Position numbers and translations under genes: made by a program | Shown here: piece after piece, positions 1 to 64,000 of the stretch | Layout of the letters: every line of letters starts with the position of its first letter | How positions within the stretch are numbered: position 1 is the first letter of the stretch | Notes under the pieces: model-generated | What the model was told of the DNA's origin: nothing | The model's database searches: none | What the model saw: only the letters and a program-made list of their open reading frames with translations | Source of the DNA: Promicromonospora sukumoe 327MFSha3.1 | Lineage (GTDB): Bacteria; Actinomycetota; Actinomycetes; Actinomycetales; Cellulomonadaceae | NCBI RefSeq assembly: GCF_000385135.1 | Contig: NZ_ARQM01000010.1 | Span: forward strand, 1,798,001-1,862,000 | Direction of reading: 5' to 3' | DNA length: 64,000 bases

Positions 1-295
1 GGCCCGCAGCGGAATCGGTGTGGGACCAGGAGCCGGCGCGCGCACCAGGCCCGGCATCGGTCCAGGCGCCGGCCTCGGGCCTGGTTTCGAGCCGGCCATC
101 CGGCTCGGCATCGGACCAGGTGGTGCGGGCGGAATCTCCCGGGCCGAACTCGCGCGGGCCTTCGGCCGTCGCGCTGTGGCCGCTTGCGGCGCCGTTCGCT
201 CGCGCGCGGGACTCGGCGTACACCCGCCGCAGGTCCAGCTCAGGATCGGCCCCGCGCAGTGCGCGGCGGGCGCGGGTCAGCTCGTCGTCGTCCAC
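1..295 (-). CDS. Partial hypothetical protein downstream of the ECF sigma factor (C-terminus off the left edge)
   Basis: The reading frame opens with GTG at 295-293, preceded by a good ribosome site (AGGAAGGAG), and stays open to the window edge, giving about 98 residues that begin MDDDELTRARRALRGADPEL. It overlaps the end of the sigma factor gene by 19 bp, which implies translational coupling. The visible part is acidic, then rich in Ala, Gly, Ser and Glu with no hydrophobic stretch, so a membrane or secreted part would lie off the edge. Actinobacterial ECF sigma factors are often followed by anti-sigma or CU044_5270-type membrane proteins. That role is inference; I do not recognise a domain in what is visible. 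Confidence 0.6.
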   Translation of the reverse strand, partial: MDDDELTRARRALRGADPELDLRRVYAESRARANGAASGHSATAEGPREFGPGDSARTTWSDAEPDGRLETRPEAGAWTDAGPGARAGSWSHTDSAAG

Positions 296-951
296 GTCAG
301 GCTCCTTCCTCGGGTCAGACGGGCGTACGCGGCGCGCAGGCGCCCTCGGGCGCGGTGCACCCGGTTGGCGGCGACCGCGGTGGTGCAGCCGAGCACCTGG
401 GCCACCTCCGCCGTCGACAGCTCCGCGGCCGCCAGCAGTGCGATGACCTCGCGGTCGGCCGGACGCAGCAGGTCCATGGCGCGCCGGAGCTCGTCGAGCT
501 CGCCGACCAGGCGGACGTCGTCCGCGCCGGCCGGGGCGGGATGGGTCCCGACCCGGTCCGCCAGCGCCGTGCGCCGGTGCTGGGCGCGTACCTGGTTGGC
601 CAGCACACGGCGGGCGACGGCCAGGAGCCAGGCACGCGGGTGGTCCGGCAGCTCGCCCTTGCGCCACGCGATCGCGAAGACCTCGGCCACGACGTCCTCC
701 GCCTCCGCGGCGGGGAGGCGTGCACGGGCGTACCGATACACGCCGTGCGCGTGTGTCGCGAAGAGCTCCTCCGTGCGTTCGGGCGTGAGCGTGCCCGGGA
801 CGATGCGGTGCGGCTCTGTGTTGGTGGCCAGGGCGAACTCCGGTGTGCCGATGGTGGTCAGGGGCGAACGGCGGTTGGCGATCGGGAACGACCGGGCCCT
901 CGATCGGTGCTTACAAACGGTGGGTGTCCGGCGTCGCCGGGGCCATGTCAC
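277..951 (-). CDS. RNA polymerase ECF-type sigma factor (sigma-70 family)
   Basis: Directs RNA polymerase to a dedicated promoter set. Region 2 is visible as EELFATHAHGVYRYARARL followed by an AEDVVAEVFAIAWR segment, and region 4 near the C-terminus as LRPADREVIALLAAAELSTA with its helix-turn-helix (AEVAQVLGCTTAVAANRVHRAR). The open frame runs further upstream (to 1353), but that part is only antisense to the lipoprotein gene. The only in-frame ATG/GTG/TTG that keeps region 2 intact in this gap is GTG at 951; no clear ribosome site precedes it, so the start is uncertain and about 40 N-terminal residues may be untranslated. The gene is followed, with overlap, by the possible anti-sigma partner. 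It is divergent from the VanY-like gene, with a CRP-type palindrome in between. Confidence 0.85.
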   Translation of the reverse strand: MTWPRRRRTPTVCKHRSRARSFPIANRRSPLTTIGTPEFALATNTEPHRIVPGTLTPERTEELFATHAHGVYRYARARLPAAEAEDVVAEVFAIAWRKGELPDHPRAWLLAVARRVLANQVRAQHRRTALADRVGTHPAPAGADDVRLVGELDELRRAMDLLRPADREVIALLAAAELSTAEVAQVLGCTTAVAANRVHRARGRLRAAYARLTRGRSLTWTTTS

Positions 952-959
952 GCAGCGGG

Positions 960-975
960 TGTGACCCACGTCACA
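960..975. promoter_or_regulatory. CRP/GlxR-type operator
   Basis: TGTGA-N6-TCACA, a perfect match to the cyclic-AMP receptor family consensus, lies between the divergent sigma factor and carboxypeptidase genes. In actinobacteria the cognate protein would be a Crp/GlxR homologue, not in this window. Which gene it controls is not clear. Confidence 0.55.
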
Positions 976-1021
976 GTGTGCGGCTGAGATGCCGTGCCTG
1001 CCGCCGTACACCGACGGGGTT

Positions 1022-1885
1022 GTGACCATCTTCCTGGACCGCCAGCCCCTGCCACGTATCGCCGTCGTCATGCTCGCCGTCGCGTTCCTCCTTACGGGGT
1101 GCGCGTCGGGCGCGGCCCCCGCGACGTACGAGACGTCGGCCTCGTCAGGGCTGGAGACGGGATTCGGAGGTTCGGCAGCGGACGGCGCGGCTGCCGATGG
1201 CGCGGCTGCCGATGGTGCGGCTGCCGATGGTGAGGCCGTAGCAGGTGCGAGTGCCGACGAGCCGGTGGGCGTCCCCGCCGAGGCCACGCCCGGCATCGAC
1301 CTGGCGGCCCACTCGCCCACGGACCCGGCGAGCCCGTGGGTGGTCGTGAACAAAAGGGTGGCCGTCGACCCGGTCGACTACGAGCCGGACCTGACGACGG
1401 TCCGCGGCTATCTCGTGCGTCCGGACGTGGCCCCTGACCTCACCGCGCTCCTCGCCGCCGCCGAGGCTGACGGTGTGCACCTGACGCTGCGCAGCGCCTA
1501 CCGCGGCTACTCGAAGCAGGCCGCTGTCTACGAGGGCTGGGTGGCGCAGCTCGGTAGTGCGCAGGCCGACGCGGTATCGGCTCGGCCGGGGCACAGCGAG
1601 CACCAGACGGGCCTGGCAGTGGACGTGGGCGGTAGCAGCCGGCCGCAGTGCGACTTCGAACCGTGCTTCGGTGACACTCCCGAGGGGCGGTGGGTCGCCG
1701 AGCACGCCAGGAGCTTCGGTTTCCTGGTCCGGTACACGCCGGAGAACAAGGCCGTGACCGGGTACGCCCCGGAGGCGTGGCACCTGCGCTGGGTGGGTCG
1801 TGACCTGGCTGGATACCTGAGCGAGACCGGTCTCAGCACCCTGGAGGAGGTGTTCGACGTGCCGGGCGGGGACTATCGCCGCTGA
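1022..1885 (+). CDS. D-Ala-D-Ala carboxypeptidase, VanY/M15 family lipoprotein
   Basis: Trims the terminal D-Ala from peptidoglycan stem peptides outside the membrane. I chose GTG 1022; an ATG at 989 in the same frame only adds MPCLPPYTDGV. The N-terminus has a basic start, a hydrophobic stretch and the lipobox LLTGC, so the mature protein should be lipid-anchored. A low-complexity linker with AAADG repeats follows. The catalytic domain shows the zinc motif SEHQTGLAVDVG and the later WHLRWVG, both typical of M15B peptidases. Divergent from the sigma factor gene. Family assignment is firm; the natural substrate is inferred from the family. Confidence 0.88.
   Translation: MTIFLDRQPLPRIAVVMLAVAFLLTGCASGAAPATYETSASSGLETGFGGSAADGAAADGAAADGAAADGEAVAGASADEPVGVPAEATPGIDLAAHSPTDPASPWVVVNKRVAVDPVDYEPDLTTVRGYLVRPDVAPDLTALLAAAEADGVHLTLRSAYRGYSKQAAVYEGWVAQLGSAQADAVSARPGHSEHQTGLAVDVGGSSRPQCDFEPCFGDTPEGRWVAEHARSFGFLVRYTPENKAVTGYAPEAWHLRWVGRDLAGYLSETGLSTLEEVFDVPGGDYRR
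1187..1231 (+). repeat. 15-bp tandem repeat, 3 copies, in the lipoprotein linker
   Basis: Unit GCGGCTGCCGATGGY repeated three times encodes AAADG units just after the lipid-anchor region. The repeat is in phase with the codons, so copy-number change would lengthen or shorten the spacer without a frameshift. Confidence 0.85.
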
Positions 1886-1890
1886 CGTAC

Positions 1891-1921
1891 TTGACCTTGC
1901 CGTAGCGGCAACCTTGCACGC
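1891..1921. promoter_or_regulatory. MerR-type operator in front of the ABC exporter
   Basis: A perfect 15-bp dyad TTGCCGTAGCGGCAA (1897-1911) directly follows a -35-like TTGACC (1891-1896). MerR-family activators bind such dyads in promoters with long (about 19-bp) spacers. A 19-bp spacer would put the weak -10 at 1916-1921 and transcription would start close to the ATG at 1929, which has no ribosome site, so a leaderless message is likely. The MerR gene two genes downstream is the obvious candidate regulator. Confidence 0.55.
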
Positions 1922-1928
1922 TGCGGTC

Positions 1929-3026
1929 ATGACCACTTCAGACAGAGCGACACCGAACCCACCGACCACATCGGCGCCAGCAGCAGCGGCGCCAGCTGAA
2001 CCGGTGCTCGCAGCACCGGCGTCCAACGCACCGGTCTCGAACGCACCGGTCTCGAATGCACCGGTCTCGGATGCACCGGTCTCGGATGCACCGGTCTCGG
2101 ATGCACCGGTCTCGGATGCACCGGTCTCGAACGCACTGGTCTCGGATGCCCGGGCGTCGAGCGGGTCGGTTTCCGGCACCTCTTCTCCCGGCACCGCGAT
2201 CGCGGTGGTCGGGCTGCACAAGTCCTTCGGGGACCACCACGTGCTCGACGGCGTGGACCTCACCGTCCCCGGCGGCACCGTCTACGCCCTCCTGGGGCCG
2301 AACGGCGCGGGCAAGACCACGATGGTCAACATCCTGTCCACGCTGCTCACGGCCGACGCCGGCGAGGTCCGTGTGGCGGGCCACGACGTGCGCCGGGAGC
2401 CTGCGCGGGTGCGGTCGGCGATCGGCGTCACCGGGCAGTTCTCGGCGATCGACATGTTCCTCACGGGCCGCGAGAACCTCCGCCTCATGGCCGACCTGTC
2501 GCACCTCGACCGGCGCAGCGCCGCCCGCGACGTCGCTGCCCTGCTCGACCGGTTCGACCTGGTCGAGGCCGCCGACCGCCGGGCCCTGACCTGGTCCGGC
2601 GGCATGCAGCGCCGTCTGGACCTGGCGATGACGCTCATCACCCGGCCGCGCCTCATCTTCCTCGACGAGCCGACCACAGGCCTCGACCCCCGCAGCCGAC
2701 GCGAGGTCTGGGACGTGGTGCGGGAACAGGTCGCTGACGGCGTCACCGTGCTCCTGACCACCCAGTACCTGGAGGAGGCGGACGCCCTGGCCGACCGCGT
2801 CGGCGTCCTCGACGCCGGCACCCTCGTCGCGGAGGGGGCGCCCGCAGAGCTCAAGGCGCTCGTTCCTGGCGACAGCACCAACCTCGACGACGTCTTCCTG
2901 GCGCTCACGGGCCACGCCGCGAGCGCCGTCGGCGCCACGCACACCGCAGACGCGATCGCCCCCACCGCCCCGAACGCCTCCACCGCCCAGACCGGCCCGA
3001 CCGACCAGGAGACGACCGCCCGATGA
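1929..3026 (+). CDS. ABC transporter ATP-binding protein (drug-export / DrrA-like)
   Basis: Powers an ABC-2 exporter with the permease encoded next. ATG 1929 is chosen over the TTG at 1914 because a MerR-type promoter element runs up to it. Residues 1 to about 90 are an unusual low-complexity extension with APVSN/APVSD repeats. The ATPase follows with Walker A GPNGAGKTT, a Q-loop region TGQFSAIDMFLTGREN, signature WSGGMQRRLDLA, Walker B LIFLDEPTTGLDPRSR and an H-loop region LLTTQYLEEADALADRV, as in the DrrA/daunorubicin-resistance group. TGA overlaps the permease ATG, so the two are coupled. The MerR gene that follows probably controls the operon. Substrate unknown. Confidence 0.9.
   Translation: MTTSDRATPNPPTTSAPAAAAPAEPVLAAPASNAPVSNAPVSNAPVSDAPVSDAPVSDAPVSDAPVSNALVSDARASSGSVSGTSSPGTAIAVVGLHKSFGDHHVLDGVDLTVPGGTVYALLGPNGAGKTTMVNILSTLLTADAGEVRVAGHDVRREPARVRSAIGVTGQFSAIDMFLTGRENLRLMADLSHLDRRSAARDVAALLDRFDLVEAADRRALTWSGGMQRRLDLAMTLITRPRLIFLDEPTTGLDPRSRREVWDVVREQVADGVTVLLTTQYLEEADALADRVGVLDAGTLVAEGAPAELKALVPGDSTNLDDVFLALTGHAASAVGATHTADAIAPTAPNASTAQTGPTDQETTAR
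2028..2147 (+). repeat. 15-bp tandem repeat, 8 copies, inside the ABC ATPase gene
   Basis: Unit GCACCGGTCTCGRAY repeated eight times with small changes encodes (APVS[N/D])n before the ATPase domain. Multiple of three, so length variation would stay in frame. Confidence 0.9.
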
Positions 3027-3814
3027 ACCTCACCTACGTCGTCCGCGACTCGACGACCATGCTGCGCCGCAACCTGCGGCACCTGAGCCGCTACCCGTCG
3101 CTGGCCGTCATGCTGATCGCGATCCCGGTCGTGTTCCTGCTGCTGTTCGTCTACGTCTTCGGCGGCACGCTCGGCGCGGGGCTCCCGGTCGACGGCGGGG
3201 GCACGCGCGCCGACTACCTCACCTACCTGGTCCCGGGGATCTGGATCATGACCGTGTCCAGCGTCGCGAACGGGACGGCCGTCGCGGTGGCCATCGACCA
3301 GACGGGCGGGATGTTCGCGCGGTTCCGGACCATGGACATCGCCCGCGTCTCGGTCCTGGCGGGGCACGTGCTCGGTGCGGTGATCCGCACCGTGCTGGCC
3401 CTGGCGGTGATGATCGTGGTCGCGTTGCTGCTCGGGTTCCGGTCCGACGCCGGTGTCGTCGGCTGGCTGGGCGCCGCCGGGCTGGTGCTCCTCCTGGCGT
3501 TCTCGTTCACCTGGCTGACCGTCGCGATGGGGCTGGCCGCGGGCAGCATCGAGACGGCGAGCAACACCCCGCTGGTGCTGATGGTGCTGCCGGTCGTCAG
3601 CAGCGGGTTCGTGCCGACCGAGCAGATGCCCGTCGGATTGCGGCAGTTCGCCGAGCACCAGCCGTTCACGCCGATCATCGAGACCCTGCGCGCCCTGACC
3701 TCGGGGGCGCCGGTCGGGTCCGAGGGCTGGTTCGCGCTCGGGTGGTGCGTGGTGATCGGTGTGGTCGGATACCTGTGGTCCCGGCGCCAGTTCGGCAGGG
3801 TCCCGACGAGATAG
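3023..3814 (+). CDS. ABC-2 type transporter permease (DrrB-like)
   Basis: Membrane half of the exporter. About six hydrophobic segments are visible, including VMLIAIPVVFLLLFVYVFGG, a VLALAVMIVVALLL segment and VLMVLPVVSSGFVP, with a short cytoplasmic C-terminus. Length (263 residues) fits the ABC2_membrane family. Its ATG overlaps the ATPase stop (ATGA), so expression is coupled. The ligand cannot be read from the sequence; antibiotics or lipids are exported by relatives. Confidence 0.88.
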   Translation: MNLTYVVRDSTTMLRRNLRHLSRYPSLAVMLIAIPVVFLLLFVYVFGGTLGAGLPVDGGGTRADYLTYLVPGIWIMTVSSVANGTAVAVAIDQTGGMFARFRTMDIARVSVLAGHVLGAVIRTVLALAVMIVVALLLGFRSDAGVVGWLGAAGLVLLLAFSFTWLTVAMGLAAGSIETASNTPLVLMVLPVVSSGFVPTEQMPVGLRQFAEHQPFTPIIETLRALTSGAPVGSEGWFALGWCVVIGVVGYLWSRRQFGRVPTR

Positions 3815-3851
3815 GCGCCGACGAACGAACATGGGAGGAGACACTAGGGCG

Positions 3852-4634
3852 ATGCTGACCATCGGCCAGGTCGCGGCGTACGCCGGCGTGACGGCGCGCA
3901 CCGTCCGGCACTACCACGCCGTCGGGCTGCTTCCGGAGCCCGAGCGCGACCATTCCGGGTACCGCCGGTACGGCGCGCAGGCGGTCGTGGACCTGATCCG
4001 GGTCAGAGTGCTGGCCGACGCCGGCGTCCCGCTGGCCCGGGTCCACGACCTCCTGCGGGCCGACGACGCGGAGTTCGCGGCCGCCGTCGCCGAGATCGAC
4101 ACCCGCCTCCGGTCTGAGATCGAGGAGCGGGAGCGGCACCGGGAGCGCATCGCGCGGCTCGCCGCGGGGGACAGCCTGGCCCTGCCGGCGGAGGGCGCGG
4201 CCTACCTCGACCGGTGGCGTGCGCTCGGCATTCCCGAGCGGGTCGTCCAGATCGAACGCGACAGCTGGATCCTGTCGCTGGCCGTGTACTCGCGGGAGGA
4301 GATCGCCGCCGCGATCGTGAACAAGGGGCGGCTGCTGGAGGACGCCGAGTTCGTCGACGTCCTGCGCGCGATCGGCGAGGGGATCGACTGGGAGCCCGAC
4401 GACCCGCGGCTGCCGGGGCTGGCCGACAAGGTGGCGGCCGTGCTGGACCGCCATGTCGAGTGGTCCGGCAACGGGTCGGGCGAGATGGAGCGCGCGCTCG
4501 TCGAGCAGTTCGACTCCATCGCCCTGGACTCCATCCCCGCGGGCCGCCGCCTGGAGGCGCTTCTGGAGGAGCGCGGCTGGTCGGGCTGGACGCGCCAGAA
4601 GCGCGTCCGGCCGCGGGACGTCGCCGCCGAATGA
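3852..4634 (+). CDS. MerR family transcriptional regulator with C-terminal effector-type domain
   Basis: ATG 3852 is preceded by GGGAGGAG; the longer frame from 3759 overlaps the permease and is rejected. The N-terminus is a clear MerR helix-turn-helix (LTIGQVAAYAGVTARTVRHY, then LPEPERDHSGYRRYG), followed by the dimerisation helix (about residues 80-110). The remaining 140 residues (AAYLDRWRALGIPERVVQIE onward) resemble the sensor halves of multidrug MerR proteins. It closes the ABC exporter operon and probably activates it through the dyad at 1897-1911 (inference from position and MerR promoter geometry). Confidence 0.88.
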   Translation: MLTIGQVAAYAGVTARTVRHYHAVGLLPEPERDHSGYRRYGAQAVVDLIRVRVLADAGVPLARVHDLLRADDAEFAAAVAEIDTRLRSEIEERERHRERIARLAAGDSLALPAEGAAYLDRWRALGIPERVVQIERDSWILSLAVYSREEIAAAIVNKGRLLEDAEFVDVLRAIGEGIDWEPDDPRLPGLADKVAAVLDRHVEWSGNGSGEMERALVEQFDSIALDSIPAGRRLEALLEERGWSGWTRQKRVRPRDVAAE

Positions 4635-4694
4635 GTTGAGCACAGCAGTTGCTGCCAGGACAGCCGTGCTGCAGCAGCAACTGCTGTGCTCGAC
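4635..4694. repeat. Long hairpin between converging genes, family D copy 1
   Basis: 21-nt arms (4635-4655 and 4674-4694) differ at one base pair and enclose an 18-nt loop, directly after the MerR stop codon and before the end of doxX. Core arm GAGCACAGCAGTTGCTGC. No T-run follows. A second copy with related arms is at 49951-50015. May act as a two-way terminator. Confidence 0.85.
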
Positions 4695-4729
4695 GTCGTG
4701 GTCGGCCGCAGCGGGCGGAACACCAGACC

Positions 4730-5182
4730 TCAGAACGGCAGCCAGACGACGGCGGCCAGCGCGGCCAGATAGAGCGCCTGCTCCGCGAGGCGCCGTCCGA
4801 CCGGCGTGGCGGGCTTGCCGCCGAACAGCACACCGCGGCGAGCCGCGGAGATGTTGGCGGGTGTCATGGCCAGGGTCAAGAGCCCGAGGCAGATCGCGGC
4901 GGCGGGCGCCGTCGCGGGCACCAGCAGGCCGATCGCGCCCGCGAGCTCCAGTACGCCCGTGCCCGCCACGAGCAGGTCCGGGCGCGGCAGGCCCGGCGGC
5001 ACCATGCGGACCAGGTCTCTGCGCACGTGGGGGATGAGCCGTCCGGACGCCGCGATCAGGTAGACGGCCGCGATGCCGATGCGGGTGGCGTCGTGCCAGG
5101 TGTCGAGGGCCGGTACCGCGAGGCCGACCAGGCGCGCGAGCGCGGTGACCCCGACCAGGAGGACGGGAAGGGGGACGGGCAT
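4730..5182 (-). CDS. DoxX family membrane protein
   Basis: Small integral membrane protein of about 150 residues with four hydrophobic segments (PVLLVGVTALARLVGLAVPA; IGIAAVYLIAASG; LVAGTGVLELAGAIGLLVPA and onward; the C-terminal LYLAALAAVVWLPF), the usual DoxX-like layout. I start at ATG 5182, preceded by GGAG; a GTG at 5221 would put a TetR operator inside the coding region. It is divergent from a TetR gene with two matching operators between them, so it is very likely that regulator's target. Relatives are linked to quinone or sulfur redox functions; the role here is unknown. Confidence 0.8.
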   Translation of the reverse strand: MPVPLPVLLVGVTALARLVGLAVPALDTWHDATRIGIAAVYLIAASGRLIPHVRRDLVRMVPPGLPRPDLLVAGTGVLELAGAIGLLVPATAPAAAICLGLLTLAMTPANISAARRGVLFGGKPATPVGRRLAEQALYLAALAAVVWLPF

Positions 5183-5192
5183 GACCGCTCCG

Positions 5193-5211
5193 ATCTTGAC
5201 GGTGACAAGTT
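5193..5211. promoter_or_regulatory. TetR-type operator, copy 1 (doxX side)
   Basis: ATCTTG-N7-CAAGTT, one base off a perfect dyad and the same layout as the site at 5240-5258. It lies in the leader of the doxX-like gene, 11 bp before its ATG. Confidence 0.6.
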
Positions 5212-5239
5212 CGTGCGACACCTCACCACTCGCACTGCT

Positions 5240-5258
5240 ATCTTGTCAATGGCAAGAT
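5240..5258. promoter_or_regulatory. TetR-type operator, copy 2
   Basis: Perfect dyad ATCTTG-N7-CAAGAT in the divergent gap between doxX and tetR, 47 bp from the first site centre to centre. Suggests autoregulation plus control of the doxX-like gene. Confidence 0.7.
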
Positions 5259-5304
5259 CGGTCGAGTTGGCCGCCAGACACGGACGCGAGCGAGACGGAG
5301 CCCC

Positions 5305-5820
5305 ATGAGCTACCACCACGGAGACCTGCGCCGCGCCATGACCGCGGCCGCCGCGACCGCCGTCGCCGAGCGCGGACCCGCCGGCCTCAGCCTGCGCGAG
5401 CTGGCGCGGCTCGCGGGCGTCTCCCACGCGGCGCCCGCCCACCACTTCGGCGACAAGGCGGGCGTGCTCACCGCCGTCGCCACCGAGGGCTTCACGCTGC
5501 TCGCCGAGGCCCTGGGCCAGGCCGGCGACGACCTGCTGGCCGCTGGCGTCGCCTACGTGCGGTTCGCCGTCGGGCACCCCGGGCACTTCGCCGTCATGTT
5601 CGACCGCAGCCTGCTGCACGCCGACGACGCCGACCTGCGTGCCGCCGAGCAGGCGGCCTCCGCGGCGCTCGCGGACCTCGCGCCCGACGCCGACGGCGCC
5701 CGCGCCGCGTGGTCCGTGGCGCACGGCTTCGCGAGCCTGTGGCTCTCGGGTGCCATCGAGGGGCCCGACGTCGTCGCGGCGGCGGAACCCGTACTCCGCC
5801 GGCTGGTCCCGGACGCCTGA
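5305..5820 (+). CDS. TetR/AcrR family transcriptional regulator
   Basis: Starts MSYHHGDLRRAM, a very common opening of one TetR subgroup (TetR with a WHG-like C-terminal domain). Helix-turn-helix at about residues 28-50 (LSLRELARLAGVSHAAPAHH, then FGDKAGVLTAV). The C-terminal part (PGHFAVMFDRSLL and onward) is the ligand and dimer domain. 171 residues, short for the family but complete. Two operators of the same pattern upstream point to control of itself and the divergent DoxX-like gene. Confidence 0.9.
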   Translation: MSYHHGDLRRAMTAAAATAVAERGPAGLSLRELARLAGVSHAAPAHHFGDKAGVLTAVATEGFTLLAEALGQAGDDLLAAGVAYVRFAVGHPGHFAVMFDRSLLHADDADLRAAEQAASAALADLAPDADGARAAWSVAHGFASLWLSGAIEGPDVVAAAEPVLRRLVPDA

Positions 5821-5881
5821 GTCGCGCCGGGCCGGGCGGCGCAAGACGCGTCCAGGGGCCGGGTGCGCGGCCGCCGCAAGC

Positions 5882-5934
5882 GACCATGCACCTGCTGCCG
5901 GTGCAGAAGCCCGTCTGGCAGCAAGTGCATGGTC
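5882..5934. repeat. Long hairpin between converging genes, family B copy 1
   Basis: 18-nt arms GACCATGCACCTGCTGCC (5882-5899) and its near-perfect complement (5917-5934, one mismatch), 17-nt loop. The right arm touches the stop codon of the AraC gene. The second copy is at 33695-33747 with the same arm sequence. Confidence 0.88.
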
Positions 5935-7111
5935 AGCCGACGGCGGGTGTCGCGGGGCGCGGGTCAGCGTCCGCGACCGCCTCGGCGTCCGGCCGGGCCA
6001 CGCCCAGCCCGACCGCCTCGGCGTCCGGCCGGGCCACGCCCGCCCGGCCTGATCGCCCCAGCCCGACCTCCTCGGCACCCGGTTCCCCCGGCGGCCACGG
6101 CGCCTGCTCGATCGGCCGTGCACGGTCACGGCCCGGCGGTGAGCCGAACAGGCGGCGGTACTCGCGGTTGAACTGGGCCGCGCTCTCGTAGCCGACGTCG
6201 AACGCGACCTGCGTGACGCTCGTGTCCCGCGAGGCGAGGATCTGGCGCGCTGTCGCGAGCCGGAGCTGCTTCTGGAACTGGAGCGGGCTCGACCCGGTCA
6301 CCGCGCGGAACGTGCGGTGGAACGCGGATGCGCTCAGGCCCGCGCGCCGGGCGAGGTCCTCGACGCGGACCGGCTCGACCGCGTTGTCCCGGATCCACTG
6401 CACGACGCCGCTCACGCGCGTGAGCTTGCTGTCCGCCAGCCCGAGCTGTCGCACGGTGTCGCCCTGCGGGCCCGTGACCAGCAGCCACAGGATCTCCCGC
6501 TGCACCATCGGCCCGAGGACCGGCAGGTCGCGCGGCCGGTCCAGCAGGCGGACCAGCCGGCCGACGGCGTCCACCAGCTCCGCGGGCGCGCGGCTGGTGA
6601 CCAGCGCCGGGACGACAGCGCCGCGGCCCGACGGGCCGGTTCCCCCCGACGCGGGGGAGTCCGACTGGGCCGAGGTTCGCGTTGCCGGCTGCGTGCGCGC
6701 CCTGGCGCCGCGCCCCGAGGCCGCACCCGCCCGCACCGACCGTCCCGTCGGTGCGGAGGCGCCCGCCCCTGCACCAGCCGCCGCCGACAGGAGCAGCTCC
6801 GCGATCGCCGGTGCGGCAAGCGTCATGCCGAAGCCCAACGCCGGCGCCTCCTCGCTCGCCTCCGTGAACCGGCCGATCACCGGCAGGTCGATCGACGTGA
6901 CCAGGTACTCGCCCGGCCCGTACCCGACCGTCTCGGCGCCCAGCCGGAGCTCCTTGGTGCCCTGGGCGATCAGCGCGAACGTGGTGCCCGTCGTCGACGC
7001 CTCCGGGCTGCCCGGCCGGGTCTCGCGCGAGAGGAACACCCCGGGCAGGGGCTCGCTCGTCCCGGCGGGCGCGCGCTGGTCCAGCAGCTCGCGCAGCTCG
7101 TCGAGATCCAT
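5933..7111 (-). CDS. AraC family transcriptional regulator with cupin-like N-terminal domain
   Basis: About 392 residues. ATG 7111 follows AGGAGGAGG; the open frame continuing to 8206 is only antisense to the SDR gene. Residues 1-130 (GTTFALIAQGTKELRLGAET, then GPGEYLVTSIDLPVIG) match the AraC_N type sugar/aldehyde-sensing domain. The C-terminal AraC DNA-binding part shows both helix-turn-helices (VEDLARRAGLSASAFHRTFR and DTSVTQVAFDVGYESAAQFN). A Gly/Ala/Ser/Thr-rich stretch around residues 140-190 splits the sensor half and is unusual. A long Ala/Asp/Gly tail follows the HTH. Divergent from the SDR gene, its likely target. Confidence 0.88.
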   Translation of the reverse strand: MDLDELRELLDQRAPAGTSEPLPGVFLSRETRPGSPEASTTGTTFALIAQGTKELRLGAETVGYGPGEYLVTSIDLPVIGRFTEASEEAPALGFGMTLAAPAIAELLLSAAAGAGAGASAPTGRSVRAGAASGRGARARTQPATRTSAQSDSPASGGTGPSGRGAVVPALVTSRAPAELVDAVGRLVRLLDRPRDLPVLGPMVQREILWLLVTGPQGDTVRQLGLADSKLTRVSGVVQWIRDNAVEPVRVEDLARRAGLSASAFHRTFRAVTGSSPLQFQKQLRLATARQILASRDTSVTQVAFDVGYESAAQFNREYRRLFGSPPGRDRARPIEQAPWPPGEPGAEEVGLGRSGRAGVARPDAEAVGLGVARPDAEAVADADPRPATPAVG

Positions 7112-7312
7112 GCCGACCACCCTCCTCCTAGGACGCCGCCCGATGCCCGCCTGAGCAGGATCAGGCAAGAACCTGGCAGGAACACCCTCCCTGTCACGCC
7201 CCCGAATCGCCTTGACTGGTCGAGGAGCCAGGGCGCCACGGTCCTGCCTCCCGGCTTCGGTCAGAAGCAGTATCCGGCAACCAATGCACACCAACCAGAA
7301 CACGAGGCAGAC

Positions 7313-8071
7313 ATGTCGATCACCATCGTCGTCGGGGCCAGCTCCGGCATCGGCCAGGCCGCCGCGATCCGCGCTGCGGAGGGCGGGTCCGGCGTCATCG
7401 TCACCTACAACGCCAACCGGGACGGCGCCCTCGAGACCGTCGCGCGCATCCAGGACGCCGGCGGTACCGCCGTCGCCCTGCCGCTCGACGTCGGGGACAG
7501 CGCCACGTTCCCCGCGTTCCGCGCCGCCGTCGAGCGGGCGCTGGCCGAGACCTGGGGCGCGCGCACCGTCACCGGTCTGGTCAACAACGCCGGGTACGGC
7601 GGCGGCACCCTCTTCGCCGACACCACCGAGCAGCAGCTCGACGACTTCTACCGCGTCATCTTCAAGGGCCCCTACCTGGTGACCCAGACCCTGCTCCCGC
7701 TCATCGAGGACGGCGGCTCGATCGTCAACACCGCGAGCAGCTCGGCCGGCACGGCGGGGCTGTCGGAGGGCTACTCCGCCTACGGCTCGATGAAGGGCGC
7801 CGTCATCGTGCTGACCCGCTACCTCGCCAAGGAGCTCGGCGCGCGCGGCATCCGCGTCAACTCGGTCTCCCCGGGCCCCACGAACACCCCGTTCGCCGGC
7901 GGCGCCTTCGAGGCCTACCCCGAGATGACGGCGCAGCTCGTCGAGCGCACCACCCTGGGCCGGCTCGGCCGCCCGGACGACGCCGGATCCGCCATCGCCT
8001 TCCTCCTGTCCGACGGCGGCCGCTGGGTCACCGCGCAGGACATCGAGGTCACGGGCGGCTTCAACCTCTGA
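7313..8071 (+). CDS. SDR family oxidoreductase
   Basis: NAD(P)-dependent dehydrogenase/reductase of 252 residues. The Rossmann motif GASSGIGQ is at about residues 8-15, NNAG after the fourth strand, the catalytic Ser in the TASSSAGTAG region and YxxxK as YGSMK (consensus YSASK altered to YGSMK, Tyr and Lys kept). PGPTNTPF follows the active site. ATG 7313 has GAGG upstream. Divergent from the AraC gene; this AraC/SDR pairing is common and suggests aldehyde or xenobiotic response. Substrate not readable. Confidence 0.9.
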   Translation: MSITIVVGASSGIGQAAAIRAAEGGSGVIVTYNANRDGALETVARIQDAGGTAVALPLDVGDSATFPAFRAAVERALAETWGARTVTGLVNNAGYGGGTLFADTTEQQLDDFYRVIFKGPYLVTQTLLPLIEDGGSIVNTASSSAGTAGLSEGYSAYGSMKGAVIVLTRYLAKELGARGIRVNSVSPGPTNTPFAGGAFEAYPEMTAQLVERTTLGRLGRPDDAGSAIAFLLSDGGRWVTAQDIEVTGGFNL

Positions 8072-8210
8072 CGACGGCGGCCGGCGACCCCGCCGTTTCG
8101 CCGACCGCACCCTCACCGACCACACCGTTCCGGCGACCGGGCGGGACCGGCGGTCGGCCGGACCGACAGCCAGCCAAGCTGAAAGCCAGGCCCGGCGGCC
8201 GGGCACTGGC

Positions 8211-8222
8211 TAGGGTCGGACC
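8211..8222 (+). promoter_or_regulatory. -10 element TAGGGT for a leaderless message
   Basis: TAGGGT (8211-8216) stands 6 nt before GTG 8223 and no ribosome site is present, so transcription should start at the start codon. Confidence 0.5.
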
Positions 8223-8918
8223 GTGCGGCTGGACCCGATGCCTCCGGTGTCGGCCTGGACCCATACCGGGGTCCGGGCCGGCTTCGAGGTCGTGTTCGCG
8301 GAGCAGACTTTCCGGGGCCACGTCTTGCGCGGCCACACCACCGCGGTCGAGGGCGAGGAGGCCTGGTCGGTCGGGTACCGGATCGAGGTCGACAGCCACT
8401 GGCGCACACGTCGCGCCGAGATCGAGGCGGTGACGGCGGCGGGCGCCCTCCGCACCGTCCTCGAACGGGCCGACCTCGCCCCTGACACCAACGCCTCGGC
8501 CGGCACGGACGCTCCAGCTCACGTCCGAGCCGACACCGCTCCGTTCCCTGACCCGGCCCCGAGCCTCGACACGAATCCCGACCCCGCCCCGCCCCGCTGG
8601 CTGGTCGACGGCGTGCCCGACCCCCGGCTGGACGGCTGCCTCGACGTCGACCTGGAGTCCTCCGCGGTGACCAACACGCTGCCGGTCCACCGGCTCGGCC
8701 TCCCGCCGGGCCGGACGCACCAGGCCCCCGCGGCGTTCGTCCGCGCCCAGGACCTCGGCGTCCAGCGGATCGAGCAGGAGTACCGGTTTCGCGAGCGGAC
8801 GCCGGGCTCCCTGCTCCTGGACTACGCGTCCGCGACGTTCGACTTCGCGTGCGTGCTCACCCTCGACGCCGCCGGCCTGGTGCTGGACTACCCCGGGATC
8901 GCCGTCCGCGAGCGCTGA
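8223..8918 (+). CDS. Putative glycolipid-binding domain protein (DUF1089-like)
   Basis: 231 residues. The N-terminal strand pattern (AWTHTGVRAGFEVVF and onward, SVGYRIEVDSHWRTRRAEIE) and C-terminal part (GCLDVDLESSAVTNTLPVHR; QEYRFRE; SATFDFACVLTLDAAGLVLD) match the putative glycolipid-binding family PF06475, including the conserved D-x-x-x-S-x-x-T-N-x-LP segment. About 45 residues around 95-140 are an Asp/Pro/Ala-rich insertion. GTG start preceded by a -10 element at leaderless distance. Biochemical role unknown. Confidence 0.75.
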   Translation: MRLDPMPPVSAWTHTGVRAGFEVVFAEQTFRGHVLRGHTTAVEGEEAWSVGYRIEVDSHWRTRRAEIEAVTAAGALRTVLERADLAPDTNASAGTDAPAHVRADTAPFPDPAPSLDTNPDPAPPRWLVDGVPDPRLDGCLDVDLESSAVTNTLPVHRLGLPPGRTHQAPAAFVRAQDLGVQRIEQEYRFRERTPGSLLLDYASATFDFACVLTLDAAGLVLDYPGIAVRER

Positions 8919-9077
8919 TCCGGACGGGTGCGTCATTCACCCGCCGCGACGTGTATCGTTTCGGCCGCCGCAGGCCTCTGACCTGGGACAAGACCTCTTC
9001 TCGGCCCCGAGATGCGAGTTCCAAAATGTCCTAGTATGGGGGATGATGGCCGCGCCACCTATCACCAGGGGAATACC

Positions 9078-9914
9078 GTGACCGCGACCGCCTCCGGGGC
9101 CACCGCAGCACTGCCCGACGTGCCGACGTCGACACCCGCCCTCGTCGCCTGCGACCTGGGTGGGACCCTCGTGCGTTCCGGACGCCGGGCCACCCCCGCC
9201 GTCGTCGACGCGCTCGCGGCCGTCCGCGCCGCCGGTCACCACCTGGCGATCGCGACGGGCCGGTCGCTGTCGGTCGCGGTGCAGATGGTGCGCCTGCTCG
9301 GTATCCGCGACGGCTGGGTGGTCGCGGCCAACGGCGCCGTGACCGCGCGCCTGGACGGCAACGGCTACTCCGTGGTGCAGGTGACGCCCGTCGAGGCCGA
9401 GCCCGTGGTCCGGCTGGTGTCGAGGATCCGCCCGGACCTGCGGCTCGCGGCCGAGGTGGTCGGCACGGGCTACCGCGTCACCAAGCGGTTCCCCGACGGA
9501 CAGCTTGGCGGGCACCAGGAGGTGCTGCAGCGGGTCGCGGACATCTGGGCGCGCCCGACGCCGCGCCTCGTCGTGCACGGGCAGTGGGCCCAGCGCCTGA
9601 CCCCGGCGCTGCGCGAGTCGGGCGTCACCGCGTTCCCCACCCGGGTCGACTGGGTGGACGTCACCGCGCCCGGCGTCAGCAAGGCGACCGCGCTGGAGAG
9701 CATCCGCGCCGAGCTGGGGGTCGCGCCGTCGCGCACCGTGGCGATCGGGGACGGCGAGAACGACCTCGAGCTGCTCTCCTGGGCGGGCGTGTCGATCGCC
9801 ATGGGCCACGCGCCGGACGCCGTCCGCGCCGTCGCGCACCAGGTCACGAGCAGCGTCGAGCGGGACGGCGCGGCGTCGGCCCTGCACGACGCGCTGCTGC
9901 TGCCGGCGGCCTGA
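9078..9914 (+). CDS. HAD family hydrolase (Cof-type) with altered motif I
   Basis: Start GTG 9078 has AGGGGA upstream; an in-frame ATG at 9012 is less likely. Motif II (AIATGRS), motif III lysine (GVSKATAL) and motif IV (GDGENDLELL) are intact, with a cap domain between residues about 90 and 190 as in Cof phosphatases acting on sugar phosphates or flavins. Motif I reads ACDLGGTLV where the family has DxDGT: the nucleophile Asp is kept but the second Asp, the general acid, is Gly. Either activity is reduced or another residue substitutes. Stands alone upstream of the kinase operon. Confidence 0.82.
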   Translation: MTATASGATAALPDVPTSTPALVACDLGGTLVRSGRRATPAVVDALAAVRAAGHHLAIATGRSLSVAVQMVRLLGIRDGWVVAANGAVTARLDGNGYSVVQVTPVEAEPVVRLVSRIRPDLRLAAEVVGTGYRVTKRFPDGQLGGHQEVLQRVADIWARPTPRLVVHGQWAQRLTPALRESGVTAFPTRVDWVDVTAPGVSKATALESIRAELGVAPSRTVAIGDGENDLELLSWAGVSIAMGHAPDAVRAVAHQVTSSVERDGAASALHDALLLPAA

Positions 9915-9965
9915 CCTGCCCGGACGGCCCCGCTCGGTGCTCTGGGCGACGCATCCGCCCATTGA

Positions 9966-9994
9966 TTGAACCAAAACGTTAGGCCCTCTACCAT
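9966..9994 (+). promoter_or_regulatory. Sigma-70-type promoter of the kinase operon
   Basis: TTGAAC (9966-9971), a 17-bp spacer and TACCAT (9989-9994). Transcription would begin near 10001, some 55 nt before GTG 10056. Confidence 0.55.
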
Positions 9995-10055
9995 CAGGCC
10001 AGCGGTCCGGCGCGGAAGCCGGTTCGGGGTGGTCGGACGAGGAGTCGGGGGCACA

Positions 10056-11834
10056 GTGCCAATCGCAGCGCTCAGCGGGGAGGACCCGCGCGAGGTCGGG
10101 CCGTACGTGATCGAGGGCCGGCTCGGGTCCGGCGGGATGGGCAGCGTCTACCTGGGCCGCCCGCGGACCGGGCGGCCCGTCGCGGTCAAGCTGATCCACC
10201 CGGCGCTGGCGGGCGACGCCGAGTTCCGCACCAGGTTCCGGCGCGAGGTCGCCGCGGCCCGCCGGGTGGGCGGTTTCTGGGCGGCGCAGGTGGTCGACGC
10301 CGACCCCGACGCCGAGCGGCCCTGGATGGCCACCGCCTACGTGGCGGGGCCCTCGCTCGAGGACGCCGTGGGGCAGGAGGGCGCGCTGCCCCTGTCCGTG
10401 GTCCGCACCTTGGGCGCCACCCTCGCCGAGGGGCTGGGCGCGATCCACGACCAGGGCCTGGTGCACCGCGACCTCAAGCCGTCCAACATCCTGCTGGCCG
10501 ACGACGGCCCCCGGGTCGTCGACTTCGGCATCGCCCAGGAGCGCGACGCGACGTCGCTGACGCACCAGGGCTCGATCGGCACGGCGCCCTACATGTCGCC
10601 GGAGCAGGTGCGGGGGCTGGACGTCACGGCGGCGTCCGACGTCTTCTCGCTGGGCTCCGTGCTCGTGTTCGCCTGCACGGGCCGCAGCCCGTTCGGGGGC
10701 GGCGCCGCCGAGGACGTCGCGCGGCGCGTCGTGCGGGACGAGCCCGACCTGGCCGGTGTGCCGTCGGGCCTGCGCGGGCTGGTCGAGGCCTGCCTCGCGA
10801 AGGAGCCGGCCGACCGGCCCGCGCCGTCCGACGTCGTGGACCGGCTCGCGAGCGCCACGGGCGGCGGCTGGGAGCTGCCGGCCGGCGTCGTCGCGATGAT
10901 CGCCGAGCGCGCAGCCGAGGTGGGCGGGGCCGAGGCGGGCGTGGTGTCGGTGTCGTCGCACGACCCCGCGGCGACGGAGCGGATCGAGACGCCGGGCACG
11001 AACCGGGTCCCGGTGGGCACGACACCGGCGGGCACGACTGCGGCCGACGCGGTACGGGTGGGCACGGTCGGGGTGAGCGCCGGCGCGCCCGGCTCCGAGG
11101 ACCGCCCCTGGTGGCGCACCCCGGCGGCACTGTGGACCGGGGTGGGCGTGGCGGCGGTCGTGGTCGGTGTCGCGGGCGCCCTGTCGGTCACCCGAGGGTT
11201 CGGCGGCGGGGCCGGGGGAGGCGCCGACCTGGTCCCGCCGCCGTCTTCGGTGGGCAACATGCAGCTCACCGTGCCGGACGAGACCCACGAGATCACGCTC
11301 GAGGTGACGGCCACCGGCAAGGACGCCGGGCGGATCCCGGTCGGGATGCGGTACGACGGGCGGCTCGGCCCGGCCGGCCTGGCGGACTCGTTCCGCAGTG
11401 CCGAGGACGTCATGGAGATGGACCTGGACAAGATGTACACCGAGATCGAGGTCCCGTGGAGCAAGACGATCACGGCTCAGGGGACCGTCGACGGTGCCAA
11501 CATCACCCTGTCCGCCGAGGCGGGCTGGCAGAACCGGGCGGAGATGACGCTCGGTGACAACGACATCGCCGTCTCCTGTCGGATCCTGATCGATGGCAAG
11601 CCGGTCGTCGAGGAGGCGGGCAAGGTCAACGTGGGCTGCATGCTGCTGCCCGACGAGCTGCAGGCGATGATGGACGAGGCGAAGAAGGACGCTGCCGACC
11701 AGAGCGCGGAGCAGCAGAAGAAGTTCGAGGAGCAGTACCAGGAGCAGCTGGACGAGCTCCCCGAGCCCGGTACGCCCGAGTACGACGAATGGCTGGAGAA
11801 GCTGCTCGGCCAGGCCACGGAAGGCAACGGCTGA
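10056..11834 (+). CDS. Transmembrane Ser/Thr protein kinase with MmpS-like extracellular domain
   Basis: Receptor-type Hanks kinase, 592 residues. Kinase domain about 15-275: Gly loop GRLGSGGMGSVY, VAVK lysine 45, HRDLKPSN, DFG at about 156-158, APE-like SPEQ. A juxtamembrane Thr/Pro/Gly linker and one membrane helix (about 360-380, VAAVVVGVAGALSV) follow. The outside part has PWSKTI, LSAEAG and SCRILIDGKPVVEE with two Cys, the signature of MmpS-like beta-sandwich proteins (my reading). The C-terminus is a Glu/Gln/Lys-rich helix (about 540-592). GTG 10056 is used because the promoter lies within the longer frame. First of three kinase-fold genes. Confidence 0.9.
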   Translation: MPIAALSGEDPREVGPYVIEGRLGSGGMGSVYLGRPRTGRPVAVKLIHPALAGDAEFRTRFRREVAAARRVGGFWAAQVVDADPDAERPWMATAYVAGPSLEDAVGQEGALPLSVVRTLGATLAEGLGAIHDQGLVHRDLKPSNILLADDGPRVVDFGIAQERDATSLTHQGSIGTAPYMSPEQVRGLDVTAASDVFSLGSVLVFACTGRSPFGGGAAEDVARRVVRDEPDLAGVPSGLRGLVEACLAKEPADRPAPSDVVDRLASATGGGWELPAGVVAMIAERAAEVGGAEAGVVSVSSHDPAATERIETPGTNRVPVGTTPAGTTAADAVRVGTVGVSAGAPGSEDRPWWRTPAALWTGVGVAAVVVGVAGALSVTRGFGGGAGGGADLVPPPSSVGNMQLTVPDETHEITLEVTATGKDAGRIPVGMRYDGRLGPAGLADSFRSAEDVMEMDLDKMYTEIEVPWSKTITAQGTVDGANITLSAEAGWQNRAEMTLGDNDIAVSCRILIDGKPVVEEAGKVNVGCMLLPDELQAMMDEAKKDAADQSAEQQKKFEEQYQEQLDELPEPGTPEYDEWLEKLLGQATEGNG

Positions 11835-11868
11835 TGCCCCGGCCCGCTCGACGACCCGGGGCCCGCCC

Positions 11869-13392
<1,524 letters not shown>

Positions 13393-13435
13393 CCGCGGCC
13401 GTCACGAACGGCGCACCACCGAGAGGACACCGAGC

Positions 13436-14794
13436 ATGGACACACCGGGCACGGAGACACCGGGCATCGAGCTGGAACCCCTGGGGGAACGTGACCCCCG
13501 GGAGCTGGGTCCCTACCACCTGCGCGGCCGCCTCCGGGTCGGCCGCGCGGGCATCACCTACCTCGGCCGTTCGCCTGACGGGCTGTTCGCCGAGGTGACC
13601 GTGGTCAGCGAGCAGATCGCCTGGGACCCCGAGGTGCTCGCCCTCCTGTCCGACGGCACCGACGCCGCCCGCCGGCTCCGCGCCCCGCACCTGCAGCGGG
13701 TCCGCGCCGCCGACCTGGGCGAGCGCACGCCCTGGACCGCCGCCGACTTCCTGCCCGGACCGTCGCTGCGCGACGCCGTCGAGGCCTACGGGCCGCTGCC
13801 GCCCGCCGCCGTCCGGAGCCTGGCCACGGCGCTCGCGGACGCCCTCGACGCCGTCCACGGTGCCGGGCACGTGCACCGCGGGCTCGACCCGTCCACCGTG
13901 GTCCTCACCGCCGACGGCGCCGTCGTGACCGGGCTGGGCGTGGCCCGCGCACTGGAGGCGGCCACGGTGACGCTCCCGCGCCTGGTGCCGGACGCCGTGG
14001 CGTATCTGCCGCCCGAGGTGGCGCGCGGCCTGGAGGCCGGGTCGCCCGCCGACGTCTTCGGCCTGGGCGCCGTGCTGACCTACGCCGCGACGGGGCACGG
14101 GCCGTTCGGGTCCGGGGCCTCGGCCGAGCTGGCGCGCCGGATGCGGGACGACGAGCCCGACCTCGCCGGCCTGCCCGACGACCTGGTCGAGGTCGTCACG
14201 GCCTGCGTCCGGGCCGACCCGGGCCGACGGCCCACGCTGGCGGCGGTGCGCCGTCGGCTGGCGGCCGGGCCGGTCGGCTCGTGGGTGCTCCCGGACGGTC
14301 TGACGGGCGCGTTCGCCCAGTGGGCGGTGCTGGGCAGGGGCCGGTCGGCGCCGCTGGCGCCCGCGATCCCCGCGGAGCCGACGGCGCCGCTGGCTCCCCG
14401 GGGCGGGCCGGCGGTCGCTGCCGGAACGGGTTCCGGTGCCAGGGCGGGGGCGACCCGGAAGCTGGACGTCGCGTTCGACGAGCCCGGTGCTGGCGGTGTC
14501 GGCGACACCGAGAACGTGGGCGTGGCGCCCACGGCACCGGTCGGTGCCCCGACGGCCGGCAGCGCGACGGCCGGCACCGTGCCGTCCGGCACACCCACCG
14601 GCTCCGGCCCCGATGCCCCCGCCGTCCCGCCGCAGCCGGTCTCGATCCTGCCCCGCACGGCCGGCGACAACCGCGGCACCGGCTCGGGCCGGGGCGCCGG
14701 CGAGGGTGAGTCGCGCGTGTCGCCGCTGCTCCTGGTCGCCGTCGGCGTCGCGGTGGCCGCGCTCGTGTTCGCGGCGGTCACCCTCTGGCTCTAG
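13436..14794 (+). CDS. Membrane-anchored pseudokinase
   Basis: Kinase-fold protein of 452 residues that lacks every catalytic signature. The Gly loop is GRLRVGRAGITYLG, the VAVK lysine position reads AEVT (52-55), HRDLKPSN is HRGLDPST (147-154, catalytic Asp replaced by Gly), and DFG is TGLG (165-168). The rest of the fold, including PEVARGLEAGSPADVFGLGA, aligns well with the two kinases before it. A long Ala/Pro/Gly/Thr linker leads to a single C-terminal helix (LLLVAVGVAVAALVFAAVTL) with no outer domain. By analogy with other pseudokinases it may be a scaffold or regulator of the two kinases; that is inference. Confidence 0.88.
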   Translation: MDTPGTETPGIELEPLGERDPRELGPYHLRGRLRVGRAGITYLGRSPDGLFAEVTVVSEQIAWDPEVLALLSDGTDAARRLRAPHLQRVRAADLGERTPWTAADFLPGPSLRDAVEAYGPLPPAAVRSLATALADALDAVHGAGHVHRGLDPSTVVLTADGAVVTGLGVARALEAATVTLPRLVPDAVAYLPPEVARGLEAGSPADVFGLGAVLTYAATGHGPFGSGASAELARRMRDDEPDLAGLPDDLVEVVTACVRADPGRRPTLAAVRRRLAAGPVGSWVLPDGLTGAFAQWAVLGRGRSAPLAPAIPAEPTAPLAPRGGPAVAAGTGSGARAGATRKLDVAFDEPGAGGVGDTENVGVAPTAPVGAPTAGSATAGTVPSGTPTGSGPDAPAVPPQPVSILPRTAGDNRGTGSGRGAGEGESRVSPLLLVAVGVAVAALVFAAVTLWL

Positions 14795-15882
14795 GGCCGT
14801 CCGTCGCCGGCCCGGCCGAGGCGGGCGAGCGCCGCGAGCGGGTACGGCGTCGTCCGGCTCTCCCGCTGGAAGCGGCGGTGGAAGTCGCCGACCACCGCGG
14901 CGACCGGCGCGTCCCGGAGCAGCAGCTCCGCGACGGCCGCCGGGACGCCCGCCGGGGCCACCCCCTCGGCGCAGGCCCGCACGAACGCCCGGCGTTCGTC
15001 GGGCCCGAACCCGTGCACCGCGACGGCCAGCCAGTTCACCAGGTACGCCGCGACGTAGTCCCGGTCGTAGCCCTCGTGCTCGGCGAGGAAGACGGCCTCC
15101 TCCGGCGTGAGGTCGAAGCCGGAGGAGACCGCGAGGCCGTAGTCGGCGAAGTACAGCCGCTCGCCGTCCGTCAGGATGTTCTGGAAGTGGACGTCGAGGT
15201 GCAGCAGCCCGCGCGCGTTCATGAACGCGACGCCGGCCGCGAGCTCGGCGTCCACCATCGCGCAGGCCCGCTCGGCGGCTTCGTCACCGGCCCGGAGCTG
15301 CTCGTCCAGCCAGGCGTGCAGGGTCTGCGGCACGTACTCAAGGAACAGCACGATGCTCGCCGAGGACTGTTCCAGGGCCTCGATCCGGGCCCGGATCTGC
15401 GGCCCGCCGCCCCAGTACGCGACGGCCCGCTCGACGTCGGCCAGCTCCTCGGGGAGCGGGTGGCCGGCGTCGGGCAGCACCCGCCAGTGGTACATCAGGG
15501 GGAAGCCCTCGTGCTCGCCCGCGAGCACCCAGCCCGTCGTCAGGGTGTGCGCGGCCAGCTCCCGCCAGGCCCCGAACCCCGGGCCGCCGATGGTGCCGAC
15601 GCCGAAGTGACAGAAGGCCGGCAGGTCGAACAGGTTGGCCGTGGAGCCGACGTGCTCCGGCCGCCGCTCGAGGTCGGTCAGGCGCACCTGCTTGACGAAG
15701 ACCGGGGTGCCCTCGACGTCCAGCCGCCGGGTCGCCCCGCCGATGCCGGAACCGATCGGGGCGGCGGCGTCCAGGAGCTCGCGCAGCGCGTCGTCGCCGG
15801 TCCGCGAGAGGGTCGCCGAGACGGTGTCGTGGGCGGCGAGGCGTGGGGCGCGGGACTTGGCGGCGGACGGGTCGGAGGCCAC
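14791..15882 (-). CDS. Protein kinase / aminoglycoside-phosphotransferase-like protein
   Basis: 363 residues, cytoplasmic. Shows a kinase-type lysine (TPVFVKQVRLTDLE), a Brenner-type catalytic loop HLDVHFQNIL and a metal-binding DYG (LYFADYGLAV), the pattern of APH/choline kinase-like or bacterial Ser/Thr kinase-related proteins. Its stop codon shares the tetranucleotide CTAG with the stop of the pseudokinase on the other strand, so the two genes meet with no spacer. The TetR gene lies 6 bp upstream in the same direction, so it may be co-transcribed with it. Substrate unknown; resistance or a self-regulatory kinase are both possible. Confidence 0.75.
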   Translation of the reverse strand: MASDPSAAKSRAPRLAAHDTVSATLSRTGDDALRELLDAAAPIGSGIGGATRRLDVEGTPVFVKQVRLTDLERRPEHVGSTANLFDLPAFCHFGVGTIGGPGFGAWRELAAHTLTTGWVLAGEHEGFPLMYHWRVLPDAGHPLPEELADVERAVAYWGGGPQIRARIEALEQSSASIVLFLEYVPQTLHAWLDEQLRAGDEAAERACAMVDAELAAGVAFMNARGLLHLDVHFQNILTDGERLYFADYGLAVSSGFDLTPEEAVFLAEHEGYDRDYVAAYLVNWLAVAVHGFGPDERRAFVRACAEGVAPAGVPAAVAELLLRDAPVAAVVGDFHRRFQRESRTTPYPLAALARLGRAGDGRP

Positions 15883-15888
15883 GGGCGC

Positions 15889-16512
15889 TCAGCGGGCGCC
15901 GTAGCGGGCGACCATCGTGGTCACGGCGTCGTCGACGGCGTGGGCCGTCTCGGCGTCGGTCGGGTCCCAGCCGACGACGGTCAGGCGCGGCCAGAACGTG
16001 AAGTTCGAGATCATGCCCATGAACTGGGTGGTGGCGGCCACCGGGTCCGCGATGCGTGCGGCCCCGGCGTCGTGCTCGGCGGCGAGGTAGTGCTTCACCG
16101 CGTCGAAGAACGGCATCTTGCCGACGTCGAAGTGGGTCTCGGCGAGCCCCGGGAACCGCGGCATCTCGGCGATGACGATGCGGTACAGGCCCACCATCTC
16201 GGGCCGGGACATCAGTGCTGCGTACCGGCGGCCGTACTCGGCCAGCCCGCGGGCGAGGTCGCCGGACGCGGGCTCGGGGCGCTCGTCGTCGTCCGCGTTC
16301 CAGTGCTCCCTGACCATCGCCTCGAACAGGCTGGCCTTGGTGGGGAACTGCTTGAACAGCGTGGCCTTGGAGACCTCCGCGGCCTCGGCGACGCGGGCCA
16401 GCGACGTGCCGGCGTAGCCGCCCTCCAGGAACAGGCTGGTCGCGGCGGCGATGATCGCCGCGCGCTTCTGCTCCGCGAGCTGCTGGTGGTACGTCCCGGT
16501 GCCGGTCGCCAT
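15889..16512 (-). CDS. TetR/AcrR family transcriptional regulator
   Basis: 207 residues; ATG 16512. The HTH is clear (residues about 34-56: SLARVAEAAEVSKATLFKQF), followed by PTKASLFEAMVREHW. The C-terminal domain (RPEMVGLYRIVIAEMPRFPG) is of the AcrR/TetR_C_7-like type. Two strong operators sit in the gap to the divergent SDR gene, one perfect over 22 bp, so self-control and repression of the SDR/F420-reductase pair are very likely. Confidence 0.92.
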   Translation of the reverse strand: MATGTGTYHQQLAEQKRAAIIAAATSLFLEGGYAGTSLARVAEAAEVSKATLFKQFPTKASLFEAMVREHWNADDDERPEPASGDLARGLAEYGRRYAALMSRPEMVGLYRIVIAEMPRFPGLAETHFDVGKMPFFDAVKHYLAAEHDAGAARIADPVAATTQFMGMISNFTFWPRLTVVGWDPTDAETAHAVDDAVTTMVARYGAR

Positions 16513-16536
16513 GGGCCCATCATGCCCCAGGCTGTG

Positions 16537-16558
16537 AGGTGAGTCGCTTGACTCACCT
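16537..16558. promoter_or_regulatory. TetR operator, perfect dyad, copy 1
   Basis: AGGTGAGTC-N4-GACTCACCT, a perfect 22-bp dyad in the tetR/SDR divergent gap. Confidence 0.85.
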
Positions 16559-16584
16559 CTCCGGCCGTGCCTACCCTGATCGAG

Positions 16585-16606
16585 AGGTGAGTCGGGCGAC
16601 TCACAA
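16585..16606. promoter_or_regulatory. TetR operator, copy 2
   Basis: AGGTGAGTC-N4-GACTCACAA, same core as copy 1 and 48 bp away centre to centre, next to the SDR gene. Confidence 0.82.
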
Positions 16607-16635
16607 CTAGACCCACGACGCGAAGGGCACCACCC

Positions 16636-17415
16636 GTGCAGCGATTCCAGAACAAGACAGTCGTCGTCACCGGCGCCGGGGGCGGCATGGGCGTCAGCCA
16701 CGTGCGCGCCTTCCACGCCGAGGGCGCCAACGTGGTGATCGCCGACCGCGACGCCGAGCGGGGCGCGGCGCTCGCCGCCGAGCTGGGGGAGCGGGCCGTG
16801 CACGTGGCGCTCGACATCACCAGCGAGACGCAGTGGGCCGCGGCGGTCGCGACGGCCGAGGAGCGGTTCGGCCCCGTCTCCGTGCTGGTGAACAACGCGG
16901 GGATGCAGCAGTCGGCGGCGCCGATCGAGCACATGGACGCCGAGGCCTTCCGTCGCACGCTGGAGGTCAACGTGACCGGCCAGTTCCTCGGCATCCGCGC
17001 GGTGACGCCGTCCATGCGGCGCGGCGGCGGGGGCGCCGTCGTCAACATCTCCTCGACCATGGGCAACGTCGGCACGGCGTACTACGCGGCCTACACGGCC
17101 AGCAAGTGGGCGGTGCGTGGCCTGACGCGGTCCGCCGCGCTGGAGCTGGGCCGCGACGGGATCCGCGTCAACTCGGTGCACCCCGGCGTCGTCTCCACGC
17201 CGCTGATCAACTCGCCGGTCGCCGAGGGCGAGCGGCCCATCGCGGACCTCTACTCGCCCGAGCCGTTCGCCGTGCCGCGGCTGGGGGAGCCGGCCGAGCT
17301 CTCGCGGCTCGTGCTCTTCCTGACCTCCGCGGACGCCGCGTTCGCCACCGGCTCGGAGTACGTGCTCGACGGCGGCCTGCTGCTCGGGCCGGCGCTGCGC
17401 TACGAGGCGGCGTGA
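16636..17415 (+). CDS. SDR family oxidoreductase
   Basis: 259-residue classical short-chain dehydrogenase. TGAGGGMG cofactor loop (residues 12-19), acidic Asp after strand 2 (VVIADRD) suggesting NAD preference, NNAG, catalytic Ser in NISSTMG and YTASK as the YxxxK motif, then HPGVVSTPL. GTG 16636 is preceded by GAAGGG. Stop and the next start overlap (TGATG), so it forms an operon with the F420-type reductase. Relatives act on steroids, cyclic alcohols or carveol; substrate open. Repressed, presumably, by the divergent TetR. Confidence 0.9.
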   Translation: MQRFQNKTVVVTGAGGGMGVSHVRAFHAEGANVVIADRDAERGAALAAELGERAVHVALDITSETQWAAAVATAEERFGPVSVLVNNAGMQQSAAPIEHMDAEAFRRTLEVNVTGQFLGIRAVTPSMRRGGGGAVVNISSTMGNVGTAYYAAYTASKWAVRGLTRSAALELGRDGIRVNSVHPGVVSTPLINSPVAEGERPIADLYSPEPFAVPRLGEPAELSRLVLFLTSADAAFATGSEYVLDGGLLLGPALRYEAA

Positions 17416-17828
17416 TGGACAACGCCGTGCGCCGGGCCGTCGAGATCACCCCGGCCGCCTCGACGCGGCAGCGGATCGTCGACATCACCACCACGGGGCG
17501 GCGGAGCGGCCTGCCCCGGCGGATCGAGATCTTCTTCTACCACGTGGCCGGCCGCACCTACCTGTGCAGCGGCACGGTCGACCGGCCGAGCTGGTACGTC
17601 AACCTGGTGGCCGAGCCGGCGCTGACCTTCCACCTCAAGCACGGCGTACGGGCGGACCTGCGGGCCACGGCGCGCCCGGTCACGGACGAGCTGGAGCGGC
17701 GCGCGGTGCTCACCGAGATCGTGGCCGACCTGAACCAGCCCGCCAACCCAGGACATCTGGCCCAGCCGGTCGACCTGGAGGGCTGGGTGCGCGACAGCCG
17801 GCTGGTCGAGGTGACGTTCCTGGACTGA
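17415..17828 (+). CDS. Deazaflavin (F420)-dependent nitroreductase family protein
   Basis: 137 residues of the DUF385 / deazaflavin-dependent nitroreductase family: TTTGRRSGLPRRIEIFFYHV and SWYVNLVAEPALTFHL match the split-barrel fold, with the G-R-x-S-G cofactor-site motif. ATG overlaps the SDR stop by one base. Members use F420H2 to reduce quinones, nitro compounds or enones. Together with the LLM-type enzyme at 61294-62187 it indicates the host makes F420. Confidence 0.82.
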   Translation: MDNAVRRAVEITPAASTRQRIVDITTTGRRSGLPRRIEIFFYHVAGRTYLCSGTVDRPSWYVNLVAEPALTFHLKHGVRADLRATARPVTDELERRAVLTEIVADLNQPANPGHLAQPVDLEGWVRDSRLVEVTFLD

Positions 17829-17914
17829 GCCGTTCCCGGGCGAGTCGTGCCTGGCCCGGGGGCTGCGGATGCGACACGACCGGTTGTCCCCTATGAATGT
17901 ACTTCGCGCGGATC

Positions 17915-17931
17915 GTGTGGCCCGGCCACAC
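17915..17931. terminator. Palindrome between the F420-type gene and the glycosyltransferase
   Basis: GTGTGGCC-C-GGCCACAC, a perfect stem of 8 bp with a one-base centre, in the 141-bp gap. Could be a terminator stem or an operator; no T-run. Confidence 0.4.
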
Positions 17932-17969
17932 CGCGCGAGCTCATTCGACAGGCAGGGGGCCGCGAGCGC

Positions 17970-19214
17970 GTGAAGGTATCCGTGTTCACACCGAGTCACG
18001 CGCCGGCGTACCTCGACGACTGCTACCGCAGCGTCGTCGCGCAGACCCACCAGGACTGGGAGTGGGTCATCCTCCTCAACGGTGACGCCGAGTGGGAGCC
18101 GCCGTCGCCGGACCCGCGCATCCGGGTCCTGCGCGGGGCGGCGACTGGTCTGGTGGGTGCGCTCAAGCGCGAGGCGTGCGCGCTCGCGACCGGTGAGGTG
18201 CTGCTCGAGCTGGATCACGACGACGTCCTCGCGCCGCGCTGCCTGGCCGAGGTGGTGGCCGCGTTCGACCGGCATCGCGAGGCGGTGCTGGTGTACTCGG
18301 ACTTCGCGCAGGTCAACGCGGATGGCTCGCCCAACTTCGACACCTTCAACCCGGCGATGGGCTGGGAGTACGCGCCCGCGAACGTGAACCAGATGCTGGT
18401 CAACCGGTGCCGCGCGCTCGCCCCGAGCCCGCACAACGTCGGGTACATCTGGTACGCGCCCAACCATGTGCGTGCGTTCCGGCGCACGGCGTACGAGCGG
18501 GTGGGCGGGTACGACGCCACGCTCGAGGTGCTCGACGACCAGGACCTGATGATGCGCCTGTTCGAGGTCGGGGACTTCCACCACGTCGACGCCTGCCTCT
18601 ACCTGCAGCGGATCCACGACCGCAACACGCAGCGCGAGGGGCGCATCAACAAGCTGATCCAGCAGGAGACGGTGCGGCTCTACCACCGGGGCGTCGGGGG
18701 GCTCGCCGTGGCCTGGGCCAAGCGGAACGGCCTGGCGTCGCTCGACCTGCACACCGCGCAGTGGCCCGACCGGACGCTCGTGCCCGGCGCGGACGACCTC
18801 GGGATCGACGCGCGCGACCCGGTGCTGCCCTACGGGGACGGCGAGGTGGGCGTGATCGTCGCGACCGAGCTGTTGCAGCGGGTGCCGGACCGGCTCGCGT
18901 TCTTCACGGAGTGCCACCGCGTCCTCGCGCACGGCGGCCTGGTCCTGACGACGACGCCGAGCACCGACGGGCGCGGCGCCTTCCAGGACCCGACCCACGT
19001 GGCGTTCTGGAACCAGAACAGCTTCTGGTACCTCACCCAGGCGCCGCTGCGCGAGCGGGCGTTCCCGGGCAGCTCGCACCTGCGGTTCCAGGTCAGCGGG
19101 CTGCGCACGTACTTCCCGACCGAGTTCGACCGGACGCACGACATCTCCTACGTGGGCGCCAACCTGCTCGCGATCAAGGACGGCCCGCGACAGGGCGGCC
19201 CGCTGCTCTGCTGA
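17970..19214 (+). CDS. Family 2 glycosyltransferase fused to a truncated methyltransferase-like domain
   Basis: 414 residues from GTG 17970 (an upstream frame to 17847 has no ribosome site or domain). Residues 1-230 are a GT-A fold: VSVFTPSHAPAYLDDCYRSV, LLELDHDDVL with the metal-binding acidic motif, and LEVLDDQDLMMRLFEVG. Residues about 270-370 read like the second half of a class I methyltransferase (LPYGDGEVGVIVATELLQRV, then the FFTECHRVLAHGGLVLTTTPS segment), but the SAM-binding GxGxG half is missing. Likely makes a cell-surface glycan; the second domain may be structural. Ends just before a family C hairpin. Confidence 0.82.
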   Translation: MKVSVFTPSHAPAYLDDCYRSVVAQTHQDWEWVILLNGDAEWEPPSPDPRIRVLRGAATGLVGALKREACALATGEVLLELDHDDVLAPRCLAEVVAAFDRHREAVLVYSDFAQVNADGSPNFDTFNPAMGWEYAPANVNQMLVNRCRALAPSPHNVGYIWYAPNHVRAFRRTAYERVGGYDATLEVLDDQDLMMRLFEVGDFHHVDACLYLQRIHDRNTQREGRINKLIQQETVRLYHRGVGGLAVAWAKRNGLASLDLHTAQWPDRTLVPGADDLGIDARDPVLPYGDGEVGVIVATELLQRVPDRLAFFTECHRVLAHGGLVLTTTPSTDGRGAFQDPTHVAFWNQNSFWYLTQAPLRERAFPGSSHLRFQVSGLRTYFPTEFDRTHDISYVGANLLAIKDGPRQGGPLLC

Positions 19215-19220
19215 GCCCGT

Positions 19221-19260
19221 GTCAGACGTACAGGTCACTCTGGTGACCTGTACGTCTGAC
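19221..19260. repeat. Long hairpin between converging genes, family C copy 1
   Basis: Perfect 18-bp arms GTCAGACGTACAGGTCAC (19221-19238) and complement (19243-19260), loop TCTG. A second copy with changed but mostly compensated inner bases is at 39075-39124. Confidence 0.92.
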
Positions 19261-19274
19261 AGGTGCGGGCTTGC

Positions 19275-22200
19275 TCAGCGCGAGACCTGCTGGACGTTGA
19301 CGGCGCCGACGAACCCGGCGAGGTTCGTCGTGCCGTGGGTGACGTTCCGGTTGCCGTTGAAGAGCTGCAGCGTGCCGCCCGTGGTCGAGATCGTGATCGT
19401 GTTGGAGACGTAGCCGTCCTGGTTCGACAGGGTCGACGTCGTCGACCTGATCCGCGAGCCCGCGACCTCGTTGCCGCCGAGCACCAGGTAGGCCGAGACG
19501 ATCTCGGTGTAGGCGTTCAGGAGGTCGCCGACGGCGTCGGCCGACCAGGAGTAGGTGACGACGTACGTCCCCGCCGGCAGGGTGATCCCGCCGTTGTTGA
19601 GCGCCACCCCGGTGCCGTAGGTGGTGCCCGCCGTGGTCAGGGGGATCAGGGTGTTCGCGTTCTGTGCTGCCGTCGAGGTCGTGTAGAAGTATCCGCCGTT
19701 CGCGGGAGCCGCGGCGCCCTGCGCGCCCTGGGGTCCGGCCGCGCCCTGCGGGCCCGCCGCCCCTTGCGGTCCGACGGCGCCCTGCGGGCCGGCCGGCCCC
19801 TGCGCGCCGGCGGTACCGGCTGCGCCCTGGGCGCCCGCGGTGCCCTGCGCTCCGGTCGTGCCCTGTGCGCCGGTCGCACCCTGGGAACCCGTCGCGCCCT
19901 GCACGCCCTGGGGCCCTTGCGGCCCGGCGGGACCCTGCGGGCCCTGGGGGCCGGTGAGGCCCTGTGGGCCAGTGGGGCCTTGGGCGCCGGCGGTGCCGTT
20001 GGCGCCCTGGGGGCCGGTGGGGCCCTGTGCACCGGTGGGGCCCTGTGCACCGGTGGCGCCTTGGGCTCCGGTGGTGCCCTGTGAACCCGTCGCGCCCTGC
20101 GGGCCGGCTGCTCCCTGGTTTCCCTGCGCTCCGGTGGCGCCCTGGGGTCCTGTTGCGCCGGGGGTTCCTTGGGGTCCGGTTGTGCCGGGGGTTCCTTGGG
20201 CGCCGGTCGCGCCCTGTGCACCGGCTGCGCCCTGCGGTCCTGCGAGCCCCTGAGGGCCGGCAGGCCCTTGGCTGCCGGTAGCGCCCTGTGCACCCGTGCC
20301 GCCTTGTGCGCCCTGGGGGCCCGTGGGCCCCTGGGGGCCGTCGGCTCCGTCTGTTCCGTCGGCGCCGTCGGCACCCTGCGGTCCTGTCGCGCCGTCGGCG
20401 CCCTGAGAGCCGGTCGCTCCCTGTGGGCCAGTCGCGCCGTCCGAACCCTGCGCGCCGTCGGCTCCTTGAGGACCCTGCGCTCCGTCGGTGCCGTCGGTAC
20501 CGGCAGCGCCCTGGGGTCCGGCGGGGCCTTGTGCGCCCGCTGCGCCCTGCGCTCCGTCGGTGCCATCCGCGCCCTGAGGTCCGGCGGGCCCCTGCGGTCC
20601 GTCAGACCCCTGCGCGCCGGTTGCTCCTTGGGCACCGGCTGCTCCCTGTGCGCCCTGCGCGCCCTGAGGTCCGGCAGGTCCCTGGGGGCCGTCGGCGCCG
20701 TCGGTCCCGTCGGTGCCGTCTGCGCCCTGGGCACCGTCCGCGCCCTGCGGTCCGCCTGGTCCTTGGGGGCCGTCGGCACCCTGGGCACCGGTGGATCCTT
20801 GGGCTCCGTCGGCACCCTGCGGTCCGGTGGCGCCGTCTGCTCCGTCGGATCCCTGGGCGCCAGTTGCGCCTTGTGCGCCCATGTCGCCCTGGGCACCTTG
20901 GGGGCCGTCCGGTCCCTGTGGGCCGTCGGCCCCATCCGTCCCGTCAGCTCCATCGGAACCCTGCGGTCCGGCGGGTCCCTGAGGCCCGTCAGATCCCTGA
21001 GCGCCGGTTGCTCCTTGGGCACCGGTTGCACCCTGAGCGCCCTGGGAGCCGTCGGCTCCGTTCGCGCCCTGCGGGCCTGTCGCGCCGTCGGCACCCTGAG
21101 CACCAGTTGCGCCCTGCGCACCTGTGTCGCCTTGTGCACCTTGGGGGCCAGTAGGCCCCTGTGGGCCGTCGGCCCCATTCGCCCCGTCGGCTCCGTCAGC
21201 GCCCTGGGCGCCGGTCGCACCCTGCGGGCCTTCGGCTCCCGCCGCGCCGTCCGCGCCCTGAGCACCCTGCGCGCCGGCCTGACCCTCCGGGCCGGTGTCG
21301 CCCTGCGGGCCTTGCGGTCCAGCCGGGCCCTGGACGCCTCCGGGTCCGGCCGCGCCGTCAGCGCCCTGGGGTCCGGTGGGGCCTTGGGGTCCGTCAGCAC
21401 CTTGAGCGCCGACAGCGCCCTGGGCTCCTTGCGCGCCATCGGCGCCTCGTGCACCGTCAGCGCCCTGAGGTCCAGCAGGTCCCTGCGGTCCGTTGGCACC
21501 GGTCGCCCCCTGAGCACCGTCGGCACCTGTCGCGCCCTGCGCTCCGTCGGCACCCTGAGCGCCATCCGCTCCGTCGGCTCCTTGGGCGCCCTGCGCGCCG
21601 TCTGATCCGTCCGTGCCCGCGGCGCCCTGCGGTCCGGTGGGGCCCTGCGGGCCCTCGGCTCCTTGCGCGCCCTGGGCGCCGTCCGATCCGTCCGCGCCCT
21701 GCGCGCCGTCGGCTCCGTCGGCGCCGTCCGTTCCCGCGGCGCCCTGCGGTCCATCGGCACCGTCGGATCCGTCGGCACCATCTGCGCCCTGCGCACCTGT
21801 CGCGCCCTGCGCTCCTTCAGCACCGTCGGCTCCTTGCGGGCCGGTTGCACCCTGCGGGCCGGCGGCGCCGTCGGCCCCGTCCTCGCCGTCAGCGCCCTGC
21901 GCCCCGTCGGCACCTTGCGGCCCCGTCGCCCCCGGTGCTCCCTCGGCGCCCTGGGGTCCGTCGGCGCCCTGAGCGCCGGTCGCGCCGTCGGCTCCCTGCG
22001 CGCCTTGCGGTCCGATCACACCCTGCGGTCCCGCAGGACCTTGCGCCCCGTCGGCCCCGTCCTCGCCGTCTGCCCCGTCCGCGCCATCGATCCCGTCGGC
22101 ACCCCGTTCGCCCTGCGCCCCAGCCTCACCCTGGGGCCCGACGCCGCCGTCAGCCCCCTGGGGCCCCACCGACCCATCCGCCCCGGCCTCACCCTGCTCG

Positions 22201-22478
22201 CCAGGAGGCCCGGCCGACCCGCTCGGCCCCATGGCCCCCTGCGCACCCGTGGCGCCCTGCGGCCCGACCGGTCCGGTGGCGCCCGTCTCACCCGGCTCGC
22301 CCGTACCGGCGTCGGCCTCGCCGAAGACCGGGCCCCGCAGGCCGGGCGGTTGCTGCCCCTCCCACGGGTGGTCCGGCCCCGTCGCCGCATCGGCGGCGAC
22401 ACGGTCGCCGGCCAGGAACAGGACCGCCGTCGCACCCACGGTCAGGGTGGTTCGCCCGGCGCGTCTGTACCAGGTCAA
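19275..22478 (-). CDS. Long collagen-like surface protein with C-terminal globular head
   Basis: 1067 residues. N-terminus has a hydrophobic signal/anchor ([15 protein letters not shown]). From about residue 60 to 920 it is an unbroken run of Gly-X-Y triplets ([15 protein letters not shown] are most common), about 285 triplets. The last about 140 residues ([19 protein letters not shown] and onward, [37 protein letters not shown]) form a beta-rich head like the C1q/TNF-like trimer heads of BclA-type bacterial collagens. Start is TTG 22478 with GGAGAG upstream, overlapping the stop of the preceding gene (TTGA). No LPxTG motif. Probably an exported trimeric fibre; function unknown. Confidence 0.88.
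19713..22301 (-). repeat. Collagen Gly-X-Y coding repeat
   Basis: About 2.6 kb of degenerate 9-bp units coding for Gly-X-Y. The repeat keeps several other frames open on both strands, which creates large false ORFs here. Expected to be prone to slippage and recombination. Confidence 0.92.
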
Positions 22479-23056
22479 CGCGTCTCTCCGCCGACGAGAC
22501 TGATCGAGCCGTCGTCGGTCAGCTTCTTCGACTCGTTCTTCTCGGGCGAGAAGACCTCAACCTGGAAAGCGGCATTCTGGAATGAGAAGTATGTCGAGAG
22601 CGGGCGGTCGTCGAACACGGCGATCACCGCGCCGCTCTTGCTCTTCTCGACGGTCGCGAGATCCTTGTCCGCGGACTTCAGCCCCTCGTATCCGGTGATG
22701 GCGTCATAGGTGGCGACGGTGAGGTACTTGTCGGAGTCGCCCGCCTTCTTACCCTCTGGGATATAGCGGACGAAAGTCCCGCTGCTGGCGGTGTGCGTCA
22801 GCTCGATCTGGGTGTCGGGGATCTCCCCGGCCCAGTAGAGGGGGTAGTGGTCGGCGGAGAACTCTTCGAGCGCCTCGGCGGACACGACGGTGGGCACTCC
22901 GACCCGGACGTCGTCGGCGGCGGCGATGGCAGCGGCGGCGGCCTGGTCGGCGCTGTTCGCCTGGGCGCCCCGGATCGACCAGCTCCCGACGGCGACGGCG
23001 ACGAGCAGGACGAGGGCGGCCAGCGCCCCGAGAGTGACCTTCGCTGATGTCCGCAA
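22475..23056 (-). CDS. Small membrane-anchored extracellular protein, partner of the collagen-like protein
   Basis: 193 residues with an N-terminal membrane helix or signal anchor ([20 protein letters not shown]) and an outer domain rich in charged and polar residues ([72 protein letters not shown]). I do not recognise the fold. Starts TTG 23056 with only a weak ribosome site. Its stop overlaps the TTG of the collagen-like gene, so the two are translated together, suggesting joint assembly or display. Confidence 0.75.
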
Positions 23057-23284
23057 GAAAACCGCCCGGGTGTGAGTTCTCGACAGGGAATGCTGTCCAT
23101 GTCACACCAGAAATAGTGTTGTCGCAATACGGCCCACAGTGGCGTATTCATGGGTTCTGTCTTGAGTTGACGCCCAATAGGGAAATGGGCGGATATTGGT
23201 CACGCCGGTGCCGGGCCGAAGCCGCTGTCGGACGAACGTTCCGCTCACCGTGCCCGCGGCGCAATGGTGGGCCAGTATGTCCGC
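23057..23284. promoter_or_regulatory. Divergent promoter region between the collagen operon and yibE/F
   Basis: 228 bp, clearly richer in A and T than its surroundings (about 23090-23210), as expected of a promoter. It holds a dyad CGCCCA-N9-TGGGCG at 23171-23191 with a TTGACG just before it. CAGTAT stands 6 nt before ATG 23285. No further gene seen. Confidence 0.45.
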
Positions 23285-24511
23285 ATGGCGCACGCTTCCT
23301 CGCACGGTTCGGCGGGTCCTGCCGCGCCGAAGACCACGTTCTTCCTGGTCATGATCCTGGTATCGGCGCTCCTCGCGACGCTGGCCGGGCTCTGGCTGCT
23401 GTGGCCCGCCGGCGGTGACGTGCCCGACCGGGTTCCGGCCCGCGCGGAGGGGACGTCGTTCGTGGACGTCACGGTGGCCGGTCCCGCGGACCCGGCCACG
23501 GGCGCCGTCCCGGTCGAGCTCGCGGACGGCACCGCCTCCCGGATGCAGTCCCCGGGGCCCTCGGTCCCGCTCGAGCCCGGTGACCGCATCACCGCCGTCG
23601 ACATCTCGCAGGTCTCCCAGCCCGGCATCGACCCGCTCGTGTTCCTGGACTTCCAGCGCGAGCTGCCCATCGCCCTGTTGGCGGTCGCCTACGCGCTGGT
23701 GGTGCTGCTCGTCGCGCGCTGGCGCGGGCTGGCGGCCATGGCGGGACTGGGGCTCGCGTTCGTGGTGCTCCTGGGGTTCACGATGCCGGCCCTGCTGGCG
23801 GGGCAGAACGCGTTCGGCGTGGCGCTGGTGACGTCCTCCCTGATCATGTTCGTCACCCTGTACCTGGCGCACGGGTTGTCGGCACGCACCTCGACCGCCC
23901 TGCTCGGCACGCTGGTCGGCCTGGCGCTGACCGCGGGCATCGCGGCCTGGGCCTCGCGCGCCGCGCAGATCACCGGCACCACCGACGAGGCCTCCGCGTT
24001 CCTGCCGTCCAGCGCGCCCGGCGCGGACCTGCGGGGGATCGCGCTGTGCGGCATCGTGCTCGCCGGCATGGGTGTGCTCAACGACGTCACCATCACGCAG
24101 GCCTCGGCCGTGTGGGAGCTGCGCGCTGTCGCGCCGACAGCGACCCGGGCCGAGCTGTTCACGAGCGCCATGCGGATCGGGCGCGACCACATCGCCTCGA
24201 CCGTCTACACGATCGCCTTCGCGTACGTGGGTGCCGCCCTGCCGCTGCTGATGATGGTCTGGCTCGTCGACCAGTCGCCGGCCACGGCCCTCACCTCGGG
24301 CGAGATCGCCGAGGAGGTGGTCCGCACCCTCGTCGGCTCCATCGGCCTCGTGCTCGCCATCCCGGTCACCACCGCCATCGCGACGCTCACCGTCCCGGGG
24401 CCGACGACGGAACAGGCGGGCGGCCCGGGCCTCGAGCCGTCGTCGGACCCCGAGCTGATGGCGCCGGTCTCGGAGGCCTGGGCCGCCGAGGCGCGGACCC
24501 CGGGTTCCTGA
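23285..24511 (+). CDS. YibE/F family membrane protein
   Basis: About 408 residues. Membrane helix near the N-terminus (FFLVMILVSALLATLAGLWL), an extracytoplasmic domain of about 100 residues (GTSFVDVTVAGP and onward, LEPGDRITAVDISQ), then seven or so helices with the family pattern (IALLAVAYALVVLLVARWRG; GMGVLNDVTITQASAVWELR; STVYTIAFAYVGAALPLLMM). ATG 23285 is used: a CAGTAT hexamer lies 6 nt upstream and no ribosome site exists; an ATG at 23264 is possible. Function in the family is unsettled (membrane transport suggested). Confidence 0.85.
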   Translation: MAHASSHGSAGPAAPKTTFFLVMILVSALLATLAGLWLLWPAGGDVPDRVPARAEGTSFVDVTVAGPADPATGAVPVELADGTASRMQSPGPSVPLEPGDRITAVDISQVSQPGIDPLVFLDFQRELPIALLAVAYALVVLLVARWRGLAAMAGLGLAFVVLLGFTMPALLAGQNAFGVALVTSSLIMFVTLYLAHGLSARTSTALLGTLVGLALTAGIAAWASRAAQITGTTDEASAFLPSSAPGADLRGIALCGIVLAGMGVLNDVTITQASAVWELRAVAPTATRAELFTSAMRIGRDHIASTVYTIAFAYVGAALPLLMMVWLVDQSPATALTSGEIAEEVVRTLVGSIGLVLAIPVTTAIATLTVPGPTTEQAGGPGLEPSSDPELMAPVSEAWAAEARTPGS

Positions 24512-24540
24512 CCGGGCGGGCTCCGGCCCGGCCCGGCGCT

Positions 24541-24556
24541 GGCCCGACGTCGGGCC
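24541..24556. terminator. Perfect 16-bp palindrome after yibE/F
   Basis: GGCCCGACGTCGGGCC, 30 bp after the yibE/F stop. GC-rich stem without a T-run; probable terminator, typical of high-GC hosts. Confidence 0.5.
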
Positions 24557-24574
24557 GCCGCGTCGTGCCGGAGA

Positions 24575-24587
24575 CTGTCCTGGACAG
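24575..24587. promoter_or_regulatory. Small operator-like palindrome at the oxidoreductase ribosome site
   Basis: CTGTCC-T-GGACAG, perfect, ends 12 bp before ATG 24600 and abuts the AGAGAGGA ribosome site. A bound protein or hairpin here would block translation or elongation. Confidence 0.4.
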
Positions 24588-24599
24588 AGAGGACGCACC

Positions 24600-25496
24600 A
24601 TGCGCGCAGTAGTTTTCGACGAGTTCGGCGGGCCCGAGGTGCTGCACCTCGGCCAAGCCCCGGAGCCCCAGGCCGGACCCGGGCAGGTCCGGGTGCGGGT
24701 TGAGGCGGTGGCCCTCAACCCCTTCGACGGCAAGGTCCGCTCGGGGGCCATGGAGTCCGCGTTCCGCACGCGGCTGCCGGGGTCGCCCGGGCTGGAGGCC
24801 GCCGGCGTCGTCGACCAGGTGGGGCCCGACGTCGCCGGGGTCGCCCCGGGCGACCGCGTCACCGGATGGACCAGCCGGGGCGCGGCGGAGCTCGCCCTGC
24901 TCAAGCTGTGGGCGCCCGTGCCCGACGGGCTCGCCGCCACCCAGGCGGCCGCGCTGCCCGTCGCCGGGGAGGCCGCGCGGCGCTCGCTGCGCATCCTGCG
25001 CCCGGCGGCGGGGGAGATGCTGCTGGTGCACGGGGCCAGCGGCGTCATCGGCTCGCTCGTGACCCAGCTCGCGGTGGCCGCGGGCGTGCGGGTCATCGGC
25101 ACGGCGTCGCCGGACAACCAGGACCGGGTCGCGGCCCTGGGCGCGACGCCCACCACCTACGGGCCGGGGCTGGTGGACCGCGTCCGCGCGCTCGCCCCCG
25201 CCGTCGACGCCGTGCTCGACACCACCGGCCGCGGCGTGCTCCCGGACAGCATCGAGCTGCGGGGCGGGACCGACCGCGTGCTCACCCTCGCGGACGACGC
25301 GGCCCGCGGGCTGGGCGTCGAGTTCACCGAGCGGTCCGAGCCGTCGGCCGAGGACCTCGCGGACCTGATCGGCGCCGTCGTCCGCGGTGAGGTGTCGGTG
25401 CCGGTCGCGCACGTGCTGCCGCTGGAGGAAGCGGCTCGGGCCCAGGCACTGGTCGACGGCGGACGCGCCGGCGGCAAGGTCGTGCTCGTGCCCTGA
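24600..25496 (+). CDS. NADP-dependent oxidoreductase, quinone oxidoreductase type (zinc-independent MDR)
   Basis: 298 residues. GroES-like half (MRAVVFDEFGGPEVLHLGQA; ALNPFDGKVRSG; GLEAAGVVDQVGPDVAGV) and Rossmann half with LLVHGASGVIGSLVTQLAV, a variant of the family AxxGxxG loop. No zinc ligands, so quinone- or enone-reductase type. ATG has AGAGAGGA upstream. It is 71 bp before a TetR gene's ATG in the same direction, with that regulator's operator in the gap, so the two may be separate transcripts. Confidence 0.88.
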   Translation: MRAVVFDEFGGPEVLHLGQAPEPQAGPGQVRVRVEAVALNPFDGKVRSGAMESAFRTRLPGSPGLEAAGVVDQVGPDVAGVAPGDRVTGWTSRGAAELALLKLWAPVPDGLAATQAAALPVAGEAARRSLRILRPAAGEMLLVHGASGVIGSLVTQLAVAAGVRVIGTASPDNQDRVAALGATPTTYGPGLVDRVRALAPAVDAVLDTTGRGVLPDSIELRGGTDRVLTLADDAARGLGVEFTERSEPSAEDLADLIGAVVRGEVSVPVAHVLPLEEAARAQALVDGGRAGGKVVLVP

Positions 25497-25502
25497 CTTC
25501 AC

Positions 25503-25566
25503 CGCACCTCCGTAGCGACCCACTCGTAGTGACCCATAGGGTATTTTGGGTCACTACGGAGGTGCG
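25503..25566. promoter_or_regulatory. Nested inverted repeats at the tetR start
   Basis: Outer arms of 20 bp (25503-25522 and 25547-25566, one mismatch) and an inner pair GTAGTGACCCA / TGGGTCACTAC (25526-25536 and 25547-25557) share the same right arm. Three half-sites GTAGYGACCCA result. The right outer arm contains the GGAGG ribosome site of the tetR gene; the left arm contains its complement CCTCC. Confidence 0.8.
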
Positions 25567-25567
25567 T

Positions 25568-26278
25568 ATGCCCAGACCGACCATCCCGGACCGCCGGGAG
25601 ACCCTGCTCGACGTCGCCGAGCGCCTTGTGCTCGACCGCGGCTTCGACGCCATGTCCGTCCAGTCCGTGGCCGACGCCGCGGGCGTGAGCAAGGGCGGCA
25701 TCTACCGCGAGTTCGCGTCCAAGCACGAGCTGCTCGACGCCGTCCTGCAGCGCTCGACCGTCCGGCTCGGCGACCGCGTGGACGCGCTCACGGCGCACCT
25801 GCCCCGCCCGGTGCCGCTCAGCGCGCTGTACCGCGCCGGGGTCGAGGCGCTTCTGGACGACCCGCTGATGTCCGCCGCGATGCTCGACGACCGCGCCGTG
25901 CTCGGCGACCACGTGCGCGCCGTCGGCCCCGACCGGTACCGCGCCCGGTTCCGCTGGATCACGGGGCACATCGAGGAGCTGCGGGCCGCCGGGCAGGTAC
26001 GCGCCGACGTCGACCCGGAGGCCGTCTCGCTCGCCCTGTCGAGCGTGACGATCGGGCTGCTGTCGGCGTCGGCGCTGATCGGGCCGCTGACCTCCGAGCA
26101 GCTCCGGGCCGCCCTCGGGGTGGTGGCGGAGCTGGTGCGCGTGGGGATCGACGGCGAGGGAGGCGGTGCTGGCGACGGCGGAGCTGGCGACGGCGGTGTG
26201 GGTGGCGGCGGTGCCGGCGGCGACGCCGCAGGTGGCCGGGACACGGCCGGGACGATGCATGACGAGGAGGAGCGATGA
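25568..26278 (+). CDS. TetR family transcriptional regulator with glycine-rich tail
   Basis: 236 residues from ATG 25568 (GGAGG 5 nt upstream; the frame from 25529 would start inside the operator). HTH at about residues 28-50 (MSVQSVADAAGVSKGGIYRE) and ligand domain following. The last 40 residues are almost entirely Gly, Ala and Asp (GEGGGAGDGGAGDGGVGGGG), an odd low-complexity tail. Its stop overlaps the ATG of the hydrolase, so they form an operon. It probably controls itself and that hydrolase. Confidence 0.9.
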   Translation: MPRPTIPDRRETLLDVAERLVLDRGFDAMSVQSVADAAGVSKGGIYREFASKHELLDAVLQRSTVRLGDRVDALTAHLPRPVPLSALYRAGVEALLDDPLMSAAMLDDRAVLGDHVRAVGPDRYRARFRWITGHIEELRAAGQVRADVDPEAVSLALSSVTIGLLSASALIGPLTSEQLRAALGVVAELVRVGIDGEGGGAGDGGAGDGGVGGGGAGGDAAGGRDTAGTMHDEEER

Positions 26279-27171
26279 CCGCGACGTTCGACGAGGTGCG
26301 CGACCTGACGGTGGCGGGCGGGCCGATCCGCCTCTACAGCGGCGGCCGGGCCGACGCGCCGCCCGTCCTGCTGCTGCACGGTGCGATGCTCGACACCGCC
26401 GAGCTCGACTGGATGCACGTGGCGCCCGCGCTCGCCGAGCACTTCCGGGTGCTGGCGATCGACCTGCCGCGGCACGGCGGCAGCCGACCCTGGCCGGGCC
26501 GGGTGGACCAGGCGCTGTTGCAGCGGATCGTGATCGGCCTGCTCGACCAGCTCGGCGTCGAGCAGACGGCGCTCGTGGGCCTGTCCATGGGCGGCGGCGT
26601 CTCGATCGGCACCGCGCTCGACCACCCGGAGCGGGTCAGCGCCGCCGTGCTGCTGGCGCCGGGCGGGCTGGGCGCGCGGCGTCCGGCTCAGTTCCTCACC
26701 TGGCTGTCCACGCGCACACCCGGCCTGCTCCGCGCGACGACCGCGTGGCTGGCCCGGTCACCCCGCGCGGTGCGCCGGTCGTTCGTGGACAACCTCCAGC
26801 ACGGCGCCGGGACGCCGGGCATCGAGCGCGCCGTCGAGCTCGCGGAGCGCGAGGCGGAGCAGAAGCACCGGCACCGCGAGCCCGCGCTCGACGACTGGCA
26901 GGCGCTCGCGTACGGCCCCTGGGCGATGCGCACGAACTTCCTGACGGAGCTGCACCGGATGGCGGTGCCGACGCTCTGGGTGCGGGGCACCGCGGACCCG
27001 CTGGTGCTCCAGCCGGAGCTCGACGCCGCCGTCGCCGCGGCGCCGGGTGCACGGATGGAGGTGCTGCCCGACGCCGGCCACGTGTCCACGCTGGACCAGC
27101 CGGACCGGGTCGCGGCGCTGGTCCGGGAGTTCCTGACCGAGCACGCGGAGGCGCCGGGGGCGGGGCGCTGA
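26275..27171 (+). CDS. Alpha/beta hydrolase
   Basis: 298 residues. Oxyanion region LLLHGAMLDTAELDW, nucleophile elbow GLSMGG (Ser), acid in ADPLVLQPELDAAV and catalytic His in PDAGHVSTLDQPD. Cap region (about 140-210) is helical. Translationally coupled to the upstream TetR gene (ATGA). Ends before a family A hairpin. Esterase, lactonase or C-C hydrolase functions cannot be separated from sequence. Confidence 0.88.
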   Translation: MTATFDEVRDLTVAGGPIRLYSGGRADAPPVLLLHGAMLDTAELDWMHVAPALAEHFRVLAIDLPRHGGSRPWPGRVDQALLQRIVIGLLDQLGVEQTALVGLSMGGGVSIGTALDHPERVSAAVLLAPGGLGARRPAQFLTWLSTRTPGLLRATTAWLARSPRAVRRSFVDNLQHGAGTPGIERAVELAEREAEQKHRHREPALDDWQALAYGPWAMRTNFLTELHRMAVPTLWVRGTADPLVLQPELDAAVAAAPGARMEVLPDAGHVSTLDQPDRVAALVREFLTEHAEAPGAGR

Positions 27172-27211
27172 GTCGGGCTGCGCTGAGCCGGGCGTTCCCC
27201 GCGCGGCCACA

Positions 27212-27290
27212 GAAGGTGCGCTTCTACCCAGCGATTAGGCCCGAAACGAGGGCTGTTTCGGGCGTAATCGCTGGGTAGAAGCGCACTTTC
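27212..27290. repeat. Long hairpin between converging genes, family A copy 1
   Basis: 36-nt arms (27212-27247 and 27255-27290) with two mismatches and a 7-nt loop. The outer core GTGCGCTTCTACCCAG is identical to that of the copy at 38118-38188. It exactly fills the gap between a + strand hydrolase and a - strand tetR. Confidence 0.95.
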
Positions 27291-27303
27291 GCGGCGGGTC
27301 GGG

Positions 27304-28203
27304 TCAGCGGGTGGCTTCGCGGACCAGGCTCTCGATCTCGGCCGTCAGCAGGGTGCCGCCGTCGAGGCCCATGGTGTCGAAGCCGCCGACCAGCTCCAGC
27401 GACACCAGCCCGTGCACGCGGTACCAGGTGGACAACGCCAGCCGCAGTGCGCCGGGCGGGGTCTCCGGTGGGGCCCCAAGTGCGCGGCCCCACCGGGACA
27501 GCTCCGCGTCGAGGCCTTGCCTCGTGCCGGGTTCCGGCGCCGTGCCGGATCTGCCGCCGACGGCGTTGTCCGTGCCGGATCGGCCGCCGTTGTCCGTGCC
27601 GGACCCGCCGGCGGCGGCATTGACCCTGCCGGACCTGACGGCTTGCTCCGTGCCGGACCCGCCGCCAACGTTGTCCGTGCCGGACCCGCCGGCGGGACCC
27701 TCGCCGTCCGCGACGCCCCCGGCGTCCCGCTCCAGCTCCTCGAGCGCCGTGACCAGCGCGAGCATGCTCTGGGTGATCGGGCCCACGTGCTCCAGGGGAT
27801 CCACCGCCTCGCGCCGGACGCCGGTGAAGAGCATCGCGTACCGGCGCGGGTGCTCCAGCGCCCAGCGGCGCCACGCGTGCGCGATCGCGGACACCCGGTT
27901 GGCGGCGGGGCGGTCCGCCGCCGCGTGCGCCGCGGCCTCCACCGCGATGCCGAGATCGGTGTACCCGGCCAGGACCAGGGCGTCGAGCAGCGCCTCCCGC
28001 GAGGCGAAGTAGTGGTAGAGCGCGGGCGGCGTCATCCCCATCGCCTTGCTGACCGAGGCGATCGACAGGCCGTGCGCGCCGCCCGTGTCGACGAGCTCCA
28101 GCGCCCGCTCCACGATCTCGTCGACGGTCTGCCGGCGGAGGCGCTCGCGGCGCGTCAGGGGCCGCGTCGTCGCGGGCCGGGTGTCGACGTCGTCCACTGG
28201 CAT
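27304..28203 (-). CDS. TetR family regulator (WHG-type C-terminal domain) with repeat insertion
   Basis: 299 residues. HTH at about residues 46-68 (LSIASVSKAMGMTPPALYHY). C-terminal WHG-like domain (AIAHAWRRWALEHPRRYAML). Between about residues 165 and 220 a Gly/Ser/Thr/Asn/Asp insertion with repeated GSGTDN units separates two halves of the ligand domain; relatives lack it. A TAGGCT hexamer 6 nt before ATG suggests a leaderless message. Divergent from an SDR gene across a gap with hairpin E. Confidence 0.86.
   Translation of the reverse strand: MPVDDVDTRPATTRPLTRRERLRRQTVDEIVERALELVDTGGAHGLSIASVSKAMGMTPPALYHYFASREALLDALVLAGYTDLGIAVEAAAHAAADRPAANRVSAIAHAWRRWALEHPRRYAMLFTGVRREAVDPLEHVGPITQSMLALVTALEELERDAGGVADGEGPAGGSGTDNVGGGSGTEQAVRSGRVNAAAGGSGTDNGGRSGTDNAVGGRSGTAPEPGTRQGLDAELSRWGRALGAPPETPPGALRLALSTWYRVHGLVSLELVGGFDTMGLDGGTLLTAEIESLVREATR
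27541..27696 (-). repeat. Degenerate repeat inside the tetR gene
   Basis: Several copies of a motif around GTGCCGGAYC and TTGTCCGTGCCGGA code for GSGTDN-type units. Spacing is irregular but stays in frame. Confidence 0.7.
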
Positions 28204-28288
28204 GCCGTGAGCCTAGTGCTCCGTCGCGGCCGAAGGTCTTCCGTGGGCAGCACCACCCGGTTCGTGACGCGCGTGTCGCAGGGTGCTT

Positions 28289-28374
28289 CCCGAGGTTCTG
28301 TTCGGACCACGAGCTCCTGCCCGCAGGACCGAGCTTGAAACGTTGCAACCTCGTGGCTCGAACAGAACCTCGGG
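28289..28374. repeat. Long hairpin, family E (single copy here)
   Basis: 25-nt arms (28289-28313 and 28350-28374) with two mismatches; core CGAGGTTCTGTTCG. The 36-nt loop holds TTGAAACGTTGCAA (28335-28348), an imperfect LacI-type dyad. Unlike most others it lies between divergent genes (tetR and SDR). Confidence 0.85.
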
Positions 28375-28452
28375 GCGCGCCGGCCAGGTCCCGCCGGCCG
28401 GCGCTCGCGACCTCGGCAACAGGTCACCCGCCGGCCTGGCACGATGGCACCC

Positions 28453-29304
28453 ATGAAGGCTGACCCTGGGCCACACGCGGCGCCGCCCGCCGTCGTGGGA
28501 GGCACCCGCACCTGGTTCGTGACCGGCGCGAGCCGCGGGCTCGGGCGGGCCGTGACCACGGCCGCCCTGGACCGCGGCGACCGCGTGGCGGCCACCGCAC
28601 GCGACCTGGCCGCCCTCGACGACCTCGTGGCCGAGCACGGCGACGCCGTCGTGCCGCTGCGGCTCGACGTGACCGACCCGGACCAGGCCCAGGCGGCGGT
28701 GCAGGCCGCGGCCCGGGAGCTGGGCCGCATCGACGTCGTGGTGAACAACGCGGGCTACGGGCTGTTCGGCACGGTCGAGGAGATCACGCCCGAGCAGCTG
28801 CGCGCGCAGCTCGACGTCAACCTCTTCGGCGTGCTGCACGTGACCCAGGCGGCGCTCCCGGTGCTGCGTGCCCAGGGCGCGGGGCACATCGTCCAGGTGT
28901 CCAGCTCCAGCGGGGTCGCGGCCTGGCCGGGGCTCGGCGGGTACAGCGCCTCGAAGTGGGCGCTCGAGGGGCTGTCGGAGTCGCTGGCCCAGGAGGTGGC
29001 GGGGTTCGGCATCCACGTGACGCTCGTCGAGCCGGGACCCGTGGACACCGAGTGGCGCGGTGGTTCCGCGGTGCGCGCGGCGGAGCTTCCGGCGTACGAC
29101 GCGCTGCGTGCGGCCGCCTGGCACCCGCCGGGCTCGTCCTCCCCGGCGGACGTCGCCCGCGTGGTCCTCGCCGTGGTCGACGCCGACGAGCCGCCGCTGC
29201 GGATCCTGGTCGGCGACCTCGCCGTCGACGCCGTGCTGCCGATCACCCAGGAACGCATCGCGGCCTGGCGCCGCTGGGCGGATCTGGGCCGGTCAGCGGG
29301 CTGA
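28453..29304 (+). CDS. SDR family oxidoreductase
   Basis: About 283 residues. TGASRGLG cofactor loop, NNAGYGLFG, catalytic Ser in SSSSGVAAW and YSASK, then EPGPVDTEW: the pattern of classical SDRs close to ketoreductase/oxidoreductase DltE-like proteins. ATG 28453 is preferred; ATG 28444 is three codons upstream in the same frame. Divergent from the WHG-type TetR and probably its target. Confidence 0.87.
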   Translation: MKADPGPHAAPPAVVGGTRTWFVTGASRGLGRAVTTAALDRGDRVAATARDLAALDDLVAEHGDAVVPLRLDVTDPDQAQAAVQAAARELGRIDVVVNNAGYGLFGTVEEITPEQLRAQLDVNLFGVLHVTQAALPVLRAQGAGHIVQVSSSSGVAAWPGLGGYSASKWALEGLSESLAQEVAGFGIHVTLVEPGPVDTEWRGGSAVRAAELPAYDALRAAAWHPPGSSSPADVARVVLAVVDADEPPLRILVGDLAVDAVLPITQERIAAWRRWADLGRSAG

Positions 29305-29327
29305 CGCCGCCCCGCGCGGCACCCGGC

Positions 29328-30554
29328 TCACAGGAACGCCCACCCCAGCACCCCGGCGACGAGCACGACCGCCCACGGCGGCGCCGACCACCGGGTCAGC
29401 GCGACGAACGCCGCGATCGCCAGCGCCAGCGCGACGACCGGGCTCGACGCGCCCAGCACGCCCTGCGTGAACACCGGGTCGTAGAGCGCGGCCGCCAGCA
29501 GCCCGACGACGCCGGCGTTCACGCCGGCCAGGGCCCGCCGGGCGCGGGGCGCGCCGCGCAGCCGTTCCCAGAACGGCAGCCCGCCCACCACGAGCAGGGC
29601 CGACGGCAGGAAGATCGCGACGAGCGCGATCGCGGCGCCCGCCAGGCCGGACGGGCCGGACGTCGTGACCGCGCCGAGGTAGGCGGCGAACGTGAACAGC
29701 GGGCCCGGCACGGCCTGCGCCGCCCCGTACCCCGCGAGGAACTCGTCGTGCCCGACCAGCCCGGACGGCACCAGCTCGGCCTGGAGCAGCGGCAGCACCA
29801 CGTGCCCGCCGCCGAACACGAGCGACCCGGCGCGGTAGAAGATGTCGACGAGCCGGGCCACGCCGCCGTCGGTCGCGGCGGCCAGCAGGGGCAGCGCAAC
29901 GAGCAGCGCGCCGAAGACGACCAGGCAGGTCACCGCCGCGCCCCGGCCGACGCGGACGGGGAACGGTTCGGCGGCGCCGTCGTCGGACAGGTTGCCGAGC
30001 CAGGCGAGGCCGGCCACGCCGGCCAGGGCGATCACCCCGACCTGGCCGAGCGCCACGGGGAACCCGGCGACAGTGGGAAGCAGGAGCGTGACGATCGCGG
30101 CACCCGCGGCGATGGTCGCGCGACGCGCGTCGGGCGTCAGGGTGCGGGTCATGCCGAGCACGGCCTGCGCGACGACGGCGACGGCCGCCGCCTTGAGGCC
30201 GCCGATCCACCCGGCCCCGGCGTCGTCCCCGAACGCGGTGACGCCGTAGGCGAAGGCGACCATGAGCACCGCGGACGGCAGCGTGAACCCGGCCCAGGCC
30301 GCGAGCAGCCCGCGCACGCCCGCGCGCTGCAGGCCGATCGCCATGCCCACCTGGCTGGACGCCGGCCCGGGCAGGAACTGGCACAGCGCCACGACGTCGG
30401 CGTAGGCCTGGTCGCCGAGCCACCTGCGGCGCACCACGAACGCGTCGCGGAAGTACCCGAGGTGGGCCACGGGCCCGCCGAACGACGTCAGGCCGAGGCG
30501 CAGGAACGCGACGAACACCTCGCCGACGGTTCCGGGGCTGGACGGGGCGGGCAC
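29328..30554 (-). CDS. chrA: Chromate transporter, long-chain ChrA family
   Basis: About 408 residues with two CHR halves and about 10-12 membrane helices. The first half has FLRLGLTSFGGPVAHLGYFR and a CQFLPGPASSQVGMAIG segment; the second YRAGSLVFGGGHVVLPLLQ and GYGAAQAVPGPLFTFAAYLG, both family hallmarks. Starts GTG 30554, 11 bp after the stop of the upstream small gene. Proposed to export chromate with sulfate or in a proton-driven manner in characterised relatives. Open frame beyond 30554 overlaps the neighbour out of frame and is not used. Confidence 0.9.
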   Translation of the reverse strand: MPAPSSPGTVGEVFVAFLRLGLTSFGGPVAHLGYFRDAFVVRRRWLGDQAYADVVALCQFLPGPASSQVGMAIGLQRAGVRGLLAAWAGFTLPSAVLMVAFAYGVTAFGDDAGAGWIGGLKAAAVAVVAQAVLGMTRTLTPDARRATIAAGAAIVTLLLPTVAGFPVALGQVGVIALAGVAGLAWLGNLSDDGAAEPFPVRVGRGAAVTCLVVFGALLVALPLLAAATDGGVARLVDIFYRAGSLVFGGGHVVLPLLQAELVPSGLVGHDEFLAGYGAAQAVPGPLFTFAAYLGAVTTSGPSGLAGAAIALVAIFLPSALLVVGGLPFWERLRGAPRARRALAGVNAGVVGLLAAALYDPVFTQGVLGASSPVVALALAIAAFVALTRWSAPPWAVVLVAGVLGWAFL

Positions 30555-30565
30555 TCGCGCGCCCG

Positions 30566-30988
30566 TCAGCGAGCGCGCCAGCCCGGCAGCAGCCGGTCCA
30601 GGACGTCGGCCAGGGGCATGGACTCGCCGTCCTTGCCGCCCGCGCCGAGCGTCAGGGGCGGGCGGCGTGCCTCGGGCCGGACGCCGCGCACGCGGTCGAG
30701 CAGGCCCAGGGGCGCGGTGAGCACGTAGAAGTCGCCGGTCGTGCTGACACCGGCGCTCCGGTCGACGCGCAGGTACCAGCCGCGCAGCCCGGTGCGGGCC
30801 GTGCCGCGGCCGCCGTAGCCCTGGACCACGAGGTCCTCGGGCTCGAGGCCGGCGGCGTCCGCGGCGGCGGCGAACTCGTGCAGCATCGCCTCGGCGCGGG
30901 CGTGCTCGGCGTCCTGCCGCGCCGCGAGCCGGTCGGCCTGCACGCGGACCGCCTCGGCGCGCTGCCGCGCCCACTCGTCGTCACGCAT
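30566..30988 (-). CDS. Hypothetical protein
   Basis: 140 residues from ATG 30988. The N-terminal third is a charged, probably coiled helix (DDEWARQRAEAVRVQADRLA and onward); the rest (LVVQGYGGRGTARTGLRGWY; FYVLTAPLGLLDRVRG) looks like a small globular domain. No membrane segment. I do not recognise the family. It lies between lacI and chrA in the same direction and probably shares their transcript. Confidence 0.7.
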   Translation of the reverse strand: MRDDEWARQRAEAVRVQADRLAARQDAEHARAEAMLHEFAAAADAAGLEPEDLVVQGYGGRGTARTGLRGWYLRVDRSAGVSTTGDFYVLTAPLGLLDRVRGVRPEARRPPLTLGAGGKDGESMPLADVLDRLLPGWRAR

Positions 30989-31037
30989 GCGCGCAGTCTC
31001 GCACTCCTGGGTGACGTCGGGGTGCGGCGTCCGGGGC

Positions 31038-32150
31038 TCAGCCCGCGACACTCGCCGGCGGACCCACCGTGTCGCCCTCGACGGGCACGCACGGGACCGT
31101 GAGCTGCCGCGCGGGGCCGCCGTCGTCCAGCAGGTCGAGCAGGAGGTGGACGGCGGCGCGGCCCAGGCCCTCGCGCGGGAGCGTGAAGCGGCTCCAGTCG
31201 CGGGTGCTGACGAGCGCGGCGTCGGCGCCGCGGGCGGACAGCGGCGGGGACGGCTCGCCGAGCACGACGACGGAGAGGTCCCCGGGGATGCGCACCCCGG
31301 CGCGGGTGGCGACCTGTTCGAGCACGGCGATCGTCCGGTCGTTCTCGCCGGGGTCCACCAGCAGGGCGGTCACGCCGTCGGCGCGCCAGGTGGCCAGCAG
31401 CGTCGTCAGCGGCTCGCTCAGCAGGTCGAAGACCTGTTCCACGGGCGGCGACGAGCCGACGGGCAGCGCGTGGACCGGCTGGTCCGGCAGTCCCGCGTCG
31501 GCCACGCCCGCCCGGAAGCCGGCCTCGCGGTCCCGGGTGGGCTCCTGGTCGTCGTCGGGCCGCAGGTAGGCCAGGCGGCGGTGGCCCAGGCCGGTCAGGC
31601 GGAGCACGAGGTCCCTGGTCGCCGTCCCGTAGTCCGGGGCCACGTAGGACAGCTCGGTGCCGGGCAGCTCCCGGCGTCCGACGAACACGAAGGGGAAGTC
31701 GTCGCGGACCAGCTCGGCGATGTCCGCGTGGTCGACCTGCCGGCCGAGCAGCACGCAGCCGTCGGCGACCTTGAGCCGGTTGATGCCGTCGGAGTAGATA
31801 CGGCGCGGGCCGGGGGTGACGGAGCTGAACAGCAGCAGGTCGTAGCCGACCTCGGCGGTGGCCCGCTCGACGCCGAGCAGGAACGGGTAGTAGAAGTCGC
31901 GCTGGTCCGTGGGAAAGACCGACTCGAACGTGTAGAGGCCCAGGATGTGGTTGCGCCCGCCCTTGAGGCTGCGCGCCGCGGTGTTGACCGAGTAGCCCAG
32001 CCGTGTGGCGGCGTCGAGCACGGCGGTGCGGGTGTGCTCGGCCACCTGCTCGCTCCCGTGGCCGCCGCTGATCACCAGGGATACGGTCGCTTGCGAGACC
32101 CCCGCTGCGCGGGCGATGTCTACCTGTGTGGCACGTCGTCGTGGACTCAT
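31038..32150 (-). CDS. LacI family transcriptional regulator
   Basis: 370 residues, full length for the family. HTH and hinge at the N-terminus (TQVDIARAAGVSQATVSLVI and TAARSLKGGRNHILGLY), then a periplasmic-binding-protein-like sensor domain with YPFLLGVERATAEVGYDLLL and GVTALLVDPGENDRT. AGAGGAG precedes the ATG. No sugar gene is adjacent, so its regulon may lie elsewhere; the GH3 and GH92 genes in this window are candidates only by general theme. Confidence 0.92.
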   Translation of the reverse strand: MSPRRRATQVDIARAAGVSQATVSLVISGGHGSEQVAEHTRTAVLDAATRLGYSVNTAARSLKGGRNHILGLYTFESVFPTDQRDFYYPFLLGVERATAEVGYDLLLFSSVTPGPRRIYSDGINRLKVADGCVLLGRQVDHADIAELVRDDFPFVFVGRRELPGTELSYVAPDYGTATRDLVLRLTGLGHRRLAYLRPDDDQEPTRDREAGFRAGVADAGLPDQPVHALPVGSSPPVEQVFDLLSEPLTTLLATWRADGVTALLVDPGENDRTIAVLEQVATRAGVRIPGDLSVVVLGEPSPPLSARGADAALVSTRDWSRFTLPREGLGRAAVHLLLDLLDDGGPARQLTVPCVPVEGDTVGPPASVAG

Positions 32151-32445
32151 CGGTAGCTCCTCTGGTGCTCTGCAAAGGGCCGAACACCGGGCCCTAATTC
32201 ACATTAACTACCGGCAAATACCACGTTATTGACCGATCTACATGGACGTCAAGCGGCTGGGGCGCGCCGGGGTGAAGTTCACCCCTTGCCAGGCGAGAAT
32301 CATCCTGGACGAGGAATCGATCGCGTGATCTTACGTCCATCCGACCGGTTCTGTCGGCTTTTCTGCGTGGTGGGACGGCGGTCTGACGGCGTTCGTGCGG
32401 CGACCGGGCGACGGGTCCGACGGCGGGGGTCGTGCGGGGCCGGTG
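32151..32445. promoter_or_regulatory. Non-coding gap between lacI and the FUSC-type gene
   Basis: 295 bp. The part next to lacI (about 32190-32240) is strongly A+T-rich for this genome and is the likely lacI promoter. A perfect 17-bp palindrome GGGGTGAAGTTCACCCC lies at 32269-32285. The rest shows no convincing gene. Confidence 0.55.
32269..32285. promoter_or_regulatory. Perfect palindrome GGGGTGAA-G-TTCACCCC
   Basis: 8-bp arms around a single G. Operator-like in size; equally a short stem following the end of the FUSC-type gene, which reads towards it. Confidence 0.45.
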
Positions 32446-33522
32446 TCAGCCCTCGGCGTCCTGGCGGCGCTCGTGCGTGAGCAGGGTGATCACCACGGCC
32501 ACGGCAACCCCCACGACGGTGTCCAGGGCACGGTCGCTGACCAGGCCGGACACCGGTACGGGATGCGCGAGGTGCGTCATCGACAGGGCGAGCGGCGTGA
32601 TGAACAGCATGGCGAGCGCGTAGTTGCGGCCCACGTAGAGCTCGGCGCCGGCCTGCAGCAGCGCGGCGACCGCGATCACCACCAGCGGCGGCGGCGCGGC
32701 GGCCAGCAGGGCCCACGCGAGGAGCACGCCGACCAGCGTGCCCGCCAGGCGCTGGGCCGCGCGCAGGAGCCGCCCGGAGGCGTCCGGCGCCGACATCGGC
32801 ACGACCGCGGCCACCATCGCCCAGTAGGGGTGCCCGATCGCCGTGGCGATCGCGCCCGCGACGGCGACACCGGCGGCGTAGCGCACCAGGTAGTGCGACA
32901 GGGTCCACTCGGGGCCGGGCGCGGGCGCCGGGGTTGTCGCGGGCAGGGGCGTGGCCTTCGGCACGGTGGCGGGCGCCGTCGTACCCGGGCCGCCCGGTTC
33001 GAACCGCGCGAAGCACGCCGTCAGCACCAGCGCGAACAGGGCCGCGGCGACCGCCACGGCCAGCGCGACCGCGAGCTGCTCGGGCCTCGCGGGCACCGAC
33101 GAGCAGGCGCCCAGCGCGAACACGGGGAACAGCGGCCCGGGCGGGTGCCAGCGCAGCCGGTGGGACAGGATCGCGACGCCGGTGGCCCAGAGCGCGGCGA
33201 CCGGCACGACCAGCCAGCCGGTGCCGGGGACGGCCGAGCCCAGGACGGCGAGCAGCGTGCCGACCAGCACGGACGCCACCAGCACGCCGCCCGCCTGGAC
33301 CTGCGACACCAGGCGCGGCCGGATCGGCACGGTGCGGCCGAACAGGCTGGTGAACGCGCCGAACGTCGCGTAGAGCGACCACTCCAGGTGCCCCGTGGCC
33401 CACAGGACCAGCATCGGCACGGCCACCGAGGCCGCCGCTCGCAGCGCCACCGGGAGCTCCCCGCCGTACGGCCCCACGTGCACCATCCGGCGCAGGTGGG
33501 AGAGCAGGGGGCGCGAACTCAT
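32446..33522 (-). CDS. FUSC family / aromatic acid exporter-like membrane protein
   Basis: 358 residues from ATG 33522. Two blocks of hydrophobic helices (VAVPMLVLWATGHLEWSLYA; GVLVASVLVGTLLAVLG; then AVALAVAVAAALFALVLTAC) separated by a Pro/Ala/Thr linker, and a second block beginning LVRYAAGVAVAGAIATAIGH with PYWAMVAAVVPMSAP, the usual FUSC half. Probably exports aromatic or other organic acids. No regulator is directly attached. Confidence 0.8.
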   Translation of the reverse strand: MSSRPLLSHLRRMVHVGPYGGELPVALRAAASVAVPMLVLWATGHLEWSLYATFGAFTSLFGRTVPIRPRLVSQVQAGGVLVASVLVGTLLAVLGSAVPGTGWLVVPVAALWATGVAILSHRLRWHPPGPLFPVFALGACSSVPARPEQLAVALAVAVAAALFALVLTACFARFEPGGPGTTAPATVPKATPLPATTPAPAPGPEWTLSHYLVRYAAGVAVAGAIATAIGHPYWAMVAAVVPMSAPDASGRLLRAAQRLAGTLVGVLLAWALLAAAPPPLVVIAVAALLQAGAELYVGRNYALAMLFITPLALSMTHLAHPVPVSGLVSDRALDTVVGVAVAVVITLLTHERRQDAEG

Positions 33523-33694
33523 GACCTTTGCATCTTCCCACGCGACGGGGTGGGAAAACCCCACGTGCATCGGGAGGACAACCGCATGGTCCACCCGTGT
33601 CGCTCTGACCAGGATGGACGCATGGCCGAACCCGCGTCACCCACCTTGCTCACAGCCCCGTCGCTGCGCACCGGCGCCACCCGCCGAGCGGGAT

Positions 33695-33747
33695 GACCAT
33701 GCACCTGCTGCCAGAACCGGGTGGGTCCTGGCAGCAGGTGCATGGTC
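33695..33747. repeat. Long hairpin, family B copy 2
   Basis: 19-bp perfect arms beginning GACCATGCACCTGCTGCCA (33695-33713, 33729-33747), 15-nt loop, just after the end of the GH92 gene. Left arm identical to copy 1 at 5882. Confidence 0.92.
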
Positions 33748-33759
33748 GGCGCGGCAGGG

Positions 33760-36700
33760 TCAGCCGGCCGGCGTCCCGGCCGGCACCGGTGCGGTCGCCA
33801 CGTCGAAGACGTGCATGATGCCGCGGTCCGTCGAGGCGGGCAGCACCACGGCGTCGACCGTCCTGCCCGGGTCCAGCGCCACGGGAGCCGTCGCGAACAC
33901 GCGGAACGTGCCCGTCCCGGCCGTGCCGTTGCGGTTGTTGCGGCCCTGCACCTCGACCAGCGTGGTGTTGCCCGCGCCGGGGCCCGCCGCCCAGTCCGTC
34001 AGCTCGACCTCGACCGGCTGGCGCGTTCCGTCCGTGTACTCGACGTACGCCGTCCCGCGCGCGGGGCCGTTCGTGGCCAGCCCGAGGAACGAGACCGCCG
34101 ACGCCGGAGCGTCGTCCAGCTCGACCCGCTGACCTGCGACGATCCAGTTGTCCGGCTCGCCCGCTCCGGCGTCGGGCCACGTGAAGGCGACGCCCGTGTC
34201 CGCGCCGTCCACGCGCAGGGGCAGGCGCGCCCCCGGCGCGGCGCCCGCCGCCGTCAGCCCCTCGCGCGACAGCGACCAGTCGCTCAGGTCCATCGACCCG
34301 AGGTTCCCGCGGCCGTCGGGCGTGGTGCCCACGTTGTTTCGGCCGTCCATCTCCTCGGTGTACGACGGCGGGACGTCGTCCGCCCCGGTGCCCCACGTAC
34401 CCGGCTCGTCGGACATCGTGAAGCGCAGCGTGCCGCCCTTGCGGGCGAACGACGCGTCGACGACGGACGAGGTCTGCGCGCGGCCGTCGACCCGCAGGCC
34501 CGTGGTGTACCGGCGCTCGCTGCTCGCTCCCGGCGCCACGATCTCGTAGTCGCGGCGGCTGTCGGCGGCGTCGATCGTGATGCGCTCCCACAGCGGGGCG
34601 CTGACCACCAGGTCCGCGGTGCCGTAGACCACGGGGTAGACGCCCAGGTTGGCCCAGACGTACCAGGCGCTCAGGCCGCCCTGGTCGTCGTTGCCGGGCA
34701 GGCCCGTCGGCGTCGTGTCGTACAGCTCGTCGACCGCGCGGTGCAGGACGTCCGTGGTCTTGTGCGGCTTGCCGAGCCAGTTGTAGACCCACGGGGAGCT
34801 GAAGGCCGGCTCGTTGCTGAGGTAGTTGCCGGTCTGGGTGTACGCGCCGGCGTCGAGGTCGGCCATGAGCACGTCGAGCGCCTGCTCGGCGGCCTGGGCA
34901 CCGCCCCGCGCGGTGACGAGCGCGCCGACGTTGTGCGGCACCATCCAGCCGTACTGGTACCCGGTGGACTGGTTGAACTGGCCGCGGCCCGCCCCGTCGT
35001 CGCGCACGCGCAGGTCGAACGACCGGTCGAAGCCGGTGCGCTCGCGGGGCCGGATGTGCCTGGTCACGGGGTCGAACACGTTCTGCCAGGACTGGGCGCG
35101 GACCATGAGCGCGTCGTGGGCCGCGTCGTCGCCGAGGCGCTGCGCGAACTGCGCGATGGCGAAGTCCTCGACCGAGTACTCCAGCACGCGGGCCGTGGCG
35201 AAGTTGCCCTTGCGGTTCTCGATCATGCCCGTGGCGAGGTACTGGTACGCGTCCGGGCGGGTGCTGGCCTCGCCCGGCAGCGACTGGGTTGCCAGCAGGG
35301 AGTCGAGCGCGGCCTGACGGTCGTAGTCCGTGGCGCCGAAGTCGTCCATCGCGGCCAGCGCGATCGGGAGCGAGTCGGCCGCCATGCGGGCCTGCACCAG
35401 GTTGTAGGTCGGGCCGTCGTACCAGGTGCCCGTCTGCTGGGCCATCAGCACGATCGACTGCGCGATGTCCTCCGCGACCCTCGGGAAGGTCATCGCCAGG
35501 AGCTGGGCGTGGCCGCGGTAGAAGTCCCAGCCGGCGAAGTTCACGTAGAGGTGCCGGCCCTTCTCGACGCGGCGCACCGTGCCGTCGTAGCCGACGTACT
35601 GCCCGTTGACGTCCTCGAAGACGTTCGGCTGCTGCAGCACGTGGTACAGCGCCGTGTAGAGCTTGGTGCGCTCGGCGTCGGTGTCGGTGCCCGCGTCGGG
35701 GCCGTCGCCGCCGTCCACCTCGATGGTGCCGAGCGCCTCGCGCCAGTCGTTCCGGGCGGCGGCGCGGACGGCGTCGAAGCTCTTGTTCCGCACCTCCGTG
35801 ACGCGGTTGAGCGCCGCGTTCTCGACGCTCGTGTAGCTCAGGCCGATGCGGGCCGTCACGGTGCTGCCCGGATCGAAGCCGAGCCAGGCGCCCGTGCCGT
35901 GCTTGGCCGTGGTGCCGGCCGCGTGGTCCTCGCCGGGCGTGACCGCGCCGTCGCCCCACACGCCGTGGGTCTTGATCGGCCGGTCGAACGTCGCGGAGAA
36001 GTGCACCGTGTAGTACGTGCCCTGGTTGCAGACGGCGCCCGCGGTGACCGTGCCGGTCACGGTGCGGCGCTGCGCGTCGACGGTGACCTCGCTGGCGCGG
36101 ATCGAGTTGTTCGAGCCGGCGACGTCGAGCAGCAGGGTGGCGCCGTCGGCGTCCTCGGGGAACTCGAACCGGCTGACGGCGGTGCGCTGGGTGGCGGTGA
36201 GCTGCGTGGTCACGTCGTTGCCGGTGGTGACCTCGTAGAAGCCGGGCTCGGCACGCTCGTCGTCGTGGCTGAACGGGAGGTAGTAGTCCCGGATGTTCGC
36301 CGCCGGGTCCGTCGGCAGCTCGCCGTCGGGCAGGGCGCCGGTGAACGGCAGGACCGGGAAGTCGAACCCGCCGTAGTTGCCCGTGCAGCCCGTGCCCGAC
36401 AGGCGGGTCATGCCGAAGCCGCGGATGCGGTCGGCGGTGTACTCGTACCCGCCCTTCTCGCCGTTGCTGCCCTCGCGGTACGTCGTGGGGCTGGACTGCA
36501 CCAGGCCGAACGGCGCCGTCGCCCCCGGGAACGTGTTCCCGTAGGCGTCGTTGCTCTTGTTCTCCGTGGTGTCGAGCTCGGTGCCGATGAACTGGTCGAC
36601 GGCGTCGAACGGCGTCAGCTCGCGGGAGTGTGCGGTCGGCCGCTGGGCCGGTGCCGGCTCTGCCGGGGCGGGCTGGGCCGCCGCGGACAGCGTGACGGCG

Positions 36701-36780
36701 GGGGTGAGCGCGAGGAGCGTCACCACCCCCGCCGCGAGCGCCGCCCGGTGTGGCGCTGGGCGCCACCTGGATGAGGACAT
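33760..36780 (-). CDS. Secreted GH92 alpha-mannosidase
   Basis: 1006 residues. Signal peptide (HRAALAAGVVTLLALTPAVT then AAAQPAPAE). The N-terminal beta-sandwich (FIGTELDTTENKSNDAYGNT; FGMTRLSGTGCTG) and the (alpha/alpha)6 catalytic domain (YTALYHVLQQPNVFEDVNGQ; FAGWDFYRGHAQLLAMTFP; PGNDDQGGLSAWYVW) match GH92, calcium-dependent exo-alpha-mannosidases of N-glycan or yeast mannan. The last 200 residues after GTGADDVPPSYTEEMDGR look like an extra carbohydrate-binding-like module. AGGAACC precedes the ATG. No cell-wall anchor seen, so released. Confidence 0.92.
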   Translation of the reverse strand: MSSSRWRPAPHRAALAAGVVTLLALTPAVTLSAAAQPAPAEPAPAQRPTAHSRELTPFDAVDQFIGTELDTTENKSNDAYGNTFPGATAPFGLVQSSPTTYREGSNGEKGGYEYTADRIRGFGMTRLSGTGCTGNYGGFDFPVLPFTGALPDGELPTDPAANIRDYYLPFSHDDERAEPGFYEVTTGNDVTTQLTATQRTAVSRFEFPEDADGATLLLDVAGSNNSIRASEVTVDAQRRTVTGTVTAGAVCNQGTYYTVHFSATFDRPIKTHGVWGDGAVTPGEDHAAGTTAKHGTGAWLGFDPGSTVTARIGLSYTSVENAALNRVTEVRNKSFDAVRAAARNDWREALGTIEVDGGDGPDAGTDTDAERTKLYTALYHVLQQPNVFEDVNGQYVGYDGTVRRVEKGRHLYVNFAGWDFYRGHAQLLAMTFPRVAEDIAQSIVLMAQQTGTWYDGPTYNLVQARMAADSLPIALAAMDDFGATDYDRQAALDSLLATQSLPGEASTRPDAYQYLATGMIENRKGNFATARVLEYSVEDFAIAQFAQRLGDDAAHDALMVRAQSWQNVFDPVTRHIRPRERTGFDRSFDLRVRDDGAGRGQFNQSTGYQYGWMVPHNVGALVTARGGAQAAEQALDVLMADLDAGAYTQTGNYLSNEPAFSSPWVYNWLGKPHKTTDVLHRAVDELYDTTPTGLPGNDDQGGLSAWYVWANLGVYPVVYGTADLVVSAPLWERITIDAADSRRDYEIVAPGASSERRYTTGLRVDGRAQTSSVVDASFARKGGTLRFTMSDEPGTWGTGADDVPPSYTEEMDGRNNVGTTPDGRGNLGSMDLSDWSLSREGLTAAGAAPGARLPLRVDGADTGVAFTWPDAGAGEPDNWIVAGQRVELDDAPASAVSFLGLATNGPARGTAYVEYTDGTRQPVEVELTDWAAGPGAGNTTLVEVQGRNNRNGTAGTGTFRVFATAPVALDPGRTVDAVVLPASTDRGIMHVFDVATAPVPAGTPAG

Positions 36781-36909
36781 GACTGGTTCCTGACGTGTCC
36801 GGGGAAGGGTCGGCTCAGTGTGTTGGCCGAGGTCTTCGCCCAGGTGAGCGCCGCACGGCCGCGGGGTGAACGGGCGGTGGCGGCCAGGCTGCCGCGTGCG
36901 GTGGCGGGG

Positions 36910-37713
36910 CTACCGCCGCAGGAAGTCGGTCACCACGGCGAGGAACTCGTCCGGGGCCTCGTCGTGCACCATGTGGCCGACCCGGATCTCGACGAGCCGG
37001 CCGCGGGCCACACCGGCGGCGAACTCCGCGAGGTCGGCCTGGTCCACGTTGCTCGTCGGGCCGCCCGCGACGACGAGCACGGGCGCCTCGATCCCCAGCG
37101 CGTCGTCCCACCAGGCCGGGTCGGGGTCGCCGCGCTGGGCGCGCAGCGCGTTGACGAGCGGCCAGTCGAACGGGACGGGGTGGTCCGGCTCGTCGAACGG
37201 CTCGAACCGCGGCCCGCCGGCGCGGGGCGGGGTGGCGTCCTCGAGGACGAGCCGGGTGACGGGGGGCGGGGTGGGGGTGGCCGGCTTGGTCGCGGGTGTG
37301 GTGGCGTTCAGGGTGGCGGTGACCAGTGCGGCGGTGACGGCGCCCATCGAGTGCCCGACGATCGCGAGTCCGCCCGGGGCGGTGACGTCGAGCGCGGCGC
37401 AGAACGCGAGGGTGTCCGCCGTCATCAGCTCGTACGAGTACTGCCCGGGCCGGTCGCTCTCGCCGTGGCCTCGCGCGTCGGGGGCCAGGACCCGGTAGCC
37501 GAGCGCCGCCAGGTCGTCGAGCAGGGGATCCCACGACAGCGAGCTCTCCCCGAGGGCGTGCAGCAGGAGCAGGACCGGGGCGGCGGGGTCCCCGGCCTCG
37601 CGGTAGGCGAGGCGCAGGCGGGTGGTCTCGGCGGGCGCGACGACGTCGTCGTGCCGGAGGGCTGCGTGGTGGATGTCGACGTGGCGGACCGGGTGCTGGG
37701 CTGCGGTGGTCAT
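36910..37713 (-). CDS. Alpha/beta hydrolase
   Basis: 267 residues from ATG 37713; a CATACT hexamer 7 nt upstream and no ribosome site suggest a leaderless message, so the longer frame to 37950 is not used. LLLLHALGESSLSWDPLLDD (oxyanion region), nucleophile elbow GHSMGA, acid within VVAGGPTSNVDQAD and His in RVGHMVHDEAPDEF. A Thr/Pro insertion follows the nucleophile (LNATTPATKPATPTPPP). Substrate unknown. Confidence 0.85.
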   Translation of the reverse strand: MTTAAQHPVRHVDIHHAALRHDDVVAPAETTRLRLAYREAGDPAAPVLLLLHALGESSLSWDPLLDDLAALGYRVLAPDARGHGESDRPGQYSYELMTADTLAFCAALDVTAPGGLAIVGHSMGAVTAALVTATLNATTPATKPATPTPPPVTRLVLEDATPPRAGGPRFEPFDEPDHPVPFDWPLVNALRAQRGDPDPAWWDDALGIEAPVLVVAGGPTSNVDQADLAEFAAGVARGRLVEIRVGHMVHDEAPDEFLAVVTDFLRR

Positions 37714-37845
37714 CCGCGCAAGTATGCCGAGCCCGCGACCGGCCGCTGACCAGCGGGAACAACCCGGCCCGAAAATCCGCTGACCGCGTAGCGCTCCGGC
37801 CGCTACGGTCGGGCGTCGCTGACGCACCGGACGGAGGTGAGACGC

Positions 37846-38049
37846 GTGAGAAGCAACAAGAAGGACCGCGCCCGGCACAAGCACGCGCTCCCGGCCGAGG
37901 CCGTGCGGGAGCGCGCGGAGCACGCCCGGTCGGGCGCGGCCGGGGTGCACACCGACCAGCAGGCCCGGGCCTACCGCACCGGCGCCACCAACCGCGTGGG
38001 CTCGCGCTCGGCCCGGGTCCGCGCCGCGATCCGCGCTGACGAGCGCTGA
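37846..38049 (+). CDS. Small basic hypothetical protein
   Basis: 67 residues, very Arg/Lys/His-rich (RSNKKDRARHKHALPAEAVR; GATNRVGSRSARVRAAIRAD). GTG 37846 has GGAGG 8 nt upstream, which makes it a real gene rather than a shadow. No family recognised; size and charge would suit a nucleic-acid or ribosome-associated protein, but this is a guess. Confidence 0.6.
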   Translation: MRSNKKDRARHKHALPAEAVRERAEHARSGAAGVHTDQQARAYRTGATNRVGSRSARVRAAIRADER

Positions 38050-38090
38050 CCGGCGCTGACCGGCGCTGACCGGCGCTGACCGGCGCCGAG
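38041..38090. repeat. 10-bp tandem repeat across the stop codon
   Basis: CGGCGCTGAC repeated three times between a degenerate first (GAGCGCTGAC) and last unit (CGGCGCCGAG), running through the stop of the small basic gene. Each unit carries TGA, giving extra stops in successive frames. Confidence 0.85.
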
Positions 38091-38117
38091 CCTCCCGCGG
38101 GGCCCCGCCGAGCGGAG

Positions 38118-38188
38118 GTGCGCTTCTACCCAGTCATTTGGCCCGAAACACGGCTGATTCCGGGCCTAATGACTGGGTAGAAGCGCAC
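38118..38188. repeat. Long hairpin between converging genes, family A copy 2
   Basis: 28-nt arms (38118-38145 and 38161-38188) with one mismatch, loop 15 nt. Outer core GTGCGCTTCTACCCAG is shared with copy 1; the next bases differ from copy 1 in both arms so that pairing is kept. Confidence 0.93.
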
Positions 38189-38236
38189 ATCGGCGACCCG
38201 CCCCGGCGGGGCGGCGGGGCGGCGGGGCGGCGGCCG

Positions 38237-39034
38237 TCAGTGGTCGTGGGGCGCGCCGGCCACCACGGGCGTCGCGCCCGGGCGGTTCCACTGCGCCGCC
38301 GGGCGGCCGCCCGACCAGCTGTTGCCGGCGCCGTCCTCGTCCGTGCGCCAGAACCAGCCCGGGACCTTGCCCTCCGGCCAGCCCTCGGGCGAGTCCTGCC
38401 AGGCCTCCAGGCGGCCGCGCGCCGTCATGTCGAGCAGCGCCAGCGCGGGCATCGTCGCCTCGGCCCCGCGGCCCGTCACGGAGTTGGTCAGGAACACCCG
38501 GTCGCGTGCACGTAGGAAGCACAGCCAGGTGCCGAACTCGCCGCCGCCCAGCACGTCCTCCGTCGTCTTCAGCACCGAGTACCAGTGCCGCGGGTACCCC
38601 ATGAACTCCACGAACGGCGCGAGCTCCGCGTACGGCGCCTTCGCCACGACCGCGAACGAGACGCCGCGCGCGTTCAGGTACGCGGGGTCCTGCACCGCGA
38701 AATAGGTCAGCGTGCAGCCCTCGCACTGATTCTCGAACGGCTCGCCCGGGTGCCACATGTGCTTGTAGACGACCAGCTCCTCGCGGCCCGCGAACAGGTC
38801 CAGCAGCGTGACCGGGCCGTCCGGTCCGACGACGACGGCGCCCGCGTCGACCTCCGTCATCGGCAGCCGGCGCCGCGCCGCCGCGATCGCGTCGCCCTCG
38901 TGCGTGTGCGCCTTCTCCCGCACGAGCAGCTCGTCGCGGGCAGCCTGCCAGGCGGCCCGGTCGACGACGGGCGGCACGGCGGGCTCGCCGGCGACGCCGT
39001 CCGGGTCGGCGTGGTGCTGGGGTGTCGCGGTCAT
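38237..39034 (-). CDS. DUF899 family thioredoxin-like protein
   Basis: 265 residues from ATG 39034. Hallmarks of the family: LLVREKAHTHEGDAIAAARR, MTEVDAG, LLDLFAGREELVVYKHMWHP, QCEGCTLTYFAVQDPAYLN and GYPRHWYSVLKTTEDVLG. The C-x-x-C (CEGC) is placed like the redox site of thioredoxin-fold relatives. Function not established; probably a cytosolic redox or detoxification role. Family C hairpin lies 41 bp upstream of its start. Confidence 0.85.
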   Translation of the reverse strand: MTATPQHHADPDGVAGEPAVPPVVDRAAWQAARDELLVREKAHTHEGDAIAAARRRLPMTEVDAGAVVVGPDGPVTLLDLFAGREELVVYKHMWHPGEPFENQCEGCTLTYFAVQDPAYLNARGVSFAVVAKAPYAELAPFVEFMGYPRHWYSVLKTTEDVLGGGEFGTWLCFLRARDRVFLTNSVTGRGAEATMPALALLDMTARGRLEAWQDSPEGWPEGKVPGWFWRTDEDGAGNSWSGGRPAAQWNRPGATPVVAGAPHDH

Positions 39035-39074
39035 GGTGCGCTCCTTGTCCGAGGGGGACGGTCGACGCCCCGTC

Positions 39075-39124
39075 TCCGTGTCAGACGTACAGATCCCTCT
39101 GGTGATCCGTACGTCTGACACGGA
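39075..39124. repeat. Long hairpin, family C copy 2
   Basis: Arms TCCGTGTCAGACGTAC (39075-39090) and complement (39109-39124), continued by one A-C mismatch and GATC/GATC; central CTCTGG shared with copy 1. Here it is between divergent genes. Confidence 0.9.
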
Positions 39125-39206
39125 GGCGGAACGTTTCCCTGGGTAGACGACGGGGCGCGCCGAAGGTCATCGGTCGGCCCTACCCGGACGACGAACGGGC
39201 CGGCTC

Positions 39207-39274
39207 CGGAACGACACCCACGCCGGAACGACACCGACGTCGGAACGACACCCACGCCGGAACGACACCCCCCG
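39207..39274. repeat. 17-bp direct repeats, 4 copies
   Basis: CGGAACGACACCCACGC and close variants repeated head to tail four times, ending 24 bp before the -10 element of the hydroxyacid dehydrogenase gene. Iteron-like; could bind a regulator. Confidence 0.85.
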
Positions 39275-39297
39275 CCCCGCCCCCCGCACCGTGCGCC

Positions 39298-39310
39298 TAG
39301 GGTGGCCCGC
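39298..39310 (+). promoter_or_regulatory. -10 element TAGGGT for a leaderless message
   Basis: TAGGGT (39298-39303) with 7 nt to ATG 39311; decides this start over GTG 39302, which overlaps the hexamer. Confidence 0.5.
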
Positions 39311-40252
39311 ATGCGCATCGCCGTCCTCGACGACTACCAGCAGGCCGCCCACCGCCTCGCCGACTGGGACAGCCTCGGCGCCGACGTCACCTTCCACGCC
39401 GAGCACCTCGCCGACCCCGCGGCGCTCGCGGACGCGCTGGCCGGGTGCGACGTCGTCGTCGCCATGCGGGAGCGGACACCCTTCGACGCCGCCACGCTCG
39501 ACCTGCTGCCCGACCTGCGGCTCCTGGTGACGACCGGCCGCGCCAACGCGTCGATCGACCTGACCGCGGCCGCCGCGCGGGGCGTGGTGGTGTGCGGCAC
39601 GGACTCGCCGTCGTCGGCCACGCCGGAGCTGACCTGGGCGCTGATCCTGGCCGTGGCGCGGCACCTGCCGCAGGAGGACGCTCGCCTGCGCGCGGGCGGC
39701 TGGCAGCACACGATCGGCACCGACCTGGCCGGGCGCACGCTCGGTGTGGTGGGGCTCGGCCGGCTGGGCACGCAGGTCGCGCGCGTCGGCGCGGCGTTCG
39801 GCATGGACGTCGTGGCCTGGAGCAGCAACCTGGACCCGGACGTCGCGGCCGAGCGCGGCGCACGGGCCGTTCCCAAGGACGAGCTGTTCGCGACGTCGGA
39901 CGTCGTCACCGTGCACTACAAGCTGAGCCCGCGCAGCGTCGGCATCGTCGGGCGCGCGGACCTGGACCGGATGAAGCCGACCGCGATCCTGGTCAACACC
40001 TCGCGCGGGCCCCTGGTGGACACCGCCGCGCTGCTGGAGGCCCTGCACGCCGGCCGGATCGGCGGCGCCGGCCTGGACGTGTACGACGTCGAGCCCCTGC
40101 CCGCGGACGACCCGCTGCGCTCTGCCCCGCGAACCGTGCTGACGCCGCACCTCGGCTACGTCACGGAGGACACGTACGCCACGTTCTTCCCGCAGGTCGT
40201 CGAGGACGTCGCGGCCTGGGCGGCGGGGAGCCCGGTACGGCTGCTCGGCTGA
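39311..40252 (+). CDS. D-2-hydroxyacid dehydrogenase family protein
   Basis: 313 residues. Catalytic and NAD-binding halves are clear: GVVGLGRLGTQVARVGAAFG (NAD loop), the Arg region LVTTGRANASIDL, LVNTSRGPLVDTAALLEAL, GLDVYDVEPLP with the acidic residue, and LTPHLGYVT with the His. Reduces 2-keto acids to D-2-hydroxyacids or the reverse; the group containing phosphoglycerate dehydrogenase-like enzymes. A Trp-rich NAD domain (VVAWSSNLDPDVAAERG) has no clear NADP Arg. Preceded by four 17-bp direct repeats. Confidence 0.9.
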   Translation: MRIAVLDDYQQAAHRLADWDSLGADVTFHAEHLADPAALADALAGCDVVVAMRERTPFDAATLDLLPDLRLLVTTGRANASIDLTAAAARGVVVCGTDSPSSATPELTWALILAVARHLPQEDARLRAGGWQHTIGTDLAGRTLGVVGLGRLGTQVARVGAAFGMDVVAWSSNLDPDVAAERGARAVPKDELFATSDVVTVHYKLSPRSVGIVGRADLDRMKPTAILVNTSRGPLVDTAALLEALHAGRIGGAGLDVYDVEPLPADDPLRSAPRTVLTPHLGYVTEDTYATFFPQVVEDVAAWAAGSPVRLLG

Positions 40253-40294
40253 ACGGACGGCGGACAGGCCGGCCCGCCAACCGGGTCGGTACGG

Positions 40295-40645
40295 CTAGCG
40301 CAGCGCCGCCGAGACGATCTCCAGGGCCTCGGCCCGGCTGATCCCGAGCGCGCGGGCCGTCTCGGCGTACTGCGCCGCGGCGTCCTGGGCCAGGGCGAGG
40401 CGCTGGTTCCCCGCCGCGCTGACGAAGGTCCCGGCACGGCCACGGGTCTCGACCAGCCCGGCGGCCTCCAGCTCGCGGTAGGCGCGGGCCACGGTGTTGA
40501 CGGCGATCCCGAGGTCGGCGGCGAGCGCCCGCACGGTCGGCAGGCGGGTGCCGACGGGCAGCGTCCGGTCCGCCATCTGCTGCGCGAGCCCAGTGCGCAC
40601 CTGCTCGAACGGCGGGACGGAGGACTCGGCGTCGATGCTGATCAC
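40295..40645 (-). CDS. GntR family transcriptional regulator (short, YtrA-like)
   Basis: 116 residues: winged HTH (PPFEQVRTGLAQQMADRTLP; LPTVRALAADLGIAVNTVAR; LEAAGLVETRGRAGTFV) and only a short helical tail, as in the YtrA group that often controls ABC exporters. GTG 40645 lies 7 nt after TACTGT, so probably leaderless. It converges with the dehydrogenase gene; no exporter adjoins it, so its target is unknown. Confidence 0.87.
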   Translation of the reverse strand: MISIDAESSVPPFEQVRTGLAQQMADRTLPVGTRLPTVRALAADLGIAVNTVARAYRELEAAGLVETRGRAGTFVSAAGNQRLALAQDAAAQYAETARALGISRAEALEIVSAALR

Positions 40646-40674
40646 GCCCGCCACAGTACAAGCGCGGCCCCGCA

Positions 40675-40791
40675 TCGACCGGACGAACGGGAGGCGGCCG
40701 CCGTGCCTCCCGCTCGCACGACCTGCTCAGACGGCCCGCTCAGCCGACCCGCTCGGACGAACTGCTCGCACGAACCCCTCACTCGAACCCC
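40675..40791. repeat. Degenerate repeat after the VOC gene
   Basis: Loose repeats built on CGCTCGGACGAACTGCTCG-like units (CTCAC/CGAACCCCTCAC etc.) between the ends of the VOC gene and the gntR promoter. A related repeat lies at 55079-55242. Confidence 0.55.
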
Positions 40792-41229
40792 TCACACGAC
40801 GCAGAGCTCGTTGCCCTCCGGGTCGCGCATCGTGACGTGGTCCAGCCCGGCCGGTCCGGGAGACTCCCAGGCGACGGTGCCGCCCGCCGCGACCAGCTCG
40901 GCGACCTTGGCGCGGATGCGCTCCTCACGCAGCGCGGGCGCCACGTCCCGCCCGCCGGAGACCTGCAGGTCGAGGTGCACCCGGTTCTTGACGGTCTTGG
41001 GTTCCGGCACGCGCAGGAGCGACAGGTTCGGCAGCCTGTCCTCGGGGTCGTAGAGGTAGGCGCCGTCGTGCCACTCCTCCTCAGGCACGCCCTGCGCGGC
41101 CATCCAGGCGTCCCACGAGTCCCAGCCCGACGGCGGGGGCCGCTCGACGTAGCCGAGGGCGAGCATCCAGAACGCCGCCACCGAGGGGGCGTCGGCGCAG
41201 TCCATCGTGAGGGTCCAGTCGGTGGCCAT
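40792..41229 (-). CDS. VOC family protein (glyoxalase-like)
   Basis: 145 residues with the paired beta-alpha-beta-beta-beta layout: WTLTMDCADAPSVAAFWMLA at the start, RVHLDLQVSG (His-x-Asp) opening the second half and HVTMRDPEGNELCVV at the end, typical of the glyoxalase_6-like actinobacterial group. ATG 41229 is 6 nt after TAACCT; leaderless. Enzymatic role unknown; some relatives are resistance proteins. Confidence 0.87.
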   Translation of the reverse strand: MATDWTLTMDCADAPSVAAFWMLALGYVERPPPSGWDSWDAWMAAQGVPEEEWHDGAYLYDPEDRLPNLSLLRVPEPKTVKNRVHLDLQVSGGRDVAPALREERIRAKVAELVAAGGTVAWESPGPAGLDHVTMRDPEGNELCVV

Positions 41230-41325
41230 ACGTGCAGGTTAGGGGGTCGCCTCACCCACCGCGCGGTGGTAGACATGTACGACATAGGCGGAACGTGACT
41301 TCGTGACCTGGCTCGAGGGGGAACC

Positions 41326-42351
41326 GTGACTGAGGTGTACGAGATCAAGGGTGAGGACGGGACGGTGCTCGAGGTGCTAGCCGCCGACGACGAGCCGCAG
41401 GGCGAGGCGGCCGAGCCCTACACCACCCCCGAGCCCGCCGAGACACCCGAACCCGAGCCCGTCGAGCCCACCGCCACGGTGAGCATCGCGTCGCGCGCGT
41501 CCTGGGGCGCGCGGTACCCCGACGGCGACCTGACGCTGACCGGCCCCGCCGTCGAGGTCTGGGTGCACCACTCGGTCACCGCGCAGCTCTCGTCCGACGC
41601 CACCGTCGCCGCCGAGGCGGAGCAGATGCGGGCGCTGGAGAGCGTGGGCCAGACCCGCTTCGGCACCGGCATCTCGTACAACGTCGTGATCTTCCCCTCC
41701 GGCCGGGCCTACCAGGGCGTGAGCTGGAACCGCCGCGGCACCCACACCGGCGGCCGCAACAGCACCTCGCGGTCCATCTGCTTCGCCGGCAACTACGAGG
41801 CCAACAACCCCACCGCCGCCCAGATCTCCACCGCGGCCGCCATCTACGGCTACGGCAAGGACCGCTGGTGGACCCGGGGCGCGCCGCTCGGCGGCCACCG
41901 CGACGTCTCCCAGACCGCGTGCCCCGGCCGCAACCTCTACGCGCGGCTCGACGACATCCGCGCCGGCGAGGGCTCGACGCCGCCCAGCCCGGGGGAGCCC
42001 GGCGGCCTGATCGTCGACGGCTTCTGGGGCTCGTCCACCACGCGCCGCCTCCAGCAGGAGCTCGGCACCCCGGTCGACGGCGTCGTCTCCTCGCAGAGCG
42101 TGGTCTGGCGCGACGTGAACCCCGGCCTGACCACGGGCTGGCGCTGGGTCTCCGACGCCCAGGGCTCCCGGGTGATCGCCGCCCTGCAGCGCAAGATCGG
42201 CATGGCGTCCGGCGACCGCGACGGGAAGATCGGCCCGGAGACCATCCGCGCCCTCCAGCGCTACCTGGGCACGCGGGTCGACGGCGTCATCTCGCGCGAC
42301 TCCAGCGCCGTCATGGCCCTGCAGCGCCGGCTCAACGACGGCCGCGTCTAG
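41326..42351 (+). CDS. PGRP-type N-acetylmuramoyl-L-alanine amidase with peptidoglycan-binding repeats
   Basis: 341 residues. An acidic Pro/Glu-rich N-terminus (AEPYTTPEPAETPEPEPVEP) precedes a PGRP/amidase_2 domain (IASRASWGARYPDGDLTLTG; VWVHHSVTAQ; GISYNVVIFPSGRAYQG; LGGHRDVSQTACPGRNLY) with zinc-ligand candidates His in VHHS and in GHRDV, Cys in TACPG. Two C-terminal peptidoglycan-binding type segments follow (GLIVDGFWGSSTTRRLQQEL and DGKIGPETIRALQRYL). No signal peptide, which resembles a phage endolysin more than a secreted host amidase. No other phage gene is near. Confidence 0.88.
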   Translation: MTEVYEIKGEDGTVLEVLAADDEPQGEAAEPYTTPEPAETPEPEPVEPTATVSIASRASWGARYPDGDLTLTGPAVEVWVHHSVTAQLSSDATVAAEAEQMRALESVGQTRFGTGISYNVVIFPSGRAYQGVSWNRRGTHTGGRNSTSRSICFAGNYEANNPTAAQISTAAAIYGYGKDRWWTRGAPLGGHRDVSQTACPGRNLYARLDDIRAGEGSTPPSPGEPGGLIVDGFWGSSTTRRLQQELGTPVDGVVSSQSVVWRDVNPGLTTGWRWVSDAQGSRVIAALQRKIGMASGDRDGKIGPETIRALQRYLGTRVDGVISRDSSAVMALQRRLNDGRV

Positions 42352-42360
42352 CACCTGACC

Positions 42361-42390
42361 CGGCCCGGGCGGAGCGTCGCGCCCGGGCCG
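42361..42390 (+). terminator. Terminator stem after the amidase
   Basis: CGGCCCGGGC-N10-GCCCGGGCCG, perfect 10-bp stem, 9 bp after the stop; no T-run. Confidence 0.6.
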
Positions 42391-42419
42391 GTCACGGGCG
42401 CCGCTCGCCTGATCACGGC

Positions 42420-42432
42420 TAGTCTCGCGTCC
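42420..42432 (+). promoter_or_regulatory. -10 element TAGTCT for a leaderless message
   Basis: TAGTCT (42420-42425) and 7 nt to ATG 42433; no ribosome site. Confidence 0.5.
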
Positions 42433-43386
42433 ATGACCGACGCCGCCCAGCGCCCCGCACCCGACCAGCCCACCGGCCGCCCCGCGCCCGACCCGATCCC
42501 GCTCGGCTCCGCGCCGCGGCCCGCCCTCGGCGCCGACCTCGAGGCCCGGATCCGCGCGACGCTCGCGGACGAGGTCGGTGGCCAGGCCCTGGGGCTGGAC
42601 CGCGCGCCGATCACGGCGGAGCTCGACGGCGCCGACATCACCTCCGCGGTCATCGACCTGTCGGGCGTCGTCGTGCGCCTGCCCGAGGCCGCCACCCAGC
42701 CCGCCCAGCCCACCTACCCGGCCCAGGCCGGCCACCCCGCCCAGCCCGCGTCCGACGACAAGCGCTGGCGCCCCGAGGTGGTCCGGCGCGAGCCCGGGAA
42801 CCTGCACCACCTGCGCCTCGACGCGCACCAGCTCGTCGCGGTGGACCTGCCCGTGGACATCACCGCGGAGCTCACCGACCTGCGGTTCGACTGGGTCGAG
42901 GGCGCCGACGGCCGCGTCGGCATCCAGCCCGTCGAGCCCGACGCGGACCACCCGGTCTCCGGCCACGCCCGCGTCGCGGTCGACAAGGCGGGCCTGGTCG
43001 CGACCGTGCGCGGCGTGGCCGCCGTCGTGCTGCTGCAGCAGGGGATCACGCTGACGGCGCTGGACCTCGACGTCGTCTCCCAGGGGCCGCGCGCGGCCAC
43101 GCTCCGGATCGACGCCGCGATCAAGAAGGGCATCTTCCTGTCGGCCCGGGTGCAGGCCACGGCGTCGGTCAGCATCGACGAGAACCTGGTGCTGGCGGTG
43201 CGTGACGTGCAGCTCAACAGCGGCAACCCGATCGTCGCCGCGCTGCTCGGCACCGTGCGCGGCAAGGTCGAGGCCGCCACGAGCCGCGACATCGACCTCG
43301 CCGAGAAGCTGCCGGACGGCGTCCGCATCGCCGACGTGCGCCTCGACGTCGGCGCACAGCTCGTGGCCAGCGCGCGCCTCGCCTGA
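42433..43386 (+). CDS. Hypothetical protein, possibly DUF2993 / LmeA-like
   Basis: 317 residues. After a Pro/Ala-rich start it alternates short beta-type segments (ITAELDGADITSAVIDLSGV; LRLDAHQLVAVDLPVDITAE; LTALDLDVVSQGPRAATLRI; RIADVRLDVGAQLVASARLA), reminiscent of DUF2993 proteins with paired layers of strands. Unlike LmeA no signal peptide or lipobox is seen, so it may be cytoplasmic. A Pro/Ala/Gln insertion lies near residue 95. Family match is tentative; the gene itself is convincing. Confidence 0.6.
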   Translation: MTDAAQRPAPDQPTGRPAPDPIPLGSAPRPALGADLEARIRATLADEVGGQALGLDRAPITAELDGADITSAVIDLSGVVVRLPEAATQPAQPTYPAQAGHPAQPASDDKRWRPEVVRREPGNLHHLRLDAHQLVAVDLPVDITAELTDLRFDWVEGADGRVGIQPVEPDADHPVSGHARVAVDKAGLVATVRGVAAVVLLQQGITLTALDLDVVSQGPRAATLRIDAAIKKGIFLSARVQATASVSIDENLVLAVRDVQLNSGNPIVAALLGTVRGKVEAATSRDIDLAEKLPDGVRIADVRLDVGAQLVASARLA

Positions 43387-43425
43387 CCCGAACCCTCTGA
43401 GTCCGTCGCGCGGCCCAGGCCGGGG

Positions 43426-43437
43426 TAGTTTGGGCGC
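43426..43437 (+). promoter_or_regulatory. -10 element TAGTTT for a leaderless message
   Basis: TAGTTT (43426-43431) and 6 nt to ATG 43438. Confidence 0.5.
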
Positions 43438-44088
43438 ATGTCCGTGAGCGCTCAGACCGGCCCGTCCACCAGGACCGGCGCCTCCACCACCGGCCAGCGT
43501 GGTGGGTACGCCAAGGGCCGCGCGACGCAGCAGGAGATCATCCGCACGGCGATCCTCGTGTTCGCCGACGTCGGCTTCCACGGCGCCTCCCTGCGGGACA
43601 TCGCGGCCCGGGTCGGCATCTCGCACCCGGGCCTGCTGCACCACTTCCCGAACAAGGCCGCCCTGCTGGAGGCCGTGCTGGAGTACCGCGACGCGGTCGA
43701 CGAGCAGTCCTTCCAAGAGGACATGGAGCGCGGCTCGGACTACTTCGAGGCGCTGCTGCACCTCGTGGAGCGCAACCGGGTGCGCCGGCCGCTGGTCGAG
43801 CTGTTCGCGGGCCTGTCCACCGAGGCGACCTCCCCGGACCACCCCGCGCACGAGTACTTCCGCCGCCGCTACAAGAGGGTGCTGGACGAGCAGTCGCAGC
43901 TCCTGCGGGAGCGGGCCGCGCGCGGCGGCCTCGCCCCCGGGGTGGATCCGGACCAGGCGGCGCGCACCGTGGTGGCGCTCATGGACGGGTTGCAGGTGCA
44001 GTGGCTGCTGTCCCTGGACCGGCCCGCCGCCGAGCGCGTGGACATGGCCGCCGACCTGCGCGGTTACCTGGACCTCATCCTGCGCTGA
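43438..44088 (+). CDS. TetR family transcriptional regulator
   Basis: 216 residues. HTH about 48-70 (ASLRDIAARVGISHPGLLHH, then FPNKAALLEAVLEYRD), followed by a helical ligand domain (HLVERNRVRRPLVELFAGLS) of the TetR_C_6-like type. Convergent with the first GH3 gene and separated only by a terminator. In related loci such regulators control the sugar-use genes, so it is a candidate for the operators at 46548-46586 (inference). Confidence 0.88.
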   Translation: MSVSAQTGPSTRTGASTTGQRGGYAKGRATQQEIIRTAILVFADVGFHGASLRDIAARVGISHPGLLHHFPNKAALLEAVLEYRDAVDEQSFQEDMERGSDYFEALLHLVERNRVRRPLVELFAGLSTEATSPDHPAHEYFRRRYKRVLDEQSQLLRERAARGGLAPGVDPDQAARTVVALMDGLQVQWLLSLDRPAAERVDMAADLRGYLDLILR

Positions 44089-44113
44089 CTGATCCTGCGC
44101 TGAGAGCGCCGGA

Positions 44114-44147
44114 CCGGCGCCGGGCTCTTCCCCGAGCCCGGCGCCGG
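44114..44147. terminator. Strong bidirectional terminator stem
   Basis: CCGGCGCCGGGCTC-N6-GAGCCCGGCGCCGG, 14-bp perfect stem between tetR and the converging GH3 gene. Confidence 0.75.
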
Positions 44148-44152
44148 AACCG

Positions 44153-46510
44153 TCAGCCGTTCGCCTCGGCCAGCAGCGCCGCCAGGCCGGCGCGGTCGAA
44201 CCCGCCCATGCCGAAGTCGGCGATGACGGTGAGCGGCATGTCGCCGATCATCCCGAGCATGTCGTCGGCCACGCCGCCGCCGTGCACCAGGGCCTCGATC
44301 CGCGGCCCGACGACGGGGTGGCCCATCGCCTCGGCCACGGTGGACAGCGGCTCCAGCGGCAGGCGCACGTCCTCGCCGTCGACCACGACGGTGGCCGAGC
44401 CCCGCAGGTCGCGCGACGACGCGCCCACGGCGACCTCGAACTCGCCGCCCTCGACCACCCAGCGGCGCAGCACGGGGTGCCAGTAGGCCAGGTCGCGGCC
44501 GGTGAGGTCGAACGTGACCTCGCGGGACTCGCCCGGCGCGAGGTCGACCTTGGCGAACGCCTTGAGCTCGCGCTCGGGGCGCTGCACCTGCGCGGCCGGG
44601 TCGGCCACGTACGCCTGCACCACCTCGGCGCCCTGCCGGTCACCGGTGTTGGTCACGGTCACGCGCACGCGCACCGCGGCCTCGTCGTCCGCCACGGCGT
44701 CCGTGCGCAGCACCTCGGCGGCGACGCCGGAGTAGGCGAACGTCGTGTACGACAGGCCGTGCCCGAACGGGTAGGCGACGTCCGCCCGCCGCGCGTCGTA
44801 CCAGCGGTAGCCCACCAGCAGGCCCTCGCCGTACCGCACGTGGCCCAGCTCGCCCGGGAAGTTGCCGTAGGACGGGTTGTCCTCCAGTCGCAGCGGGATC
44901 GTCTCGGCCAGGCGCCCGGCCGGGTTGACCGCGCCGAGCAGCACGTCGACGACGCCGGAGCCGCCGGCCTGGCCGCCGAGCCAGCCCTCGACCACGGCCG
45001 GGGCGAGGTGCTGCCAGCCGGCCACCGAGACGGCCGAGCCGTTCGCCAGCACGACGACGACGCGGGAGCTGACCGCCGCGACCGCCTCCAGCAGCGCGAG
45101 CTGCTCGGCAGGGAGGTCCATGTGCGCGCGGTCGAAGCCCTCGGACTCGTACGAGGCGGGCAGTCCGAGGAAGACCAGCACGGTCCCGGCGGCGCCGGCC
45201 ACCGCGACCGCCTCGTCGCGCAGGGCGGCCTGGTCCGTGCCGGAGCCCGCGTCGGCGCCGTCGACCGTGTAGCCCGCCGCGAACGGCACCTCGGCGCCCG
45301 TCGCGGTGCGCAGCGCGGACAGCGCGTCGTCGAGCCGCGTGGGGTTGACCTGGGAGGATCCCGCGCCCTGGTAGCGCGGCGTCCGGGCCAGCTCGCCGAT
45401 CACGGCGACCCCCTCGCCCGACGCCAGCGGCAGCAGCGGGGCGCCGTCCGCCGGCTCGTTCTTCAGGAGCACCGTGCCCGCGGCCGCGGCCTCGCGGGCC
45501 AGGGTGTGGTGGGCGTCGGCGTCGAAGCCCTCGCCGGAGGCCCTCGCGGCGTCCAGCGCGGGCAGCGAGCGCGCCACCAGGTGGAGCACGCGGCGGGCCG
45601 CGACGTCGACCACGGCCTCGTCGAGCTCACCGGCGCGGACGGCGGCGACCACCTCGGCGTCGGTCCGGCCGCCCGAGGCGGGCATCTCCAGGTCGAGCCC
45701 GGCGGCGACGGCGGCGACGCGGTCGCGCACGGCGCCCCAGTCGGAGACCACGAGGCCCGCGAAGCCCCACTCGTCGCGCAGCACCTCGGTCAGCAGCCAG
45801 TGGTTCTGCGACGCGTAGACGTCGTTGATCTTGTTGTACGAGCACATGACGGTCCACGGCTGCGCCCGCTTGACGACCCGCTCGAACCCGGGCAGGTAGA
45901 TCTCGCGCAGGGTGCGCTCGTCGACGTCGGCCGAGACGCGCATGCGGTCGGCCTCCTGGTTGTTGGCCGCGAAGTGCTTGAGCGACGTGCCGACGCCCTG
46001 GGACTGGATGCCGGCCACGAGGGCCGCGCCGAGCTCGCCCGAGATCACCGGGTCCTCGGAGAGGTACTCGAAGTTGCGCCCGTTCAGGGGCGAGCGCTTG
46101 ATGTTGATGCCGGGGCCGAGCAGCACGGCGACGTCGTTGACGCGCGTCTCGCGGCCCAGGGCCTCGCCCACGCGGCGCAGCAGGGCGGGGTCCCACGTGG
46201 AGCCGAGCGTGGCCGCGGGCGGGAAGCACGTGGCGGGCACCGAGGTGCCGAGCCCGAGGTGGTCGGGGGACTCGGCCTGCTTGCGCAGGCCGTGGGGGCC
46301 GTCGGTGACCATGACGCCGGGGACGGTGACCTCGGGCCGGTCGACGGGCTGGGTGGTCCAGAAGTCCAGGCCCGACAGCAGGGCGGCCTTCTCCTCGAGC
46401 GTGAGGGCGGCCAGCGCGTGCTCGACGTCGAACGCGCGACCCGGCGTCGCGGGCGAGATCTGGCGCGATCCTGCGGCTGCCGGCGTCTCGGTGGTCTCCT
46501 CGATGGTCAT
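44153..46510 (-). CDS. Glycoside hydrolase family 3 beta-glucosidase-like enzyme
   Basis: 785 residues from ATG 46510 (AGGAG upstream); the extra open frame to 46738 runs through the operators. Two-domain GH3 core: LTLEEKAALLSGLDFW, KHFAANNQEADRMRVSADVD and the nucleophile Asp in GFAGLVVSDWGAVRD, then the second domain (GTVLLKNEPADG; ETIPLRLEDNPSY) and a C-terminal fibronectin-III-like domain (ERELKAFAKVDLAPGESREV). No signal peptide, so it acts on imported oligosaccharides. Divergent from the MFS transporter and second GH3, sharing the operator region. Confidence 0.93.
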   Translation of the reverse strand: MTIEETTETPAAAGSRQISPATPGRAFDVEHALAALTLEEKAALLSGLDFWTTQPVDRPEVTVPGVMVTDGPHGLRKQAESPDHLGLGTSVPATCFPPAATLGSTWDPALLRRVGEALGRETRVNDVAVLLGPGINIKRSPLNGRNFEYLSEDPVISGELGAALVAGIQSQGVGTSLKHFAANNQEADRMRVSADVDERTLREIYLPGFERVVKRAQPWTVMCSYNKINDVYASQNHWLLTEVLRDEWGFAGLVVSDWGAVRDRVAAVAAGLDLEMPASGGRTDAEVVAAVRAGELDEAVVDVAARRVLHLVARSLPALDAARASGEGFDADAHHTLAREAAAAGTVLLKNEPADGAPLLPLASGEGVAVIGELARTPRYQGAGSSQVNPTRLDDALSALRTATGAEVPFAAGYTVDGADAGSGTDQAALRDEAVAVAGAAGTVLVFLGLPASYESEGFDRAHMDLPAEQLALLEAVAAVSSRVVVVLANGSAVSVAGWQHLAPAVVEGWLGGQAGGSGVVDVLLGAVNPAGRLAETIPLRLEDNPSYGNFPGELGHVRYGEGLLVGYRWYDARRADVAYPFGHGLSYTTFAYSGVAAEVLRTDAVADDEAAVRVRVTVTNTGDRQGAEVVQAYVADPAAQVQRPERELKAFAKVDLAPGESREVTFDLTGRDLAYWHPVLRRWVVEGGEFEVAVGASSRDLRGSATVVVDGEDVRLPLEPLSTVAEAMGHPVVGPRIEALVHGGGVADDMLGMIGDMPLTVIADFGMGGFDRAGLAALLAEANG

Positions 46511-46547
46511 GGGTGCACTCCTTGGGCTGGACTGTTGCGCTGCAAAC

Positions 46548-46561
46548 CTACCGAGTGGTAG
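46548..46561. promoter_or_regulatory. Operator of the GH3/MFS locus, copy 1
   Basis: CTACCGAGTGGTAG, dyad CTACC-N4-GGTAG, 38 bp before the first GH3 start. Confidence 0.78.
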
Positions 46562-46572
46562 AAATTCAAAAA

Positions 46573-46586
46573 CTACCACCCGGTAG
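46573..46586. promoter_or_regulatory. Operator of the GH3/MFS locus, copy 2
   Basis: CTACCACCCGGTAG. Read on the other strand it is CTACCGGGTGGTAG, one base from copy 1; the sites are 25 bp apart with an A-rich spacer. Placed to control both directions. Confidence 0.78.
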
Positions 46587-46655
46587 CCGTTGGCGACAGC
46601 GGCCCGCCGGGAGCCCGACCAGCCGGGGCAGAGCTGCCCCACCCAGGAGTCCTCC

Positions 46656-47957
46656 ATGGCAACCCTCGATGCGCGTCCCGCGCAGCACGACCCCGCCGTC
46701 GCCGCGCCTCGCCGCGCGGGCGGCACCGGCCTCGTCATCGCCTACGTGGCCGCGTTCTTCGCGCTCTACGTGGCGCTCCTGACGCCGGTGATCAGCACGC
46801 TGGCGCTGCGCGTCAGCGCCCTGTCCACGCCGGAGTCCCGCGCGGCCGACCTGGCGCTGGTGACCGGCGTCGGCGCGTTCTTCGCGTTCGTGGCCAACCC
46901 GCTCGCGGGCGCCCTGTCCGACCGCACCACGTCCCGCCTCGGCATGCGCCGCCCCTGGCTGCTGTGGGGCGTGCTGCTCGGCTCGGCCGGCATCGCGATC
47001 ATCGCGCTCGCGCCCAACATCGCCGTCGTCGCGATCGGCTGGGCCGTCGCGCAGACGGCGTTCAACGGCACCCAGGCGGCGCTGCAGGCTCTGCTGCCCG
47101 ACCAGGTCGAGGAGCGCCTGCGGGCCCGCGTCTCCGGCTGGCTCGGCATCGCGCAGAACCTCGCGCCCCTGGCCGGCATCGGCATCGCGGCCTGGCTGAC
47201 GGCGTCCGGTGCCGGCTCGGCCTGGCTGTTCCTGCTGCCCACCGCGCTGGCCATCGCGGGCGTGCTGGCCCTGGTCGCCGTCCTCAAGGACCGCCGCCTG
47301 GACCCCGCCGACGTCGAGCCGTTCCACCTGGGCCGCTTCCTCGGCGGGTTCTGGGTCTCGCCGCGCAAGCACCCCGACTTCGGCTGGGCCTTCGCCGGCC
47401 GCTTCCTGCTGCTGTTCGGCTTCGCGCTCTACAACAGCTACCAGGTCTACTTCCTGCAGGACCGCTTCGGCATGGACGAGCCGACGGCGCTCGGCTGGCA
47501 GCTGCGCCTGATGGTGCTCCAGGCCGCCGTGCTGCTCCTGGCGGGCTCGGTCGGCGGCTCGCTGTCGGACCGCACCGGCCGCCGCAAGGTGTTCGTGATC
47601 ATCTCCACCGTGCTGGCGGGCGCCGGCCTGCTCGTCTTCGCCTTCGCGGGCGCGCCGGAGCACCTGTACCTGGGTGCCGGCCTGTTCGGCGCGGGCCTGG
47701 GGGCGTACTTCGCCGTCGACCTGGCGCTCGTGACCGACGTGCTGCCCAACAAGGACACCGAGGCCGCCAAGAACATGGGCGTCTTCAACATCGCCAACGC
47801 ACTGCCGCAGTCGCTCGCCCCGGCCATGGCCCCGGCGCTGCTCGCGATCGGCCCGGCCTCCGGGGCGGGCGGCAACTACACCGCGCTGTTCCTGGTGGGT
47901 GCGCTGGTGGCCGTCGTCGGCGCCGTGAGCACCATGTTCATCCGGGGTGCGCGGTGA
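46656..47957 (+). CDS. MFS transporter (sugar/oligosaccharide-type)
   Basis: 433 residues with 12 expected helices. GALSDRTTSRLGMRRPWLLW between helices 2 and 3 and GGSLSDRTGRRKVFVIIST in the second half are the paired MFS loop motifs. The RLGMRRPW type resembles GPH-like or plant-type sugar symporters. ATG 46656 follows AGGAG. Its stop overlaps the GTG of the second GH3, so import and cleavage are coupled. Probably brings in glucosides; exact sugar unknown. Confidence 0.88.
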   Translation: MATLDARPAQHDPAVAAPRRAGGTGLVIAYVAAFFALYVALLTPVISTLALRVSALSTPESRAADLALVTGVGAFFAFVANPLAGALSDRTTSRLGMRRPWLLWGVLLGSAGIAIIALAPNIAVVAIGWAVAQTAFNGTQAALQALLPDQVEERLRARVSGWLGIAQNLAPLAGIGIAAWLTASGAGSAWLFLLPTALAIAGVLALVAVLKDRRLDPADVEPFHLGRFLGGFWVSPRKHPDFGWAFAGRFLLLFGFALYNSYQVYFLQDRFGMDEPTALGWQLRLMVLQAAVLLLAGSVGGSLSDRTGRRKVFVIISTVLAGAGLLVFAFAGAPEHLYLGAGLFGAGLGAYFAVDLALVTDVLPNKDTEAAKNMGVFNIANALPQSLAPAMAPALLAIGPASGAGGNYTALFLVGALVAVVGAVSTMFIRGAR

Positions 47958-49858
47958 CGGCGACCGAGGCGGGCCGCGAGGTAGGGCCGGAGCCGGTGCC
48001 CGAGGCGGAGCCGTACCGCGACCCCGCGCTGCCCGTCGCCGAGCGGGTCGCCGACCTGCTGGGGCGCATGACCCTGGCCGAGAAGGCCGGGCAGATGTTC
48101 CAGACCATGGTCGAGGTCGGCCCGGGCGGCAGCCTCGCCGACGCGCCGTCCGACCACGGCATGCCGGGCACGTCCGACCTGGTCGTGGAGCGGCACATGA
48201 CGCACCTCAACGTGCTCGCCGCGCCGCCGACCGCCCGCGAGTTCGCCGTCTGGCACAACCGCCTGCAGCGGCTCGCCGCGGACACCCGGCTGGGCATCCC
48301 CGTGACCGTGGCCTCCGACCCGAGGCACTCGTTCACCGACAACCCGGGCGCCGCCCTGCTGTCGGGGCCGTTCTCGCAGTGGCCCGAGACCCTGGGCCTG
48401 GCCGCGACCCGCGACGAGCTGCTGGTCGAGGAGCACGGCGACGCCGCCCGCCAGGAGTACCTCGCCGTCGGCATACGGACGGCGCTGCACCCGCAGGTCG
48501 ACCTCGTCACCGAGCCCCGCTGGGCCCGCGGCGGGGGCACCTTCGGTGAGGACGCCGACCTCACCGGGCGCCTCGGCGCCGCCTACGTGCGCGGCCTGCA
48601 GGCGGGCGGCGACGTCGCGCGTGCGGCCGGGCTGGACGGCGCGTTCGGGCCGGCGAGCGTCTCCACGATGACGAAGCACTTCCCGGGCGGCGGCCCGCAG
48701 CTCGACGGCGAGGACCCGCACTTCGCCTACGGTCGCGAGCAGGTCTACCCGGGCGACCGGTTCGACCTGCACCTGGAGCCGTTCAAGGCGCTGCTCGCCG
48801 CCGGGACGCGGCAAATGATGCCGTACTACGGCATGCCGGTGGGGCTCCGCGCGGACCTCGGCTCCGGGCCCGAGGACGTCGAGCAGGTCGGCTTCGGCTT
48901 CAACCGCGGCGTGCTGACCCGGCTGCTGCGCGAGCACCTCGGCTTCGACGGCATCATCTGCACCGACTGGGGCCTGGTGACCGACGTCGAGATGTTCGGC
49001 CTCCCGTTCCCGGCCCGCGCCTGGGGCGTGGAGCACCTCAGCCCCCTGGAGCGGGTCGCGAAGATCCTGGACGCCGGCGCCGACCAGCTCGGCGGGGAAG
49101 CCTGCCCCGAGCACGTCGTCGAGCTCGTCGCGTCCGGCCGGGTGCCCGAGGAGCGGATCGACGCCTCCGTGCGGCGCCTGCTGACCGAGAAGTTCGAGCT
49201 CGGGCTGTTCGACGAGCACCGGTACGTGGACGAGGACGCCGCCGCCGTCGTCGTCGGGCGGGCCGACCTGGTCGCCGCCGGGCGGCGGGCGCAGTCCCGG
49301 TCGGTGACGGTGCTGCGCAACGCAGGCAGGGGAGCGGCGGGTCTGCCGCTCGCGCCGGGCCTGCGCCTGTACGCGGAGGGTGTGCCCGACGGCGAGGTGG
49401 CCGGGTTCCGGCGCGTCGCCACCCCGGCGGAGGCCGACGTCGCGCTGCTGCGCCTCGAGGCGCCGTACGAGGAGCGCGGCCCGGGCTTCGAGAGCTTCTT
49501 CCACGCGGGGTCGCTCGAGTTCGCCGACGACGTCGTGGCCCACGTCGCCGAGGTGGCCGCCGCGGTGCCCACCGTGGTGGACGTGCACCTGGACCGGCCT
49601 GCGGTCCTGACGCCGCTGCTGCCGCACGCGGACACCCTGGTCGTCACGTTCGGCGTGGGCACGCCCGCGCTGCTCGACGCGCTGACCGGGACGGTGCCGC
49701 CCGAGGGCCGGCTGCCGTTCGACCTGCCGCGGTCCGCCGCCGCGGTCGAGGCGTCCCGCAGCGACGTCCCGTTCGACACGGCCGACCCGCTGTTCCGCTT
49801 CGGCGCCGGCGAGGGGCTGGACACGGAGGGCGACACGGAGGGCGACACTGCGGCGTGA
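47954..49858 (+). CDS. Second GH3 family glycoside hydrolase
   Basis: 634 residues from GTG 47954, overlapping the MFS stop (GTGA); the frame running up to 46964 is antisense-free shadow of the MFS gene and rejected. LLGRMTLAEKAGQMFQTMVE, HPQVDLVTEPRWARGGGTFG, the KHFPGGGPQLDGEDPH signature and nucleophile Asp in FDGIICTDWGLVTDVEM. Second domain is shorter, ending at FRFGAGEGL, without the fibronectin-like domain of its partner. Cytoplasmic. Complements the first GH3, perhaps with a different linkage preference. Confidence 0.92.
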   Translation: MTATEAGREVGPEPVPEAEPYRDPALPVAERVADLLGRMTLAEKAGQMFQTMVEVGPGGSLADAPSDHGMPGTSDLVVERHMTHLNVLAAPPTAREFAVWHNRLQRLAADTRLGIPVTVASDPRHSFTDNPGAALLSGPFSQWPETLGLAATRDELLVEEHGDAARQEYLAVGIRTALHPQVDLVTEPRWARGGGTFGEDADLTGRLGAAYVRGLQAGGDVARAAGLDGAFGPASVSTMTKHFPGGGPQLDGEDPHFAYGREQVYPGDRFDLHLEPFKALLAAGTRQMMPYYGMPVGLRADLGSGPEDVEQVGFGFNRGVLTRLLREHLGFDGIICTDWGLVTDVEMFGLPFPARAWGVEHLSPLERVAKILDAGADQLGGEACPEHVVELVASGRVPEERIDASVRRLLTEKFELGLFDEHRYVDEDAAAVVVGRADLVAAGRRAQSRSVTVLRNAGRGAAGLPLAPGLRLYAEGVPDGEVAGFRRVATPAEADVALLRLEAPYEERGPGFESFFHAGSLEFADDVVAHVAEVAAAVPTVVDVHLDRPAVLTPLLPHADTLVVTFGVGTPALLDALTGTVPPEGRLPFDLPRSAAAVEASRSDVPFDTADPLFRFGAGEGLDTEGDTEGDTAA

Positions 49859-49950
49859 CGGGCCGGAGACCCTCAACCTCGGCCTGAGGCTGAGCCACGG
49901 GCAACCCTCAACATCAGGTTGAACCTGAGGCCCGCGGTGTCCGGCTCCCG

Positions 49951-50015
49951 GTGTTGACCACAGCAGTTCCTGCCACGAGAGCCCCTCTGCCGGCAGGAAC
50001 CGCTGTGCTCAACAC
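49951..50015. repeat. Long hairpin between converging genes, family D copy 2
   Basis: 24-nt arms (49951-49974 and 49992-50015), two mismatches, 17-nt loop. Core CACAGCAGTTCCTGCC relates it to the copy at 4635-4694; the one changed base inside the arm is matched by a change in the other arm. Confidence 0.88.
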
Positions 50016-50028
50016 CCGGGAGTCGTCG

Positions 50029-51105
50029 TCAGAACGGGTTGGTGACGTACGTGCGGTTCAGCGGCTCCGGGATGGTGAAGTAGCTCGCCGACAAGCCCGC
50101 CGGGTCCGTCGCCAGGGCGCCTCGGCCAGGGGTGTCGTCGCCGTCGTCCCAGCCCCACGGGGCGTTCGCGGAGTTCTGCGTGCACGAGATGCCGCCGTCG
50201 CCGCACGAGCCGGAGGTGTCGCCCGCGAACGTGCCCGCGCTCGCGAAGAGCTGGGAGTTGTCGCGCTGCGCCCACAAGCCGCCGGGCGCGTGGACGTCCA
50301 CGAGGCGGTAGGACACGTCCCGGTCGTCCGGGTGCTCGGGCACCTCGGCGCGGCCCGCCGGGTAGTAGATGACGCCGTCGCCCTTGATGTCGTAGCCGGG
50401 GCGCGCCTTGAGCCCGTGGCCCTTGGCCTCCTGGGCGGTGACCGGGTGGCTCAGGCCGTCGTGCGGGCTGGTGGCCATCTGCAGGGTGCCGTCGACGGTC
50501 TCGGCGCCCGCGCCCCAGGTGCTGCCCTGCGGCGTGTACGAGTAGAAGTCGCTGTGTGCCACGGTGACGGCGCCGCGGAGCACCCCGTAGGCCGAGCCGT
50601 CCTTCTGGACGGCCACCATGACACCCTCGGCGTCGTTCTCGTGCTCGGTGTCGAAGATCGAGTCCGACCAGTCGCGCGGGTGGAAGAACATGTACGTCAC
50701 GAACCAGTGGCTCGACGTCTCCATGACCGAGTAGTAGGCCGTGGCCGCCAGCGGGTGGCTGCCGGTGTTCTCCCAGTTGTTGCGGGCGTCGAGGTCGCCG
50801 TCGAAGTCGTAGGCGGCGAGGTAGTCCGAGCGGCCACCCAGGGCGTTGGTGCCGGTCTGGTCGACGTCCTGGTAGTGGATGGGCGCCCAGCGCTGCGCCA
50901 GGTCGGCATCGCTCACGGCCGCCACGACGGCGGGCGCGATGGCAGGCGCGGCAGTGGCGGGCACAGGTGCGGCGGGCACGGCCGCGGCGGCGCCTGCCGT
51001 CGCGATGCCCAGGGAGACCACGGCCGCCGTCGTGCCCGCGAGCGTGCGGGTGCGTGCGGGGGTCAGCGTGCGGGAAGAACGGTGCGTCAGTGCAGGTCCA
51101 GGCAT
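50029..51105 (-). CDS. Secreted protein of unknown function
   Basis: 358 residues from ATG 51105. Long signal peptide (TLAGTTAAVVSLGIATAGAA, then Ala/Pro-rich). Mature part: LAQRWAPIHYQDVDQTG, YYSVMETSSHWFVTYMFFHP, RDWSDSIFDTEHENDAEGVM, VVDVHAPGGLWAQ-like end, with two closely spaced Cys (SCGDGGISC). The H-E-N-D-x-E-G and W-x-x-Y-M-F-F-H-P segments are found in a family of secreted bacterial proteins related to Vps62/NPP1-like folds; assignment is tentative. Probably extracellular and possibly metal-binding. Confidence 0.65.
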   Translation of the reverse strand: MPGPALTHRSSRTLTPARTRTLAGTTAAVVSLGIATAGAAAAVPAAPVPATAAPAIAPAVVAAVSDADLAQRWAPIHYQDVDQTGTNALGGRSDYLAAYDFDGDLDARNNWENTGSHPLAATAYYSVMETSSHWFVTYMFFHPRDWSDSIFDTEHENDAEGVMVAVQKDGSAYGVLRGAVTVAHSDFYSYTPQGSTWGAGAETVDGTLQMATSPHDGLSHPVTAQEAKGHGLKARPGYDIKGDGVIYYPAGRAEVPEHPDDRDVSYRLVDVHAPGGLWAQRDNSQLFASAGTFAGDTSGSCGDGGISCTQNSANAPWGWDDGDDTPGRGALATDPAGLSASYFTIPEPLNRTYVTNPF

Positions 51106-51221
51106 GTTCCCTCGTCCCGGTCGATCCGACAGGTGGGTGTTCGAGGGAAGACTCCACCCCCCGCGTTGCCGCAGGGCAACCGCCGCATGGCAGCCGGATG
51201 ACGATCCGGCGCCGGCGACGC

Positions 51222-52667
51222 CTAGCCCAGGAGGTCGTCCGCGAGCTGCGCGGCCTGCCGCCGCAGGTCCGGCACCGACGTGCACTCCCACTCCAGGCCG
51301 CGCCGCGCCAGCCCCATCGCGCGCAGCCGCGGGTGCCCGACGCCGGCGGTGTCGACCAGGGCGGCGTCCGCCGTCAGGTCGAGGCCGGTGCCGAGCCGGT
51401 GGGGTCGCACCAGGCCGCGCGCCAGCAGGGCGTCCACCAGCGGGTTCCAGCCCGGGGAGGTCAGCGCTGGCAGCCCCGTGGCGCCCACGACCAGGTCGAA
51501 CGCGGAGGTGTCCCAGCCGTCTCCGGCTCCGGGGTGGGCGCCCCGGACCTCGGCCACGGTGCCCAGGGTGAGCACGCCGTCGGCGCGGAGCTGGTCGACG
51601 TGGCTGCGCATCGCGTGCGACATCCGGTGCCGCACGTTCTCCCACGAGCGCGCGTGCTCGCGCTGGAACGTCGCCTGCTCCTCCGGCGTGAGCCCGGCCC
51701 AGGCCAGGTTGACCTGGGGGCGGACGGCGTCGATCACCGCGCGCCAGTCGCGCCCCGCCGCCCGCTCGTCCGCGACGCGCTGCCGTACCTGGTCGACGGC
51801 GCCAGCGAGGGTGCCGACGGGCGTGCCTGTTGGGCTACCGGTGGGACGGACGTCGAGGTCGACCTCGACGGCAGGCGGCAGCGGGTCCTTCGCGTGCGCC
51901 GCGGGCAGGGCGCCGCCCCGGGAGACGGCGGTGAACGTCGCCTGCGGCAGCAGGGCGTGCAGGTGTGCGACGACGTCGAGCGTCGTCAGGCCCGTGCCCA
52001 CGACCAGGACCCGGCGGGCTCCGGCGGCCCGGTCGTCCAGGTCCGGCGACCACGGGTCGGCGACGTACCGGTCGCCCCACGGCTCGTACTCCGGCAGCCG
52101 CACCGGCGGCGGGGTGCCGAGCGCGAGGACGGCGGCGTCGGCGCGCAGGGTGCCGCCGTCGGCCAGGGTAAGCAGGACGCCGGGGGCGTCCGCCGGGTCA
52201 GGGCCCTCGAGGGCGCCGCCCCCGACCCCGCCGTCCGTGGCCCGCGCGCCGTCCGCGACACCCGCGCCGTCCCCGATCTCGGTGACGTCCACCACGGTGC
52301 CCCGCACGTGCCGCACCTCGGACCCCGCGGGCACCGGCACGCCGTCCAGCAGCTCGGTGAGGTACCGCCCGAAGTCGGCGCGCTGGAGGAAGGTGCCCGG
52401 CTCCGCGGGCACCCCGGCGCTCGCGCACCAGCGCAGCAGGTGCTCGGGGTCGTCGTCGAACGCGCTGAGGCGCGCGACCACGGCGTTGAGGGTGTGCCGG
52501 GGGTCGGTGGTCCGGTAGGGGAGGCCGCGGCCGGGTGTCTCCGCGGGATCGACCAGCACGACCCGCACGGACCGCTCGGGCCCGAAGGGCGCGGCCGCAC
52601 GCAGGAGGTGGGCCGAGAGGATGACGCCGGCGGCGCCGCCGCCGATCACGGCGATGGTCCGCTGCAT
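51222..52667 (-). CDS. FAD/NAD(P)-binding protein (possible reductase partner of the P450)
   Basis: 481 residues. FAD site GGGAAGVILSAHLLRAA at residues 9-25, a second dinucleotide site LVVGTGLTTLDVVAHL in mid-protein, TLNAVVARLSAFDDDPEHLL, and FDLVVGATGLPALTSPGW near the end: the FAD-NAD(P)-binding PF13454 type. TATCCT lies 6 nt before the ATG; leaderless. It is divergent from a P450 and shares a dyad, so a redox partnership is possible (inference). Insertions rich in Ala/Gly/Asp are seen around residues 130-150. Confidence 0.82.
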   Translation of the reverse strand: MQRTIAVIGGGAAGVILSAHLLRAAAPFGPERSVRVVLVDPAETPGRGLPYRTTDPRHTLNAVVARLSAFDDDPEHLLRWCASAGVPAEPGTFLQRADFGRYLTELLDGVPVPAGSEVRHVRGTVVDVTEIGDGAGVADGARATDGGVGGGALEGPDPADAPGVLLTLADGGTLRADAAVLALGTPPPVRLPEYEPWGDRYVADPWSPDLDDRAAGARRVLVVGTGLTTLDVVAHLHALLPQATFTAVSRGGALPAAHAKDPLPPAVEVDLDVRPTGSPTGTPVGTLAGAVDQVRQRVADERAAGRDWRAVIDAVRPQVNLAWAGLTPEEQATFQREHARSWENVRHRMSHAMRSHVDQLRADGVLTLGTVAEVRGAHPGAGDGWDTSAFDLVVGATGLPALTSPGWNPLVDALLARGLVRPHRLGTGLDLTADAALVDTAGVGHPRLRAMGLARRGLEWECTSVPDLRRQAAQLADDLLG

Positions 52668-52696
52668 GGCCCGAGGATAACGGCTCGGACCAGGGC

Positions 52697-52730
52697 CGAT
52701 GTATTACCGCGCATCGGACATGAGATACAT
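52697..52730. promoter_or_regulatory. Overlapping dyads in the FAD-protein/P450 gap
   Basis: CCGATG (52697-52702) with CATCGG (52712-52717), and ATGTAT (52699-52704) with ATACAT (52725-52730). Two overlapping candidate operators; neither is proven. Confidence 0.45.
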
Positions 52731-52784
52731 TCCGGCTAAAAGACGTGGGGGCGCGCCCCTTGTCGCGCCCAGAACCGGGGAGCC

Positions 52785-54050
52785 ATGACAGTCACGACGA
52801 CCACCCAGTCGGAGCGCCTGACCGACCTGGCGGGCCTGACCGACCTCACGCCGCTGAGCGAGACCACGAGCGGCCCAGACCCCGCCACGGCGTACGAACG
52901 GCTGCGCGCCCGCTGGGGCAACGTCGCGCCCGTGCTCCTGGAGCCGGGCGTGCCCGCCTGGCTCGTGCTGGGGCACCGGGAGCTGGTCACGGTGCTGCGC
53001 AACGAGGGCCTGTTCTCGCGCGACGCGCGCAACTGGGGCCTGTTCACCGACGGCACCGTCCGCGCCGACAGCGGCATCGGCGGCGTGCTCGCGCCGCGCG
53101 ACGGCATCTACTACGTCGACGGCGCCCGCCACCGCCACCTGCGCCGGCTGGTCGACGACGCGTTCGAGAGCGTCGACGAGCACCGCCTGAAGTCCACGGT
53201 CGAGTACTGGTGCGGCCTGGCGCTGGACCGCGTGCTGGCCCAGGGCAAGGCCGACCTCGTCAGCGACTACGCGCGGGCCGTCCCGCTGCTGGTCATGTCC
53301 ACGATGTTCGGCCTCGACCCCGAGCAGGCCCGCGCCATGCTCGGCCACTCGCGCCGTGTCTTCCAGGCCAAGGGCGCGGCCGGCCTCGAGTCGCTCAACG
53401 CGCAGCGCGCCCTCATCTCGGACCTGATCGCCGAGCGCCGCAAGGCGCCGTCCGACGACCTGACCTCCGCGATCCTGCGCCACCCCAGCGCGCCCACCGA
53501 CCTGGACGCGCAGAGCGCCGTGTCGGCGACCCTCATCCTGGGCAGCGAGTTCGAGGTCGGCTGGATCACGCAGGCGCTCCGCCTGCGGCTCACCGACCCG
53601 CGGTTCGACGGCCGCTCGGGCGGCCGGCTCACGGCGTCCGACACGCTCGAGGCCGTGCTCGGCTCGACGCCGCCCGCGCCGAACGCCGCGCCCCGCTTCG
53701 CCCTGGCCGACACGACGCTCGGCGACCGGGCGATCGCCGCGGGCGACGCCGTGGTGCCCGGCATCCTCGGCGCGAGCGCCGAGTCCCGCGGCGGCGAGGA
53801 CGACATCTGGCTGGAGTCGGGAAACCTCTCCTACCTCACGTGGGGCGCCGGCCCGCACGCCTGCCCGGCGCGCCGCCCGGCCACGGTGATCGCGCAGATC
53901 GCCGTGGACGCCGCGCTGCGCCGCCTCGGCGGGGTGTCGCTCACCGTGCCGCCCGAGTCGCTGCGCTCGGCTAGCACGCTCTGGTCGTCGGTGGCGCGGG
54001 AGCTGCCGGTGCGGTTCGAGGTGCCCCGGCCCGTCAGGCCGGCGCGCTGA
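52785..54050 (+). CDS. Non-canonical cytochrome P450 (CYP157-like)
   Basis: 421 residues. Heme-ligand region TWGAGPHACPARRPA with Cys about 360. The K-helix ExxR is lost: the aligned segment reads LEAVLGSTPP. The I-helix acid/Thr pair reads ILGSEFEVGWITQAL rather than AGxxT. This pattern, the DDLTSAILRHP segment and LRLTDPRF resemble the CYP157 proteins found in streptomycete conservons (from memory). No histidine kinase, roadblock or GTPase conservon genes are here. Divergent from the FAD protein; convergent overlap of 17 bp with the hydrolase that follows. Confidence 0.85.
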   Translation: MTVTTTTQSERLTDLAGLTDLTPLSETTSGPDPATAYERLRARWGNVAPVLLEPGVPAWLVLGHRELVTVLRNEGLFSRDARNWGLFTDGTVRADSGIGGVLAPRDGIYYVDGARHRHLRRLVDDAFESVDEHRLKSTVEYWCGLALDRVLAQGKADLVSDYARAVPLLVMSTMFGLDPEQARAMLGHSRRVFQAKGAAGLESLNAQRALISDLIAERRKAPSDDLTSAILRHPSAPTDLDAQSAVSATLILGSEFEVGWITQALRLRLTDPRFDGRSGGRLTASDTLEAVLGSTPPAPNAAPRFALADTTLGDRAIAAGDAVVPGILGASAESRGGEDDIWLESGNLSYLTWGAGPHACPARRPATVIAQIAVDAALRRLGGVSLTVPPESLRSASTLWSSVARELPVRFEVPRPVRPAR

Positions 54051-55014
54051 TCGCGCGGATCTCCGGGACCACCACGTCCCACGCGGCGCGCGGCGGGTAC
54101 TGGTGCCCCACCCCGGGCAGCAGCACGAACCGCGCGCCCTCGATCGCCGCGGCCAGCGCCTCGCCGTGCTCCGGCGGGAACAGCGGGTCCGCGTCGCCGT
54201 GCAGCACCAGCGTCGGCACCGCGATGTCGGCGAGCGAGCCCCGCACCGGACGGCTCTCGACCAGGTAATGGTTGGCCGCGGCGGCCGGGTCGATCGACCG
54301 CCGCACCACCCGCCGGGCCGTGGCCAGCGCCGCCAGCTCGTCGTACCCCGGCCCGGCGAAGGCCCGCTCGCCCGCCACCAGGTAGCGGACGACGGCCTCC
54401 GGGTCGCCCCAGTCGGGGTCCGGCGGCGGGTCGTCGAACTGCGCCCGTGCCCGCGCCGTCGGACCGGGCAGCTGCGTGCCCGGGACCTTCGTGACCGGGC
54501 TCGTGGAGATCAGCGTGAGCGACGCGACCCGGCGCCGGTGCTCGATCGCCGTCTGCTGCGCGATGCCGCCGCCCATCGACACCCCGGCCAGGTGCGCCTG
54601 CCCGATCCCCAGCGCGTCCAGCAGCCGCACCGGGTCCAGGGCCAGGTCGTCTCCGGTGTACGACGGCGCCCCGGGCGGGTCGGTCCGGGAGCGTCCCGTG
54701 TCGCGGTGGTCGTAGCGGACGACGAACCGGCCGCCGTTCGCGCCGCGCCGGGCGCGGGCGGCGGCCGCGCTGGCGGCGCTGTCGGCGGCGTCGTCGGCAC
54801 CGCTGTCGGCGGCGCTGCCGGCCGGGCCGTCGGAGATGCTGTCGGAGGTGCTGCCGGGCGGGCCGCCGTCGGCCAGGGCCTGGCAGAAGTCCGCGTGCCA
54901 CCAGTCCATGGCGCCCGCGATGCCGCCGATCAGGAGGATGGCCGGGTCGGCCGGGTTGCCGAAGGTCTCGGCGCAGAGCAGCGCACCCGGTACGTCGACG
55001 AGGGTCTCTGTCAT
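54034..55014 (-). CDS. Alpha/beta hydrolase with low-complexity insertion
   Basis: 326 residues from ATG 55014. ILLIGGIAGAMDWWHADFCQ, VRYDHRDTGRS, nucleophile elbow GVSMGG, acid in LHGDADPLFPPEHG and His in PGVGHQYPPRAAWD. Residues about 50-90 are a Ser/Asp/Ala/Gly insertion (from GSTSDSISDGPAGSAADSGA onward) in the first half, absent from usual relatives. Similar to aclacinomycin methylesterase-like hydrolases. Its end overlaps the P450 end by 17 bp. Confidence 0.86.
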   Translation of the reverse strand: MTETLVDVPGALLCAETFGNPADPAILLIGGIAGAMDWWHADFCQALADGGPPGSTSDSISDGPAGSAADSGADDAADSAASAAAARARRGANGGRFVVRYDHRDTGRSRTDPPGAPSYTGDDLALDPVRLLDALGIGQAHLAGVSMGGGIAQQTAIEHRRRVASLTLISTSPVTKVPGTQLPGPTARARAQFDDPPPDPDWGDPEAVVRYLVAGERAFAGPGYDELAALATARRVVRRSIDPAAAANHYLVESRPVRGSLADIAVPTLVLHGDADPLFPPEHGEALAAAIEGARFVLLPGVGHQYPPRAAWDVVVPEIRAISAPA

Positions 55015-55078
55015 GAAGGGTGGACGACGGGACGGTTGAAAACTAATCGGTCCGCTTCGGACGGGTTCCGACCGACCG

Positions 55079-55242
55079 GTACGAACCAGAACGGTGACCG
55101 GTACGAACCAGAACGCGCGCGCCGATCGGCAGGCTCGGGCGAGCCCGAGCGCCAGGGTGAACCAGAACGCTCGGCCGAACCAGAACGCTCGGCCGAACCG
55201 GCGCCCTCGGACCAACCCGAGCGCTCAGACGAACCTGAGCAC
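55079..55242. repeat. Degenerate repeats between hydrolase and coiled-coil gene
   Basis: GGTACGAACCAGAACG twice, GAACCAGAACGCTCGGCC twice and GCTCAGACGAACC-type twice, directly after the end of the coiled-coil gene. Related in composition to 40675-40791. Confidence 0.7.
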
Positions 55243-55878
55243 TCAGACGAACCCGAGCACCAGCGCGACTGCGGCGAGCACCGCCGCCGCGCCCGCGCCG
55301 ACCCACGCGATCAGGACGTTCCGCCGGCCCCTCTCCTGAGCGGCGTCGAACTCGGCCCGCAGCGTCTCGAACTCCCGGTGCGCCGCCTCGATCTCGGCCC
55401 GGGCGGCCGCGAGCTGGGCGTCCGACCGCGCCACGGTGGCCAGAGCGCTCGCCGCCTCGGCTCGCGCCGCGGCCGCGTCGGCGCGGGCGGCACCGGCGTC
55501 GTCCCGGGCGGCGGCGGCCTCGTCCCGGGCGGCCGCCGCCTCGGCTCCCGCGTGGTCGGCCGTGGCCAGCGCGGCCGCGACCAGTGCGGCGGCGTCGTCG
55601 GACGGCTGCGCGAACGGCTGGGTGGGGTAGTGCTCGGCGGGCTCCGCGTAGGCGGTGTCCGGCACCGTACCGATCGGCGCGCCGGGCGCGCCGGGCCCGG
55701 CCGCGACCTGTGGTACGCGCCCCGGGACCTCGGCCCGGGAGAGCTGGCTGCGGACCTCGGCCTTGAGGTCGGACAGGAAGGGCCCCAGGCCGCGGGTCTT
55801 GCGCTCCTTGGCGGAGGCGTGCCGGGGGACACCGCCCGCGGAGACGTCGAGGGCGCTGGGGTCGTGGTCGGTCGCCAT
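55243..55878 (-). CDS. C-terminal tail-anchored, Ala-rich coiled-coil protein
   Basis: 211 residues from ATG 55878. N-terminal cytosolic part (SAKERKTRGLGPFLSDLKAE), a Pro/Ala segment, then about 100 residues of a long Ala/Glu/Asp/Arg helix (AAAARDEAAAARDDAGAARA, LAAARAEIEAAHREFETLRA), ending in RRNVLIAWVGAGAAAVLAAV and a few hydrophobic residues. No signal peptide: a tail anchor. Similar plan to the gene at 57526-58365 (both end AxVLGFV). Divergent from the DUF1990 gene across a dyad GGTAC-N7-GTACC (55889-55905). Function unknown. Confidence 0.75.
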   Translation of the reverse strand: MATDHDPSALDVSAGGVPRHASAKERKTRGLGPFLSDLKAEVRSQLSRAEVPGRVPQVAAGPGAPGAPIGTVPDTAYAEPAEHYPTQPFAQPSDDAAALVAAALATADHAGAEAAAARDEAAAARDDAGAARADAAAARAEAASALATVARSDAQLAAARAEIEAAHREFETLRAEFDAAQERGRRNVLIAWVGAGAAAVLAAVALVLGFV

Positions 55879-55929
55879 GGGTGTGAAAGGTACACGGGGC
55901 GTACCACGACCTGCGGGTACGGTGCTGGT

Positions 55930-56484
55930 GTGCAGCTGAACCGCCCCGACCTCGCCCGTGTCCTGGAGAGTTCCCTGGCCGCCCGGCCAGTCGCCGACGT
56001 CGGCTGGCTGGCCGCACCGCCGCCGCGCGCCCGCGTGCTGCGGGAACGGGTGGACCTGGGGGCGGGCGCGTCGCTGACGGCGACCGCCGACGCCCTCTTC
56101 GGCTGGGCCGTGCACCGCGGGGCCGGGCTGACGATCGCCCCGACCGGACCGGTCGACGTCGGCGTGACCGTGGTGCAGGCCGTGCACGTGGGGCCGCTGT
56201 GGTTCACCGCCCCGTGCCGGGTGGTCGACGTCGTCCGCGAGCCCGACGAGGCCGGGTTCACCTACGCGACGCTGCCGCACCACCCGGAGACGGGCGTCGA
56301 GTCCTTCCGCGTGCGGCGCACGGAGGAAGGTCTCGTCTTCGAGATCCACGCCGTCGCGCGGCACGACTTCTGGGGCTCCCGGATCGTCCCGGCGGCCGCC
56401 CACCACGTCCAGGACCGCGTGACGCGCGGTTACCTGACCGCGGCCCGCGACCTCAGCCGCGCGGCTCGTCCAGGAACTCGCTGA
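55930..56484 (+). CDS. DUF1990 family protein
   Basis: 184 residues. LGAGASLTATADALFGWAVH, VGPLWFTAPCRVVDVVREPD, GFTYATLPHHPETGVESFRV and HHVQDRVTRGYLTAARDL all match the family pattern. GTG 55930 lies 6 nt after TACGGT (55918-55923): leaderless. Ends overlap the following hydrolase by 32 bp on the other strand. Function in the family unknown; relatives are often annotated as lipid or isochorismate-like proteins without proof. Confidence 0.82.
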   Translation: MQLNRPDLARVLESSLAARPVADVGWLAAPPPRARVLRERVDLGAGASLTATADALFGWAVHRGAGLTIAPTGPVDVGVTVVQAVHVGPLWFTAPCRVVDVVREPDEAGFTYATLPHHPETGVESFRVRRTEEGLVFEIHAVARHDFWGSRIVPAAAHHVQDRVTRGYLTAARDLSRAARPGTR

Positions 56485-57208
56485 TCAGCTTCGTCACCTC
56501 GTCGGGCCGCTCCAGGTTCGGCAGGTGCCCTGCCCAGCCGAGCTGCGTGTGCCGGGCCCCGGGGATCTGCCCGGCCAGGTGGTTCGCGATGGCGCGGAAG
56601 TGGTCGAGGTCCTGGCCGCCCGAGACGACCAGCGTGCGCGCCGTGATCGCCGCCAGGTCGATCTGGGGGCCGGGCTCCTGGTTGATGTCGTCGCCCGCCG
56701 CGAGCTGGACGTCGAACGCGCGGCGCTGCATGGTGCGCACCAGCTCGCGGGCGTCGTCGTCCGCGTCGGGTCCCAGCCAGGTCGCCACGTTCAGCTCGGT
56801 GGCACCCGCGACGTCGCCGGCCTCCAGGAGCGCGTCCTCGCGCCGCGCGAACCGCTGGAGCGACCGCGTGGGCGGCAGGGAGAAGGCCGAGTTGATCAGC
56901 ACGAGGTGCGAGACGAGGTCCGGCCAGTGCGTGGCCACCTGGAGGGCGACCTTGCCGCCCGCCGACGCCGCCACGATCGCGACGGGGCGCTCGCCGAGCG
57001 AGTCGAGCAGCGCCTTGACGTCGCCCGCGTTGTCGAACCGTGCGCTGGTCAGCGGGGTGTCGCCGTAGCCGCGCAGGTCGCACCGGATGACGCGGTGGTG
57101 CTGGGCCAGGGGAACCCGCTGCGGGTCCCACATGCGGGAGTCGGCGACCCCGGCGTGCAGGAGCAGGACGGCCGGGCCGGAACCCGTGGAGTCGTGGCTG
57201 AGGATCAT
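56453..57208 (-). CDS. Alpha/beta hydrolase
   Basis: 251 residues from ATG 57208, with TACGGT 6 nt before it. LLLHAGVADSRMWDPQRVPL, VIRCDLRGYGDTPL, nucleophile elbow AASAGG (Ser; the usual first Gly is Ala), acid in VSGGQDLDHFRAIA and His in GWAGHLPNLERPDEV. Similar to 3-oxoadipate enol-lactonase-like hydrolases. Divergent from the small gene at 57291. Confidence 0.86.
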   Translation of the reverse strand: MILSHDSTGSGPAVLLLHAGVADSRMWDPQRVPLAQHHRVIRCDLRGYGDTPLTSARFDNAGDVKALLDSLGERPVAIVAASAGGKVALQVATHWPDLVSHLVLINSAFSLPPTRSLQRFARREDALLEAGDVAGATELNVATWLGPDADDDARELVRTMQRRAFDVQLAAGDDINQEPGPQIDLAAITARTLVVSGGQDLDHFRAIANHLAGQIPGARHTQLGWAGHLPNLERPDEVTKLISEFLDEPRG

Positions 57209-57277
57209 CCGCCGACCGTAACGGCGGCTCTTCGGCCATGGCCAACGCATTCGATGGACTCCAGTCCGGGCGGCGGA

Positions 57278-57290
57278 TATACTCGAACAC
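57278..57290 (+). promoter_or_regulatory. -10 element TATACT for a leaderless message
   Basis: TATACT (57278-57283), one base off the ideal, 7 nt before ATG 57291; best evidence that the short ORF is expressed. Confidence 0.6.
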
Positions 57291-57518
57291 ATGTACGAAT
57301 CCACGGAAGGTCAGGCGCTCGGCCGGCCCGTCGCGCAGCCGGTGTCCTCGCCGGTCGACGCGGCGTTCGCCGCGCTGCTGGACGAGCTGTTCACCGGCCC
57401 CCGGGTCACCTACGCGCCGGTCCTGGAGGAGCCGACGTACTACGGCGGGCACCGCCGCGAGCCCCGGCGCCGGCGCTTCGTGCTGCGCGCCGGCACCGAC
57501 CTCGACGATCCCCGCTAG
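57291..57518 (+). CDS. Small hypothetical protein
   Basis: 75 residues. Acidic and neutral first half (SSPVDAAFAALLDELFTGPR), Tyr/Pro/Arg-rich second half (YAPVLEEPTYYGGHRREPRR, then RRRFVLRAGTDLDDP). No family known to me. The near-ideal -10 in front and normal codon bias support a real gene. Ends 7 bp before the end of the converging coiled-coil gene. Confidence 0.55.
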   Translation: MYESTEGQALGRPVAQPVSSPVDAAFAALLDELFTGPRVTYAPVLEEPTYYGGHRREPRRRRFVLRAGTDLDDPR

Positions 57519-57525
57519 TCCCTGA

Positions 57526-58365
57526 TCAGACCACGAACCCGAGCACCGCGGCGACCACGGCCAGCGCGATGCCGACGAAGGCGAACGTGGTGGCCGTGGC
57601 CGCCTTCTTCGTCGCGGCGTCCGCGACCTGCTGGGCCGCCGACGCCGCGGCCGCGGCCTCCTTGGCGGCCGACGTCGCCGAGTCCGCCGCGGCACGGGCC
57701 GCGTCCAGGTCGGTGCGCAGCGTGCCGGTGGTCGCGGTGAGCTCGTCGACGTGGCCCTGGAGCCGGCCCGCCTCCTCCTGCGCGGAGGTCACGGCCTGTG
57801 CGGTGGCGGCGGTCTGCGCGGCCGCCTGCTCGTCGGCCCGCTCGCGCACCTCCGCGCGGACCTCGTCCAGCGCCGTCGCCTGAGCCTTCTCCTGTGCGAC
57901 GCCCCGCTTGGCGACGAGCTCGCGGAGCTCGGCGCCCTGCTCCTTGAGGGAGACCATGAGGTCGGCGCGGACCTCCTCGGGGGTCAGTGGCTTGTCGGGC
58001 TTGGCGAGATAGGCGTCGGCCCAGGTGCGGCGCGACTTGCTCCGCCCGGCGCCGGCGCCCTCCACGACAGCGTCCTTCTCCTGCTCGGTCAGGCGGTCGA
58101 GCGCCTCGGCCGCCGCCTTGACGGCGGGCGGCGTCTCGACCGGTGCCTTGGCGCCCTTGGGCGTCTTTGCCTCGGGTGTCATCGTTGTGCTGGCCCCCTG
58201 TGGTGTCGCTGCGGCTGCCACGGCTGCGGCGTAGTCGGCGTCCTCGGTGCCGGTCGAGGCCGACTCCGGGATCTTGATGGGCTTGTTCAGCAGAGCCCGG
58301 AGACGATCCATGCGCTCGGTCTTCTCGCCGCCCTCGCTCCGAGGCGCGTCGCTGTCACTGCTCAT
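57526..58365 (-). CDS. Second C-terminal tail-anchored coiled-coil protein
   Basis: 279 residues. Charged N-terminus, a Lys/Pro-rich middle (PEAKTPKGAKAPVETPPAVK; KSRRTWADAYLAKPDKPLTP), then about 140 residues of coiled coil (EEVRADLMVSLKEQGAELRE and LDAARAAADSATSAAKEAAA) and a single C-terminal helix (TFAFVGIALAVVAAVLGFVV). ATG preceded by TACGTT at 7 nt. Similar architecture to the 55243-55878 product, so possibly paralogous partners. Could form membrane-attached filaments or scaffolds; inference only. Confidence 0.75.
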   Translation of the reverse strand: MSSDSDAPRSEGGEKTERMDRLRALLNKPIKIPESASTGTEDADYAAAVAAAATPQGASTTMTPEAKTPKGAKAPVETPPAVKAAAEALDRLTEQEKDAVVEGAGAGRSKSRRTWADAYLAKPDKPLTPEEVRADLMVSLKEQGAELRELVAKRGVAQEKAQATALDEVRAEVRERADEQAAAQTAATAQAVTSAQEEAGRLQGHVDELTATTGTLRTDLDAARAAADSATSAAKEAAAAASAAQQVADAATKKAATATTFAFVGIALAVVAAVLGFVV

Positions 58366-58436
58366 GGGGCAAAACGTACTGCTCTGCCCGTTGTTGGTCG
58401 ACTACCACGTCGGGAGTGGCGCGCCTGCCGCACGTG

Positions 58437-59009
58437 CTAGTCGTATCGCCAGCCGCGTCGAAGGTTCGCGAAGATCATCGCCAGCGCCTCGCCCGGCGCG
58501 CTCTCGCGCGCCGCGATGTCAGGGCTCTCGAGGACGAGGCGGGCCAGGGCGCGCACGGCGGCGTCCTCGGGCTCGTGTCCCTCCTCGGCGAGCACCTTGA
58601 CGAGTGCGTCCTCGCAGTCGGTCCACTTCTTGCGGACGTGCGCGCGGAGCTGCGGGGTCGAGAAGATCAGCCCGAGGAGCCGCTCACGCCGGGGGTCCTG
58701 GGGCTCGAAGGGCAGTCTGCTCGCCATGAACGTCTCGACGGCGCGCAGGGGATCGGTGCCCGCGGGGCGTTCCCGCACGGCATCGACGAGAGCGGCGGCG
58801 CGGTCCTCGTCCTGCTCGAAGACCAGGGCGACCTTTCCGTCCGGGTAGTAGGTGAACAGCGTCGTCAGGGCGACATTGGCGTCCTCGGCGATCTCGGCGA
58901 CCGTGACGTCGTCGAACCCCCGCGCCAGGAACAGCTCGACGGCTGACTCGTGCAGGGCGTGGCGGGTCTGTGCTCGCTTGCGTGCGCGAAGTCCGGTTCC
59001 GGCTGCCAT
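58437..59009 (-). CDS. TetR family transcriptional regulator
   Basis: 190 residues from ATG 59009; TACGAT 7 nt upstream suggests no leader. HTH about 31-53 (VTVAEIAEDANVALTTLFTY, then YPDGKVALVFEQDE), C-terminal helices after PAGTDPLRAVETFMASRLPF. The open frame to 60173 is antisense to the amidohydrolase. Divergent from that amidohydrolase with repeats and small dyads between; likely its repressor. Confidence 0.9.
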   Translation of the reverse strand: MAAGTGLRARKRAQTRHALHESAVELFLARGFDDVTVAEIAEDANVALTTLFTYYPDGKVALVFEQDEDRAAALVDAVRERPAGTDPLRAVETFMASRLPFEPQDPRRERLLGLIFSTPQLRAHVRKKWTDCEDALVKVLAEEGHEPEDAAVRALARLVLESPDIAARESAPGEALAMIFANLRRGWRYD

Positions 59010-59040
59010 GCCGTCGATCGTAGACCGATGTGTGTACCGG

Positions 59041-59078
59041 CACCAATTCTGGTGTGACCCCAATTCTGTAGTGACTAC
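59041..59078. promoter_or_regulatory. Operator cluster between tetR and amidohydrolase
   Basis: CACCAATTCTGGTG (59041-59054) and GTAGTGACTAC (59068-59078) are perfect dyads; in addition a 17-bp unit CCAATTCTGKWGTGACY occurs twice head to tail (59043-59059 and 59060-59076). TAGCGT at 59091-59096 is a candidate -10 for the amidohydrolase. Confidence 0.7.
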
Positions 59079-59126
59079 GGAAAAACGTGCTAGCGTCCTG
59101 CTGTCACAACGAACGAGGAGGACGAG

Positions 59127-60392
59127 ATGGGCAGGACTGCGATCGTCGGAGCGCGCGTGTTCGACGGCGAGGAGGTGACGGACGCCGGCGTGGTGGTGCT
59201 GGACGGGCCCCGGATCCTTCAGGTCGGGGGCGCGGTCCCGGACGGGGCCGACGTGGTGGATGCCGCCGGTTCGACCCTGCTTCCCGGGCTCGTCGACGCC
59301 CACGTGCACACGTCGGTCGAGGCTCTCGAGCTCGCCCTCACGTTCGGCGTCACGACCGAGCTGGAGATGCAGGGCATGTTCACGCGGCACAACCGGGCGC
59401 ACGTGACCGAGAACGACCGGGTCGCTGACGTACGGTCCGCGGGATTCGGCATCACACCCCCTGGCGGCCATCCGAGCGAGCTGATGGGCGACGACGGGCA
59501 CGACGGCGATGGCGACGGTGGCGAGGAGACTCCGTGGGAGGGTGTGGAGGACGAGGACGGCACGTCGCCCTGGGCCGACGTCGTCATGCCGTTCTCGACC
59601 ACGCCGGAGGAGGCCGTCGCCTTCGTCCCGCGGCTGGAGGCGGCAGGCTCCGACTACATCAAGTTCATGATCGACGACGGCACGGTCGAGGGGGCGCCGG
59701 GGCTCCCGCTGCTGAGCGACGCGACGATCGCGGCCGGCGTCGAGGAGGCGCACCGGCGCGGCCTGCTGACCGTCGCCCACACCCTCACGGTCGATGCGAC
59801 CGCGTCGGCGGTCGCCGGTGGCATCGACGGCCTGGTCCACCTCTTCATGGACGGCCCGCACACGCCGGAGATCGTCCGGTCCGTCGTCGCCTCGGGGGCC
59901 TTCGTCGTTCCCTGCGTGGTCCTGAACGCGTCGATGATGGGCATCCCGGCGACGGAGCTCGCGGCGGACCCGCGCGTGAACTCCCGGCTCGACGACGCCT
60001 GGACCGCGACCCTGCGCAGCAGCTACGACCGGTATCCGCAGGGGGACCTGCGGGACGTCCTCGCCTCGGTCAAGGCTCTCCACGACGCGGGCGTCGACAT
60101 CCTCGTCGGCACCGACGTGTCGTTCCCCCTGCCGGCGTTCGGCGGCATGGCGCACGGCGCGAGCGTCCACCACGAGCTTCAGCTCCTCGTCCGTGCCGGG
60201 CTCACCCCGATCGAGGCGCTCCGTGCCGCGACCTCGGTGCCCGCGCGACGTTTCGGCCTCACCGACCGTGGGCGGATCCGCCCGGCACTGCGTGCCGACC
60301 TCCTGCTCGTCGACGGTGACCCCACCACGCGCATCTCCGACACGCTCAACATCCGCCAGGTCTGGCGGCGCGGCGCCCCGCTGTTCCGCTAG
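59127..60392 (+). CDS. Amidohydrolase family protein
   Basis: 421 residues. Metal site HVHT after PGLVDA (LLPGLVDAHVHTSVEAL), the bridging-lysine position candidate in SDYIKFMIDDG, His in LLTVAHTLTVDA, and final Asp in ILVGTDVSF; RPALRADLLLVDGDP closes the composite beta-sandwich. Closest in pattern to imidazolonepropionase-like or prolidase-type amidohydrolases. An acidic Gly/Asp loop (GDDGHDGDGDGGEETPWEG) around residue 125-150 is unusual. GAGGAGGACGAG precedes ATG. No signal peptide. Probably induced through the divergent TetR. Confidence 0.88.
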   Translation: MGRTAIVGARVFDGEEVTDAGVVVLDGPRILQVGGAVPDGADVVDAAGSTLLPGLVDAHVHTSVEALELALTFGVTTELEMQGMFTRHNRAHVTENDRVADVRSAGFGITPPGGHPSELMGDDGHDGDGDGGEETPWEGVEDEDGTSPWADVVMPFSTTPEEAVAFVPRLEAAGSDYIKFMIDDGTVEGAPGLPLLSDATIAAGVEEAHRRGLLTVAHTLTVDATASAVAGGIDGLVHLFMDGPHTPEIVRSVVASGAFVVPCVVLNASMMGIPATELAADPRVNSRLDDAWTATLRSSYDRYPQGDLRDVLASVKALHDAGVDILVGTDVSFPLPAFGGMAHGASVHHELQLLVRAGLTPIEALRAATSVPARRFGLTDRGRIRPALRADLLLVDGDPTTRISDTLNIRQVWRRGAPLFR

Positions 60393-60424
60393 CCCCCGGT
60401 CACGGCTCGCCCGCGGCGCGCACC

Positions 60425-60461
60425 GCGACCCCGGCCCTCCGCGCGGGAGGGCCGGGGTCGC
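60425..60461. terminator. Strong bidirectional terminator stem
   Basis: GCGACCCCGGCCCTCC-N5-complement, 16-bp perfect stem between the converging amidohydrolase and SDR genes. Confidence 0.8.
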
Positions 60462-60473
60462 CGGTTCACTGCC

Positions 60474-61223
60474 TCAGAGCTGGACCTCTCCGCCGTCGAC
60501 GAAGAGCTCGGTGCCGGTGACGAAGGTGCTCTGGTCGCTCGCCAGGAACAGCACCGCGCTCGCGATCTCCTCGGGCCTGCCGAGCCGGCCCAGCGGGACG
60601 TTGCCCGCCAGAGCGGTCAGGAGGCCGGGGGCCTGGGAGGGCTCGGGCGCGAGACCGGCAAGGCCCGGCGTCTCGGTGGGTCCGGGGGCGATCGCGTTCA
60701 CCCGGATGTTGCGGCCCGCGAGCTCCCCGGCCCAGGTTCGGGTGAAGGAGCGCAGGGCGGCCTTGGTCGCCGAGTAGACGCCGAACGACGGCGCCCCCTT
60801 GCTGGCGGCGGTCGAGCCGGTGATCACGACGGAGGCGCCGTCGTTCAGCACGGGCAGGGCCTTCTGCACGGTGAACACCGTGCCACGGACGTTGACCCCG
60901 AACGTCTCGTCGAAGCCCGCCGGCGTCAGCTCCTCCAGCGTGGCGAACCGGCCGCCGCCGGCGTTGACGAACAGGACGTCGAGCCCCCGGCCGCGGGCCG
61001 CGACCGCCGCGAAGACCCGGTCGAGGTCGTCGAGGTCGGCCACGTCGCCGCGGATGCCGGTGGCGTTCTCGCCGAGCTCGGTCACCGCCGCGTCGAGCTC
61101 GGCCTGCCGGCGGCCGGTGACGAACACGTGCGCTCCCTCCGCCGCGAACCTGCGGGCGGTGGCCAGGCCGATGCCGGTCGTCCCGCCGGTGACCAGGGCG
61201 GTCTTGTTCTGGAGCTGTCCCAT
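60474..61223 (-). CDS. SDR family oxidoreductase
   Basis: 249 residues. TGGTTGIG cofactor loop, TGRR after strand 2 (Arg-Arg, suggesting NADPH), NAGGG, catalytic Ser in TGSTAASKG and YSATK, then APGPTETPGL. GAAGAAGG precedes ATG. It follows the LLM-type gene in the same direction and probably shares its promoter and TetR control. Substrate unknown. Confidence 0.9.
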   Translation of the reverse strand: MGQLQNKTALVTGGTTGIGLATARRFAAEGAHVFVTGRRQAELDAAVTELGENATGIRGDVADLDDLDRVFAAVAARGRGLDVLFVNAGGGRFATLEELTPAGFDETFGVNVRGTVFTVQKALPVLNDGASVVITGSTAASKGAPSFGVYSATKAALRSFTRTWAGELAGRNIRVNAIAPGPTETPGLAGLAPEPSQAPGLLTALAGNVPLGRLGRPEEIASAVLFLASDQSTFVTGTELFVDGGEVQL

Positions 61224-61293
61224 GGTGCCTTCTTCTTTCGGTAGTCGTGCTGTTGGTGGGGTGCTGCTTGGTGGGGTGCTGCTGGTCGGTGGG

Positions 61294-62187
61294 TCAGGCG
61301 TCGGCGAGCGACGGTGCGAGCGCCGCCAGCTCGCGCCAGGCGGGCATCGGCAGGTCCGCGGAGCCCAGGACGTGGACGGCGACGTGGTCGGCCCCGGCGT
61401 CGAGGTGCTCGCGCAGCCGCTCCCGGATCGCGTCGAGGTCGCCCCGCGCGACGAGCGAGTCGACGAGCCGGTCGCTGCCGCCGGGCACGAGGTCGTCGTC
61501 GCCGAAGCCGAGCCGGCGCAGGTTGTTGCGGTAGGCCGGCAGGCCGACGAACATGCCCACGCCGGCCCGGGCGGTGGCCCGCGCGCGATCCGGCTCGGTG
61601 TCGAGCACGACCGCCTGGTGCGGGGCGACGAGCGGGTCCGGCCCGAGCGTCGCCCGGAGGTCCGCCGTGTAGCGCGGCGGTACCAGGAACGGGTGGGTTC
61701 CCCCGGTGCGCGCCGCCCCGAGCGCCGCCATGCGGGGCCCCAGGGCCCCGAGCAGGCGCCGCTCGGCGGGCACCGGGACCGGTGCGGCGTCCAGGTCGTC
61801 GAGGTACCGGGTCATGGAGTCGACGGGCCGGCCGAACGGCTGCCCGTGGCTGCGTGCCGACCGGGGGTCGCTGATGCCGAGCCCCAGGACCGTCCGAGGC
61901 CCGTGCAGCCGGTCGAGCCGGGCCATCTCGTTGGCGACCTCCCCGGCCGGGGTGCCCCAGATGCCCAGCACGCCGAGCGTCACCGTGCTGCGCGGCGGCG
62001 CCCGCAGGAGGTGCCCGGCGTCGTCGAGCGCCCCCTTGCCGTCGAGCCCCGGGATCCACAGCGTGCGCAGCCCGAGCTCGTCCAGCTCGGCTGCGGCCTC
62101 CTGCGCCTCGGGCCGGTCCGCGGACCGCAGCCTCATGCTCCACACCCCGAGCGGGCCCAGCCGTCCTGCCAGCTCACGTCCTGCCAT
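61294..62187 (-). CDS. LLM class F420-dependent oxidoreductase (TIGR03620-type)
   Basis: 297 residues. LGRLGPLGVWSMRLR-type start, LDELGLRTLWIPGLDGKGAL, STVTLGVLGIWGTPAGEVAN, RTVLGLGISDPRSARSHGQP and VAPHQAVVLDTEPDRARATA match the luciferase-like group predicted to use F420. AGGAGA precedes the ATG. Paired divergent operators with the TetR gene show it is repressed by that protein. Operon with the SDR behind it (70-bp gap with a short GGTGGGGTGCTGC repeat). Confidence 0.86.
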   Translation of the reverse strand: MAGRELAGRLGPLGVWSMRLRSADRPEAQEAAAELDELGLRTLWIPGLDGKGALDDAGHLLRAPPRSTVTLGVLGIWGTPAGEVANEMARLDRLHGPRTVLGLGISDPRSARSHGQPFGRPVDSMTRYLDDLDAAPVPVPAERRLLGALGPRMAALGAARTGGTHPFLVPPRYTADLRATLGPDPLVAPHQAVVLDTEPDRARATARAGVGMFVGLPAYRNNLRRLGFGDDDLVPGGSDRLVDSLVARGDLDAIRERLREHLDAGADHVAVHVLGSADLPMPAWRELAALAPSLADA

Positions 62188-62203
62188 GTCGATCGTCTCC
62201 TAG

Positions 62204-62226
62204 TTTCTAACCGTGCGGTTAAGAAC
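62204..62226. promoter_or_regulatory. TetR operator, copy 1 (LLM side)
   Basis: 23-bp site with core AACCG-TG-CGGTT flanked by TTTCT and AAGAAC. Same layout as the site at 62260-62282. Confidence 0.78.
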
Positions 62227-62259
62227 TGGAACGTAGCACCAGGCATTCCCGGGAAGCAA

Positions 62260-62282
62260 TTTCTGAACGATCGGTTTCAAAC
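62260..62282. promoter_or_regulatory. TetR operator, copy 2 (tetR side)
   Basis: Core AACG-AT-CGGTT between TTTCTG and TCAAAC; 56 bp from copy 1. A TAGGCT -10 for tetR follows at 62286-62291. Confidence 0.75.
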
Positions 62283-62334
62283 TGGTAGGCTACGCGCGGG
62301 GACAGAGCCCTCAGGCGCAGGGGAAGGAGCGGTC

Positions 62335-62940
62335 ATGGCAGGCGGGAGACCACGGACGTTCGACGCCGAGGCGGCGCTGGACCGGGCGGTCGAGGTGTTC
62401 TGGCGACAGGGCTACGAGGGCACGGCCGTCGCGGAGCTGACCGAGCGGATGGGCGTGAACAAGCCGAGCCTGTACGCGGTGTTCGGCACCAAGGAGGAGC
62501 TGTTCCAGCAGGTCGTGCGGCGCTACGCCGAGGTGGAGCTCGCCTACTTCCGCGACGCCCTCACCCGCCCGACGGCGCTCGAGGTGGTGCGCGACTACCT
62601 GGACCGCAACGCCGCCGCGCTCACACAGCCCGACCGGCCGCGCGGATGCCTGTCGATCCAGGGTGGCCTGTCGGCCAACCCGGCGCACAGCACCGTGACC
62701 CAGTTCCTGGCGAGCAGCCGCCGGGCGGGCGAGGACGCGCTGGCCGAACGGCTCACGCGCGCCCGGGACGAGGGTGATCTGCCCGCCGACGCCGACCCGG
62801 TGGCGCTCGCGCGCTACGTGATGGTCGTGTCCGAGGGGCAGGCGGTCCACGCGTCCGCGGGCGCCACGCGCGAGGAGCTCGTGCAGTCGGCCGCGATCGC
62901 CGTCAGCGCGTTCGAGCGGGCACTCTCGCCCGCGACCTGA
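62335..62940 (+). CDS. TetR family transcriptional regulator
   Basis: 201 residues from ATG 62335 (GGAAGGAG upstream); the frame running back to 60799 is antisense to other genes. Opens AGGRPRTFDAEAALDRAVEV, HTH AVAELTERMGVNKPSLYAVF, then GTKEELFQQVVRRY. The C-terminal domain has GCLSIQGGLSANPAHSTVTQ, the pattern of the TetR_C_16-like redox-responsive group (Cys in GCLS). Controls itself and the divergent LLM/SDR pair. Its end overlaps the racemase end by 38 bp. Confidence 0.92.
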   Translation: MAGGRPRTFDAEAALDRAVEVFWRQGYEGTAVAELTERMGVNKPSLYAVFGTKEELFQQVVRRYAEVELAYFRDALTRPTALEVVRDYLDRNAAALTQPDRPRGCLSIQGGLSANPAHSTVTQFLASSRRAGEDALAERLTRARDEGDLPADADPVALARYVMVVSEGQAVHASAGATREELVQSAAIAVSAFERALSPAT

Positions 62941-63772
62941 GCAGGCCCGGGCGCGGTCGGGGAAGCTCGGGCCGCTCCGGCGTCCGCAGCCGCGCGCCCG
63001 CGCGCAGCACGGTCGCCCGGGCCAGCGCGTCGAGGCTGTCCACCAGCGGGACCCCGGGCAGGCGGCCCACGGGCGTCGCCCGAGCCGCCACGGACAGCTC
63101 GGTGCAGCCCAGGACGACCGCGCCGGCGCCCCGCGACCGCAGGTCCTCGATCACACCTGCCAGGGCGGTCAGGTCGCCGCCACGGCCCGCCTTCACGCCG
63201 TCGTAGATCAGGGCGGTCACCGCGGCCTGGCCGGCGGCGTCGGGCACCAGGGTCTTGATGCCTCGCGCGCCGAACGCCTTCGCGTAGACGCCCGACGCGA
63301 TCGTCCCCTCCGTCGCGAGGAGGCCCACCGCCCGCAGCGGCCCGCCGGGACCGAGGGGGCGGCCGGAGAACGTGTCGCACACCGCGGACACCGTCGCGTC
63401 CACCGCGGTCAGGAGGGGGACCGGGGTCGCCGCGGCGACCGGGCCGGCGAACGCCTGCGCCGTGTTGCACGGCAGCACCAGCAGGCCGGCGCCCGCCCGG
63501 GCCAGGCGCCGCGCGTCGTCGGCGAGCACCGGCCCGGGATCGTCCGCGGAGCGGCCCAGCACGAACGCCGTCCGGTCCGGGACGCTCGCGTGCTGGAGAA
63601 CCACCATGTCGACGTGGTCCTGGTCCCGTGCCGCCTCCGTCAGCCGCACGACCCGGTCCATGAACAGGACCGTCGCCAGCGGCCCGACGCCGCCCAGCAC
63701 GCCGACCAGCGTCCGGCCGGCCCGGGTCCCGTCGGCCGGTGCGCCGTCGGACCGGCCCCCGCCGTCAGACAA
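62903..63772 (-). CDS. Aspartate/glutamate racemase family protein
   Basis: 289 residues. GVLGGVGPLATVLFMDRVVR at the start, first catalytic Cys in LLVLPCNTAQAF, second in AVVLGCTELSVAA: both Cys present, so two-base racemisation is likely. The TTG start (63772-63770) overlaps the stop of the upstream gene by 8 bp. Makes D-Asp or D-Glu, or a related amino acid; cell-wall or signalling use is open. A basic Arg/Pro tail extends past the domain. Confidence 0.86.
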   Translation of the reverse strand: MSDGGGRSDGAPADGTRAGRTLVGVLGGVGPLATVLFMDRVVRLTEAARDQDHVDMVVLQHASVPDRTAFVLGRSADDPGPVLADDARRLARAGAGLLVLPCNTAQAFAGPVAAATPVPLLTAVDATVSAVCDTFSGRPLGPGGPLRAVGLLATEGTIASGVYAKAFGARGIKTLVPDAAGQAAVTALIYDGVKAGRGGDLTALAGVIEDLRSRGAGAVVLGCTELSVAARATPVGRLPGVPLVDSLDALARATVLRAGARLRTPERPELPRPRPGLLRSRARVPARTR

Positions 63773-64000
63773 GCTTGTGTCCCGCCGACGGGAGATCCGG
63801 GCGCGGCTCGGGCAGCCCCGGCTGCCCGCCCACCTCCTGCGCCGGGTGGTGCTGCGCGAACTTGCGCACCTGGTTCAGCTCGGCGAGGCGCACCCAGGCG
63901 TCGCGCCGCGGCGACCGGTCCCCGCCGTACTTCAGCGGGTGCACGGCCCGGACTCGGCGCGCTGCGGCGCGCACCGACGCGTCGTGCACGTACCGGTCCA
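63765..64000 (-). CDS. C-terminal part of an unknown gene (N-terminus off the right edge)
   Basis: The frame enters from the right edge without a stop; the last 78 residues run DRYVHDASVRAAARRVRAVH to HKLV. Basic first half (HPLKYGGDRSPRRDAWVRLA) and a Gly/Pro end. A start at GTG 63989 is possible but no ribosome site can be seen, so I treat the gene as cut by the window. No family recognised. Overlaps the racemase start. Confidence 0.5.
   Translation of the reverse strand, partial: DRYVHDASVRAAARRVRAVHPLKYGGDRSPRRDAWVRLAELNQVRKFAQHHPAQEVGGQPGLPEPRPDLPSAGHKLV

What the first reader, a model, noticed from the sequence alone, without database searches (positions are those of the whole stretch)
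4635..50015. Families of long intergenic palindromes, each present twice in the window, with compensated arm changes
Eight hairpins fall into four families (A at 27212 and 38118, B at 5882 and 33695, C at 19221 and 39075, D at 4635 and 49951), plus a single E at 28289. Within a family the outer arm is the same at both sites; many changed bases are matched by a change in the opposite arm (A: CAGCGATTA/TAATCGCTG versus CAGTCATT/AATGACTG; D: GTTGCTGC versus GTTCCTGC; C: GGTC/GACC versus GATC/GATC). Six of the nine lie between converging genes. They are too long and too alike to be ordinary terminators and lack T-runs. They look like REP-type or mobile palindromic elements, or a coordinated terminator/RNA-processing class; no transposase is near.
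Basis: partly seen in the sequence, partly recalled or inferred. Interest (0 to 1): 0.8.

Follow-up and report, generated by a model that had tools for sequence, protein, structure and literature searches.

The report
Dispersed palindromes at gene 3' ends
The nine hairpins belong to at least nine families of fixed-length, near-perfect DNA palindromes that have spread through Promicromonospora genomes, sitting just after stop codons and mostly between converging genes, although none of 13 Promicromonospora genomes searched encodes the tyrosine transposase that spreads similar repeats (REPs) in other bacteria.

Summary
Confirmed and much larger than reported. All nine hairpins exist where stated, and "present twice" is an accident of the window: in this 6.25 Mb genome (genus Promicromonospora) family C has ~120 copies, A 27, B and D ~15 each, E at least 6. 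A 1.26 Mb sample adds F, G, H, I and others. Families A-I have fixed lengths (44-84 bp) and almost never occur as half-elements. They behave as insertions: intergenic regions with an element are as long as those without, once the element is subtracted, and orthologous sites are filled, empty or hold another family. They lie a median 22 nt after the upstream stop in tandem pairs and are strongly enriched between converging genes. Arms covary, including compensated changes at orthologous loci, but wobble mismatches show no transcript-strand bias, so DNA-level arm-to-arm copying (template switching) explains the compensation better than RNA selection. No Y1/RAYT transposase family (PF01797) was found in 13/13 genus genomes, no GTAG/CGTC tag, no target duplication, no resident IS with these ends. 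They work like REPs but fail the tested RAYT and tag criteria. Best reading: RAYT-independent REP-like elements acting as portable 3'-end hairpins. Function and mobilising factor remain inferred.

The parts
4635..4694 (.). D1, family D palindrome (60 bp variant of the 61-bp element), converging genes
5882..5934 (.). B1, family B palindrome (53 bp), converging genes
19219..19262 (.). C1, family C palindrome (44 bp), converging genes, starts 4 nt after a stop codon
27216..27286 (.). A1, family A palindrome (71 bp), converging genes; a degenerate copy sits at the same place in relative G006
28290..28373 (.). E, family E palindrome (84 bp), diverging genes; absent at the orthologous site of G006
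33695..33747 (.). B2, family B palindrome (53 bp), tandem genes; retained in Promicromonospora sp. MEB111 (G007) next to an extra gene
38118..38188 (.). A2, family A palindrome (71 bp), converging genes; same site filled in G007 and G006, empty in G003 and G004
39078..39121 (.). C2, family C palindrome (44 bp), diverging genes; flanks extend the palindrome; empty in G003, G005, G001
49953..50013 (.). D2, family D palindrome (61 bp), converging genes; conserved in G007; in G006 the same interval is an array of D and G palindromes; no element in G009

Best explanation
These are REP-like, non-coding dispersed repeats: many co-resident families of fixed-length palindromes (44-84 bp in families A-I) that inserted as whole units into already compact intergenic regions of Promicromonospora, by a RAYT-independent route not identified here. 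They settle, or are kept, immediately downstream of stop codons, above all between converging genes, where each can form a strong hairpin in the transcript from either side and so act as a portable bidirectional 3'-end element (terminator or RNA-end protector). Their arms are kept matched mainly at the DNA level: one arm is rewritten from the other by replication template switching (quasipalindrome correction), which yields compensated changes and symmetric outward extensions without selection on RNA pairing. Shown: dispersal, fixed length, insertion-like gain and loss between species, 3'-end position, arm covariation, no RAYT family detected, no tag, no target duplication. Inferred: the 3'-end function, the template-switch mechanism, and the existence of an unknown mobilising factor.
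For: Copy number and fixed spacing genome-wide (reversed-pattern control 0 in 51 and 52). Fixed lengths and almost no unpaired arms. Elements add to intergenic length: converging regions have a median of 59 bp outside the element, equal to 59 bp in those without one. Orthologous sites with and without elements, and family replacement at two sites, G to C and an unrelated palindrome to C. Position: of 104 intergenic A-I elements 52 converging, 45 tandem, 7 diverging, against 125/382/214 intergenic regions; 40 of 49 tandem elements are nearer the upstream stop, median 22 nt. Arm matching exceeds all 200 shuffles in families A-D and F-I. Twelve G000/MEB111 orthologous pairs: arms 7.0% diverged, loops 19.6%, fourfold sites 24.7%; five pairs changed on both sides while staying paired. 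GU:AC 87:76 at tandem sites. Perfect flank extensions of 18, 17, 10, 7 and 7 bp starting at the element edge; >=6 bp seen 5 times, 0.35 expected; at C10:192935 the right flank is shared with MEB111 while its inverted copy on the left is found only here. PF01797 absent in 13/13 genomes. Template switching is published as able to produce such compensations (PMC8794818).
Against: No mobilising enzyme was found and few recent identical copies exist (median nearest-paralog differences 2-10), so transposition is inferred from gain/loss and copy number. No transcript data, and T-runs are lacking, so termination is untested. Loss at many orthologous sites shows that no single element is essential. The one-element-per-converging-region pattern is only marginal for strictly defined families (P about 0.06). 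The orthologous comparison is partly biased, because several MEB111 loci were fetched for carrying family C.
Confidence: 0.6

Rival explanations
1. Classical REP/REPIN elements moved by a RAYT (IS200/IS605-like Y1) transposase.
For: Copy number, extragenic 3'-end position and BIME-like alternating D/G array in G006 match REPs as described in PMC3733652.
Against: No PF01797 match in 13/13 genus genomes, while the control rings in 5 known genomes. No GTAG or CGTC tag. Arms are long near-perfect palindromes, not 6-13 bp stems. PMC6006769 reports that Actinobacteridae carry only subclass 1.1 of the Y1 family.
Confidence: 0.05
2. MITEs: relics of ordinary insertion sequences, moved in trans by an IS transposase that recognises the arms as terminal inverted repeats.
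For: Fixed-length units with inverted ends, gain and loss at orthologous sites, lineage-specific amplification.
Against: In whole-genome arm searches, nearly all close arm matches belong to complete palindromes, and the unpaired ones in the 1.26 Mb sample are degenerate or chance matches, so no IS with these ends was seen. No target-site duplication. Ten or so unrelated families would need as many transposases.
Confidence: 0.2
3. Compensated changes are due to selection on RNA base-pairing (a coordinated class of terminator or RNA-processing hairpins), with conserved sequence from recent common origin.
For: Strong hairpins, anchored just after stop codons, retained with conserved arms between species.
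Against: GU and AC mismatches are equally common in transcript orientation at tandem sites (87:76). The outer arm sequence itself hardly changes (family C GTGTCAGAC, 93-100% per position), which pairing alone does not require.
Confidence: 0.25
4. Ordinary intrinsic terminators that became alike by chance or local evolution.
For: Position between converging genes.
Against: Family-wide identity over 44-84 bp at unlinked loci, no T-run, element length added to, not taken from, the intergenic region.
Confidence: 0.03
5. Binding sites of DNA-binding proteins (regulators or nucleoid proteins), one per family.
For: Sequence-specific conservation of symmetric arms; motif repeats about 19 bp apart in the arms of G and of one extended C copy.
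Against: Depleted in front of genes (7 of 104 between diverging genes). Stems are far longer than usual operators.
Confidence: 0.1

Closest known systems
REP elements, BIMEs and REPINs (GTAG and CGTC superfamilies)
   Same: High-copy extragenic palindromes, lineage-specific, several families per genome, mostly between converging or tandem genes, sometimes in alternating arrays
   Different: Longer near-perfect palindromes of fixed 44-84 bp, no unpaired GTAG/CGTC tag, no Y1/RAYT family detected in the genus; the 2013 survey lists no Actinobacteria (PMC3733652)
CGTC-tagged REPs (alpha-proteobacteria, Rickettsia RPE)
   Same: Abundant palindromes without a dedicated transposase (PMC3733652)
   Different: No CGTC tag here; longer stems
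MITEs (RUP, NEMIS, ERIC, Nezha and others)
   Same: Short non-coding dispersed units with inverted ends, often next to coding sequences
   Different: Whole element is one palindrome; no target duplication; no parent IS with these ends found
Quasipalindrome template-switch products
   Same: Arm homogenisation, multi-base compensated changes and inverted-repeat extension (PMC8794818, PMC7202029)
   Different: Those describe a mutation process, not a dispersed repeat family
Intrinsic (Rho-independent) terminators
   Same: Hairpin just after stop codons, symmetric between converging genes
   Different: No T-run, dispersed sequence families, very long stems

Membership tests
REP (GTAG/CGTC superfamilies) | High-copy extragenic palindrome | tested here: met
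REP (GTAG/CGTC superfamilies) | Unpaired GTAG or CGTC tetranucleotide at one end | tested here: not met
   GTAG in 0-1 copies per family; CGTC near family C is part of symmetric GACG...CGTC flanks in 9 of 39
REP (GTAG/CGTC superfamilies) | 20-40 bp unit with short stem | tested here: not met
   44-84 bp, arms nearly full length
REP (GTAG/CGTC superfamilies) | Associated RAYT (Y1) transposase in the genome (GTAG class) | tested here: not met
   0 of 13 genomes
REP (GTAG/CGTC superfamilies) | Preference for converging and tandem intergenic regions | tested here: met
MITE | Terminal inverted repeats and small fixed size without coding capacity | tested here: met
MITE | Target-site duplication | tested here: not met
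   k = 2-10 at offsets 0-4, no consistent excess in 159 copies
MITE | Parent IS with the same ends | tested here: inconclusive
   No solo arms flanking genes, but only about 20% of the genome was read in full
MITE | Gain/loss at orthologous sites | tested here: met
Intrinsic terminator | Hairpin followed by a T-run | tested here: not met
Intrinsic terminator | Transcript 3' end at the hairpin | not testable with these tools
   needs Term-seq
Known structured RNA (Rfam 15) | Match above gathering score | tested here: not met
   no match in the window

The most novel reading that the evidence does not exclude
A class of mobile palindromes outside both the RAYT/REP and the IS/MITE worlds: near-perfect hairpins propagated by an unknown factor and re-perfected by arm-to-arm DNA copying, recruited across a genus as interchangeable bidirectional 3'-end modules, with one family replacing another at the same gene pair.
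Probability: 0.25. Interest if true: 0.8.

Novelty: new variant of a known kind. Interest (0 to 1): 0.6.

Why it matters
REPs are usually explained by RAYT transposases, and CGTC REPs without one are an open problem. Here is a genus with at least nine palindrome families, up to about 200 copies of one family per genome, and no RAYT detected, so it is a clean system for asking how palindromes spread without it. It also lets one separate DNA-level arm homogenisation from RNA selection, which matters because compensated changes are routinely read as proof of RNA structure. If the elements terminate transcripts, they are portable bidirectional terminators for high-GC actinomycetes.

Tried and rejected
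RAYT search by PF01797 in the genome and genus: nothing. Rfam on the window: nothing. Target-site duplications: none. T-run tails: none. RNA-strand wobble asymmetry: none. IS with matching ends: none. Families A and C in viral contigs: none. Strong one-per-region under-dispersion: suggestive with all palindromes >=16, only marginal with strict families, so not relied on. A first family definition by shared 11-mers was too lax at this GC content and was replaced by 15-mers. Literature searches gave no report of these repeats in Promicromonospora or relatives; the library is incomplete, so this does not show they are undescribed.

Full report
Observation. The nine hairpins are real, very stable and in the contexts described. 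The window is G000:C10:1798001-1862000 of a 6.25 Mb genome. The genus is Promicromonospora: exact family C palindromes occur in named contigs of Promicromonospora sp. MEB111, P. kroppenstedtii, P. panici and sp. AC04 only, and relative G007 is MEB111 by matching contig lengths.

Scale. Arm searches of the whole genome return many copies at fixed arm-to-arm spacing. Counting whole elements, there are 27 A and 120 C elements, with zero hits for the reversed pattern. A blind palindrome scan of 1.264 Mb found 125 palindromes of score >=18 against 0 in a Markov control and revealed further families: F (GTCGAACGTAGGG), G (GGTCGGCAGAATGTCAGGTGGTCGGCA), H (TTTGAGGCCTAAGTTTCTTCGCTTTG), I (TCGGCAGTTGGCATCGAGATCGG), plus J, K, L, M and an unnamed one. 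Families A-I have fixed lengths: A 71, B 53, C 44, D 61, E 84, F 60, G 62, H 70, I 58. They almost never occur as half-elements.

Distribution. Counts vary strongly by species: family C has 201 copies in G006, 120 in G000, 102 in MEB111, 55 in G010, and fewer or none in the rest of the genus. Outside the genus, only isolated divergent matches appear in 137 genomes of the same family for C, and none for A. At one mismatch, C is absent from 296 other genomes of the order.

They are insertions. At orthologous gene pairs the element can be present (A2 in G007 and G006, D2 in G007), absent (A2 in G003 and G004; C2 in G003, G005 and G001; D2 in G009), multiplied into an array of D and G palindromes (D2 in G006), or of another family (G in G000 versus C in MEB111; an unrelated palindrome in G000 versus C in MEB111). 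One lost A element in MEB111 leaves what looks like the end of one arm. Subtracting elements, converging intergenic regions with and without them have the same median length, 59 bp. No target duplication was found in 159 copies.

Position. Of 104 intergenic A-I elements in the sample, 52 lie between converging genes, 45 between tandem and 7 between diverging genes, against 125, 382 and 214 such regions. In tandem pairs 40 of 49 are nearer the upstream stop, at a median of 22 nt. With all palindromes of score >=16, 64 of 125 converging regions are occupied. This is REP-like, and it is also where transcripts end.

Compensation. Arms match within an element more than across elements in all tested families except E, where inner sequence dominates. 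In 12 orthologous pairs the arms diverged 7.0%, the loops 19.6% and neighbouring fourfold sites 24.7%, with five pairs changed on both sides; this set is partly biased, because several MEB111 loci were fetched for carrying C. If RNA pairing were selected, GU mismatches should exceed AC in transcript orientation; they do not (87:76 at tandem sites). Elements show perfect palindromic extensions into unique flanks, up to 18 bp and starting exactly at the element edge, more often than chance. At C10:192935 the right flank is shared with MEB111 while its inverted copy on the left is found only in G000. These are expected footprints of template switching between arms, a process proposed to create and maintain hairpins (PMC8794818). 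I therefore favour DNA-level copying for the compensation. This is inference, not proof.

What moves them. The Y1 transposase family PF01797 was not found in 13 of 13 genomes of the genus. Arms do not flank any gene-carrying element in the sequence read. Flanks lack the GTAG/CGTC tag. Published surveys place tagged REPs in other phyla (PMC3733652) and report that Actinobacteridae carry only subclass 1.1 of the Y1 family (PMC6006769). So these elements work like REPs but fail several features tested for that class (tag, unit size, RAYT). The mobilising route is unknown. Few copies are identical, so spread in this strain is not very recent.

Verdict. A real, large and interesting repeat system: RAYT-independent REP-like palindromes kept at gene 3' ends. 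The 3'-end function is the most likely role but rests on position and hairpin stability only.

Noticed in passing
G000:C10:245249-245330, 281347, 392374-392450, 1998312, 2004226: Family J (CGCTGGTCGAGCCTGTCGAGACC) differs from A-I: it often occurs as single half-palindromes, some apparently inside coding sequence, besides forming palindromes.
   Followed up: partly
G006:C1:2345001-2347000 (site of A2): A tandem array of a different palindrome family (GATCGGTCGGCTGC...GACCGGTCC...) sits beside the A element at this converging gene pair.
   Followed up: no
G000:C10:535130-535207: A chimeric palindrome with the inner half of family A but a different outer half on both arms (GAAGTCACGGTCTACCCAG...), a symmetric arm replacement.
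   Followed up: no
G000:C2:55773 (locus L061): A family C element whose two arms are both extended by 18 bp that repeat the outer motif TGTCAGAC; similar motif repeats occur in the long copies of family G.
   Followed up: partly
16539-16604: Inverted repeat GTGAGTCGCTTGACTCACCTCTC between diverging genes, likely an operator rather than one of these families.
   Followed up: no
25503-25566: Inverted repeat CGCACCTCCGTAGCGACCCA just upstream of a gene; the same palindrome is conserved at the orthologous site in G006, probably regulatory.
   Followed up: no
38040-38090: Short tandem repeat of CGGCGCTGAC next to the stop codon before A2, not seen at the orthologous site in MEB111.
   Followed up: no
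G014:C45:60172 and 62023 (loci L289-L293): A different long palindrome family (GCGCACATNACNTCGGCA...) in another genus of the same family, suggesting the phenomenon is wider than Promicromonospora.
   Followed up: no

Follow-up and report, generated by a model that had tools for sequence, protein, structure and literature searches.

A membrane-tethered pseudokinase encoded behind two receptor-type Ser/Thr kinases in Promicromonospora sukumoe

The open reading frame at positions 13436-14794 (+) of the window, the 64,000-nucleotide stretch of the 6.25 Mb Promicromonospora sukumoe 327MFSha3.1 genome analysed here, encodes a protein of 452 residues, K3. Its reading frame was verified, and sequence profile, alignment, substitution rates and predicted fold identify K3 as a real, selected and genus-restricted pseudokinase tethered to the membrane. 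Its operon context is unusual, yet the protein falls within a known kind. Directly upstream lie the genes of two active-looking receptor Ser/Thr kinases, K1 and K2, and it is probable that K3 acts on this pair in some way.

Catalytic residues, predicted fold and topology

None of the five catalytic residues is present in K3. The β3 motif VAVK reads AEVT (13589-13600; all K3 features lie on the + strand), with Ala replaced by Glu53 and Lys by Thr55; the αC Glu is replaced by Gly74 (13655-13657), HRD by HRG (13874-13882) and the catalytic-loop Asn by Thr, and the DFG site reads TGLG (13928-13939), with Gly in place of Asp. All five residues are likewise absent from the other full K3 ortholog, that of P. 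iranensis, in which HRD has become HRA, the catalytic Asn Ala and the DFG site TGVG. In a kinase alignment of 59 rows, these two are the only Promicromonosporaceae sequences lacking all five. The initial annotation had noted the loss of the VAVK lysine and of the HRD and DFG aspartates, which the alignment confirms, adding the αC Glu and the catalytic Asn. It had also listed the Gly loop as lost, and here it is right in part: the loop, RVGRAGIT (13535-13558), is degraded, with Arg37 for the middle Gly in all three K3 orthologs, but G36 and G39 remain. A sequencing error or single-strain fluke was ruled out, since P. iranensis carries all of the losses and the third, partial ortholog, from genome G004, those of the N-lobe.

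In active kinases, the Ala of VAVK contacts adenine; Glu53 occupies this C-spine position in all three orthologs. The kinase domain of the window K3 contains no lysine, the sole one in the protein being K342, which excludes a relocated lysine of the WNK type. The replacements of the HRD Asp (Gly or Ala) and of the catalytic Asn (Thr or Ala) differ between the orthologs, so there is no constraint to restore them. From these substitutions, K3 is almost certainly inactive as a kinase. Nor would it be expected to bind ATP, judging from the missing lysine, the Glu at the adenine-contacting position and the lack of a Mg ligand. Since some pseudokinase folds carry out other chemistry (PMC12599244), K3 might still be an enzyme of a non-canonical sort, as are SelO and SidJ. 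We regard this as highly improbable for a kinase domain that is devoid of lysine, has no Asp at either DFG or HRD and does not conserve what replaces the HRD Asp and the catalytic Asn.

The kinase fold itself is retained, as had been proposed. K3 matches the Pfam Pkinase profile (PF00069) with 51.6 bits against a cutoff of 31.7, and an AlphaFold2 model built with 21 related sequences gives a confident kinase fold for residues ~11-280, with values mostly above 90. The best solved matches to the model are the kinase domains of Mycobacterium tuberculosis PknA and PknB and Staphylococcus aureus Stk1 (Z 27.5-29), with PknA superimposing at Z 29 and 2.4 Å over 260 residues. The solved structure of MviN is not among the fold matches listed, which says nothing about the fold. 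The pseudo-activation segment (13949-14023) is of full length, and 24 of its 25 residues are identical in P. iranensis.

Following the kinase-like domain, a conserved juxta-domain motif, QWAVLGRGRSAPLAPA(I/L)PAEPTAPL (14318-14392), leads into a linker of 125 residues (303-427) that is disordered in the model and poorly conserved apart from the motif T(R/K)KLDxAFD (14453-14479). The chain ends in a membrane helix, a single helix in the model at residues 430-451 (14723-14788), with a hydropathy maximum of 2.78 and no outer domain beyond it, in agreement with the initial annotation. By analogy with K1 and K2, K3 most likely presents a tethered domain to the cytoplasm and lacks a sensor.

Operon neighbours, distribution and selection

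K1 (10056-11834, +) and K2 (11869-13392, +) are AfsK-type receptor Ser/Thr kinases, active-looking by their motifs and their Pkinase matches (132 and 138 bits); every catalytic motif is present in the kinase alignment. K1 has a transmembrane segment and a C-terminal outer domain. A start for K1 at 9966 was ruled out because the upstream stretch contains stop codons in relatives, and the true start lies at ~10056. All three genes are co-oriented, K2 following K1 after 34 bp and K3 following K2 after 43 bp (3 bp in P. iranensis). GAGAGG at 13421-13426 (+), read from the sequence, is a candidate ribosome-binding site for K3. The claimed arrangement behind two active-looking receptor kinases is upheld, and the three genes presumably form a co-transcribed operon.

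Several features of the surroundings were noted in passing. The outer domain of K2 (12904-13389) and those of the tandem kinases of a sister species, G007, match the mycobacterial MmpS-type family PF05423 weakly (E 0.0012 for K2), and the P. iranensis ortholog of K2 scores over the cutoff. The second kinase of the G007 pair (L049:6962-8509, −) has HRN for HRD but no change at the Lys, Glu, Asn or DFG; this single-residue loss is independent. Tail to tail with K3, and overlapping its stop codon, lies PK4 (14791-15882, −), encoding an atypical kinase-like protein that does not reach the cutoff of Pfam. PK4 is found in most of the genus at 69-91% identity and in varying positions; its presence in 11 of 13 genus genomes, and its distance of ~100 kb from K3 in P. 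iranensis, rule out that the two genes arrived together. Farther along, 19275-22478 (−) encodes a collagen-like protein of 1067 residues with long Gly-X-Y repeats and a globular C-terminal part.

The gene order HAD-K1-K2-K3 of the window recurs in P. iranensis, where K3 is 72% identical. In G004, the N-terminal part of K3 (87-89% identity) can be followed to residue 82, where it meets a scaffold gap of 100 N; this broken assembly is consistent with the same order, and a K1-gap-PK4 joint on another of its contigs is probably a scaffolding artefact. K3 is present in three of the 13 genus genomes, all within the four that have both K1 and K2. No ortholog-level K3 was found in 208 other genomes of the family or in 396 drawn from the order, and a pattern-based scan of 84,980 species, which detects close relatives only, returned one ortholog, that of P. 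iranensis. The distribution of K3 is genus-restricted and patchy.

The relative G011 keeps K1 (72% identity) and K2 (73-74%), but neither K3 nor a remnant of it was found at this K1-K2 locus; K2 is followed at once by a TetR gene, and no space remains for a relic. The initial annotation had tied its reading to the presence of K3 in relatives that keep both kinases, which holds, with synteny, for P. iranensis and fails for G011. K3 is consequently accessory to the kinase pair. G011 and P. iranensis are placed differently by the rpoB and K2 trees, which gives no preference to a gain of K3 over its loss in G011. A clade of K1, K2 and K3 is neither supported nor rejected by the AU test, with p values of 0.14 and, with pseudokinases included, 0.068.

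Selection was assessed between the window and P. iranensis using Nei-Gojobori counts with 300 bootstraps. Omega is 0.29 (0.20-0.42) for the K3 kinase domain and 0.36 for the whole gene, falling to 0.03 in the activation loop and rising to 0.49 in the linker; the neighbouring genes give 0.31 (HAD), 0.36 (K1) and 0.32 (K2). Purifying selection on K3 is clear, bearing out the earlier claim. Many overlapping open frames are listed in the window, and since open frames mean little at this GC content, it is the excess of synonymous change, not the open frame, that shows coding constraint. These values bear on the idea that K3 is a decaying, functionless duplicate, which would suit its patchy distribution, its absence from G011 and a rate of evolution faster than that of the K2 kinase domain. 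We consider decay very unlikely, because the kinase-domain omega is similar to that of HAD, the frame is intact, the activation segment is 96% identical across species and the motif losses are older than the P. iranensis split.

The constraint on K3 also appears to be differently distributed. Between orthologs, the ATP-binding and catalytic elements are 68% identical in K3 vs 94% in K2 and 87% in K1, whereas the activation segment, αD, αG and αH-I taken together are 85% identical in K3 vs 79% in K2 and 81% in K1. The interaction (z of -3.8 vs K2 and -2.7 vs K1), for a partition drawn up once the data had been seen and a single species pair, is suggestive of constraint now lying less on the catalytic elements and more on the activation segment and the hinge/αD region.

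Possible roles of K3 beside K1 and K2

We propose that K3 is a paralog of the AfsK-type receptor kinases, dead as a catalyst and anchored in the membrane by its C terminus, and that it would be co-expressed with the active K1 and K2 and act on both without enzymatic activity. At the membrane, its kinase-like domain may dock on the kinase domains of K1 and K2, using the side formed by the activation segment, αD and αG. Once docked, K3 would be a non-productive partner or a decoy substrate and would set the threshold for trans-autophosphorylation of K1 and K2. A role as non-catalytic docking partner or decoy is the best explanation overall, though our confidence in it stops just short of the even mark; docking by the activation-segment side in particular is put forward tentatively, at somewhat less than an even chance. 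A physical interaction of K3 with K1 and K2 is presumed here, as is the direction of its effect, inhibitory or activating. The occurrence of K3 only where K1 and K2 occur supports a partner of these kinases, and the persistence of K1 and K2 without K3 in G011 counts against it, as it shows that the pair can do without K3.

The main rival reading places the function in the linker, of which T316 and T340 would be phosphorylated and recruit FHA proteins. Both residues are conserved within a linker that is otherwise poorly so, T316 in TAPL and T340 in TRKL or TKKL, each with Leu at +3; the linker is long and disordered, the genome contains eight FHA matches, and the recruitment of FhaA by the MviN pseudokinase provides a precedent (PMC12599244). 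However, no FHA gene is present at the K3 locus and none of the eight matches is linked to K3, most Thr residues of the linker are unconserved, and the strongest constraint lies in the kinase-like domain. Such a phospho-scaffold is, in our estimation, a rather unlikely account of K3. It is unlikely, too, that K3 serves mainly as a structural subunit of an oligomer, joining K1 and K2 at the membrane with no part in catalysis: the tail anchor without a sensor domain, the retained fold and the operon position all suit such a subunit, but the activation segment as the most conserved part of the protein would then go unexplained.

The likely partners are encoded by the two genes next door, and relatives offer a natural comparison with K3 (P. 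iranensis) and without it (G011), so that direct control of kinases by bacterial pseudokinases becomes a small, testable question.

Relationship to described kinases and pseudokinases

The AfsK model NF053615 is the best-scoring NCBIfam family for K1, K2 and K3, and the identity between K3 and active AfsK-type members reaches 45%. All three proteins nevertheless fall far below the equivalog cutoff (154 bits for K3 vs 1300), the outer domains of K1 and K2 lack PQQ-type repeats, and K3 has neither catalysis nor a sensor domain. Seven families of bacterial pseudokinases were described in a 2025 review, and they are largely unstudied by experiment (PMC12599244). The literature searched yielded no AfsK-linked or operon-partner bacterial pseudokinase like K3.

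The nearest candidate among the described families is ActPs1, which is actinobacterial and, as in K3, has all three canonical motifs substituted (PMC12599244). Its members are marked by an αG deletion (~60% of them) or a C-terminal PQQ domain (many) (PMC12599244), whereas K3 keeps the αG region (14096-14176), has no PQQ match and carries a tail anchor. As neither feature is universal in ActPs1, the mismatch lowers the case for membership without excluding it. In one tree (SH-aLRT 95), K3 clusters with tandem pseudokinases of Streptomyces that resemble ActPs1, a join marked as long-branch; once these sequences are omitted, K3 takes another position. A bolder reading, which we entertain with more doubt than conviction, is that K3 stands at the origin of a separate pseudokinase family, having arisen by duplication of an AfsK-type gene inside a receptor-kinase operon, lost its sensor domain and turned into an allosteric or decoy subunit that is tethered to the membrane and dedicated to K1 and K2. 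K3 and K1/K2 would then be a bacterial counterpart of the kinase-pseudokinase receptor pairs of eukaryotes.

K3 departs from the hallmarks of three further families. ActPs2 is also actinobacterial and often has a C-terminal membrane segment, but it shows β3 Lys to Arg, HRN, a deleted DFG and long insertions (PMC12599244); K3 has Thr55, HRG or HRA, no insertion and no DFG deletion. In the GLW family, GLW replaces HRD, in contrast to the HRG or HRA of K3. ActPs3, the MviN family, shares with K3 complete motif loss, a C-terminal membrane segment and possible phosphorylation of Thr in the tail; it differs in a deletion of the activation loop, which in K3 aligns at full length with K2, and in its association with murJ (PMC12599244). 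In this genome, murJ and its pseudokinase neighbour are on contig C14 and K3 is on C10.

The resemblance to mycobacterial MviN drawn by the initial annotation therefore survives as an analogy only, and K3 being an MviN-type pseudokinase is ruled out: the genome has its own, a separate and likewise stand-alone gene (L130:1777-3720, −) that encodes a 647-residue membrane protein, unfused to MurJ, between murJ and a thioredoxin-reductase-like gene. The label MviN-type rests here on murJ adjacency, a weak kinase match and missing motifs. A BLAST comparison of this protein with K3 gave no significant similarity.

The SCO4775-4779 cluster of Streptomyces coelicolor is another case of clustered Ser/Thr kinase genes, in which deletion of the cluster or extra copies of it disturb the same process; it differs in consisting of five separately transcribed kinases, and the word pseudokinase is absent from that report (PMC4416010).

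The four ActPs1-like Streptomyces pseudokinases, whose place in ActPs1 is presumptive, lack the αG region, and one of them is followed directly by a PQQ-bearing kinase. In pseudokinases at L037:6013-6900 and L041:5092-5988 (Streptomyces) and at L131 and L141 (G748), HRD is replaced by HAG(L/I) or YAGI and αG is deleted. Those at L037 and L041 each immediately precede an active AfsK-type kinase in the same frame. The tandem pairing of a dead with a live kinase gene may recur in Actinomycetota.
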